A DNA stretch of 32,744 nt from a virus (IMGVR_UViG_3300028864_000541:1-32744); one strand, 5' to 3'. Positions 1 through 32,744 are shown, counted from the first letter of the stretch. Numbers and translations are program-made. The notes: generated by a model from the sequence alone, not told the origin.

Positions 1-236
1 TAACATTATTATCTTGTTCTGGAAACAATTTAGAGAAATTGCCTGAATTACCAGATGGCTTATTGGATTTATATTGTTATAATAATAATTTAAAAGAATT
101 ACCTATATTACCAATTACATTGAAATCGTTGGCTTGTTCTGGTAATAATTTACCATATACTAATTTAAAAGAATATGATGAGTGGTTAGAAATAAATCAT
201 CCTGATATTTTTATGACTAGAAAATTTAACATATAA
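1..236 (+). CDS. LRR protein with C-terminal KFNI tag (5'-truncated by window edge)
   Basis: The frame is open to the left edge of the window, so the N-terminus is missing. About 78 codons remain. They contain three LRR units with the cores LSCSGN, LYCYNN and LACSGN and the intervening LPxLPxxL signature. The usual C-cap follows (NLPYTNLKEYDEWLEINHP), then RKFNI-stop. The stop lies one base before the ATG of the next LRR gene. An internal TTG at 39 could be read as a start, but the LRR pattern continues upstream of it, so I treat the gene as partial. LRR solenoids normally bind protein ligands; the partner is unknown. Confidence 0.88.
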   Translation, partial: TLLSCSGNNLEKLPELPDGLLDLYCYNNNLKELPILPITLKSLACSGNNLPYTNLKEYDEWLEINHPDIFMTRKFNI

Positions 237-237
237 T

Positions 238-804
238 ATGAAATACATTAAAAAATTTGAAAATTCAAATATAGAATTGAATGATAATCATAAAAATTTA
301 ACTATATTGCATAAATTACCAAGAAATTTAGTAAAATTGGAATGCTCAGATAATAAATTGATTAATTTACCTACGTTACCAAAAACATTAGAATATTTAG
401 ATTGTTCTGGTAATAAATTAATTAAATTGCCTGATATACCAGATTCCTGTAAAAAATTGTATTGTTATAATAATAAATTAACTAAGTTGCCTAAATTGTC
501 ACAGAATTTAAAAATTATATCTTGCGCAGACAATAAATTAACAGAATTATCAGAGTTACCTGAATCATTAGATAAATTATATTGTGGTGAAAATAAATTG
601 ACAACTTTACCTAATTTACCAAGCAAATTAACTGTATTGTCTTGTAGATTTAATAAATTAACTGAGTTGCCTATTTTACCAGAAACAATAACAACATTGT
701 ATTGTGAAGGAAATGATTTAGGATATTCTGATTTGGATGGTTATTATGATTGGCTGGAAATTAATCATCCTGAAGTAGTTGATGCAAGTAAATTCAATAT
801 ATAA
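238..804 (+). CDS. Leucine-rich repeat protein, MKYIKKFE...KFNI tagged
   Basis: 188 residues. The N-terminal tag MKYIKKFE is followed by seven 20-residue LRR units (LECSDN, LDCSGN, LYCYNN, ISCADN, LYCGEN, LSCRFN, LYCEGN), each with the LPxLPxxLxxLxCxxNxL pattern of the short bacterial (YopM/IpaH-like) LRR class. A C-cap GYSDLDGYYDWLEINHPEVV and SKFNI-stop end it. There is no signal peptide or membrane segment. It is the last gene of its rightward unit and faces a convergent gene 3 bp away. Its terminal codons are AAA TTC AAT ATA, synonymous with but different from the usual AAA TTT AAC ATA, so the tag is kept even though no gene starts downstream. Confidence 0.92.
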   Translation: MKYIKKFENSNIELNDNHKNLTILHKLPRNLVKLECSDNKLINLPTLPKTLEYLDCSGNKLIKLPDIPDSCKKLYCYNNKLTKLPKLSQNLKIISCADNKLTELSELPESLDKLYCGENKLTTLPNLPSKLTVLSCRFNKLTELPILPETITTLYCEGNDLGYSDLDGYYDWLEINHPEVVDASKFNI

Positions 805-807
805 AAA

Positions 808-1203
808 TTATAAATTGAATTTGTCTGCTGTTAATATCATTTCTAATTCTTCAATTGTTTTACCAAATGCTTTTATATTTGTTTCATTTAGATGAATAAC
901 CTTATTTTTTTTAGAACCTAAATTAAAATAATCCCTAATTATATCTGGAATATTTTCATATTCAAAATAATTTGATATTTCAGGATGTTTGTTTGATATG
1001 TCATATGATACATAATATGTTCTTAAAGTCTTTCCGTTTACTACTACTTTTCCTCCATAATTTCTTATTCTACCAATATTATTAGTTAAAAAGTCATAAA
1101 TATCTCCTCCTAAATTGTAATTACTATTATCATATTCAAAAATAATATAATCATTTATTTTTGGCTCATTATTTGTGTTTTCATTGAATCTTTCTATTTT
1201 CAT
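808..1203 (-). CDS. GDYV-family small protein, KFNL tagged
   Basis: 131 residues from MKIERFNEN. A longer frame reaches 1269, but its 22 extra residues overlap the upstream gene and precede the family N-tag, so I start at 1203. The family landmarks are present in order: INDYIIFEYD (the GDYVIC position), NNIGRIRNYGG, YYVSYD, YENIPDIIRDYF, and a C-terminal EELEMILTADKFNL. The short beta-rich pattern with a G-D-Y-V/N-I-G-K-I pair suggests an SH3- or KOW-like barrel; that fold is my inference. It is the last gene of the leftward run and ends with the unusual codons AAA TTC AAT TTA. Confidence 0.88.
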   Translation of the reverse strand: MKIERFNENTNNEPKINDYIIFEYDNSNYNLGGDIYDFLTNNIGRIRNYGGKVVVNGKTLRTYYVSYDISNKHPEISNYFEYENIPDIIRDYFNLGSKKNKVIHLNETNIKAFGKTIEELEMILTADKFNL

Positions 1204-1205
1204 TA

Positions 1206-1523
1206 TTATATGTTGAATTTTCTGGATTGTAAAATAGTTTCTAAATCTTCTATGTTGTCTGACCAACATAATATTTCTTTCCTTGAAAAAGTAGTTGTAC
1301 CTTTATTGAAATATTTTTCTGTATCTTCTGGTATGTTTTCATATTGAACTACAAATGGATATTTATCTCCTCTATTAAATTCTATGCAAATACCAATATG
1401 ACTATTAACAAAAGTTCTAGATTTAAATGCTCCAACGTAATCATTAGATAAAATGTATTCTCCTACCATTGGAAAGTCTTTTTTATCAGACATTAATTTT
1501 TCAAACTCCTTTATATACTTCAT
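1206..1523 (-). CDS. GDYV-family small protein, MKYIKEFE...KFNI tagged
   Basis: 105 residues. It combines the N-tag style of the LRR genes (MKYIKEFE) with a GDYV-family core: VGEYILSNDYVG, NSHIGICIEF, YPFVVQYENIPEDTEKYF, FSRKEILCWSDNIEDLETIL, then QSRKFNI. This mix of tag and core types shows that the tag is independent of the core. Its stop is 2 bp from the next start. Confidence 0.9.
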   Translation of the reverse strand: MKYIKEFEKLMSDKKDFPMVGEYILSNDYVGAFKSRTFVNSHIGICIEFNRGDKYPFVVQYENIPEDTEKYFNKGTTTFSRKEILCWSDNIEDLETILQSRKFNI

Positions 1524-1525
1524 TG

Positions 1526-1870
1526 TTATAAGTTGAATTTATTTGTTTTTACTATATATTTTATCTTCTCCAAATCATCTCTTTTTATTTGAGTATATCC
1601 ATTATTAGGTAGATTATTTTTTATGTCTTCTATGCTTGCAAATGATGAATTATCAAAATATCCTACTAATAAATCTATTTTTGGCGTTCTTTTAAAATAT
1701 ATGAAAATTTCATATGTATTATCATGAGAATATATATAATGTTTTATTCTATTTTTTTCTAAATCATTTAAATCACGTATTAAAACTAACTCATCCTCTT
1801 TGCTATCTAAATTATAATTTTGGTAGTAGATATCAAATTCCCTACCTTCATTGAATCTTTCAATTTTCAT
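1526..1870 (-). CDS. Unrecognised core with MKIERFNE / KFNL tags
   Basis: 114 residues. The ends are the standard tags, but the centre lacks GDYV and YDNIP. Visible instead are a charged stretch DSKEDELVLIRDLNDLEKN, alternating strands (YEIFIYFKRTPKIDLLVGYF) and GYTQIKRDDLEKIKYIV near the end. The GYxQIKRxxxxKI piece recurs in the gene at 21201-21518, so the two probably share a domain. Its ATG overlaps the TAATG end of the upstream gene by one base. Function unknown. Confidence 0.88.
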   Translation of the reverse strand: MKIERFNEGREFDIYYQNYNLDSKEDELVLIRDLNDLEKNRIKHYIYSHDNTYEIFIYFKRTPKIDLLVGYFDNSSFASIEDIKNNLPNNGYTQIKRDDLEKIKYIVKTNKFNL

Positions 1871-2226
1871 TATAATGTATTATTATTTTCACTATTTCTT
1901 ATTGATTCTAATTCATTTTTATTGTCCCCCCAATATCTAATCTCACCGTTGAATGCATAAATTTCCTTGATATCATTATCAGATTCATAGTCACCATAAA
2001 CATCATCAATATAGCTGTAATTTATAGTATAAAGAACTTCATATTTTTTAATAGAATTATTGTTACCTCTATTTATTTTTTTATTTTGGTCGTCAATATT
2101 TGTTATTAATCCAATAGAATCATTTATATTCTTTTTGTCATGACGGTTATTTACATTTAGTAATACATAATTGCCTATCTCAGGCTCTCCATTGTTCAAA
2201 CTCTCATTAAATCTTTTAACTCTCAT
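1870..2226 (-). CDS. GDYV-family protein lacking the KFNI tag
   Basis: 118 residues with N-tag MRVKRFNES, then EIGNYVLLNVNNR, NDSIGLITNID, a YDNIP-equivalent region around YTINYSYIDDVYGDY, and IRYWGDNKNELESIRNS. Here the C-terminus is ENNNTL rather than KFNI/L. It is the only GDYV-family member in the window without the C-terminal tag. The reading frame is otherwise intact; I see no frameshift that would restore the tag. Confidence 0.87.
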   Translation of the reverse strand: MRVKRFNESLNNGEPEIGNYVLLNVNNRHDKKNINDSIGLITNIDDQNKKINRGNNNSIKKYEVLYTINYSYIDDVYGDYESDNDIKEIYAFNGEIRYWGDNKNELESIRNSENNNTL

Positions 2227-2228
2227 TA

Positions 2229-2570
2229 TTATATGTTATATTTTTTAGAAACTAAGATAATTTCCAATTTAGATTTATCCTTAGAAGAATATTTTATTTC
2301 TTCTCTTAAAAATCTGATAGCTGATTCATATTTATTGTCCAAGTAGCCAACATGTAATGATTCAGGTATGTTATCATATTGTACAACATATTTATCATCC
2401 CTACTTTTTTCTCCATTTATGTCTATTACTTTTCCAATATTATTATTTACAAGAATATTAAAGTCATCAAATTTATAATTTTCTGGATCATATTCATTGC
2501 ATATTACATAATCACCAATTTCAATTTTTTTCTTATTTATATTACTTTCATTGAATCTAATTATCTTCAT
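2229..2570 (-). CDS. GDYV-family small protein, KYNI variant tag
   Basis: 113 residues: MKIIRFNES, IEIGDYVICNEYD (about 18-30), NNNIGKVIDING, KYVVQYDNIPESLHVGY, FLREEIKYSSKDKSKLEIIL, ending KKYNI. The F-to-Y change in the tag is conservative. A rightward reading of this DNA (2379-2627) is a low-complexity shadow frame. The gene is 2 bp from its neighbours on both sides, as in a single transcript. Confidence 0.9.
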   Translation of the reverse strand: MKIIRFNESNINKKKIEIGDYVICNEYDPENYKFDDFNILVNNNIGKVIDINGEKSRDDKYVVQYDNIPESLHVGYLDNKYESAIRFLREEIKYSSKDKSKLEIILVSKKYNI

Positions 2571-2572
2571 TG

Positions 2573-2905
2573 TTATATATTAAATTTATTTGATTTTAGA
2601 ATTAATTCTAATTCTTTTTTATCTTGAGTCCAATATTTTATTTCAGTGCGCTTCATTCTTACTGTATTATCACTATTGAAAAAAATATGTAAATTATGTG
2701 GAATATCATAAAATCTAATAGCATACGGATGAGTTGGATATTTATCATAATCATTCTTTACATACATACCAATAGATGACATCATAAAATTATCAATGTC
2801 ACTAAAATCATTTATAGTACTATCATGATTGTCATTGCATATTACATAATCACCAATTTCTGGGTTTCCTTCATTTAAACTCTCATTAAATCTTATTATC
2901 TTCAT
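2573..2905 (-). CDS. GDYV-family small protein, KFNI tagged
   Basis: 110 residues: MKIIRFNESLN, GNPEIGDYVICND, MSSIGMYVKND, HPYAIRFYDIPHNLHIFF, MKRTEIKYWTQDKKELELIL, SNKFNI. The IRFYDIP segment replaces the common YDNIP. The N-terminal nine residues are the same as in the neighbouring gene at 2229-2570, which suggests local duplication. The start codon overlaps the TAATG end of the upstream gene. Confidence 0.9.
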   Translation of the reverse strand: MKIIRFNESLNEGNPEIGDYVICNDNHDSTINDFSDIDNFMMSSIGMYVKNDYDKYPTHPYAIRFYDIPHNLHIFFNSDNTVRMKRTEIKYWTQDKKELELILKSNKFNI

Positions 2906-3279
2906 TATATGTTAAATTTATTTGATATTGTTGATAGATAAATTGATTCTATATCTTCTTTATTTACTTTTTCAAAATCTGTGTTATTGAACCAATGTCT
3001 AACTTCTCCTAAATCTTTACGATCAGTCACATGTTTAAAATTGTGAGTATTGGCAAAATCATAGAATGTGTTAATTGAGTCGTTTATATATGAATATAAT
3101 ATAAAATTCCAACTTGAATCTACTCCTTCTTTATAATATATATCATATAATAAAAATCCAGATTTTATTAAGTCTCTAATATCATCATTTAATATTTCAA
3201 CTCCAATGTCATCACATTTATAAGTTTTTAGATATAATTTGAAATTGTTGATGCTTTCATTAAATCTATTAATCTTCAT
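2905..3279 (-). CDS. Unrecognised core with MKINRFNES / KFNI tags
   Basis: 124 residues. Between the tags I see DDIGVEILNDDIRDLIKSG, LLYDIYYKEGVDSSWNFILYSY, FYDFANTHNFKHVTDR and VRHWFNNTDFEKVNKEDIESIYL. The pattern 'YDIYY...I.Y.Y' also appears in the genes at 3647-4024 and 4987-5397, so these three may form one alpha/beta subfamily. No GDYV signature, membrane segment or catalytic motif is seen. Confidence 0.87.
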   Translation of the reverse strand: MKINRFNESINNFKLYLKTYKCDDIGVEILNDDIRDLIKSGFLLYDIYYKEGVDSSWNFILYSYINDSINTFYDFANTHNFKHVTDRKDLGEVRHWFNNTDFEKVNKEDIESIYLSTISNKFNI

Positions 3280-3281
3280 AA

Positions 3282-3644
3282 TTATAAGTTAAATTTTTTA
3301 GTTATTAAATTAAGTTCTAATTCTTCTTTGTTTTTAGAATAATCTAATATTAAACTATCTCCAAATAAACACAAATTGTTAACAATTGGTTTAATTTCAA
3401 TATCAGGATCATTATGAAATCTATTTAATATATCATCAGGTATGTTATCATATTTAACTTTAATATCATGACTATAACGATAAATATAATATATTTGACC
3501 TACATTATTATTTATAAAATTTATAAATTTTTTATCATCATCATCAGATGATGATCTTAACATTTTATTCGCATTTATTAAAACATAATCATCTTCACTA
3601 GGTTCATCATATTGTAGGCTATCATTAAATCTATTAATCTTCAT
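3282..3644 (-). CDS. GDYV-family small protein, KFNL tagged
   Basis: 120 residues: MKINRFNDS, EDDYVLINANK, an acidic insert SSSDDDDKKF, INNNVGQIYYIYR, IKVKYDNIPDDILNRF, YSKNKEELELNLITKKFNL. The Ser/Asp-rich insert between the first two strands is specific to this copy. It ends with a TTA leucine and lies 2 bp from the next start. Confidence 0.89.
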   Translation of the reverse strand: MKINRFNDSLQYDEPSEDDYVLINANKMLRSSSDDDDKKFINFINNNVGQIYYIYRYSHDIKVKYDNIPDDILNRFHNDPDIEIKPIVNNLCLFGDSLILDYSKNKEELELNLITKKFNL

Positions 3645-3646
3645 AT

Positions 3647-4024
3647 TTACAAGTTAAATTTATTTGATCTTAAAATAATTTCAATATCTTCTCTATTAGT
3701 ATTTTTATCAAAGTCATTATTTATTAATGTTTTTCTGAATCTTTCTACTGTACTTATTAATGAATACCATGTCAAATAATGATATTCATTTATCAGTCTT
3801 TCATCTTCTACATTTTTAGGATAACAATATAAGTAATATATATTAAAATCCATATCAACCTTAATATCATATTTTATATCATTAGATTCCAAAATATCTA
3901 TTATTTTTATTATCTTATGCGATATATTGATAATATTTTTATTTTCGTATCTATATTCTGCAAAATATATATTGTGATAAGGTTTATTATTTTCTACATT
4001 ATCAGTATTTTTTTTAATTATCAT
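3647..4024 (-). CDS. Unrecognised core, KFNL tagged, weak N-tag
   Basis: 125 residues starting MIIKKNTDNVENN, which lacks the F-[EN]-E part of the tag. The core has IIKIIDILESNDIKYDIKV, FNIYYLYCYPKN and YLTWYSLISTVERFRKTL, and ends with NREDIEIILRSNKFNL. It resembles the 'YDIYY' proteins nearby (2905-3279, 4987-5397). The presence of KFNL without a good N-tag suggests the C-tag is under its own constraint or was inherited from a duplicated gene. Confidence 0.85.
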   Translation of the reverse strand: MIIKKNTDNVENNKPYHNIYFAEYRYENKNIINISHKIIKIIDILESNDIKYDIKVDMDFNIYYLYCYPKNVEDERLINEYHYLTWYSLISTVERFRKTLINNDFDKNTNREDIEIILRSNKFNL

Positions 4025-4026
4025 AA

Positions 4027-4320
4027 TTATAAATTGAATTTATTAGTATTTGATAATAAATCTTTATTCATTTTTAATTCTTCTAAATCATGAGAATGTA
4101 GCAATATTTCATCCCTACTGTACATTTGGTTGTCATTAGCATCTCCTATCTGTATTTCATATGTATAATAACCAGTTGGACCTTCTACTATATAAACTAC
4201 CTCTCCTATGCAATAATCAAAGGTGTCTTTATGCCCTTTTCTCTTGCAAATTACATAATCATTCATCCAAATATCTGGATATTTAGAGTAAGTATCTTCA
4301 AATGTTTTTATATGATTCAT
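4027..4320 (-). CDS. GDYV-family small protein, KFNL tagged
   Basis: 97 residues, one of the shorter members: MNHIKTFEDTYSK, WMNDYVICKRKGHKDTF, YCIGEVVYIVEG, YYTYEIQIGD, MYSRDEILLHSHDLEELKM, SNTNKFNL. The YDNIP box is missing, shortening the middle. Its ATG overlaps the stop of the upstream gene (ATGA, 4 bp), a usual sign of translational coupling. Confidence 0.88.
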   Translation of the reverse strand: MNHIKTFEDTYSKYPDIWMNDYVICKRKGHKDTFDYCIGEVVYIVEGPTGYYTYEIQIGDANDNQMYSRDEILLHSHDLEELKMNKDLLSNTNKFNL

Positions 4321-4655
4321 ATATTAAATTTCTTAGCATTTATCATAGTTTCTAAATCATTTATATTTTTATTCCATAATTCAATCTCCCATTTTCCAAA
4401 TTGAAAATTATCAGTCTTGCCACTTTTTTTCGTGATTAAGTCATATTGCATTCTAAATTCACTGAAATTATCAGGAATATTATCATAATGAACAATATAT
4501 GGATAATTTTTATCTTCAGATATACTAACAATTTGACCTATTTTATCCTTTATAAATTTATTCCTTTTAATATTATTTGAAGATAATTTCGATACACAAT
4601 AAACATAATCACCAACTTCTGGATTATTTTCAAATGAGTTAAAATCGGTTATCAT
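4317..4655 (-). CDS. GDYV-family small protein, KFNI tagged
   Basis: 112 residues. The start MITDFNSFENN is a degenerate N-tag. Then come PEVGDYVYCVSK, IKDKIGQIVSISEDKNYPYIVHYDNIP (close to the family consensus) and WEIELWNKNINDLETMINAKKFNI. The stop is TGA within ATATGA, overlapping the next gene's ATG; the upstream junction is also a 4-bp overlap. Confidence 0.89.
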   Translation of the reverse strand: MITDFNSFENNPEVGDYVYCVSKLSSNNIKRNKFIKDKIGQIVSISEDKNYPYIVHYDNIPDNFSEFRMQYDLITKKSGKTDNFQFGKWEIELWNKNINDLETMINAKKFNI

Positions 4656-4984
4656 ACGTTGAATTTGTTAGTTTTTAATATTAGTTCTAATTTTTCCTTA
4701 TCTTTATCCCAGTATTTTATTGCTCTTCTAGCAATCTCACATTCATAGAAGCTTTTATCATTTTTAGTCTTTCTACTGAATTCATTTTTTAATTCTCTTG
4801 GTACGTCTTCATATTGAATAACATATATTTTCTGAAGATTATTCCATAAATAAGAAAAACTCAATTTTGAAATATTATTATTTATAAAATCATATAATTT
4901 TGTTTTTACATTTACTTCACATAAAATATAATCGCCATTCTCTGGCTCATCTTCTATGCTTTCATTAAATCTTTTTATGTTCAT
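4652..4984 (-). CDS. GDYV-family small protein, KFNV variant tag
   Basis: 110 residues: MNIKRFNESIEDEPENGDYILCEVN, FINNNISKLSFSYLW, IYVIQYEDVPRELKNEF, IARRAIKYWDKDKEKLELIL, KTNKFNV. The N-I-G motif is N-I-S here. The last residue is Val (GTA before TGA), one of two members of the window that end in neither I nor L, the other being KFNM at 5855-6187. Confidence 0.89.
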   Translation of the reverse strand: MNIKRFNESIEDEPENGDYILCEVNVKTKLYDFINNNISKLSFSYLWNNLQKIYVIQYEDVPRELKNEFSRKTKNDKSFYECEIARRAIKYWDKDKEKLELILKTNKFNV

Positions 4985-4986
4985 TA

Positions 4987-5397
4987 TTATATGTTAAATT
5001 TTCTTGATCTTATTCTCATCTTAAATGCTTCTAAATTTTGAATATTCTTTGAAGATACATTATCAAATTTGTCATATTTATTTAATAATTCTTTTTCTAT
5101 CTCATCTATCTCATCTATCTTCAATCCTAAATACATCTTATTTGTAAAATCACTATATAAATATTCCATTCCCCATAAAATATCACGTTGATTTATGTCA
5201 TATCTATTTTTGCTATTATTATAAATAAATGCATACACAATTGCAATATTTCTTAAATTGTAATAAATGTTATAATCAATATTTGAATTATCTAAATTAC
5301 TCAAATCTTCTATTAATTCATCATATGATTCATATTTTTTGGAATATAAATCGCATGTCTGTTGAGATTTTTCTTCATATGTCTTTATATTTTTCAT
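4987..5397 (-). CDS. Unrecognised helical core with MKNIKTYE / KFNI tags
   Basis: 136 residues. It is rich in Asp, Glu, Lys and Tyr: ESYDELIEDLSNLDNSNIDYNIYYNLRNIAIVY (read in pieces), then YDINQRDILWGMEYLYSDF and a probable helix DEIDEIEKELLNKYDKF, ending FKMRIRSRKFNI. The DYNIYY piece links it loosely to the 2905-3279 and 3647-4024 genes. No known catalytic motif is visible. Confidence 0.87.
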   Translation of the reverse strand: MKNIKTYEEKSQQTCDLYSKKYESYDELIEDLSNLDNSNIDYNIYYNLRNIAIVYAFIYNNSKNRYDINQRDILWGMEYLYSDFTNKMYLGLKIDEIDEIEKELLNKYDKFDNVSSKNIQNLEAFKMRIRSRKFNI

Positions 5398-5858
5398 ATA
5401 TTAAACTTATATATTTTTTTAGCCAGTATATACTCATTATATTTATCTGGATATAATTTCTTTAAAATACTAGCATTCTCAAAATTTAAATGATCAAACA
5501 TATACATACCTTTATGATCTCTTTCTCCCCAATATGCTCCTGCATCAGTCAGCATTTTTATTATTTCAATACAATATTCTCTATTACCTTTTGACGCTAA
5601 TATGATAGGAAACATTGGTGATTTATTTGGTAAATTAGGATCTGCTCCATTTTCAAGTAATTCCTTTATTATTATTATATTTTGATAAGAAACTGCCATT
5701 ATTAGAGGAGTGTTTCCAAACTGACTAAATATATTAACATTATCAAAAGAATCAATAACCCTTTTAATTGAATCTTTTTTATTAGAATAACTAATAATGG
5801 ACATTAATTCACCAATAGTATAATCATTAGAATTCTCAAAAGTCTTTAAATATTTCAC
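5394..5858 (-). CDS. Ankyrin-repeat protein with MKYLKTFE / KFNI tags
   Basis: 154 residues. After the N-tag MKYLKTFEN there are two recognisable ankyrin repeats: residues about 45-76 (GNTPLIMAVSYQN, then IKELLENGADPN) and about 78-111 (a SPMFPIILASKGN helix, then IIKMLTDAGAYW). The TPLxxA and LLxxGADPN motifs are diagnostic. A less regular segment follows and the protein ends YKFNI. Ankyrin repeats bind proteins, so together with the LRR genes this gives a second unrelated repeat scaffold carrying the same terminal tags. It overlaps both neighbours by 4 bp. Confidence 0.9.
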   Translation of the reverse strand: MKYLKTFENSNDYTIGELMSIISYSNKKDSIKRVIDSFDNVNIFSQFGNTPLIMAVSYQNIIIIKELLENGADPNLPNKSPMFPIILASKGNREYCIEIIKMLTDAGAYWGERDHKGMYMFDHLNFENASILKKLYPDKYNEYILAKKIYKFNI

Positions 5859-6187
5859 ATGTTAAATTTATTTGTTGAGATATTTAATTCTAATTCTTCT
5901 AATGTAGAACCAATTTCTAAAATATCTGTAACATAAAATAATTTTGATTTTATATTTTTATCACTAATATAATTAAAGTATGCACTAATAATATCAGGTA
6001 CATTTTCATATTTTACTACAATTGTAAATACCTCACCGTTTGAAAAAGTACCTATTTTTATAATTTCTCCTGGATTATTTTTAACAAAATTTGAAATAGA
6101 TTTTATTCCTACTGGTTCAATTAGTACATAATCTCCTACTTCTGGTACTTTTTTATTTATGCTCTCATTAAACTTTAATATTTTCAT
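5855..6187 (-). CDS. GDYV-family small protein, KFNM variant tag
   Basis: 110 residues: MKILKFNESINKKVPEVGDYVLIEP, FVKNNPGEIIKIG, FTIVVKYENVPDIISAYF, GSTLEELELNISTNKFNM. The N-I-G motif is N-P-G here. The last codon is ATG followed by TGA, so the tag methionine and the stop overlap the start of the next gene. That may explain the M. Confidence 0.89.
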   Translation of the reverse strand: MKILKFNESINKKVPEVGDYVLIEPVGIKSISNFVKNNPGEIIKIGTFSNGEVFTIVVKYENVPDIISAYFNYISDKNIKSKLFYVTDILEIGSTLEELELNISTNKFNM

Positions 6188-6188
6188 A

Positions 6189-6518
6189 TTATATGTTAAA
6201 TTTTTTAGTCTTTATGATAGTTTCTAATTCTTCTTTATTCTTAGAAAAATATAATATTTCTTCTTTTTTAAATGGTATCGTATTATAATCATTATTATTA
6301 TTTGTATAGCTACTTAACTGACTTGGTAAATCATCATATTTTATTGAATATGGATAATTTATCATATCTTTACTCGTTGTATCTATAATAATGCCAATAT
6401 TTACACTTGTAAATTCATTTAATGATTTCTCACCTGATTCATCACTATGACAAATTACATAATCTCCAATTTCTGGCTCATTTTCATTTATATTCTCATT
6501 AAATTTTCTAACTTTCAT
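6189..6518 (-). CDS. GDYV-family small protein, KFNI tagged; first gene of its run
   Basis: 109 residues: MKVRKFNENINENEPEIGDYVICHSDES, TSVNIGIIIDTTSKDM, YPYSIKYDDLPSQL, PFKKEEILYFSKNKEELETII, KKFNI. It is the first of the 808-6518 block. The 47 bp separating it from the SCY-family gene upstream include AAATATATAATAATATG immediately before the start, similar to the TTAATATATA element of other unit-leading genes. Confidence 0.9.
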   Translation of the reverse strand: MKVRKFNENINENEPEIGDYVICHSDESGEKSLNEFTSVNIGIIIDTTSKDMINYPYSIKYDDLPSQLSSYTNNNNDYNTIPFKKEEILYFSKNKEELETIIKTKKFNI

Positions 6519-6565
6519 ATTATTATATATTTATTTTAAAATACCATAATATTTAACACTATTAT

Positions 6566-7012
6566 TTATACAACTTTATAATCAAAATAATCTTTTATAT
6601 TTTTATACTTAATTTCTAATTTTTTATTAAAGGTATATTGATAACTTCTATCTGATTTGACATCATTAAAAGTTACATTATATGTCCTAAAATGTTTAAT
6701 GTCATTTAATTTATCAAATATGAACATTAAAGCACTTCTTTCATCAGGTAATCCATTATTAATTAAATAATCTCTGATATTATAGTCACACATAAAAATA
6801 TTTCTTAGATTATCTATCTCAAATAAACATATTCCTTTATCTACATCAGGCAATATCTTATCATCTTTATTATCTATCTGGCATAATTTATTGTGACGTA
6901 TGTATGATATGTCATAATACAATCCTATGACATCACGTGGTTGTTTAGTTCTAACTATATAGCAGGAATTAAATATACTCAAAAACCAGTTACTTAAATC
7001 TTTGTTGTCCAT
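6566..7012 (-). CDS. Unrecognised 'SCY' family protein (paralog 1 of 6)
   Basis: 148 residues beginning MDNKDLSNWFLSIFNSCYIV. Family landmarks are W-F near residue 9, SCY near 17, LYYDISYIRHNKLC around 30-42, LPDVDKGICLFEIDNL around 53-70, and a CDYxI motif near 75. The C-terminal part is divergent. It lacks the MKYIK and KFNI tags although it sits between tagged genes. It overlaps the upstream paralog by 23 bp. I recognise no enzyme motif; the conserved Cys, Trp and Tyr suggest a small folded domain. Confidence 0.87.
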   Translation of the reverse strand: MDNKDLSNWFLSIFNSCYIVRTKQPRDVIGLYYDISYIRHNKLCQIDNKDDKILPDVDKGICLFEIDNLRNIFMCDYNIRDYLINNGLPDERSALMFIFDKLNDIKHFRTYNVTFNDVKSDRSYQYTFNKKLEIKYKNIKDYFDYKVV

Positions 7013-7460
7013 ATGGTTTTAATATTGTATTAATATCTAATGAAGTTAATTTTAATTTAAGACTATCAATTTTAACAGTATTTATAACAGCAAAATATGT
7101 AGGAGTATAATCATGAAATCTAGTGTATTTCAATATCTCTTGTATAAATTTTTGAATATCATTATCAAGAGTTTTAGATTTTATATCAGATTCATTAAAT
7201 TTCTTTCTTAAATGTGACCAAATAATATAATAATCACATGACATCATATTATATTTAATGTCAATGTCAAATAATTTTATTCCTTTGTTGAAATTTGGAA
7301 TAAATGATAATTCTTTTTTACTTATAACACACAATTTCTTACTACGAATAAATGACTTATCGTAATATAAATATACATGATTAGGAAAAATATCACTTGA
7401 TACTACATAGCATGACTTAAATTTACTCCAAAACCATTTACTTAATTCTTCTTTATCCAT
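6990..7460 (-). CDS. Unrecognised 'SCY' family protein (paralog 2 of 6)
   Basis: 156 residues: MDKEELSKWFWSKFKSCYVV, VYLYYDKSFIRSKKLCVI, IPNFNKGIKLFDID, MSCDYYIIWSHL, then a helical C-terminal part. It ends GQQRFK, running 23 bp into the coding start of the next paralog. This suggests a stop-shifted C-terminus after tandem duplication. No transmembrane segment or signal peptide. Confidence 0.87.
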   Translation of the reverse strand: MDKEELSKWFWSKFKSCYVVSSDIFPNHVYLYYDKSFIRSKKLCVISKKELSFIPNFNKGIKLFDIDIKYNMMSCDYYIIWSHLRKKFNESDIKSKTLDNDIQKFIQEILKYTRFHDYTPTYFAVINTVKIDSLKLKLTSLDINTILKPYGQQRFK

Positions 7461-7461
7461 G

Positions 7462-7959
7462 CTATTTTAATATTTTTTTAATGTCTAAATATTTAATTTC
7501 TAACTGATTAATATCTATAGAGTATAATTCTGGACTTGATTTTAAATCTAAACTGAAAGAACTTGTGCATAAATATGAATGAGAAATAAAAAAATCTCTA
7601 TCGTTATGAGAAAATATATTAAATTTGAATATTTCTCCTTTAATAAATTTGTCCAACTCATTGACATTTGATGAGTAATTTGATTCTAAATAACTATATA
7701 TCTTATCATAAGAGCAATTGATACCATAAAGAGAACAATGTATGATTAATAATAATTCACTCTTACCAATGTCAGGTAAAATAGCTTCACTGTCATTAAT
7801 ATTATAATATATTGAATTTAATCTTGATAATTTATTACGACGAACATAAGATTTATCATATAATAGATATAATAATTCTGGTTGTGTTGTATCATTTGCT
7901 ACATAACAAGATTTTAATATGTCCAAAAACCATTTAATAGATTCATTCTTTGTCATCAT
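7462..7959 (-). CDS. Unrecognised 'SCY' family protein (paralog 3 of 6), operon leader
   Basis: 165 residues, start MMTKNESIKWFLDILKSCYVA (either Met is possible). Other landmarks: LLYDKSYVRRNKLSRL, ILPDIGKSELLLII (diverged from the KGICLFE of its relatives) and a 'YDKIYSYL' equivalent of CDYxxIW. It is the most diverged paralog of the group. A well-matched Bacteroidetes-type promoter (7999-8029) lies about 35 bp upstream, so it probably heads the leftward transcript. Confidence 0.87.
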   Translation of the reverse strand: MMTKNESIKWFLDILKSCYVANDTTQPELLYLLYDKSYVRRNKLSRLNSIYYNINDSEAILPDIGKSELLLIIHCSLYGINCSYDKIYSYLESNYSSNVNELDKFIKGEIFKFNIFSHNDRDFFISHSYLCTSSFSLDLKSSPELYSIDINQLEIKYLDIKKILK

Positions 7960-7998
7960 CTGTAATAAAAACTTTATTTGTAATCTCTATATTTTTTA

Positions 7999-8029
7999 CA
8001 AATATACTAAATTATATCCTATCTAACAA
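7999..8029 (-). promoter_or_regulatory. Bacteroidetes-type promoter (TTG-N20-TATATTTG)
   Basis: On the minus strand TTG (8029-8027) is followed by 20 bases and TATATTTG (8006-7999). This matches the Bacteroidetes sigma-ABfr consensus (-33 TTTG, -7 TAnnTTTG). It points at the SCY-family gene whose start is at 7959, giving a leader of about 35 nt. Confidence 0.65.
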
Positions 8030-8052
8030 ATATAAATGTTCAACATGAAAAA

Positions 8053-8062
8053 TTAATATATA
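8053..8062 (+). promoter_or_regulatory. TTAATATATA element before a unit-leading gene
   Basis: TTAATATATA ends 5 bases before the ATG at 8068. Near-identical decamers precede other first genes (27345, 31755, and on the minus strand 14757, 16659, 26103, 31088). It could be a phage late promoter or an AT-rich translation-initiation element; sequence alone cannot decide. Confidence 0.4.
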
Positions 8063-8067
8063 ACTAC

Positions 8068-8382
8068 ATGAAATATATTAAACAATATGAAGAAAAAGAC
8101 TATATTCCACATGTTGGCGATTATGTTCTATGTCATACAGAATCTGACACAAAGGATAAAGATACTTTTAATCACACGATAGGTTATTTTGATAGAATGT
8201 TTTCAAGCTATTATGTCATAAGATTTGATAAAAAACAGGAGATGAAACAAGGTAATAGAATATATGCAAAAAATGATTTAGATAAAATATATTTATATGC
8301 TTATAAATATGAAGTTATATATTGGTCTAAAAATAAAGAAGAGTTAGAATTAATATTAACCGCAAATAAATTTAACCTTTAA
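8068..8382 (+). CDS. GDYV-family small protein, MKYIKQYE...KFNL tagged
   Basis: 104 residues: MKYIKQYEEKDYIPHVGDYVLC in pieces (tag then GDYV box at about 15-22), FNHTIGYFDRMF, YYVIRFDKK, and EVIYWSKNKEELELILTANKFNL. The middle carries a basic insert instead of YDNIP. It is divergent from the leftward SCY genes and starts a rightward unit that continues into two small membrane proteins without the tags. The last codons AAA TTT AAC CTT differ from the usual ones. Confidence 0.9.
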   Translation: MKYIKQYEEKDYIPHVGDYVLCHTESDTKDKDTFNHTIGYFDRMFSSYYVIRFDKKQEMKQGNRIYAKNDLDKIYLYAYKYEVIYWSKNKEELELILTANKFNL

Positions 8383-8387
8383 TAACT

Positions 8388-8552
8388 ATGAATTATAAAA
8401 ATAAGTATTACCTTTGTAGACTAATAATTAATACTAAGTCTATTATGAAAATGCACAACAAAGAAATTATTAAATATGCTATTCGATGGGCAGTAATTGC
8501 ATATGTTTTTCTTTCTATTTTATATATTTCATATATTCATTTTATTCATTAA
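8388..8552 (+). CDS. Small single-pass membrane protein
   Basis: A 54-residue frame from ATG 8388, 5 bp after the preceding stop; an in-frame alternative start at 8445 gives 35 residues (MKMHNKEIIKYAIRWAV...). The C-terminal half holds one clear hydrophobic helix, WAVIAYVFLSILYISYI, preceded by basic residues, so the N-terminus is predicted to face the cytoplasm. It carries neither tag. Paired with the next membrane gene it could be a small lysis or superinfection-exclusion factor, but nothing in the sequence proves this. Confidence 0.6.
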   Translation: MNYKNKYYLCRLIINTKSIMKMHNKEIIKYAIRWAVIAYVFLSILYISYIHFIH

Positions 8553-8561
8553 CATCACATT

Positions 8562-8777
8562 ATGAAACTAACACTTGGAAATTTATTAATTATAACTACA
8601 ATAGTTTTTACATTATTTGTAGATTTTATATATATTGTAAAGTTTGGTAATCCATTTATATCTCAATTTGGTGGATATTATCAAACATTTGTATATATTA
8701 CGCTAGAATTTATTATAGTATTTTCTTTAGCATGGGTAGTTAGTTTTATTATAAAACATTGGAACACTGAATTATAA
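8562..8777 (+). CDS. Small two-helix membrane protein
   Basis: 71 residues with two hydrophobic helices, about 7-29 (LLIITTIVFTLFVDFIYIV) and about 43-64 (FVYITLEFIIVFSLAWVVSF), joined by a polar loop with FGNPFISQFGGYYQ. A short charged tail KHWNTEL follows. Untagged; last gene of the rightward unit, ending at a bidirectional terminator. Membrane topology resembles many phage accessory proteins; role not recognised. Confidence 0.72.
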   Translation: MKLTLGNLLIITTIVFTLFVDFIYIVKFGNPFISQFGGYYQTFVYITLEFIIVFSLAWVVSFIIKHWNTEL

Positions 8778-8812
8778 AAAAAGTTCAACTTAATTATAAG
8801 TTGAACTTTTTT
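8777..8812. terminator. Bidirectional factor-independent terminator overlapping a KFNL coding end
   Basis: GTTCAACTT and AAGTTGAAC form a 9-bp stem around AATTAT, flanked by A6-7 and T6, so it works on both strands between convergent genes. The right arm plus loop is the last codons of the leftward gene (AAA AAG TTC AAC TTA TAA, i.e. KKFNL-stop). Confidence 0.8.
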
Positions 8813-9129
8813 GTGTTTATATATCTCTCTGCATTATCTATATCAAATGAAAAGTATTCAATCTCACTATCATCAAATACAATAACTTTTACATCATTAA
8901 TCTTGGATATCCAAACTCCATCAGGTATGTCATCATATGTTACAGCATATTTATATTTAATATTCCAATTATCTTTTACTATCCTACCTATTTTATTCTG
9001 TATAAATTCCTGTTGTTCAGATTTATTATTATTATAAAAATTATTCATATCATTATCAGAATATGAACACACCACATAATCTCCTAATGATGGTTCATCA
9101 ACAATCTCTATTAATTTTAATTTTTTCAT
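8794..9129 (-). CDS. GDYV-family small protein, KFNL tagged
   Basis: 111 residues: MKKLKLIEIVDEPSLGDYVVC in pieces, QNKIGRIVKDNW, YKYAVTYDDIPDGVWI, VFDDSEIEYFSFDIDNAERYINTKKFNL. The N-tag is degenerate (MKKLKLIE). Its last 6 codons lie inside the terminator hairpin at 8777-8812. It overlaps the upstream gene by 4 bp. Confidence 0.89.
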   Translation of the reverse strand: MKKLKLIEIVDEPSLGDYVVCSYSDNDMNNFYNNNKSEQQEFIQNKIGRIVKDNWNIKYKYAVTYDDIPDGVWISKINDVKVIVFDDSEIEYFSFDIDNAERYINTKKFNL

Positions 9130-9431
9130 ATATTGAACTTTTTAGAATTAATTATTGACTCAATAGTATCTTTATCACTGTTCCAATTTATTATCTCTTC
9201 CCTTTTAAAAACTATAATTCTTTCATTATCAATAATATTGTTCCATAAATCTCCTGGTATATTATCAAAAGTTATAAAATAAGAATATTTACCACCATCA
9301 TAATATTTAACAATTTTACCAATTTTATCTTTTATGAAATCGTTATATTTATCAAATTCACCAATATCACCACATGAACAAATGACATAGTCTCCTACCT
9401 TTGGCTCAGATTTAATCTCTTTGTCTTTCAT
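9126..9431 (-). CDS. GDYV-family small protein, KFNI tagged
   Basis: 101 residues: MKDKEIKSEPKVGDYVICSCGD, FIKDKIGKIVKYYDGGKYSYFITFDNIPGDLW, IVFKREEIINWNSDKDTIESII, SKKFNI. The N-tag is nearly lost. It closely resembles the gene just downstream (8794-9129), sharing KIGxIVK, DxIP and VF..EI, so the pair is a recent tandem duplicate. ATGA overlaps on both sides. Confidence 0.89.
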   Translation of the reverse strand: MKDKEIKSEPKVGDYVICSCGDIGEFDKYNDFIKDKIGKIVKYYDGGKYSYFITFDNIPGDLWNNIIDNERIIVFKREEIINWNSDKDTIESIINSKKFNI

Positions 9432-9790
9432 ATATTAAATTTTTTAGATATTAATATCAATTCTAATTCTTTTATATCTTTACTACAATATTCAATGTCA
9501 TAAATATCTCTAGATAATTCAAGATAAACATCAGAATAATTATCATCTTTATCAAGACTCAATAACTCTTTTATTCTAACAGGAGCATCTTTATATTCAA
9601 TGTCATATATAACTTCATTATTTCTTTTTCGACGTCTTATTCTATAAATTTTACCTACATGAGAGTTTAAATAATCTCTTTGATAATTACTGTCGATATC
9701 TGAATAATCAACATCATCATTAATTATTACATAATCACCAACTTCTGGATTATCTTTATTTAAACTATCGTTAAAATTATTTATTTTCAT
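9428..9790 (-). CDS. GDYV-family small protein, MKINNFNDS...KFNI tagged
   Basis: 120 residues: MKINNFNDSLNKDNPEVGDYVII in pieces, an acidic insert, NSHVGKIYRIRRRKRNN (unusually basic), VIYDIEYKDAPVRIKELL, and YDIEYCSKDIKELELIL, SKKFNI. It heads the three-gene run 8794-9790. The 93-bp upstream gap contains an inverted pair of TGTGACCACA-type sites. Confidence 0.89.
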   Translation of the reverse strand: MKINNFNDSLNKDNPEVGDYVIINDDVDYSDIDSNYQRDYLNSHVGKIYRIRRRKRNNEVIYDIEYKDAPVRIKELLSLDKDDNYSDVYLELSRDIYDIEYCSKDIKELELILISKKFNI

Positions 9791-9805
9791 ATGTTAATTT
9801 TATTC

Positions 9806-9859
9806 AGTGGTCACAAATTATTCTATAATTTACCGCATTATGATGTGACCACAAAGATA
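9806..9859 (-). promoter_or_regulatory. Inverted pair of TGTGACCACA boxes plus TATCTTTG
   Basis: GTGGTCACA (9807-9815) and TGTGACCAC (9844-9852) face each other across about 28 bp. On the minus strand the second box is fused to TATCTTTG (9859-9852), a TAnnTTTG -7 element, so a regulator bound at TGTGNNCACA would cover the transcription start of the 9790 gene. I see no good -33 box at the expected distance. Confidence 0.45.
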
Positions 9860-9883
9860 ATAAATATTTTTCAATTATGAAAA

Positions 9884-10510
9884 TTATAAATTAAATTTTC
9901 TTGCCATTACTTTTTCTGGATATTTAATCGCAAACCATTCTCTATATTCTCTTAAATCTGAATACGGTAATTCATTACCTGTACATTCTAAATCTACTAA
10001 GCTTTGAGGTAACTCAGGTAACTCTGTTAATTTATTATTTGAACAATCTAAAAATTCTAAACCATCAGGCAAATTAGGCATTGATGTTAATTGATTTCCT
10101 GTACATTGCAAATCTCTTAATGTGCTTGGTAACTTAGGTAATGAAGTTAATTTGTTATTCATACAATATAGTTCAATTAATATGTCAGTAAGATCAGGTA
10201 ACTTAATTATTCTATTATCTGAACAATATAGATATTTTAATGAACTTGGTATTTTATCTAACTTATTCAAGTCATTTTCAGAACAATTTAATGTTATCAA
10301 TGTATTCGGTAACTTAGGCATTAAAGATATTGGATTACTCTCGCAATCTAAAATTTCTAATTTAATAGGTAATTTTGGTAAAGATTTTATATTATTATTA
10401 GCACAACTTAAATATGTTAATGTATCAGGCAACTCTGGTATTTCTGATAATCCACTAAATGAACAATTTAATTCTGTGGTCACACTCTCAAATTTCTTTA
10501 TGTATTTCAT
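9884..10510 (-). CDS. LRR protein, MKYIKKFE...KFNL tagged
   Basis: 208 residues from MKYIKKFESV; a frame extended to 10573 would run into the upstream gene, so I use 10510, one base after that gene's stop. Nine LRR units: LNCSFSG, LSCANN, LDCESN, LNCSEN, LYCSDN, LYCMNN, LQCTGN, LDCSNN, LECTGN. The C-cap ends WFAIKYPEKVMARKFNL. One TGTGACCACA copy (10475-10484) lies in its N-tag-proximal codons (ESVTTE). It is the last gene of a five-gene LRR run. Confidence 0.92.
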   Translation of the reverse strand: MKYIKKFESVTTELNCSFSGLSEIPELPDTLTYLSCANNNIKSLPKLPIKLEILDCESNPISLMPKLPNTLITLNCSENDLNKLDKIPSSLKYLYCSDNRIIKLPDLTDILIELYCMNNKLTSLPKLPSTLRDLQCTGNQLTSMPNLPDGLEFLDCSNNKLTELPELPQSLVDLECTGNELPYSDLREYREWFAIKYPEKVMARKFNL

Positions 10511-10511
10511 A

Positions 10512-11261
10512 TTATATGTTAAATTTTTTAGACATTCCCTGAGGAGTTTTAGAAAACCATTTCTTATATTCATCTAAATTATCATAAGGTAAATTATTAT
10601 CAGAGCAATTCAATGTTATTAATGTATCAGGTAACTCTGGTAGTTCTTTCAAATTATTATTTGAACAAGATAAATATCTTAATGACTTAGGTATAAATAA
10701 AATTTCATTTAAAAGATTATATGAACAATATAATTCTTCTAATTTATCAGGTAAATGTGGTAAATTTGTTAAATTATTATATGAACAATCCAATGATTCT
10801 ATTGTATTGGGTAATTTAGGTATCTCTATTAAATGATTTTTGTTGCAATATAAATATTCTAATTTTCCGGGTAATTCTGGTAATTCATTCAATTTATTAT
10901 TAGAACAATATAATTCTAATAAAGTATCAGGTAATTTTGGTAACTCAGATATATTATTTTTAAAGCAATCTAAATATTCTAATCTTATTGGTAATTCTGG
11001 TAAATCCATTAACTTATTATTACCAGAATAAAGTATTCTTAAATTTTTAGGTAACTCAGGAAAGATTTCAAATTTATTGTTACTAAAATTCAAATTTAAT
11101 AATGTACTAGGCAATTTTGGTAAATATGTCAAATTATTGTCTTTACATACCAAATGTTCTAAGCCTTCATATAACTCTGGTAATTCAGATAACCCGCTAA
11201 AAGAATAATCCAACTCTGTTTCAACACTCTCAACACTCTCAAATTTCTTTATATACTTCAT
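10512..11261 (-). CDS. LRR protein, the longest of the set, KFNI tagged
   Basis: 249 residues with eleven LRR units between MKYIKKFESVESVE and the C-cap. Unit cores include LVCKDN, LNFSNN, LYSGNN, LDCFKN, LYCNKN, LDCSYN, LSCSNN and LNCSDN. ESVESV in the tag is a small tandem duplication. The cap NLPYDNLDEYKKWFSKTPQGM is of the 'TPQGM' type, shared with the distant gene at 23084-23524 rather than with its neighbours, pointing to shuffling of 3' ends between copies. Confidence 0.92.
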   Translation of the reverse strand: MKYIKKFESVESVETELDYSFSGLSELPELYEGLEHLVCKDNNLTYLPKLPSTLLNLNFSNNKFEIFPELPKNLRILYSGNNKLMDLPELPIRLEYLDCFKNNISELPKLPDTLLELYCSNNKLNELPELPGKLEYLYCNKNHLIEIPKLPNTIESLDCSYNNLTNLPHLPDKLEELYCSYNLLNEILFIPKSLRYLSCSNNNLKELPELPDTLITLNCSDNNLPYDNLDEYKKWFSKTPQGMSKKFNI

Positions 11262-11262
11262 A

Positions 11263-11949
11263 TTATATGTTAAATTTTCTAGCCATGGCTATATCTGGAA
11301 ATTTATTATCAAACCATATTTGGTATTGTTCTAAATTTTCATAAGGTAAATCATTACCCAAACAATTTAAATATATTAATGACATAGGTAACTCAGGCAA
11401 CTCAGTTAATTTGTTATTTGAACAATCTAATTCTCTTAATGTACTAGGTAAATCAGGTAATAATTCTAACTTATTAAAATTACAGTGTAAATGTTTTAAC
11501 GTATTAGGTAAATCAGGTAATGATTCTAATTTATTACCAGAACAATAAAAATATACTAATGAATCAGGTAACTCAGGTAATGAAGATAATTCATTATTTG
11601 AACAATATATTTCTCTTATATAATGAGGTAATTCTGGTAATGAAATTAAACTATTTGACATACACCTCATCATTTTCAAACTATTAGGTAACTCAGGTAA
11701 TGATTCTAATTTATTAAAATTACAAAGTAAATTTATTAAAGTATCAGGCAATTCTGGTAATGATTCTAATTTATTGCTGTTACAATTTAACACTTCTAAT
11801 GTGCTTGGCAACTTAGGTAAATATTTTAAATCATTATAAAAACATGATAATTTTATTAATCCATCAGGTAATTCAGGAATTTCTTTTAATCCTGCTATGG
11901 AATAATCTAAATCTTTTATTATTGTATAATATTTGTTTATGTATTTCAT
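11263..11949 (-). CDS. LRR protein, KFNI tagged
   Basis: 228 residues, ten LRR units (LDYSIAG, LSCFYN, LNCNSN, LLCNFN, MRCMSN, IYCSNN, FYCSGN, LHCNFN, LDCSNN, LNCLGN). The N-tag is the variant MKYINKYYTI. Several consecutive units contain the identical block KLESLPELPDTL or a near copy, evidence of internal unit duplication. The cap is YENLEQYQIWFDNKFPDIAMARKFNI, in pieces. It starts 7 bp after the upstream gene. Confidence 0.92.
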   Translation of the reverse strand: MKYINKYYTIIKDLDYSIAGLKEIPELPDGLIKLSCFYNDLKYLPKLPSTLEVLNCNSNKLESLPELPDTLINLLCNFNKLESLPELPNSLKMMRCMSNSLISLPELPHYIREIYCSNNELSSLPELPDSLVYFYCSGNKLESLPDLPNTLKHLHCNFNKLELLPDLPSTLRELDCSNNKLTELPELPMSLIYLNCLGNDLPYENLEQYQIWFDNKFPDIAMARKFNI

Positions 11950-11956
11950 TTATATT

Positions 11957-12331
11957 TTATATGTTAAATTTTTTAATCATTGAATTAAAGTACCATTCTT
12001 TGTATCCTTCTAAACTATCATAAGGTAAATGATTTCCTTTACAATATAATAATGTTAATGTATCAGGTAACTTTGGTAGTATTTTTAATTCATTGTAACC
12101 ACAATCTAAATATTCTAATTTATCAGGAAGTTTTGGTAAAGTTTCTAATTTGTTACAACTACAATCTAAATATATTAATGAATCAGGTAACTCAGGTAGC
12201 TCAGCCAATCTATTATTATAACAATATAAATGTTTCAACGTATCAGGTAACTCTTCTCTTAGTTCAGTTAATCCTCTATTAGACTTATATAAAAATTTAA
12301 TTTCTTTCTCAAAAATTTTAATGTGTTTCAT
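11957..12331 (-). CDS. Short LRR protein, KFNI tagged
   Basis: 124 residues, five units (LYKSNRG, LYCYNN, LDCSCN, LDCGYN, LYCKGN). The C-cap is shortened: HLPYDSLEGYKEWYFNSM then IKKFNI, without the usual HPE segment. N-tag MKHIKIFEKE. It overlaps the upstream gene by 4 bp (ATGA). Confidence 0.9.
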   Translation of the reverse strand: MKHIKIFEKEIKFLYKSNRGLTELREELPDTLKHLYCYNNRLAELPELPDSLIYLDCSCNKLETLPKLPDKLEYLDCGYNELKILPKLPDTLTLLYCKGNHLPYDSLEGYKEWYFNSMIKKFNI

Positions 12332-12777
12332 ATGTTAAATTTATTTGCATTAACTACCTCAGGATGATTAATATTCAGCCATTCATTATATTCCGCCAGA
12401 TTTTTAAAAGGAGCATCATTTCCTTTGCAAAATAATTCTTTTAATGTGACTGGTAATATTATAGGACATTTAATTAATATATTATAATCAAATGATAAAT
12501 ATTCTAATCTACTTGGTAACTCTGTTAATTTTTCTAAATTATTATCATAACATGACAAAATTCTTAATGATTTTGGTAACTCAGGTAACTTAGTTAATTT
12601 ATTATCTGAACAATACAATTCTTCTAGCCCATTTGGCAACTCAGGTAGTTCAGTTAATCTATTGCCATAACAGTATAATTTAATTAATGTTTTAGGTAAT
12701 TTTGGTAATGTGCCTAATCCGTTAGCATTATAATATAATTCTTTCACTACTTTTTCAAACATTTTAATGTATTTCAT
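12328..12777 (-). CDS. LRR protein, KFNI tagged; first of its run
   Basis: 149 residues, six units (LYYNANG, LYCYGN, LYCSDN, LSCYDN, LSFDYN, LFCKGN) after MKYIKMFEKV. The fifth unit is irregular, with ILIKCPIILPVTL lengthening the turn. The cap is FKNLAEYNEWLNINHPEVV, then NANKFNI. It lies downstream of the fibre genes but is separated from them by a strong terminator, so it probably has its own start signal (ATAATATATA at 12783-12792). Confidence 0.91.
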   Translation of the reverse strand: MKYIKMFEKVVKELYYNANGLGTLPKLPKTLIKLYCYGNRLTELPELPNGLEELYCSDNKLTKLPELPKSLRILSCYDNNLEKLTELPSRLEYLSFDYNILIKCPIILPVTLKELFCKGNDAPFKNLAEYNEWLNINHPEVVNANKFNI

Positions 12778-12782
12778 GTGAG

Positions 12783-12792
12783 TATATATTAT
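12783..12792 (-). promoter_or_regulatory. ATAATATATA element before the LRR run
   Basis: A one-base variant of the TTAATATATA decamer, 5 bp upstream of the ATG at 12777 and just after the fibre terminator, where an independent start signal would be expected. Confidence 0.35.
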
Positions 12793-12821
12793 ATTTCAAT
12801 TGTCAAATCCTTATATTGAAA

Positions 12822-12849
12822 AACTCAGTTAAAATTAATTAACTGAGTT
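12822..12849 (-). terminator. Factor-independent terminator after fibre gene 1
   Basis: Perfect 11-bp stem AACTCAGTTAA / TTAACTGAGTT with a 6-base loop; on the minus strand it is followed by TTTTTC. Identical hairpins follow at 14769 and 16671. Confidence 0.8.
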
Positions 12850-12857
12850 GTTTATTT

Positions 12858-14741
12858 TTATTCATTAGCATTTACAATTGTGTTCCTGTCGTATGCTAAT
12901 TTTTGTTGTCCTGATGAATCTACATATAATTCTTTTGTGTAAGATTGATAAACATGAGTAGATGATGAGAAATCCAATCCACCACTAGTACTAAATGAAT
13001 CAAAAATATTATTCATTCTAAAATAACTTCCAATCCTATTATTTTGAAATAGATTTCCAATACTATTATATCCAAAATTACTACCAATAGTATTATAATT
13101 AACAAAATTTCCAATAGTATTACCATAAAAATAACTATCAATACTATCATTTCTAAAATTACTACCAATACTATTATTTATAAAATTACTACCAATACTA
13201 TTATAATAAAAATAACTTCCAATACTATTATAATAAAAATCAATACCAATACTATTATATGCAAAATTACTACCAATACTATTAGAATTAAAATTACTAC
13301 CAATACTATTATATCCAAAATTACTACCAATACTATTCATTCTAAAATTACTACCAATACTATTATAATAAAAAACACTACAAATATTATTCATTCTAAA
13401 ATCACTACCAATATTATTAGAATAAAAATCACTACCAATACTATTAGCATTAAAATAACTACCGATACTATTAGAATTAAAATAACTACCAATACTATTA
13501 TAAAAAAAATCACTACCAATACTATTAGCATTAAAATAACTACCAATACTATTAGAATAAAAATAACTACCAATACTATTAGAATAAAAATTACTACCGA
13601 TACTATTAGAATTAAAATTACTACCAAAAATGACATTATTTGAATTATATAATATTTCTATATTTGAATTAGGAAATTGAATAATATTAGAATATGCTGT
13701 TTCATAATTACTCCAATCACTCCACATATTATAATCAGTATATTCGGTTGAACATGATATTCTTAAATTACCAACAGATAAATTATCAGGAAAGATACTA
13801 ATATAACTTAAATTATTCCATTCAAATAACTTCCAAACTTTTTCATTGTCTTGACTTGGATCTACATTGTATGTATTATTAGTTATACAAATATAAATAT
13901 TTAATGAATCTTTATATGAAACAACACTATTTCTAGTATAGGTTATTCCTGAAATCCAACTATTAGTAACATTTATTTGCCATCTTCTAAACTTAGCTTG
14001 TCTAAAATCAAAAGGAATATCATTATTTTGTAATGTATCTATTCTTCTATAAATATATCCCTTTGTACAACCTGGAATCATAACTTGATCATTTTTATGA
14101 TTGTAATAAATTACATCCTGAGGATATAAAGTAGAATAAGCTTCTGGTTTCAATGTATTTAATCCACTAGCTGTAACTAATAACGGTTCAATGATACCAG
14201 TAGATAAATAATCATTTGGATATTCAAAAACCTTTGTATCACTCCAATAATTAGGTGATTCATTAGTTGCTATAAATGGAACTCCATCACTTACATAACC
14301 TACATTACTAAAATCATCATCAGAGTTTTCATCAGGATTATTAGTTTTAAATAAGTAATATATGATATATTCCTTTCCTATTTCTAAATTATTCCAATAT
14401 TCAGTGTACGGTATTACATGTACTGTCTGATAATCAGTTATTAAATATGAAGAATTTATTGTTAATCCACTATTATTTATTAATTCACTCAATTCATTAT
14501 ATGTAACATTAGTTACTACACTTCCAGTACTTCCTGTATTTGATGTACCATCAACTCCTGATGTACCATTTAATCCATTTACACCTGAAGTTCCAGATGC
14601 TCCAGAATTTCCGTTTCCAGTTGTTCCTGTCATTGCATAAACTTCATTAAAATTGTTATTAATTTTAATGAATGAATCTCTTAGATTATCACCAGTGCCG
14701 TCATTAGGATATGTGCCGATATTAATTGTTTGTTTGCTCAT
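12858..14741 (-). CDS. Tail fibre / receptor-binding protein with nonapeptide beta-solenoid (paralog 1)
   Basis: 627 residues. In order: phage tail-attachment N-terminus MSKQTINIGTYPNDGTGD...KINNNFNEVYA (1-36); collagen-like GxSG linker (about 43-74); a conserved fibre module TYNELSELI...SYLITDYQTVH...FDFRQAKFRRWQINV (about 80-258); a chitin-binding-like motif W-x(4)-TY-x(3)-SVVSY...YIC...P...W (about 262-308); about 23 tandem nonapeptides of the form IGSxFxxNS (about 371-578), predicted to stack as a beta-solenoid; and a C-terminal region KELYVDSSGQQKLAYDR...ANE shared with the next two fibres. Probable role is adsorption to host surface glycans. It lacks the KFNI tag. The minus-frame and plus-frame ORFs inside are repeat shadows. 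Confidence 0.88.
   Translation of the reverse strand: MSKQTINIGTYPNDGTGDNLRDSFIKINNNFNEVYAMTGTTGNGNSGASGTSGVNGLNGTSGVDGTSNTGSTGSVVTNVTYNELSELINNSGLTINSSYLITDYQTVHVIPYTEYWNNLEIGKEYIIYYLFKTNNPDENSDDDFSNVGYVSDGVPFIATNESPNYWSDTKVFEYPNDYLSTGIIEPLLVTASGLNTLKPEAYSTLYPQDVIYYNHKNDQVMIPGCTKGYIYRRIDTLQNNDIPFDFRQAKFRRWQINVTNSWISGITYTRNSVVSYKDSLNIYICITNNTYNVDPSQDNEKVWKLFEWNNLSYISIFPDNLSVGNLRISCSTEYTDYNMWSDWSNYETAYSNIIQFPNSNIEILYNSNNVIFGSNFNSNSIGSNFYSNSIGSYFYSNSIGSYFNANSIGSDFFYNSIGSYFNSNSIGSYFNANSIGSDFYSNNIGSDFRMNNICSVFYYNSIGSNFRMNSIGSNFGYNSIGSNFNSNSIGSNFAYNSIGIDFYYNSIGSYFYYNSIGSNFINNSIGSNFRNDSIDSYFYGNTIGNFVNYNTIGSNFGYNSIGNLFQNNRIGSYFRMNNIFDSFSTSGGLDFSSSTHVYQSYTKELYVDSSGQQKLAYDRNTIVNANE
13020..13646 (-). 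repeat. 27-bp tandem repeats encoding IGSxFxxNS nonapeptides
   Basis: About 23 direct repeats of 27 bp with a core on the + strand like ACTACCAATACTATTA. The period equals nine codons, so gain or loss of units keeps frame. Adjacent units are often almost identical, which favours slippage or unequal recombination. Confidence 0.85.
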
Positions 14742-14756
14742 TAATATTTTTATTTC

Positions 14757-14766
14757 TATATATTAA
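14757..14766 (-). promoter_or_regulatory. TTAATATATA element before fibre gene 1
   Basis: TTTTTTAATATATAGAAA lies directly after the T-tract of the upstream terminator and 16 bp before the ATG at 14741. The same arrangement precedes the second fibre gene. Confidence 0.45.
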
Positions 14767-14768
14767 AA

Positions 14769-14796
14769 AACTCAGTTAAAATTAATTAACTGAGTT
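14769..14796 (-). terminator. Factor-independent terminator after fibre gene 2
   Basis: Same 11-bp AACTCAG stem and 6-base loop as at 12822, with a T-run on the minus strand. Confidence 0.8.
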
Positions 14797-14804
14797 GTTT
14801 ATTT

Positions 14805-16643
14805 TTATTCATTAGCATCTACAATTATCATCTTGTCATATATTAACTTCTTATTACCTGATGAATCTATGTATAATTCTTTATTGTATTGATTGTAAAC
14901 ATGAGTAGATGATGAAAAATCCAATCCACCACTAGTACTAAATGAATCAAAAATATTATTCATTCTAAAATAACTTCCAATCGTATTATAATAAAACAAA
15001 CTTCCAATACTATTATTTTGAAAATTAATTCCAATACTATTAGAATTAAAATTACTACCGATACTATTATTTATAAAATTACTACCAATACTATTATAAT
15101 AAAAATAACTTCCAATAGAATTGTAATTGAAATAACTTCCAATATTATTATCATAAAAACCACTTTCAATAGAATTATTCTCACATGAAATTCCTATTGT
15201 GTTATTTCTAAAATAACTTACAACATTATTATTATCAAAATTCCTTCCAATGTTATTAGAAGAAAAACTACTTACTATTATATTATTACTAAAACTACTT
15301 CCAATTGTATTATTACCAAATTCACTTCCAATAATATTATATTGACACCCTTTTCCTATGCTATTTTGATAATATCCACTTCCAATTGTATTATTCATAA
15401 AATCCATTCCAATTGTATTATTATTAAATTCACTTCCAATAATATTATTTCGAAAATTGCTTCCAATATTATTACCATCAAATCCACTTCCAATTGTATT
15501 ACAATTGAAATCACCACCAAAAATCACACTATTTGAGTATCTAATTAAGTCCCCATATTGTGAATTAGATGAGCCTATTTTATTTGAATATGATGATAAA
15601 TAATTAGTCCAATCACTCCACATATTATAATCAGTATATCCTGTTGAACACATAATTTCTACATTATTACCAATATAACAAGAATCTGGATAAATACTTA
15701 TATATGATAAATTACTCCATTCAAATATCTTCCAAAAATTATCACTATCTTGAATTGGATCAATATTAGTTACATTATCAGATAAACATATATAAATATC
15801 TGAATTTCCACATAATACTACATCATTCCTATTATAAGTAGTACTTGAAATCCAAATGTTAGTGACATCAATCTGCCATCTTCTAAATTTTACATTCCTG
15901 AAATCAAAAGATATATCATTATCATGTAAAGTATCAACTCTTCTGTAAATATATCCTTTTGTGCATCCAGGTGTAATAATTTGATCACTCTTATGATTAT
16001 AATAAATTACGTCCTGAGAATATAAAGTAGAATATGCTTCTGGTTTTAATGTATCAACACTACTTGATGTTACTAATAAAGGTTCAATTTGTGAAGTAAA
16101 CAAATAATCAGTTGAGTAATCATATACATAAGTATTATCCCAATAATTAGGATATTCATTCGTTGATACAAATGGAACACCATCACTTAAATATCCAACA
16201 TTACTAAAATCGTCAGATTCATCATCAGGATTATTGCTTTTGAATAAATGATATATAATATATTCTTTACCTATTTGTAAATTGTTCCAATATTCTGTAT
16301 TAGGTATAATATGTACTGTCTGATAGTCAGTAATTAAATAAGATGAATTTGTTGTTAATCCACTATCATTGATCAATTCACTCAATTCATTATATGTAAC
16401 ATTAGTTACTACACTTCCAGTACTTCCTGTATTTGATGTACCATCAACTCCTGATGTACCATTTAATCCATTTGTTCCATTAAATCCTGATGTTCCAGAT
16501 GTTCCAGAATTTCCGTTTTCTGTTGTTCCTGTCATTGCATAAACTTCATTAAAATTGTTATTAATTTTAATGAATGAATCTCTTAGATTATCTCCAGTTC
16601 CATCATTTGGATAAGTACCGATATTAATTGTTTGTTTGCTCAT
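14805..16643 (-). CDS. Tail fibre / receptor-binding protein with nonapeptide beta-solenoid (paralog 2)
   Basis: 612 residues, co-linear with the downstream paralog. The first 40 residues are identical to it, then a GTSG linker with one extra GTNG block, the TYNELSELI...QTVHIIP module, a chitin-binding-like motif (WISSTTYNRNDVV...YICLSDN...FWKIFEW) and a solenoid of about 23 nonapeptides. Here the repeats are more varied (IGSEFNNNT, IGKGCQYNI, IVSSFSSNN), whereas the last few units and the FRMNNIFDSFSTSGGLDFSSS segment match fibre 1 almost exactly. It ends KELYIDSSGNKKLIYDK...VDANE. Conserved ends with a diverged centre fit a receptor-binding protein under diversifying selection or recombination. 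Confidence 0.88.
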   Translation of the reverse strand: MSKQTINIGTYPNDGTGDNLRDSFIKINNNFNEVYAMTGTTENGNSGTSGTSGFNGTNGLNGTSGVDGTSNTGSTGSVVTNVTYNELSELINDSGLTTNSSYLITDYQTVHIIPNTEYWNNLQIGKEYIIYHLFKSNNPDDESDDFSNVGYLSDGVPFVSTNEYPNYWDNTYVYDYSTDYLFTSQIEPLLVTSSSVDTLKPEAYSTLYSQDVIYYNHKSDQIITPGCTKGYIYRRVDTLHDNDISFDFRNVKFRRWQIDVTNIWISSTTYNRNDVVLCGNSDIYICLSDNVTNIDPIQDSDNFWKIFEWSNLSYISIYPDSCYIGNNVEIMCSTGYTDYNMWSDWTNYLSSYSNKIGSSNSQYGDLIRYSNSVIFGGDFNCNTIGSGFDGNNIGSNFRNNIIGSEFNNNTIGMDFMNNTIGSGYYQNSIGKGCQYNIIGSEFGNNTIGSSFSNNIIVSSFSSNNIGRNFDNNNVVSYFRNNTIGISCENNSIESGFYDNNIGSYFNYNSIGSYFYYNSIGSNFINNSIGSNFNSNSIGINFQNNSIGSLFYYNTIGSYFRMNNIFDSFSTSGGLDFSSSTHVYNQYNKELYIDSSGNKKLIYDKMIIVDANE

Positions 16644-16658
16644 TAATATTTTTATTTC

Positions 16659-16668
16659 TATATATTAA
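16659..16668 (-). promoter_or_regulatory. TTAATATATA element before fibre gene 2
   Basis: Same cassette as at 14757: terminator T-tract, then TTAATATATAGAAATAAAAA, then the ATG at 16643. Confidence 0.45.
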
Positions 16669-16670
16669 AA

Positions 16671-16698
16671 AACTCAGTTAAAATTAATTAACTGAGTT
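16671..16698 (-). terminator. Factor-independent terminator after fibre gene 3
   Basis: Third copy of the AACTCAGTTAA-N6-TTAACTGAGTT hairpin; on the minus strand it is followed by T-rich sequence that runs into the next start element. Confidence 0.8.
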
Positions 16699-16704
16699 AG
16701 TTTA

Positions 16705-19104
16705 TTATGCATTTGCATCTACAATTATCATCTTGTCATATATTAACTTCTTATTACCTGATGAATCTATGTATAATTCTTTATTATATGAATTATAAAC
16801 ATGAGTGGATAATGAGAAATCTACTCCAGTATAATCAAAATTAAAATTATCAAAAACATTATTCATAATAAACCCACTTCCAACTGTATTATATTTAAAA
16901 TCACTTTCAATAGTATTCTGATTGAAATTATCACCAATATTATTCTGATAAAAATTATATCCAGTTGTATTTTTAGAGAAATTATTACCTATTGTACAAT
17001 TAGAAAAATAAATTTTTAATATATTATTATTAAAGTTATCTCCTATTGAATTATTATTAAACACTCCATTAATAATATTACTATTAAAGTTATCACCAAT
17101 AGAATTATTATATTGAAAATAATTTTTTATATCATTACTAGCAAAAGAATTTCCTATTTTATTACTTTGGAATCCATTTCCTATTAAATTATCCCGAAAA
17201 TCACCCAAAATAATATTATAATTAAATGAACTTCCTATTATGTTATTTTGAAAACTATCTCCTGTTTTATTATTATAAAAATTAATTCCTGTATTATTAT
17301 ATTGAAAATATTTTCCTATATTATTATCATGACAATTATCACCCATTACATTATTGTTAAAACTATTTCTAATTATATTATTAGTAAAATAATTTCCGTT
17401 AATCTCATTTGAATTAAATCCATCTAAAATAATATTACCATAAAAATCATCACCAGATGAATTATTATGAAATCCATTAGAAATTGAATTTCTGCCAAAA
17501 TCACCATACGTATTATTATTTGTAAAATCAGACCCTATTGAATTATTATAAAAAACATCTATTATTATATTATTTCTAAAATTATTCTTTATTGAATTAT
17601 TACTAAACTCTGCATAAATATCATTATTACTAGATGAACCATAAAAAATAGAATTACTATAAGATATATTATTACGATTAGCCATTGAATTAATCTTATT
17701 CGAATAAGAAGATATATAACCATTATAACCCCAATTGATCCACATGTTATAATCAGTATATCCAGTTGAACAATTTATTGAAAAATTAGAAAGACTCCAG
17801 CTATTATTAACTGGACTTACATAACTTAAATTGGTCCATTCAAATAACTTCCATGAATTTTCATTATCACTTGATGGATCAATTCCAGTTACATTATCAT
17901 TTAAACAAATATAAATATTATTAGAGTTAGGATATAAAACTACACTATTCTTATTGTATGATGTTGAATTTTCCCATGTATTTGATGTGACGTCAATTTG
18001 CCACCTACGAAACTTAACATTTCGGAAATCAAATGGAATATCATTATTCTGAAATGTATCTATCCTTCTATAAATATATCCCATTGTGCTACCATCTATC
18101 ACTTTTGTCATTGCCATACTATCTACGATTTTTGGATCATTACTCACTTCATAGTAAATTATATCTTGAGGAAATAAACTTGAATATGACTCAGGCTTTA
18201 ATGTATTTAATCCACTTGCAGTTACTAATAAAGGTTCTATGATACCAGTATTAATATCACTTGTATTAGGTATGGCATGAACTGTCTGATAATCAGTAAT
18301 CAAATACTGACTACCAATTGTTAATCCGCTATCATTAATCAATTCACTTAATTCATTGTATGTAACATCAGTTACGGAAGAACCTCCTCCTGTTGGTAAA
18401 TTGTCAATATCACTAGCATATATCTTTCTATCTAATGTTGGTCTAATATGAGTTAAGTCATCAGTTGTCGTTATGTCATATACATTATTTTCATCATCAT
18501 TATATGAACATACTGCACCAAATGTTCCAGAAAAATCTGAACCAATAGGATCACCATTTTGATAATGTCTAACTGCTAAATTCTGTTGCAACCACACTTG
18601 GCTACCAATTGTTACAGAGTGATAAGTGTCTCCATCAATAATTACATCGCCTTCATTATTAGAATCATTTTTAATAAGCTTAATATATGATCCAAATTTT
18701 AAAGAATCAACCCCTCCAGAATTTCCAACATAAAATGTATTATTAACATAATAATAAACGTATTTAATGTAAGAGCCATCCCACTCCGTAGTCATAATTC
18801 TTTCTAAACTATTAATACCGGCAAATTCAAATGGGTAATTATATTGACCACCATATATACCTCCAGATAATAATATCGGGAATCCATTGGCTTCATTTAA
18901 TGTTTGGCATTCTGCTACTGTAGCTATATGCCATCCTATAGGAGCAATACCTCTTGAATCAGTTGCTGCATACCAATTGTAAAGCCTGCCGTATTTAATA
19001 GTTTTTCCTGTAATTGAAGGTATTAATTCCCAAAATGATTCACCAGTACCTCCGCTCAATTTTCCATCTACCCACTCTTCACTTGCTAATTGTATATTTA
19101 ACAT
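16705..19104 (-). CDS. Tail fibre with FISUMP-type domain and beta-solenoid (paralog 3)
   Basis: 799 residues. N-terminal adaptor MLNIQLASEEWVDGKLSGG (1-19), shared with the fibre at 30073-31074. Then a FISUMP-like region (about 35-205): YGRLYNWYAATDSRGIAPIGWHIAT (36-61, in pieces) and later IDGDTYHSVTIGSQVWLQQNL (156-176, in pieces). A module VTYNELSELINDSGL...FDFRNVKFRRWQIDV follows, a chitin-binding-like motif (YNKNSVV...YICLNDN...SWKLFEW), and the longest solenoid of the three (about 28 irregular nonapeptides with many 'NNF' and 'GDNF' variants). It ends KELYIDSSGNKKLIYDK...VDANA, nearly identical to fibre 2. FISUMP domains are abundant in Bacteroidetes/Fibrobacter surface proteins, which supports the host assignment. 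Confidence 0.88.
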   Translation of the reverse strand: MLNIQLASEEWVDGKLSGGTGESFWELIPSITGKTIKYGRLYNWYAATDSRGIAPIGWHIATVAECQTLNEANGFPILLSGGIYGGQYNYPFEFAGINSLERIMTTEWDGSYIKYVYYYVNNTFYVGNSGGVDSLKFGSYIKLIKNDSNNEGDVIIDGDTYHSVTIGSQVWLQQNLAVRHYQNGDPIGSDFSGTFGAVCSYNDDENNVYDITTTDDLTHIRPTLDRKIYASDIDNLPTGGGSSVTDVTYNELSELINDSGLTIGSQYLITDYQTVHAIPNTSDINTGIIEPLLVTASGLNTLKPESYSSLFPQDIIYYEVSNDPKIVDSMAMTKVIDGSTMGYIYRRIDTFQNNDIPFDFRNVKFRRWQIDVTSNTWENSTSYNKNSVVLYPNSNNIYICLNDNVTGIDPSSDNENSWKLFEWTNLSYVSPVNNSWSLSNFSINCSTGYTDYNMWINWGYNGYISSYSNKINSMANRNNISYSNSIFYGSSSNNDIYAEFSNNSIKNNFRNNIIIDVFYNNSIGSDFTNNNTYGDFGRNSISNGFHNNSSGDDFYGNIILDGFNSNEINGNYFTNNIIRNSFNNNVMGDNCHDNNIGKYFQYNNTGINFYNNKTGDSFQNNIIGSSFNYNIILGDFRDNLIGNGFQSNKIGNSFASNDIKNYFQYNNSIGDNFNSNIINGVFNNNSIGDNFNNNILKIYFSNCTIGNNFSKNTTGYNFYQNNIGDNFNQNTIESDFKYNTVGSGFIMNNVFDNFNFDYTGVDFSLSTHVYNSYNKELYIDSSGNKKLIYDKMIIVDANA

Positions 19105-19120
19105 AAGTTATTTTTATTTC

Positions 19121-19130
19121 TATATATAAA
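19121..19130 (-). promoter_or_regulatory. TTTATATATA element before fibre gene 3
   Basis: Variant of the decamer (TTTATATATAGAAATAAAAATA) at the same distance from the start codon as in the other two fibre genes. Confidence 0.4.
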
Positions 19131-19142
19131 AATATATAAAAA

Positions 19143-19170
19143 AATAACATTTGTGAACACAAATGTTATT
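19143..19170 (-). terminator. Factor-independent terminator after LRR/GNAT run
   Basis: AATAACATTTGTG and CACAAATGTTATT form a 12- to 13-bp perfect stem; on the minus strand it is followed by seven T. It separates the LRR genes from the fibre genes. Confidence 0.8.
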
Positions 19171-19194
19171 ATATACCTTACTAATTTTTATATT

Positions 19195-19881
19195 TTAAAT
19201 ATTAAATTTGCTCATATCACCAACCTCAGGCTGATTCTCACTCATCCATTTTTTATAACCATCTAAATCATCATAAGGCAAATTATTACCATCACAATCT
19301 AAATATAATAATGATGAAGGTAATATAGGTAATGTTTTTAAATTGTTGTTAGAACATTTTAAATCCTTTAAGCCCTCAGATAAATAAGGTAAGGATGATA
19401 ACTCATTGTTCTTGCAATCTAATATTTTTAATCCATCAGGTAAAGTAGGCAATGAAGTTAAAAAATTATCAAAACAATGTAACTCTATTAATCCATCAGG
19501 TAAAGTAGGTAATGAAATCAATTTATTGTCCCTACAATATATCTCCCTTATATTCTTAGGTAAATTAGGTAATGAATATATTTCATTATTAGAACAATCT
19601 AAATATATTAATCTATCAGGTAAAGTAGGTAATGATGTTAAATGATTTTTTGAACAACATAACTCTAATAATCTGTCAGGTAACTCTGGTAATGAATCTA
19701 ATAAATTACCCCTACAATCTAAATCTTCTAATGTACTTGGTAACTTAGGTAACTCTGTTAATATGTTATATTTACATGATAAATTTGTTAATCCTTCTTG
19801 TAAATCTGGTAACTTACCTAATTTTTTTATATCACAAATTAACGTTTGTTCAATACCCTCAAACTTCTTTATATATTTCAT
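19195..19881 (-). CDS. LRR protein, MKYIKKFE...KFNI tagged
   Basis: 228 residues from the tag start at 19881; a frame extended to 19911 would add ten residues inside the GNAT gene. The ATG overlaps the GNAT stop (ATGA). Ten LRR units: LICDIKK, LSCKYN, LDCRGN, LCCSKN, LDCSNN, IYCRDN, LHCFDN, LDCKNN, LKCSNN, LDCDGN. The spacer LTSLPTLPDGL recurs, showing unit duplication. Cap: YDDLDGYKKWMSENQPEVGDMSKFNI (in pieces), where HPE is QPE. A terminator follows. Confidence 0.92.
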   Translation of the reverse strand: MKYIKKFEGIEQTLICDIKKLGKLPDLQEGLTNLSCKYNILTELPKLPSTLEDLDCRGNLLDSLPELPDRLLELCCSKNHLTSLPTLPDRLIYLDCSNNEIYSLPNLPKNIREIYCRDNKLISLPTLPDGLIELHCFDNFLTSLPTLPDGLKILDCKNNELSSLPYLSEGLKDLKCSNNNLKTLPILPSSLLYLDCDGNNLPYDDLDGYKKWMSENQPEVGDMSKFNI

Positions 19882-20291
19882 GATTTTAGTTTTTTTATTA
19901 AGATGAAACATGAATCCTTATCAGTATCATCTTTATTCATTTTATCAGAATCTTGAAACACTTTGAACCCACAACCTAAATATAATTTTACAGCACCTTC
20001 ATTATTTTTAAATACAAGTAATGTGATAATATCAATACCAAGATCATCTTTAATATAATCAAACATCTGATTTAGTAAGTATTTAGCATACCCTTTTCTC
20101 TTAAATCTATTAACAGTCCTTAAATTAAATATTGTAATATACTCGTCCTTAAACCATTTATCTGGTTTTTCTATCCTATATTCAGTCTCAGATACTAATA
20201 TATCATCTAAAAATAACTGAAATTTATTATTAGTCTTGTCAATTATAAAGGTTTTTTCTTCTTTCTTCTCATAACTTTTTATATACTTCAT
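19878..20291 (-). CDS. GNAT-family N-acetyltransferase carrying the MKYIK N-tag
   Basis: 137 residues. GNAT fold signatures: acetyl-CoA-binding motif A FKRKGYAKYLLNQMFDYI (63-80), where the pyrophosphate loop is KRKGYA, and motif B NNEGAVKLYLGCGFKVF (96-112). The strand before motif A is EYITIFNLRTV. N-tag MKYIKSYEKKEEK precedes the domain. It does not end in KFNI but in ILIKKLKS. Substrate cannot be told from sequence; phage GNATs may modify host proteins or toxins. It overlaps the following LRR gene by 4 bp, so the two are translationally coupled. Confidence 0.88.
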   Translation of the reverse strand: MKYIKSYEKKEEKTFIIDKTNNKFQLFLDDILVSETEYRIEKPDKWFKDEYITIFNLRTVNRFKRKGYAKYLLNQMFDYIKDDLGIDIITLLVFKNNEGAVKLYLGCGFKVFQDSDKMNKDDTDKDSCFILIKKLKS

Positions 20292-20293
20292 GA

Positions 20294-20695
20294 TTATATG
20301 TTAAATTTATTTACATCAATAAACATCTGATATCCTTTTGTGTCAAATGATAAATCATCTGGTAGATTATCTAAATTTATTATATGTAATATACTATTAT
20401 TAATAAGACTACTAGAAAGATTTTTTGATTCATGATATATATTAGACTCAATATAATCAAATAATCCTGGATATCTATAAATAAATTCAGGAGTAGCAAA
20501 TATTCTACCATCTTTATCAACTTGATTTATCTTAAATATTGTCTGATTACGGTCATTACACATATTTATATCATTATAAGGCAAACTTTGAATATTAATA
20601 TAATCTCCATCCTTTTTAATCAATTCTAAAAAATCATGTAATCTATTAAAAAAAATATTCTGAGACATTGTTTCAAATTTCTTTATATACTTCAT
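20294..20695 (-). CDS. Unrecognised core with MKYIKKFE / KFNI tags
   Basis: 133 residues. After MKYIKKFETM comes a helix FFNRLHDFLELIKKDGDYI, then IFKINQVDKDGRIFATPEFIYRYPGLFDYIES (in pieces) and IINLDNLPDDLSFDTKGYQMF, ending VNKFNI. No LRR, GDYV or catalytic motif. It adds one more unrelated core to the tagged set. Confidence 0.87.
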   Translation of the reverse strand: MKYIKKFETMSQNIFFNRLHDFLELIKKDGDYINIQSLPYNDINMCNDRNQTIFKINQVDKDGRIFATPEFIYRYPGLFDYIESNIYHESKNLSSSLINNSILHIINLDNLPDDLSFDTKGYQMFIDVNKFNI

Positions 20696-20697
20696 AG

Positions 20698-21198
20698 TTA
20701 TATGTTAAATTTATTTGCAGAATACTTCTCTGGAAATTCTTTAAAATCCTTATAACCATCTAAGTTATTATAAGGTAAATTATTACCATAACAATATAAC
20801 CTCTCTAATGAATCAGGTAACTCTGGTAATTCAGATATATTATTGCTCTCACAATCTAAATATTTTAATGTATTAGGTAATTTAGGCAATGATGTTAATT
20901 CATTACTTGTACAAAACAATTCCTCTAATGTATCAGGTAACTCAGGCAACTCACTTATTTTATTATAACAACAATCTAAGCCAATTAATTTAGTAGGTAT
21001 CTCTGGTAATTTCGTTAATTTATTACTAGAACAATTTAAATTTTTTAATGTAACAGGTAACTTTGGTAACGTAGTTAAATCATTACCAAGACAATTTAAA
21101 TTTAATAATGTACTAGGCAACTTCGGTAACTTACTCAATCCTTTTTGAAAACAATTTAATGTTGTTACTATGCCCTCAAACTCCTTTATATACTTCAT
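20698..21198 (-). CDS. LRR protein, KFNI tagged
   Basis: 166 residues, seven units (LNCFQKG, LNCLGN, LNCSSN, LDCCYN, LFCTSN, LDCESN, LYCYGN) after MKYIKEFEGIVT. The cap is of the 'FPEKY' type (NNLDGYKDFKEFPEKYSANKFNI, in pieces), shared with 22632-23081 and, in part, 23527-23907. Confidence 0.92.
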   Translation of the reverse strand: MKYIKEFEGIVTTLNCFQKGLSKLPKLPSTLLNLNCLGNDLTTLPKLPVTLKNLNCSSNKLTKLPEIPTKLIGLDCCYNKISELPELPDTLEELFCTSNELTSLPKLPNTLKYLDCESNNISELPELPDSLERLYCYGNNLPYNNLDGYKDFKEFPEKYSANKFNI

Positions 21199-21200
21199 AA

Positions 21201-21518
21201 TTAAATATTAAATTTTGTTGCACAAACTGATAACATATATTTATTTTTCTCCTCATCTGTAGCATCTTTTGTTATTTTATTTATATTAGACCTTTTGATT
21301 TGTATGTAACCATCACTTAACGTATTGAAATTAACATCTTTTGATTTTATCTCATATGTATCACCAATATAATTACAAAAATAATCATAAAATTCATAAT
21401 TTAAAGAATTAGTCTTAGATAACCTTAATTTACCTATCGCTCTGAAATCTTTATAATTATAACTAAATATATCATCAAATGATTTTACTATACCCTCAAA
21501 CTCCTTTATATACTTCAT
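21201..21518 (-). CDS. Unrecognised core with MKYIKEFE / KFNI tags
   Basis: 105 residues. The first 11 residues MKYIKEFEGIV equal those of the LRR gene immediately downstream, but the core is different: YKDFRAIGKLRLSKTNS, YEFYDYFCNYIGDTYEIK, and SDGYIQIKRSNINKIT. The last piece matches GYTQIKRDDLEKI of the 1526-1870 gene. It looks as if a cassette with the LRR tag carries another core. Confidence 0.87.
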   Translation of the reverse strand: MKYIKEFEGIVKSFDDIFSYNYKDFRAIGKLRLSKTNSLNYEFYDYFCNYIGDTYEIKSKDVNFNTLSDGYIQIKRSNINKITKDATDEEKNKYMLSVCATKFNI

Positions 21519-21520
21519 GA

Positions 21521-22108
21521 TTAAATATTAAATTTTCTTGATTGAAAAATATCAGGCTGATTTATCTCTAACCATTCATTATATTCTTTCAAATTTTTAT
21601 ATGGTAAATTATTACCGCCACAATCTAAATATTCTAATGTATAATGCAATAATGGTAACTCACTTAAATTGTTATCATGACAATCCAATTCTTTTAATGA
21701 TAATGGTAATATAGGTAGAGAAGTTAAATTATTTTTATAACAACTTAATTTTATTAATGTACTTGGTAATTTAGGTAACTCAGTCAATTCGTTTTTATAA
21801 CAATTAAATTTTATTAATGTATCAGGTAATTCAGGTAACTCAGTTAATTTATTATTACTACAAAATAATACTTCTAATCCATCAGGTAAAGTTGGTAAAG
21901 AGTATAATAAATTTTTACCACAATATAACTCTTTTAATGTATCAGGCAACTCTGTAAACTCACTTATCTTATTTCCACTACAATACAATTTCTCTAATGT
22001 ATCTGACAACTCAGGTAACTCTGTTATGCCTTCTCCAAAACTTGTATTAGTTAATTTTAAGATATTGTCTTCGTTCTCTATATGTTCAAACTTTTTTATA
22101 TACTTCAT
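21521..22108 (-). CDS. LRR protein, KFNI tagged
   Basis: 195 residues. A longer first segment (NEDNILKLTNTSFGEGITEL) precedes eight units including LYCSGN, LYCGKN, LFCSNN, FNCYKN, LSCYKN, LDCHDN and LDCGGN. Cap NLPYKNLKEYNEWLEINQP, then QSRKFNI. The two YKN units are near duplicates of each other. Confidence 0.92.
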   Translation of the reverse strand: MKYIKKFEHIENEDNILKLTNTSFGEGITELPELSDTLEKLYCSGNKISEFTELPDTLKELYCGKNLLYSLPTLPDGLEVLFCSNNKLTELPELPDTLIKFNCYKNELTELPKLPSTLIKLSCYKNNLTSLPILPLSLKELDCHDNNLSELPLLHYTLEYLDCGGNNLPYKNLKEYNEWLEINQPDIFQSRKFNI

Positions 22109-22110
22109 TG

Positions 22111-22629
22111 CTATATGTTAAATTTATTTGCTCCACCAATCTCAGGATGATTTTCTTCTAACCACTTCTTATATCCAATTAAATCATTATAAGGTAAATT
22201 GTTCCTTGAACATGTTAATGTTCGTAATGTATTAGGTAATAAAGGCAACTCACTCAAATTGTTATCCTGACAATATAACTCCTTTAATCCATCAGGTAAA
22301 ATAGGTAACTCACTTAATTTATTATCAGCACACGATAATATAAATAATGTATCAGGTAACTTTGGTAACTCAATTAATTCATTTTCATAACAATATAATA
22401 TCTCTAATCCATCAGGTAGATTTGGTAATCTCTCTAATCTGTTCCTTGTACAATCTAAATATCTTAATGTATCAGGTAACTTAGGTAATGTATGTAAATT
22501 GTTAAGAGAACAACGTAACTTCTCTAATGTATCAGGTAAATTAGTTAAATCATTAATATTTTCATCATTACAATCTAAATCTGTAACAATACTCTCAAAT
22601 TTCTTATTAAATCTCTTTATATACTTCAT
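22111..22629 (-). CDS. LRR protein, KFNI tagged
   Basis: 172 residues with a tandemly doubled N-tag, MKYIKRFNKKFESIVT, which combines the 'RFN' and 'KFE' forms found separately in the GDYV and LRR genes. Seven units: LDCNDEN, LRCSLN, LDCTRN, LYCYEN, LSCADN, LYCQDN, LTCSRN. Cap YNDLIGYKKWLEENHPEIGG, then ANKFNI. Confidence 0.92.
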   Translation of the reverse strand: MKYIKRFNKKFESIVTDLDCNDENINDLTNLPDTLEKLRCSLNNLHTLPKLPDTLRYLDCTRNRLERLPNLPDGLEILYCYENELIELPKLPDTLFILSCADNKLSELPILPDGLKELYCQDNNLSELPLLPNTLRTLTCSRNNLPYNDLIGYKKWLEENHPEIGGANKFNI

Positions 22630-22631
22630 AG

Positions 22632-23081
22632 TTATATGTTAAATTTATTAGCTGCATACTTCTCTGGAAATTCTTTCCAATCATTATAACTATCCAAATC
22701 ATAATATGGAAAATCATTTCCTCCACAATCTAAATTCTCTAATGATGCAGGCAAATCAGGTAATGAATTTAACTTATTATTAGAACAATCTAATATCCTT
22801 AATCCTTCAGGTAACTTTGGTAAATATTTTAATTTGTTGTTGTAACAATATAATATCTCTAATGTATTAGGTAACTTCGGCAATGACATTAAATAATTAC
22901 TGTTGCAATATAATGTCTTCAAATTGATAGGCAACTCAGGTAATTCATTTAAATAATTATCATTGCAATATAATGTAACCAATCCATTAGGTAAATCAGG
23001 TAATACAGTTAAATAAGATTTAGAATAATCTAATGGCATTATCAAAATTTTTATCTTCTCAAAACTCTTTATATACTTCAT
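22632..23081 (-). CDS. LRR protein, KFNI tagged
   Basis: 149 residues, six units (LDYSKSY, LYCNDN, LYCNSN, LYCYNN, LDCSNN, LDCGGN) after MKYIKSFEKIKI. Cap DFPYYDLDSYNDWKEFPEKY, then AANKFNI. Confidence 0.92.
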   Translation of the reverse strand: MKYIKSFEKIKILIMPLDYSKSYLTVLPDLPNGLVTLYCNDNYLNELPELPINLKTLYCNSNYLMSLPKLPNTLEILYCYNNKLKYLPKLPEGLRILDCSNNKLNSLPDLPASLENLDCGGNDFPYYDLDSYNDWKEFPEKYAANKFNI

Positions 23082-23083
23082 TG

Positions 23084-23524
23084 TTATATGTTAAATTTTT
23101 TAGCCATTCCCTGAGGAGTTTTAGAATACCAAAATTTATATCCATCTAAATCCTCATAAGGTAAATTGTTACCACCACAATGTAATATACTTAAATTTTC
23201 AGGCAACTCAGGCAAATCACTTAATTTATTGTTAGAACAATATAACATTTTCAATGTATTAGGCAACTTAGGTAATGACGTTAATTCATTATTAGTACAA
23301 TATAATTCTTTTAATTCAATAGGTAACTCAGGCAACTCTGTTAAATAATTAAAATTGCAAACTATATTCTCTAATGTATCAGGTAATATAGGTAACTCAG
23401 TTAATTTATTACGATGACAACGCAATGTTATCAAATTATTAGGCAACTTAGGTAATTTTGTTAACTGTTGATCAGAACATTCAAAATCTGTAACTCTACT
23501 CTCAAACCTCTTTATATACTTCAT
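23084..23524 (-). CDS. LRR protein, KFNI tagged
   Basis: 146 residues, six units (FECSDQQ, LRCHRN, IVCNFN, LYCTNN, LYCSNN, LHCGGN) after MKYIKRFESRVT. Cap YEDLDGYKFWYSKTPQGM, then AKKFNI; the TPQGM cap is shared with 10512-11261 about 12 kb away. Confidence 0.92.
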   Translation of the reverse strand: MKYIKRFESRVTDFECSDQQLTKLPKLPNNLITLRCHRNKLTELPILPDTLENIVCNFNYLTELPELPIELKELYCTNNELTSLPKLPNTLKMLYCSNNKLSDLPELPENLSILHCGGNNLPYEDLDGYKFWYSKTPQGMAKKFNI

Positions 23525-23526
23525 TG

Positions 23527-23907
23527 TTATATGTTAAATTTATTAGCTGAATAAGACTCAGGAGATTCTTTCCATTCCTTATACTCTCTCAAGTTATTAT
23601 AAGGCAAATAATTACCATCACATTCTAAAAATTCTAATCCTATCGGTAAATTAGGTAACTCCCTTAACTTATTATCAGAACAATCTAAATATTGTAATGT
23701 ATCAGGTAACTCTGGTAATGAAGTTAAATAATTACCACTACAATATAATAAATCTAATGCATCTGGTAACTTAGGTAACTCTGTTAATTCATTATAATTA
23801 CAATTCAAATAAGTTAATGTATCAGGTAACACTGGTAATATTTTTAAATTACTACTAGATAAATCTAACTCTGTTACTGTACTATCAAATCTCTTTATAT
23901 ACTTCAT
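23527..23907 (-). CDS. Short LRR protein, KFNI tagged
   Basis: 126 residues, five units (LDLSSSN, LNCNYN, LYCSGN, LDCSDN, LECDGN) after MKYIKRFDSTVT. Cap YNNLREYKEWKESPESY, then SANKFNI. Confidence 0.91.
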   Translation of the reverse strand: MKYIKRFDSTVTELDLSSSNLKILPVLPDTLTYLNCNYNELTELPKLPDALDLLYCSGNYLTSLPELPDTLQYLDCSDNKLRELPNLPIGLEFLECDGNYLPYNNLREYKEWKESPESYSANKFNI

Positions 23908-23909
23908 TG

Positions 23910-24296
23910 TTATATGTTAAATTTTTTACCATTACTAACCTCAGGATGATTTACTTCTAACCATCTATTATATTCTCTTAAATTGTTATAAGGTAATTTG
24001 TTACCACTGCAATTAAAATCTATTAATGAATTAGGTAATATAGGTAACTCTCTTAATCTGTTATCACTAATATCTAAATATAGTAAATTATAAGGTAAAT
24101 TAGGTAAAGAATCTAAATTGTTAGATTGACAATATAATTCTTCTAATGTTATAGGTAACTCTGACAACTCTGTTAAATTATTATAAGAACAATTTAAATA
24201 TTCTAAATTTTCAGGTAAATGCGGCAACTCAATTAAATGCTCATTAGAACAATCTAATGATATAATAGTATGCTCAAACTTTTTAATGTATCTCAT
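23910..24296 (-). CDS. Short LRR protein, KFNI tagged; first of its transcript
   Basis: 128 residues. A frame extended to 24338 has 14 extra residues (MIKIYGIYK...), but the family tag MRYIKKFEHTI and the ATAATATATA element (24302-24311) indicate the start at 24296. Five units: LDCSNEH, LNCSYN, LYCQSN, LDISDN, FNCSGN. Cap NLREYNRWLEVNHPEVSN, then GKKFNI. Confidence 0.9.
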   Translation of the reverse strand: MRYIKKFEHTIISLDCSNEHLIELPHLPENLEYLNCSYNNLTELSELPITLEELYCQSNNLDSLPNLPYNLLYLDISDNRLRELPILPNSLIDFNCSGNKLPYNNLREYNRWLEVNHPEVSNGKKFNI

Positions 24297-24301
24297 AACA
24301 T

Positions 24302-24311
24302 TATATATTAT
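24302..24311 (-). promoter_or_regulatory. ATAATATATA element before an LRR gene
   Basis: Ends 5 bp upstream of the ATG at 24296 and replaces the AACATATAA that other LRR genes receive from the preceding gene's KFNI codons. Confidence 0.35.
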
Positions 24312-24365
24312 TTTATAAATGCCATAAATCTTAATCAATCATAATTTTAAACAAAAAATAACAAA

Positions 24366-24406
24366 TGTGACCACAAATGTTACTTTAACCCTCACCGAAG
24401 TTTTAA
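24366..24406 (-). promoter_or_regulatory. Paired intergenic signals: TGTGACCACA and CCCTCACCGAAGTTTTAA
   Basis: TGTGACCACA at 24366-24375 and CCCTCACCGAAGTTTTAA at 24389-24406 lie just after the stop of the 24408-24986 gene and before the 24296 start. On the leftward transcript the second reads ACTTC-GGTGAGGG, with an ACTTC stem that can pair with AAAGT beyond it. The pair recurs at 25015 and 26198; the second motif alone recurs at 26551. Confidence 0.5.
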
Positions 24407-24407
24407 T

Positions 24408-24986
24408 CTATATGTTGTATTTTCTACTATTAATAACCTCAGGATGATTAATAGAAAGCCAATCATTATAACCATCCAAACCATCATAAGGTAAATTATT
24501 ATGATCACAAACTAAATATAGTAATGACTTAGGTAAATTTAATGGTAACTCACGTAAATCATTATAAGAACATTCTAATAACTCTAACGTATCAGGTAAC
24601 TCTGGTAACTCACTTATGTTATTCTCAGAACAATTTAACTTGATTAATCCATTAGGTAATGTAGACAAACTTTTTAATTTGTTGTCAGAACAAAATATGT
24701 ATTTTAATCCTTCAGTTAAGCCAGATAAATCTTCTAACCTGTTGCTGTTGCAATTTAAATAATCTAATGAAATAGGTAACTCAGGTAACTTAGTTAATCT
24801 GTTGTTAAAAAAACTTAAATTTACTAATCCATCAGGTAAGCCAGATATTGTAGTCAATCTGTTGTTATAACAAAACAAATTTATTAATGTACTAGGTAAC
24901 TCTGGTAATACCTCTAAACCCTTATCACTTAAATCTAACTCTGTTATTGGAATAATAAATTTCTCAAACTGCTTTACATGCTTCAT
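24408..24986 (-). CDS. LRR protein, KYNI variant tag
   Basis: 192 residues, eight units (LDLSDKG, LFCYNN, LSFFNN, LNCNSN, IFCSDN, LNCSEN, LECSYN, LVCDHN) after MKHVKQFEKFI. Some units have SGLPDGL or SGLTEGL rather than LPELPDGL. Cap YDGLDGYNDWLSINHPEVIN, then SRKYNI. It stands alone between two intergenic signal regions, so it is probably its own transcript. Confidence 0.92.
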   Translation of the reverse strand: MKHVKQFEKFIIPITELDLSDKGLEVLPELPSTLINLFCYNNRLTTISGLPDGLVNLSFFNNRLTKLPELPISLDYLNCNSNRLEDLSGLTEGLKYIFCSDNKLKSLSTLPNGLIKLNCSENNISELPELPDTLELLECSYNDLRELPLNLPKSLLYLVCDHNNLPYDGLDGYNDWLSINHPEVINSRKYNI

Positions 24987-25014
24987 AATCTATATGTATT
25001 TTTTTAATAACAAG

Positions 25015-25067
25015 TGTGACCACAAAAAATCAATAAAATGTTACTTTCTCCCTCACCGAAGTTTTAA
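25015..25067 (-). promoter_or_regulatory. Paired intergenic signals: TGTGACCACA and CCCTCACCGAAGTTTTAA
   Basis: TGTGACCACA at 25015-25024 and CTTTCTCCCTCACCGAAG beginning at 25045, followed by TTTTAA to 25067. Spacing between the two is about 25 bp, versus 13 bp in the copy at 24366, so they are not one rigid element. Confidence 0.5.
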
Positions 25068-25077
25068 AATATCTAAA

Positions 25078-25587
25078 CTATATACTAAATTTAGAAGCAG
25101 CATATACATCTGGATGATTCTCCTTTATCCATCTCCTGTAACCATGTATATTATTATAAGGTAATCCATTACCATCACAATATAAATATTCTAATGAAGA
25201 AGGTAAATGTAAAGGCAACTCAGTTAATTTATTGTTATTACACGTCAATTCAATTAATGACTCTGGTAATATAGGCAGTGAAGTTAAATTGTTATCATCA
25301 CATCCTAAATATTCTAATCCATTAGGTAAATTAGGTAACTCACTTAATCCATTACCATTACAACCTAAATCAACTAATGTATCAGGTAATTCAGGTAACG
25401 AACTTAAATTATTATGATCACAATATAAAACTGTTAAACCATTAGGTAACTCTGGTAACTCCTTTAATCTATTACCACTACACCTTAACTCCCTTAATTC
25501 ATTAGGTAAATCTGGTAATACTTCTAAATCAGCTAATGATACATTTATATCTGTAACCATACTCTCAAACTGCTTAATATGCTTCAT
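25078..25587 (-). CDS. LRR protein, KFSI variant tag
   Basis: 169 residues, seven units (INVSLAD, LRCSGN, LYCDHN, LGCNGN, LGCDDN, LTCNNN, LYCDGN) after MKHIKQFESMVT. The sixth unit is followed by the longer LTELPLHLPSSL. Cap YNNIHGYRRWIKENHPDVYA, then ASKFSI. It is followed by a signal region rather than by a start codon, and it is the one copy with N-to-S in the tag. Confidence 0.92.
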   Translation of the reverse strand: MKHIKQFESMVTDINVSLADLEVLPDLPNELRELRCSGNRLKELPELPNGLTVLYCDHNNLSSLPELPDTLVDLGCNGNGLSELPNLPNGLEYLGCDDNNLTSLPILPESLIELTCNNNKLTELPLHLPSSLEYLYCDGNGLPYNNIHGYRRWIKENHPDVYAASKFSI

Positions 25588-25590
25588 AAA

Positions 25591-26097
25591 CTATATGTTA
25601 AATTTTCTACTATTAAATACCTCAGGATGATGTATTGACATCCAATGATTATAACTAATCAAATCCTTATAAGGTAACCCATTACCACGGCAATTTAAAA
25701 GTCTTAATCCATCAGGTAATATAGGCAATGACTTTAATAAATTACCTGTACAATATAACTCCTTTAAACCCTCAGGTAAATTAGGTAACTCCATTAAATT
25801 GTTGTCAGAACAATATAACTCCCTTAATCCATCAGGCAACTTAGGTAACGATGTTAATTCATTTATACTGCAATATAAATATACTAATGATTCAGGTAAC
25901 TCTGGTAATGATACTAATTTATTACTACCACAATATATTGTAATTAAACCATTAGGTAAAGTAGGTAATGATACCAATAAATTGCTGTTGCACTCCAATG
26001 TCTCTATAGTAGAAGGCAAATCAGGTAATAATTCTAAATCCTTGTGAGAATATACTAATTTCCTAACTATCTCTTCATTTACTTTTAAATGCTTCAT
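25591..26097 (-). CDS. LRR protein, KFNI tagged; first of its transcript
   Basis: 168 residues from MKHLKVNEEIV; a frame extended to 26145 adds 16 hydrophobic residues, but the TTAATATATA element at 26103-26112 and the tag favour 26097. Seven units: LVYSHKD, LECNSN, IYCGSN, LYCSIN, LYCSDN, LYCTGN, LNCRGN. Cap YKDLISYNHWMSIHHPEVFN, then SRKFNI. Confidence 0.9.
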   Translation of the reverse strand: MKHLKVNEEIVRKLVYSHKDLELLPDLPSTIETLECNSNLLVSLPTLPNGLITIYCGSNKLVSLPELPESLVYLYCSINELTSLPKLPDGLRELYCSDNNLMELPNLPEGLKELYCTGNLLKSLPILPDGLRLLNCRGNGLPYKDLISYNHWMSIHHPEVFNSRKFNI

Positions 26098-26102
26098 AAT
26101 AT

Positions 26103-26112
26103 TATATATTAA
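26103..26112 (-). promoter_or_regulatory. TTAATATATA element before an LRR gene
   Basis: Exact decamer, 5 bp upstream of the ATG at 26097, in a gene not preceded by a KFNI end. Confidence 0.42.
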
Positions 26113-26197
26113 TCTAAAATACCCCAAAATAACAACCCAACACAATTAGAGACGCATTCCAATAAATTCACTTAATATCAATATGTTAAACGATAAC

Positions 26198-26250
26198 CGT
26201 GACCACAAAATAACCAAAAATATTCACTTTCTCCCTCACCGAAGTTTTAA
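26198..26250 (-). promoter_or_regulatory. Paired intergenic signals: CGTGACCACA and CCCTCACCGAAGTTTTAA
   Basis: CGTGACCACA at 26198-26207 and the CTTTCTCCCTCACCGAAG block from 26228, ending in TTTTAA at 26250. It lies between the stop of the 26261-26539 gene and the start of the LRR gene at 26097. Third of three paired copies. Confidence 0.5.
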
Positions 26251-26260
26251 ATAATTAATG

Positions 26261-26539
26261 CTATATGTTAAATTTCATAGAATTAAGTATAACCTCTATT
26301 GATTCTAAATTATTAGAATAATGCTTTATGTCCTGTAAATTGCAATAATACCTCTCTATTCCAATATAAAAATATAAAAGATGATATAAACCATCAGAAA
26401 TTGATGTTATCTTACCAAAGTTGTTTGATATGAAATTTATTTCATCATCTCCATTACCTATATATTCACCATAACATATAACATAATCTCCTACCTGCGG
26501 TATATTCTCAGTCATTTCAATTTCCATTTCAATTTCCAT
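26261..26539 (-). CDS. GDYV-family small protein, KFNI tagged
   Basis: 92 residues: MEIEMEIEMTENIPQVGDYVIC in pieces, ISNNFGKITSISDG, and an IEVILNSMKFNI end. The first residues are a tandem repeat of MEIE (12-bp duplication), so any of three in-frame ATGs (26539, 26527, 26515) may be used. It matches the two rightward genes at 27360-27913 in length and in the YCNLQDI/LCNLQCI strand, so it is probably their diverged inverted duplicate. Confidence 0.87.
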   Translation of the reverse strand: MEIEMEIEMTENIPQVGDYVICYGEYIGNGDDEINFISNNFGKITSISDGLYHLLYFYIGIERYYCNLQDIKHYSNNLESIEVILNSMKFNI

Positions 26540-26550
26540 TTAATTATTCA

Positions 26551-26574
26551 CTTTCTCCCTCACCGAAGTTTTAA
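26551..26574 (-). promoter_or_regulatory. CCCTCACCGAAGTTTTAA motif, fourth copy
   Basis: The same 24-bp block as at 25044 and 26227, here only 11 bp upstream of the first ATG (26539) of the GDYV gene and without a TGTGACCACA between motif and gene. Confidence 0.5.
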
Positions 26575-26685
26575 TATCAAAAAAATATTTAAAATGCTCT
26601 AAATATTCAAAATCTTCTAAATATCTACAAAAATGATTACAATCATTTGATAATCAACTAAATATGAATGCATTATATCATCATA

Positions 26686-26716
26686 CAAATATACTAATAA
26701 ATATCGGTACTGACAA
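26686..26716 (-). promoter_or_regulatory. Bacteroidetes-type promoter (TTG-N20-TATATTTG)
   Basis: On the minus strand TTG (26716-26714), 20 bases, TATATTTG (26693-26686). Same -7 octamer and spacing as at 7999. It would start a leftward transcript about 140 nt before the 26539 start, carrying the CCCTCACC motif in its leader. Confidence 0.62.
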
Positions 26717-27040
26717 ATTATAAAACAAGAAAAATAGTGCTAAATATAGTGCTAAATTTGTGTCCGTGACGTGCCAAATTGATGAAATACTTGGTAAAAT
26801 TTCTTAAAATGACACTTTTTTAACTAAAAATTAATGGTGGTCACGTAATAATGTGAAAATAAAAACATTGACCACTGACGGTGGTCCAAAGAAAAATAAA
26901 TCTTCTAAGATAGTATGCATATATTTCAACGTAACCACCTAATACTCAGACCTTTACAAATTTCCATAAGTCTTTGATAATCAGTACTTTAAATTTTAAC
27001 AAGATTTATGGATCATTATGATTTAGGAAATTTAGGAATC

Positions 27041-27159
27041 ATTAAGTTAAAATTATAAAAGGAAAGATAATGGAATTTAACGTTTGCTGAAATGTTAAAA
27101 TCCTTTAAGTTAAAATTATTAAGTTAAATATTATAAAGGTAAGATAATGGAGATTAACA
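27041..27159 (+). repeat. Two 42-bp direct repeats upstream of the rightward unit
   Basis: 27041-27082 and 27118-27159 both read ATTAAGTTAAA(T)ATTATAAA, GG(A/T)AAGATAATGGA, (A/G)(A/T)TTAAC, 77 bp apart. A third partial copy (TTAAGTTAAAATTATT) begins at 27105. They may be regulator sites or remains of a duplicated leader. Confidence 0.6.
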
Positions 27160-27344
27160 TAAAGTATTGATGTTAATATATTTATAAATTTGTATTATAT
27201 ACAATAAATAAGAATATAATTAAATATAATTAAACTTGTTAATATATAGATATTATTACACATTACTGTAATTAGAAAAATAAAAGAATGATAAAAGATA
27301 GTGGATTTTTACAAATGTAAATTTCTTAAAATAATATATCTTTT

Positions 27345-27354
27345 TTAATATATA
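27345..27354 (+). promoter_or_regulatory. TTAATATATA element before the rightward unit
   Basis: TTTTTTAATATATAGAAGT ends directly at the ATG at 27360, so a promoter at this site would make a nearly leaderless mRNA. Confidence 0.42.
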
Positions 27355-27359
27355 GAAGT

Positions 27360-27626
27360 ATGATAACAATTTTTAAGACATTTGAAATGAATGAATATAA
27401 ACCTGATGTAGGAGACTATGTCATTTGTTCTGGAGAATTTTCATCAAATAAAAATTTCATAACAACTCATATTGGTAAGATAAGACGTATTGATAGTTGG
27501 CAATATAAAATAGAATATAAATATAGTGAAAATGATTACTTATGTAATTTACAGTGCATCTTATATTGGTCCAACAATAAAGAAGAATTAGAATTAATAT
27601 TAAATACAAAAAAATTTAACATATGA
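27360..27626 (+). CDS. GDYV-family small protein, KFNI tagged
   Basis: 88 residues: MITIFKTFEMNEYKPDVGDYVIC in pieces, FITTHIGKIRRIDSWQYKIEYKY, LCNLQCILYWSNNKEELELIL, TKKFNI. Short version without the YDNIP segment. It overlaps the next gene by 4 bp (ATATGA), and the shared FKTFEMNE/IKTFEMNE starts show tandem duplication. Confidence 0.9.
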   Translation: MITIFKTFEMNEYKPDVGDYVICSGEFSSNKNFITTHIGKIRRIDSWQYKIEYKYSENDYLCNLQCILYWSNNKEELELILNTKKFNI

Positions 27627-27913
27627 AATATATAAAGACATTTGAAATGAATGAGAATAAGCCAGAAGTAGGAGACTATGTCATTTGCACATATATTGAT
27701 GATTCTGATGATAGTAGAGATTATGTCAATAAATTTACTTCTTCTCATGTTGGAAAAATAATTGAGATATTAATAGATATTGACTATCCTTATAAAGTAG
27801 AATATTCAAATAATAATAATATTATGATATTTAGTGATAGTGAGATTTTATATTATAGTAAGGATAAAGAAGAATTAGAATCAATTCTGCAATCAAACAA
27901 ATTTAACATATAA
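27623..27913 (+). CDS. GDYV-family small protein, KFNI tagged
   Basis: 96 residues: MKYIKTFEMNENKPEVGDYVIC in pieces, FTSSHVGKIIEILIDIDYPYKVEYSNN, FSDSEILYYSKDKEELESIL, QSNKFNI. The DNA from the start through the GDYV box is almost identical to that of the preceding gene (ACATTTGAAATGAATGA and GGAGACTATGTCATTTG shared). Confidence 0.9.
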   Translation: MKYIKTFEMNENKPEVGDYVICTYIDDSDDSRDYVNKFTSSHVGKIIEILIDIDYPYKVEYSNNNNIMIFSDSEILYYSKDKEELESILQSNKFNI

Positions 27914-27942
27914 AATTTATATATAATAAAAAAAGAAATGAT

Positions 27943-28263
27943 ATGAATCATATAAAAAAATTAAATGAATTTACGAATTACTCTGATGATTTGGGTGAAA
28001 CATTACCACGTGAGTTATTAAACACGGGTGAGGATAGTGATGATATTGGTGCTGAAGATAGTTCTGATATATTATCGTTATCACCTAAATTAAGAGCAGT
28101 GATTGGTCAAATAATGAATTTGAGTGCTCAGGGTGAATATGACGAAGTAGAAGATATATATTCAACATTAACTGATGAAGAAGTAGATAGAATAACTGAT
28201 CTATTAGAACGATTGACTGACATATTTTCCAATCAATTTAGGAATAAGGTAAGGCAGAATTAA
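27943..28263 (+). CDS. Acidic helical protein with N-tag-like start, no KFNI
   Basis: 106 residues, strongly acidic. It starts MNHIKKLNEF, similar to the N-tag, followed by a Ser/Asp/Glu-rich disordered stretch (TGEDSDDIGAEDSSDIL) and a helical C-terminal half (LSPKLRAVIGQIMNLSAQGEYDEVEDIYSTLTDEEVDRITDLLERL, in pieces) ending RNKVRQN. The acidic N-terminal half and helical tail resemble small phage head or regulatory proteins, but I recognise no family. The 29-bp gap before it and the terminator after it close the rightward unit. Confidence 0.85.
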   Translation: MNHIKKLNEFTNYSDDLGETLPRELLNTGEDSDDIGAEDSSDILSLSPKLRAVIGQIMNLSAQGEYDEVEDIYSTLTDEEVDRITDLLERLTDIFSNQFRNKVRQN

Positions 28264-28302
28264 ATAAAAAATGTGAACTGATTTAGTTCACATTTTTTAT
28301 TT
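28262..28302. terminator. Bidirectional factor-independent terminator
   Basis: AAATGTGAACT / AGTTCACATTT stem with a GATTT loop, flanked by A-rich and T-rich tracts so that the pairing extends to about 18 bp. It sits between convergent genes and includes the stop codons of both. Confidence 0.8.
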
Positions 28303-28720
28303 AAAATACCTTAATTGTGAAGTCATCTTCATCACAAGTATATTCTGTGAATTTCAGATTATAATCTAATGATTCTTGAGTAATTGAATATGAATTTATA
28401 TTTTTATTGTTATGTAATATATCAGTAATAAGGTTTTTAAGTATAATATAGCTATCAGTATAATAATTATCTTTAAAGAACTTCCAGATTTCATCATAGT
28501 CACAGAATAAAACTTTATCTTTTTTATTTTGTTCAAATAATAAAATTCCTTTTATATTAATTGGTAACTTAACAGTTTTATTATTTAATTTAGACAGTTT
28601 AAGTTTTCTAATAAATTGTTCATCATATATCCAGTATATGGAATCAGGATACGCAGCACGCTTAACTGGATAGCATGAGTTAAATTTATTTAATAACCAT
28701 TCACTTAGTTCTTCTTTATT

Positions 28721-28723
<3 letters not shown>
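28301..28723 (-). CDS. Unrecognised 'SCY' family protein (paralog 4 of 6)
   Basis: 140 residues: MNKEELSEWLLNKFNSCYPV, DSIYWIYDEQFIRKLKLSKL, LPINIKGILLFEQNKKDK, FCDYDEIWKFF, then a divergent tail (NNKNINSYSITQESL...TCDEDDFTIKVF). Its start codon is the left boundary of the CRISPR-like array: the first, degenerate repeat begins at its ATG and covers its 5' untranslated region. Confidence 0.88.
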
Positions 28724-29271
<548 letters not shown>

Positions 29272-29288
29272 CTACAAAGATAATACAT

Positions 29289-29669
29289 TTATTTGATAAT
29301 ATTAGGTCTTAGTGGATAATAACTATGATATGGAGTATATAAGAACAATTTTTCATTATCTAACAATATTTCCAGTATAAGACATTTAACTTCATTGTAG
29401 TCAGTTGAGTAATTTGTTATAAAAAATGACCACACTTCATCATAATCACACCATAATTTTTTAGTGAATACATTTTGTTCAAATAAACATATGCCTTTGA
29501 TTTGGTTTGTAATTATATAATCAGAATTACATATCTTACACATTTTAATCTTTCTTGCAATTTGTTCATCATAGTACCAATAAATGCAATTAGGATAATC
29601 AGAATGAGTAATAGAATAGCACAAATTAAATTTGTTATTGAACCATTTTCGTAATTCTTCTTTATTCAT
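29289..29669 (-). CDS. Unrecognised 'SCY' family protein (paralog 6 of 6)
   Basis: 126 residues: MNKEELRKWFNNKFNLCYSI, NCIYWYYDEQIARKIKMCKI, ITNQIKGICLFEQNVFTKKLWCDYDEVWSFFI (in pieces), LILEILLDNEKLFLYTPYHS, ending PLRPNIIK. SCY is LCY here. This copy shows what the end of the family looks like without the 66-bp repeats. It probably heads the leftward unit, with a promoter at 29693-29723. Confidence 0.88.
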   Translation of the reverse strand: MNKEELRKWFNNKFNLCYSITHSDYPNCIYWYYDEQIARKIKMCKICNSDYIITNQIKGICLFEQNVFTKKLWCDYDEVWSFFITNYSTDYNEVKCLILEILLDNEKLFLYTPYHSYYPLRPNIIK

Positions 29670-29692
29670 AATTTAATATAGTTTAGGTAGGA

Positions 29693-29723
29693 TAAAGATA
29701 TGTAAAAATTTTGAGTTACACAA
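29693..29723 (-). promoter_or_regulatory. Bacteroidetes-type promoter (TTG-N20-TATCTTTA)
   Basis: On the minus strand TTG (29723-29721), exactly 20 bases, then TATCTTTA (29700-29693), one mismatch to TAnnTTTG. About 25 bp upstream of the start at 29669. Confidence 0.5.
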
Positions 29724-29768
29724 TTATTACTACATTTATTATTACATTATTTTTGAAATAAATGCTAC

Positions 29769-29802
29769 AAAAAAAAGAAGAACTAAATGTTCTTCTTTTT
29801 TT
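29769..29802 (-). terminator. Factor-independent terminator after the fibre/GDCV unit
   Basis: AAGAAGAAC / GTTCTTCTT stem, TAAAT loop, flanked by A7 and T7. It directly follows the stop of the leftward gene at 29801 and probably works in both directions. Confidence 0.78.
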
Positions 29803-30055
29803 ATATGTTAAATTTATTAGTTATTTTACTGATGTCATAACTTTCAATTTGATCTGGTGTCATTAGATATAATACTTTCTCTTCAAAATAAAGTGTAGGA
29901 TATTCTTCTAATGAATATAAAAATTCTTTTCTATATTTAGAATATTCTGCTTCAGATACAACTCCTCTTCTACCTCCTGTTGATATAACACAATCTCCTA
30001 CTTTAAATTTACTCATACTATTATCAATCTTTTCAAACTCCTTAATGTATTTCAT
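29801..30055 (-). CDS. GDYV-like small protein (GDCV subfamily), KFNI tagged
   Basis: 84 residues: MKYIKEFEKIDNSMSKFKVGDCVISTGGRRGVVSEAEY in pieces, FLYSLEEYPTLYFEEKVLYLMTPDQIESYDIS, then ITNKFNI. The KVGDxVxSTxxxxGxV start with LMTPxQIExY at the end is shared only with the gene at 31770-32039, so those two form a subfamily lying on both sides of the fibre gene and inverted repeat. It is 17 bp downstream of the fibre gene. Confidence 0.9.
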   Translation of the reverse strand: MKYIKEFEKIDNSMSKFKVGDCVISTGGRRGVVSEAEYSKYRKEFLYSLEEYPTLYFEEKVLYLMTPDQIESYDISKITNKFNI

Positions 30056-30072
30056 GCAGGTATATATTAAAT

Positions 30073-31074
30073 TTATTTAACGTTTGTGTCATTCAAAGGA
30101 GAACTAAGTATATCATAAATTCGATAAATACTTTCCCAAACATATACAGCTCCCTCATGATTTGAATTATCAACATATTCAGCAAACAATAAAACTTTTC
30201 CTCCAACTTCTACTATTTCAGGATCTGCTACTTGATTTGTATCAGGAAAAGGTGATCTTGTGATATCCAATAATGGATAGTATATCTTTTCAAAATATAA
30301 TGGATTATTAAAATCTGCCTCTGCATATCCAAGAATTGAAGGTGGAGTTGCCTGCATTGAATAATGATAAAACATTTTAAATATACCATTATCATAGAAT
30401 ACTTTTGCTCCACCATGAGAACTATATGCAGGAGCTAATCCATTAACAACACCAACCATCTCCCAGCCACTTTCCATTGAGATGCTTTTTAATAGTTTCA
30501 TACCCCATGGACTTCCTGAATCCATTGATTCACGACCTTCAATAAACCAGTAAAAATAGCCATCAATTCTGTATGGAATTATACAATGATTACCAAACAT
30601 ACCCGCTTTAAAATTACTAACAACATCCAATAAAGTTTTACTAATTACCGTAAAATTTCTACCATCTGTGGATGATAACATTGCACAATAGTTGCTACTC
30701 CAACAACTAACTACCATATATACCTTGGAGTTAAATATAAAAGCGTAACTACATTTTACTATAGCTGAATCAATACCTAATAATGCTGAATTAACTGCAA
30801 TTGATGTATTGGTAGCAATATGATTTAATACATCATACTCAGCTACATTAATATGTTCTGATTCCCATCCCTCAGTATAATAAATAAAATTTATACCATT
30901 AAACTTTACAAGTCCAAATTCCTGAGCACTAGGTACTGAAAGTCCTTGTACCAATGTAGCAGAATCATTTGAAATCAATTTTTGCTTTAAACTCATAGCA
31001 CCACTATCTCCTCCTGTCGAACCAGTTAATTGCACTCCTACCCATTCTTCACTTGCTAATTGTATATTTATCAT
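30073..31074 (-). CDS. Tail fibre with glycosidase-like beta-propeller domain
   Basis: 333 residues. The N-terminus MINIQLASEEWVGVQLTGSTGG is nearly the same as in fibre 3 (16705-19104), so it is a common docking adaptor. The rest (about 45-330) shows repeated beta-blade segments: GLVKFNGINFIYYTEGW, NSKVYMVVSCWSSN, IDGYFYWFIEGRES, GGAKVFYDNGIFKMFYHYS and DPEIVEVGGKVLLFAEY. The pattern DPE...GGK, FYDNGIFKMFYH and SPWGMKLLKS resembles five-bladed GH43-type propellers or related sialidase/levansucrase folds. Likely role is binding or cutting a surface glycan. The catalytic acids cannot be assigned with confidence. It has no KFNI tag. Confidence 0.82.
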   Translation of the reverse strand: MINIQLASEEWVGVQLTGSTGGDSGAMSLKQKLISNDSATLVQGLSVPSAQEFGLVKFNGINFIYYTEGWESEHINVAEYDVLNHIATNTSIAVNSALLGIDSAIVKCSYAFIFNSKVYMVVSCWSSNYCAMLSSTDGRNFTVISKTLLDVVSNFKAGMFGNHCIIPYRIDGYFYWFIEGRESMDSGSPWGMKLLKSISMESGWEMVGVVNGLAPAYSSHGGAKVFYDNGIFKMFYHYSMQATPPSILGYAEADFNNPLYFEKIYYPLLDITRSPFPDTNQVADPEIVEVGGKVLLFAEYVDNSNHEGAVYVWESIYRIYDILSSPLNDTNVK

Positions 31075-31087
31075 ATTTTTTTATGAT

Positions 31088-31097
31088 TATATATTAA
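31088..31097 (-). promoter_or_regulatory. TTAATATATA element within a relict KFNI end
   Basis: On the minus strand GTAATTAAATTTAATATATAA reads V-I-K-F-N-I-stop, followed after 14 bp by the ATG at 31074. It looks like the leftover end of a lost tagged gene now serving as the start region of the fibre gene, and it contains the decamer seen before other first genes. Confidence 0.4.
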
Positions 31098-31150
31098 ATT
31101 TAATTACTGAATATTACTGTGGTGACTTCTATTATTTAACAATCTTTAAC

Positions 31151-31181
31151 TTGGTATATCCGATATAAAGCGTTATCTTTG
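31151..31181 (+). promoter_or_regulatory. Inward-facing promoter in the left arm (TTG-N20-TATCTTTG)
   Basis: TTG 31151-31153, 20 bases, TATCTTTG 31174-31181. It fires to the right through the centre toward the gene at 31770, giving a leader of about 580 nt. Confidence 0.6.
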
Positions 31182-31200
31182 TATCGTGATTGACAGTGTA

Positions 31201-31239
31201 ATGCCTGGAGTATATTCTCCAACGCGGGACATTACGTAA
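31201..31239 (+). CDS. Possible leader micro-ORF (12 codons)
   Basis: ATG to TAA encodes MPGVYSPTRDIT just after the promoter of the left arm. The segment is about half G+C and can also fold as a GGAG-tatatt-CTCC hairpin. The mirror-image micro-ORF at 31571-31606 has a related [YW]SP-R core. Either a leader peptide or only a conserved RNA structure. Confidence 0.25.
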   Translation: MPGVYSPTRDIT

Positions 31240-31300
31240 CTGTTAAACAATCATTATAAATGTTATCACTTTAACTGTTTTAACCTAACAATATTAAACT

Positions 31301-31522
31301 TGTTAAGGATTTAACTCTTCACAAATGTACAACACACTTTAAATCAAATAGTTACAGAGATATACAGGAAATATGCAGGATTAACGCATAATTATAGATG
31401 TTAATACGGTATATAAAATGCATAAACGTAACTCTGTTATTTACAGATAGTTACAAGTAAGTCCTATAATAATATATTATGATCAATACTAATTTCCTGT
31501 TATAACTGTTAAGGATTTAACT
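31301..31522 (+). repeat. Direct repeat of TGTTAAGGATTTAACT in the centre of the inverted repeat
   Basis: Copies at 31301-31316 and 31507-31522. Each contains GTTAA-N4-TTAAC, a small dyad of the kind bound by dimeric regulators. Because they are direct rather than inverted, they break the mirror symmetry of the surrounding arms. Confidence 0.55.
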
Positions 31523-31570
31523 ACTGTTATACTAATCTTAAATAAGTTAAAATGTTTTAACAGTTACGTA

Positions 31571-31606
31571 TTACCCCGCTCTCGGGCTCCATGATCCTAC
31601 GTCCAT
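31571..31606 (-). CDS. Possible leader micro-ORF (11 codons)
   Basis: On the minus strand ATG to TAA encodes MDVGSWSPRAG immediately downstream of the right-arm promoter. It overlaps a CCCG-agag-CGGG hairpin. See the partner at 31201-31239. Confidence 0.25.
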   Translation of the reverse strand: MDVGSWSPRAG

Positions 31607-31616
31607 GTTATCAAGA

Positions 31617-31646
31617 CAAAGATAACGCTTTTAATTGATTTTACAA
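31617..31646 (-). promoter_or_regulatory. Inward-facing promoter in the right arm (TTG-N19-TATCTTTG)
   Basis: On the minus strand TTTTG (31648-31644), 19 bases, TATCTTTG (31624-31617). It fires left through the centre toward the fibre gene at 31074. The two promoters face each other, so their leaders would be antisense over about 420 bp. Confidence 0.62.
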
Positions 31647-31754
31647 AATTTTATATGGTTAAGAATAAATAAAGATTGTTAAATTTAACATATCACCACA
31701 GTAATATTTACAAAGTAAATACCTGCAACAGCAGTAATGTTCGATAAATAAATT

Positions 31755-31764
31755 TTAATATATA
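31755..31764 (+). promoter_or_regulatory. TTAATATATA element before the last rightward unit
   Basis: Exact decamer in ATTTTAATATATAACAATATG, five bases before the start codon at 31770. Confidence 0.42.
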
Positions 31765-31769
31765 ACAAT

Positions 31770-32039
31770 ATGAGACACATTAAAAACATTAAACAATTTA
31801 AATCAAGTAGAAATTCTAAATTTAAAAAAGGAGATTATATCATGTCAACTAAAAGTAATAAAAAAGGTATTATAGATAATATAATATCTTCTGATAAACC
31901 TGAAGATTTTGAATTTGCATATCATTTAAAAGATTATAAAGATAATATTTATCTTAAAGATACAAGTATAATATTAATGACACCAGAACAAATTGAACAA
32001 TATAACCTTGAAAAATCAACTGATAAATTTAACCTATGA
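31770..32039 (+). CDS. GDYV-like small protein (GDYIMST subfamily), KFNL tagged
   Basis: 89 residues: MRHIKNIKQFKSSRNSKFKKGDYIMST in pieces (the tag is a slightly lengthened MRHIKNIKQF), KKGIIDNII, FEFAYHLKDYKDNIYLKD, SIILMTPEQIEQYNLEK, STDKFNL. Paralog of 29801-30055 on the other side of the inverted repeat. It overlaps the following LRR gene by 4 bp. Confidence 0.9.
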   Translation: MRHIKNIKQFKSSRNSKFKKGDYIMSTKSNKKGIIDNIISSDKPEDFEFAYHLKDYKDNIYLKDTSIILMTPEQIEQYNLEKSTDKFNL

Positions 32040-32602
32040 AATATATTAAACACTTCGAAAGATCTTATGTAACAGTAAATTATTCTAATCAACATTTAAC
32101 TGAACTTCCTATATTACCTGATATATTATATGAATTGTATTGCTCAAATAACGACATATATAAGCTACCTACATTACCTGATACATTAATATATATTACC
32201 TGCGCTAATAATAATCTTAATGAGCTACCTGAGTTGCCAATATCATTGAAACATTTATTTTGCTATAATAATAAATTGAATGAACTACCTAAATTACCTG
32301 ACAGCTTATTAACATTGTCATGTAGTAGTAATAACATTACTGAACTTCCTATACTACCTAATAAATTAGAGTCATTGTCATGTAGTGGTAACTATATATC
32401 TGAGCTACCTATGCTACCTAATACATTGATTGAACTGAATTGTAGTGACAATAACCTTACCATGCTACCTATACTACCTGATAGCTTAAAAACATTGTAC
32501 TGTAATGGTAATGAACTACCATACACTAACCTCAAAGAGTATAATGAATGGCTAACGATAACCCATCCTGAAGTAATCAACGCTAAGAAGTTTAACATAT
32601 AA
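32036..32602 (+). CDS. LRR protein, MKYIKHFE...KFNI tagged
   Basis: 188 residues, eight units (VNYSNQH, LYCSNN, ITCANN, LFCYNN, LSCSSN, LSCSGN, LNCSDN, LYCNGN). The spacer LPILPDxL and ELPxLPNTL alternate. Cap YTNLKEYNEWLTITHPEVIN, then AKKFNI, with AAG TTT AAC ATA codons. The 3' half has visibly more C and G at third positions than the LRR genes at 19-25 kb. It is followed by non-coding DNA, so the KFNI here does not serve a next gene. Confidence 0.92.
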   Translation: MKYIKHFERSYVTVNYSNQHLTELPILPDILYELYCSNNDIYKLPTLPDTLIYITCANNNLNELPELPISLKHLFCYNNKLNELPKLPDSLLTLSCSSNNITELPILPNKLESLSCSGNYISELPMLPNTLIELNCSDNNLTMLPILPDSLKTLYCNGNELPYTNLKEYNEWLTITHPEVINAKKFNI

Positions 32603-32744
32603 TATAATGTGACCACATACCATTACATATGTACATACCTTAACACATACCTTAACATTATTCACACGTGACCACACAAATGCCATAGACATATACCTTA
32701 ACATATCATAAGGACAACACGTACATATAAATGTCCTGAACATT
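32603..32744. other. Intergenic end of window with TGTGACCACA boxes
   Basis: Contains TGTGACCACA (32608-32617) and CGTGACCACA (32667-32676), both oriented as in the 24-26 kb copies, plus three copies of ATACCTTAACA (near 32634, 32647 and 32693). No gene is convincing here; a minus-strand frame through the region is repeat-derived. Confidence 0.5.

What the first reader, a model, noticed from the sequence alone, without database searches (positions are those of the whole stretch)
1..32602. Bipartite-tag protein set: 45 genes share an N-terminal MK-x-I-K-x-FE and C-terminal KFNI around unrelated cores
Seen directly: 45 ORFs end in K[FY][NS][ILVM], most also start MK[YHI]IKxFE or MKIxRFNES, yet the cores include LRR, a GDYV SH3/KOW-like fold, ankyrin repeats and several unknown folds; a GNAT enzyme has the N-tag only. 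Unrelated folds do not converge on both ends by chance, so the ends act as an address. Established: phage T4 internal proteins carry an N-terminal capsid-targeting sequence beginning MKTYQEF (from memory), cleaved by the prohead protease, and are injected with DNA. Inference: these proteins may be packaged and delivered into the host, with protein-binding scaffolds (LRR, ankyrin) as inhibitors or decoys. The C-tag would be new. Alternatives: a secretion or degradation signal, a polymerisation motif, or inheritance of ends through cassette duplication.
Basis: partly seen in the sequence, partly recalled or inferred. Interest (0 to 1): 0.92.

Follow-up and report, generated by a model that had tools for sequence, protein, structure and literature searches.

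The report
Two-ended packaging tag in huge phages
A giant bacterial virus puts the same short start and the same short ending on dozens of otherwise unrelated proteins; the start resembles the label other phages use to load proteins into their heads for delivery into the host, and the ending looks like a second, previously unseen part of that address.

Summary
Confirmed: 45 of 712 stop-terminated open segments in the window end K[FY][NS][ILVM], most with MKxIKxFE, MKIxRFNE or MITNFKxFE starts. The window is 99.9% identical to part of a 105-kb phage contig. Four related contigs of 214-330 kb have 59-101 such genes each; N- and C-tags co-occur (81 observed, 17.7 expected, of 542) around 85 clusters of cores.

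The peptide is selected: 51 of 51 orthologue pairs (median identity 64%) keep the tag Asn, though its codon differs in 18. The C-tag has genome-wide dialects (22 of 22 KYNL in one phage, 58 of 59 with F in another) that follow the phage rather than the gene, pointing to one reader per phage.

Relatives bearing these tags have a T4-like portal, prohead protease and capsid protein, close to a 735-kb huge phage. The N-tag resembles T4's capsid-targeting sequence. In cultured relative PAU, 4 of 5 proteins noted 'internal capsid protein' have a like start; two 'internal capsid vertex' proteins do not.

Best reading: a two-ended packaging address. Virion location, cleavage and C-tag function are unproved.

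The parts
39..236 (+). C-tagged LRR gene, 5' part outside window (open from base 3); ends RKFNI
238..804 (+). LRR, MKYIKKFEN ... SKFNI
808..1203 (-). GDYV family, MKIERFNEN ... DKFNL
1206..1523 (-). GDYV family, MKYIKEFEK ... RKFNI
1526..1870 (-). unknown core, MKIERFNEG ... NKFNL
1870..2226 (-). GDYV family with N-tag MRVKRFNES but no C-tag (ends ENNNTL)
2229..2570 (-). GDYV family, MKIIRFNES ... KKYNI
2573..2905 (-). GDYV family, MKIIRFNES ... NKFNI; modelled, pLDDT 87, first ten residues 56
2905..3279 (-). unknown core, MKINRFNES ... NKFNI
3282..3644 (-). GDYV family, MKINRFNDS ... KKFNL
3647..4024 (-). unknown core, C-tag only as read (MIIKKNTDN ... NKFNL)
4027..4320 (-). GDYV family, MNHIKTFED ... 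NKFNL
4317..4655 (-). GDYV family, MITDFNSFE ... KKFNI
4652..4984 (-). GDYV family, MNIKRFNES ... NKFNV
4987..5397 (-). unknown core, MKNIKTYEE ... RKFNI
5394..5858 (-). ankyrin repeats, GTG start, MKYLKTFEN ... YKFNI
5855..6187 (-). GDYV family, MKILKFNES ... NKFNM
6189..6518 (-). GDYV family, MKVRKFNEN ... KKFNI
8068..8382 (+). GDYV family, MKYIKQYEE ... NKFNL
8794..9129 (-). GDYV family, MKKLKLIEI ... KKFNL
9126..9431 (-). GDYV family, no clear N-tag, ... KKFNI
9428..9790 (-). GDYV family, MKINNFNDS ... KKFNI
9884..10510 (-). LRR, MKYIKKFES ... RKFNL
10512..11261 (-). LRR, MKYIKKFES ... KKFNI
11263..11949 (-). LRR, MKYINKYYT ... RKFNI
11957..12331 (-). LRR, MKHIKIFEK ... KKFNI
12328..12777 (-). 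LRR, MKYIKMFEK ... NKFNI
19195..19881 (-). LRR, MKYIKKFEG ... SKFNI
19878..20291 (-). GNAT acetyltransferase with N-tag only (MKYIKSYEK ... KKLKS)
20294..20695 (-). unknown core, MKYIKKFET ... NKFNI
20698..21198 (-). LRR, MKYIKEFEG ... NKFNI
21201..21518 (-). unknown core, MKYIKEFEG ... TKFNI
21521..22108 (-). LRR, MKYIKKFEH ... RKFNI
22111..22629 (-). LRR, MKYIKRFNK ... NKFNI
22632..23081 (-). LRR, MKYIKSFEK ... NKFNI
23084..23524 (-). LRR, MKYIKRFES ... KKFNI; modelled, residues 1-7 under pLDDT 50
23527..23907 (-). LRR, MKYIKRFDS ... NKFNI
23910..24296 (-). LRR, MRYIKKFEH ... KKFNI
24408..24986 (-). LRR, MKHVKQFEK ... RKYNI
25078..25587 (-). LRR, MKHIKQFES ... SKFSI
25591..26097 (-). LRR, MKHLKVNEE ... 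RKFNI
26261..26539 (-). GDYV family, no clear N-tag ... MKFNI
27360..27626 (+). GDYV family, MITIFKTFE ... KKFNI
27623..27913 (+). GDYV family, MKYIKTFEM ... NKFNI; 4-base overlap with the gene before
27943..28263 (+). 106-aa protein with a CTS-like start MNHIKKLNEF and no C-tag
29801..30055 (-). unknown small core, MKYIKEFEK ... NKFNI
31770..32039 (+). unknown small core, MRHIKNIKQ ... DKFNL
32036..32602 (+). LRR, MKYIKHFER ... KKFNI

Best explanation
The ends are a two-part protein address of a jumbo phage related to the largest known phages. The N-terminal part (MKxIKxFE and variants) is a capsid-targeting sequence of the T4 kind: a short flexible peptide that docks client proteins on the prohead scaffold before the shell closes (inferred; supported by the T4-like head genes of tagged relatives, the resemblance at residues 4 and 7, and the like start of PAU internal capsid proteins). 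The C-terminal part (a helix ending A/T/S-N-K-F-N-I/L) is a second docking determinant, so far seen only in one phage clade, read by a single partner that each phage encodes, perhaps a scaffold, inner-capsid or portal-associated protein (inferred from the genome-wide dialects). Clients are a fast-changing set of small proteins (LRR, ankyrin, SH3-like and many unknown) that would enter the host with the DNA and neutralise host factors, as T4 IPI does (inferred). Whether the N-tag is then cut off after Glu8 is open.
For: Chance excluded: 101 of 542 genes in G003 end K[FY][NS][ILVM], 0.26 expected; N and C tags co-occur, 81 against 17.7 expected of 542 (G003) and 54 against 11.9 of 360 (G004), while ORFs outside called genes in G003 have 0 of 1412 N and 3 of 1412 C. 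Peptide selection: 51 orthologue pairs between G003 and G004 with the tag in at least one member all keep [KNQ][FY]N[ILVM] in both; the Asn codon differs in 18 of 51, against 58 of 336 at kept Asn elsewhere in the same genes. Varied cores: 85 clusters among 266. One reader: G029 22 of 22 KYNL, G004 58 of 59 with F; F/Y split over 16 phage groups chi2 254, 0 of 2000 permutations reach it; 18 of 21 Y-phage clients with a homologue in F-phages have one ending [KNQ]FN. Head: portal and protease of PAU and PTm1 match G021, G022 and G029 genes at E 1e-43 to 1e-48 and 1e-22 to 1e-24, the MCP; a gene with both tags lies between portal and protease in G021 and one beside the portal in G029. T4: ipII and ipIII start MKTYQEFIAE; residues 4 and 7 target, 8 and 10 are for processing (PMC9026906, passages). 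Unsupervised counts in G003 give MKYxKxF 37 times against 0.02 expected, MKYIK 25 and MKYLK 22. C-tagged G003 protein MKTYQQFNEM is the orthologue of G004 MKYIKEYEDK. PAU: 4 of 5 'internal capsid protein' notes and the scaffold gp152 start MKx[LI]xxLYE; 18 of 273 called genes do; p 5e-5, partly post hoc. Models: the N-tag is the least confident part of otherwise confident folds.
Against: No virion proteomics for these phages. The PAU pattern was written after I had seen three of the four matching proteins, the basis of the notes is not given in the record and I did not find it, and the two PAU proteins noted 'internal capsid vertex protein' (gp1, gp10) and gp70 have no such start. In the main N-tag class the residue two before Glu8 is mostly K, T or R, which does not fit a hydrophobic-x-Glu site, and [ILMF]xE is not enriched in residues 9-24 (47 of 157, against 39 of 157 and 49 of 156 in interior stretches). 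Around 80 sister-phage MCP loci 49 of 1398 genes have the N-tag, one per 29 kb, the same as the 22 matches in the 635 kb of LR745206: no concentration at head genes. The strict N-tag pattern is absent from LR756501, Lak-A2, PAU and PTm1 and the C-tag is near background in them, so the two parts are separable. Some phages mix F and Y (G021 2 F and 4 Y, G022 6 F and 4 Y). The last codon is constrained at nucleotide level (Ile codon changed in 0 of 8 pairs against 130 of 482).
Confidence: 0.53

Rival explanations
1. The shared ends are only inherited homology arms: genes are duplicated and shuffled as cassettes, recombination between junctions (C-tag, stop, nearby or overlapping ATG, N-tag) keeps the ends alike, and the peptides have no job.
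For: Many tagged genes are tandem with gaps of a few bases or ATGA overlaps; combined junction patterns find many relatives; the form AAATTTAACATATAA makes up 15 of the 45 ends in the window.
Against: The 45 ends have 24 different DNA forms. Orthologues at 64% median identity keep the peptide while its Asn and Phe codons change more often than elsewhere in the same genes (18 of 51 and 13 of 44 against 58 of 336 and 37 of 228). Tags are kept on convergent genes (804/808) and on genes with no coupled gene downstream (19 of 39 in the window). F changes to Y across genomes in homologous genes.
Confidence: 0.12
2. The C-tag codons are a translation-initiation element for the next gene (overlapping ATGA, AAC-NTA), so the peptide is a by-product.
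For: In G004 the Asn codon is AAC in 25 of 34 coupled but 6 of 25 uncoupled tags (p 2e-4); last codon NTA in 35 of 39, 95 of 101 and 57 of 59 (window, G003, G004).
Against: No such link in G003 (p 0.66) or the window (p 0.73); tags persist without a coupled gene downstream; KYNL replaces KFNI throughout G029. At most a second layer of constraint.
Confidence: 0.08
3. The tags address proteins inside the infected cell, not in the virion: to a phage compartment, the membrane, a degradation machine or a shared scaffold of the phage.
For: Dialects fit any single reader; LRR and ankyrin binding scaffolds also suit intracellular decoys; the strict class lacks a good protease site; N-tagged genes are not concentrated at head genes; a second, mutually exclusive C-terminal motif exists in the same genomes, as if ends mark classes of proteins.
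Against: Most PAU proteins noted internal capsid protein, and its scaffold, have the like start; one orthologue pair swaps MKYIKEYE with MKTYQQFNE, close to the T4 form.
Confidence: 0.27

Closest known systems
T4 internal proteins IPI, IPII, IPIII and their capsid-targeting sequence (MKTYQEFIAE)
   Same: N-terminal, about 8-10 residues, MK start, hydrophobic residues at 4 and 7, Glu near the end, on small poorly conserved proteins; T4-type head and prohead protease in tagged relatives.
   Different: 59-101 C-tagged clients per large contig instead of three; an added C-terminal tag; Glu at 8 rather than 10 and no hydrophobic residue two places before it in the main class.
Sphingomonas (Sphingobacterium) phage PAU MK[TS][LI]xxLYE proteins
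   Same: Same start layout on 18 called genes, 9 of them between 106 and 114 kb around portal, protease and MCP; 4 of 5 'internal capsid protein' notes and the scaffold.
   Different: LYE gives an L-x-E site and often a second one follows (KLNE); no shared C-terminal end seen; gp1, gp10 (internal vertex) and gp70 lack it.
Ejection proteins of giant phages of the phiKZ/SPN3US kind
   Same: Many proteins packaged with the DNA; protease cuts after Glu.
   Different: Propeptides of 124-127 residues and more for several proteins (PMC5694885, passages), no short shared tags at both ends.
   Same: Homologous MCP, protease, portal and other large proteins; three of them have the N-tag pattern (22, 22, 18 matches).
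   Different: C-tag pattern near background (8-13 matches, controls 2-10); strict N-tag pattern absent from the 735-kb genome and Lak-A2.

Membership tests
T4-type capsid-targeting sequence (CTS) | N-terminal peptide of about 10 residues with the targeting residues at 4 and 7 | tested here: met
   By resemblance, not by function. Unsupervised counts in G003: MKYxKxF 37 (0.02 expected), MKYIK 25, MKYLK 22. In 157 strict-class proteins (positions 4, 7 and 8 limited by the pattern) K2 149, Y/H3 152, E8 153; orthologue swap with MKTYQQFNE; T4 peptides from the record; positions 4/7 from PMC9026906 passages
T4-type capsid-targeting sequence (CTS) | Processing site: hydrophobic-x-Glu, cut after Glu | tested here: inconclusive
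   Glu8 near invariant, but P3 mostly K/T/R in the strict class (157); FNE (34) and NFK (26) classes give F-N-E and [LI]-[FY]-E; no extra site in residues 9-24
T4-type capsid-targeting sequence (CTS) | Phage has a T4-like portal, prohead protease and MCP with propeptide | tested here: met
   Met for relatives G021, G022, G029, which carry all three with tagged genes; for the window's own phage only inferred. PAU MCP is 585 aa, 520 mature by N-terminal sequencing (PMC5646251, passages), within one residue of E64|N65 in ALMEN
T4-type capsid-targeting sequence (CTS) | Like-tagged proteins known inside capsids of a relative | tested here: met
   4 of 5 PAU proteins noted 'internal capsid protein'; 0 of 2 noted 'internal capsid vertex protein'; pattern partly post hoc, experimental basis of the notes not seen
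T4-type capsid-targeting sequence (CTS) | Tagged proteins present in virions and injected | not testable with these tools
   needs virion mass spectrometry
Gene-cassette arrays kept by end homology | Shared ends conserved as DNA | tested here: not met
   Asn codon differs in 18 of 51, Phe codon in 13 of 44 conserved tag positions between G003 and G004; Lys (1 of 44) and the last Ile codon (0 of 8) hardly change
phiKZ-type ejection proteins | Long N-terminal propeptides (about 100 residues) | tested here: not met
   In two families the first core strand begins at residue 13-20; other families not modelled
Phage-nucleus import signals | Nucleus-forming phage with chimallin and a spindle | not tested
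   no search for those genes was made

The most novel reading that the evidence does not exclude
A virus uses a two-ended address code: a T4-like N-terminal capsid-targeting peptide plus a C-terminal peptide read by one co-evolving phage receptor, so that some 60-100 structurally diverse effector proteins are marked for loading per phage genome, with the C-terminal word drifting as a phage-specific dialect (KFN[IL], KYNL, KYNI) across its clients together.
Probability: 0.42. Interest if true: 0.92.

Novelty: new variant of a known kind. Interest (0 to 1): 0.8.

Why it matters
If right, some of the largest phages carry a whole arsenal of pre-made proteins into the cell, and the arsenal can be read from sequence: any gene with both ends is a candidate anti-host protein. 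It would make the function of about a sixth of the genes of these contigs testable at once, give a minimal two-peptide tag for loading cargo into very large capsids, and offer a clean case of one receptor driving the parallel evolution of dozens of unrelated proteins.

Tried and rejected
Curated head families PF03420 (protease) and PF07230 (portal) were found in 0 of 9 records and PF07068 (Gp23) in 1 of 9 (G007); for the first two nothing rang in the controls either, so this does not show absence. The head genes were found instead with PTm1 proteins and then alignments of huge-phage MCPs. No phage record in INPHARED matched the GDYV protein tested, and only one unannotated 1.9-kb record the LRR protein tested.

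A promoter or terminator role of the ends was thought of but not scanned for. The translation-coupling idea was tested and is at most partial. A first count of [ILMF]xE in residues 5-24 (120 of 217 tagged, 201 of 663 untagged) looked like enrichment but is due to the tag itself; beyond residue 8 there is none. Concentration of N-tagged genes near head genes of sister phages was looked for and not found.

Limits of the counts: genes were called by my own simple script, so gene totals and starts are approximate; its start choice undercounts N-tags, and it missed 6 of the window's 45 tagged ORFs. Cluster numbers are single-linkage BLASTP at 1e-3 on trimmed cores, so remote relatives split. G004, G005 and G015 share near-identical genes and were not treated as independent. 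Only 9 of 542 G003 genes and 1 of G005 were compared with PHROGs. In one search I used 59 loci (58 of the 110 loci L325-L434, plus L267), leaving out mainly contigs already held under G handles. In one search the 16 phage groups were chosen; three mixed groups were kept, but G021, G022 (mixed) and some small mixed contigs (3300029998_000037, 3300009502_000053, 3300028738_000050 and others) were left out, so the heterogeneity figure is descriptive.

Literature: the listings showed nothing on a C-terminal packaging tag or these tagged arrays; only open-licence papers are held, and titles and abstracts were all I saw of most. Passages were read of PMC9958956, PMC9026906, PMC5646251, PMC5694885 and PMC7162821; no whole paper and no supplementary file.

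Full report
What the window is. G000 is a 32,744-base virus record. It is 99.94% identical along its whole length to bases 24232-56973 of a 105-kb record, G009. It holds fibre-like genes, one with a T4 gp9/10-like N-terminus and one with a Fib_succ_major domain, among arrays of small genes. Larger related contigs found by a C-tag/N-tag junction pattern were pulled and genes called with my own script: G003 330 kb, G004 214 kb, G005 222 kb, G015 256 kb.

The observation. 45 of 712 stop-terminated open segments of at least 20 codons end K[FY][NS][ILVM]. Terminal occurrences exceed the composition expectation by more than two orders of magnitude: 39 of 48 called genes against 0.02 in the window, 101 of 542 against 0.26 in G003, 59 of 360 against 0.18 in G004. 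The N-tag has three classes: MKxIKxFE, MKIxRFNE and MITNFKxFE. N and C tags are strongly tied: 81 genes with both against 17.7 expected in G003, 54 against 11.9 in G004 (Fisher p 6e-62 and 4e-41). ORFs outside called genes in G003 show 0 of 1412 N-tags and 3 of 1412 C-tags. The C-tag is longer than four residues: [AST]-[NKD]-K-F-N-[IL], preceded by a stretch rich in E, L and I; the second-last residue is Asn in 272 and Ser in 1 of 273 non-redundant proteins (the pattern allowed N or S).

Cores. 266 non-redundant tagged cores form 85 clusters (sizes 85, 27, 23, 6, 5, 4 and smaller); the three largest are the GDYV family, LRR and ankyrin (Pfam for LRR and ankyrin). In the window 44 cores fall in 10 clusters, LRR 18 and GDYV 17. 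AlphaFold2 models of a GDYV protein (mean pLDDT 87) and an LRR protein (92) are confident except at the N-tag (first-ten mean 56; residues 1-7 under 50) and somewhat lower at the end (80 for the last block; 61 for the last six). The GDYV model matches photosystem I chain E (SH3-like) weakly (best E 0.012), with no confident viral match.

Peptide or DNA. Between G003 and G004, 51 reciprocal-best pairs carry the tag in at least one member, 44 in both by the strict pattern, and all 51 in both by [KNQ][FY]N[ILVM]; median identity is 64.3% against 70.7% for 167 untagged pairs. The tag Asn is identical in 51 of 51 while its codon differs in 18; elsewhere in the same genes kept Asn differ in codon in 58 of 336. 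For Phe it is 13 of 44 against 37 of 228. For Lys it is 1 of 44 against 40 of 413, and for the terminal Ile 0 of 8 against 130 of 482. So the ends are not recently copied DNA and the peptide is under selection, while the last codon (mostly NTA) is also held at nucleotide level, as expected where NTATGA overlaps the next start. The AAC codon is linked to such coupling in G004 (25 of 34 against 6 of 25, p 2e-4) but not in G003 or the window.

Dialects. In G029, 22 of 22 C-tags are KYNL; in G004 58 of 59 have F, with I and L equally common (28 each); the 3300042991 loci have 23 of 23 with Y, 21 of them KYNI. Over 16 phage groups, chosen after a first look, the F/Y split is very uneven (chi2 254, 15 df; 0 of 2000 permutations reach it). 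Of 67 Y-phage clients, 21 have a homologue in F-phages (median core identity 38%); 18 of these end [KNQ]FN, 2 KYN, 1 otherwise. Some phages are mixed (3300029983_000084 9 Y and 4 F; G021 4 Y and 2 F; G022 4 Y and 6 F). The word mostly follows the phage, not the gene. The simplest cause is one reader per phage with which the clients co-evolve (inference).

The phage and its head. A 1144-aa protein of G003 matches the 735-kb LR756501, other 634-642-kb huge phages, Lak, PAU and PTm1, and an 817-aa protein of G005 matches LR756500, LR756501 and LR756503. An MCP search reached contigs from the same metagenomes as the tagged phages. G021, G022 and G029 have an MCP (610-615 aa) with a conserved [ML]NE|N site, a fused prohead protease-scaffold (771-790 aa) and a portal; portal and protease match PAU and PTm1 proteins at E 1e-43 to 1e-48 and 1e-22 to 1e-24. 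In G021 a gene with both tags (43938-44276, MKIAKFNE...SEKYNL) lies between portal and protease; G029 carries head genes and 22 K[FY]N[ILVM]-ended genes (of 203) on one contig, one directly beside the portal on the other strand. In an MCP tree of 32 rows these contigs fall in one supported clade of 13 (99/99), next to the group of the 735-kb phage; within the fetched loci 3 of these 13 have a gene with both tags, 0 of the 12 other IMG/VR rows. The C-tag pattern stays near background in the eight named relatives (12, 8, 10, 13, 10, 14, 1, 1 against controls of 5, 5, 2, 10, 4, 6, 0, 1), while the N-tag pattern occurs 22, 22, 18 and 10 times in LR745206, LR756502, LR756504 and LR756500 and not in LR756501, Lak-A2, PAU or PTm1. 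That the window's own phage has this head is an inference: no single contig joins them.

Link to capsid targeting. T4 ipII and ipIII begin MKTYQEFIAE and ipI MKTFKEF. For IPIII, residues 4 and 7 carry targeting and 8 and 10 processing, and the first ten residues were enough for incorporation into the head (PMC9026906, passages). Without a preset pattern, MKYxKxF is the start of 37 G003 genes (0.02 expected), with I or L at 4 in most (MKYIK 25, MKYLK 22). In the strict class of 157 (I/L/V at 4, F/Y at 7 and E/D/N at 8 set by the pattern) K is at 2 in 149, Y or H at 3 in 152 and E at 8 in 153. Some C-tagged proteins start in the T4 manner: MKTYQQFNEM, MKTYIQFNEN, MKTFIQFNET, and the first is the orthologue of a G004 protein starting MKYIKEYEDK. 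In PAU 18 of 273 called genes start MKx[LIV]xx[LF][YFL][ED], 9 of them between 106 and 114 kb around the head genes, with differing codons. They include the scaffold gp152 and 4 of the 5 proteins noted 'internal capsid protein' (gp142, gp154, gp199, gp270; not gp70); hypergeometric p 5e-5, but the pattern was written after three of the four had been seen, and gp1 and gp10, noted 'internal capsid vertex protein', lack it. PAU's MCP is cut at or within one residue of ALME|N, an L-x-E site like LYE and LNE in its tags. Proteases of this kind cut after Glu (PMC5694885, passages).

Against. The strict class has K, T or R two places before Glu8 in most, no enrichment of [ILMF]xE in residues 9-24 (47 of 157 against 39 of 157 and 49 of 156), and only 49 of 1398 genes around 80 sister MCP loci have the N-tag, one per 29 kb as in LR745206 as a whole. 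The tag may therefore be uncut, or the protease may differ. No experiment shows these proteins in virions.

A control inside the window: a paralogous family WFxxKFxSCY (6566-7959 and 28301-29669, six ORFs) sits among the tagged genes and has neither end, so the ends are not simply what small genes of this phage look like. A second motif, K[LI]xK[LI] within the last 11 residues, marks 47 of 527 genes in G003 and 46 of 345 in G004 (1.2 and 1.4 expected from interior stretches); the 93 proteins fall into 59 clusters and none has the KFN tag or the strict N-tag.

Verdict. The feature is real, the peptides are selected, and the C-tag behaves like a word read by one partner. The N-tag is most likely a T4-type capsid-targeting sequence (about 0.7); that both ends together are a packaging address is my best reading (0.53 for the whole). 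It is a new variant of a known kind, on an unusual scale and with a C-terminal part for which I saw no description in the listings named under Tried and rejected.

Noticed in passing
L043-L059 (G003), L060-L070 (G004), L317-L324 (G029): A second C-terminal motif, K[LI]xK[LI] within the last 11 residues, on 47 of 527, 46 of 345 and 16 of 200 genes (0.6-1.4 expected), 59 sequence clusters in G003+G004, never together with the KFN tag or the strict N-tag. Function unknown; looks like a rival class mark.
   Followed up: partly
L046:1590-7059 (G003 61590-67059) and G004 78380-78778: Seven G003 proteins and one G004 protein share a start like MKIR[NKTS]GFVSNSSSSSF with differing continuations: another N-terminal tag.
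   Followed up: no
window 6566-7959 and 28301-29669: Six untagged paralogues with WFxxKFxSCY near the start; no PHROGs match for the two tested and no Pfam match for the one tested; one homologue in G004 at 58238.
   Followed up: no
window 12858-16643: Two long fibre-like genes with the same start (T4_gp9_10_N for the one tested) and dozens of NSIGSxF-like repeats; the window's repeats match other repeats of G009 at 76-84%.
   Followed up: no
G004 tag junctions, for example L061:13595-14630: The C-tag Asn codon is AAC in 31 of 59 tags in G004 against 457 of 5732 Asn codons elsewhere, and the last codon is mostly NTA; the AAC bias is linked to coupling with the next gene in G004 but not in G003 or the window.
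   Followed up: partly
L133 and L437 (phage PAU 106-114 kb): Six tagged genes next to the portal, protease and MCP (gp143, gp145, gp146, gp149, gp150, gp153) carry no note but share the start of the noted internal capsid proteins; they are predicted internal proteins.
   Followed up: partly
L134-L213 (MCP loci): A gene directly after the MCP in several sister phages starts MKYLKYFES or the like and continues like an NFACT-R domain (family name recalled, not searched); another N-tagged gene of about 157 aa sits just before the portal.
   Followed up: no
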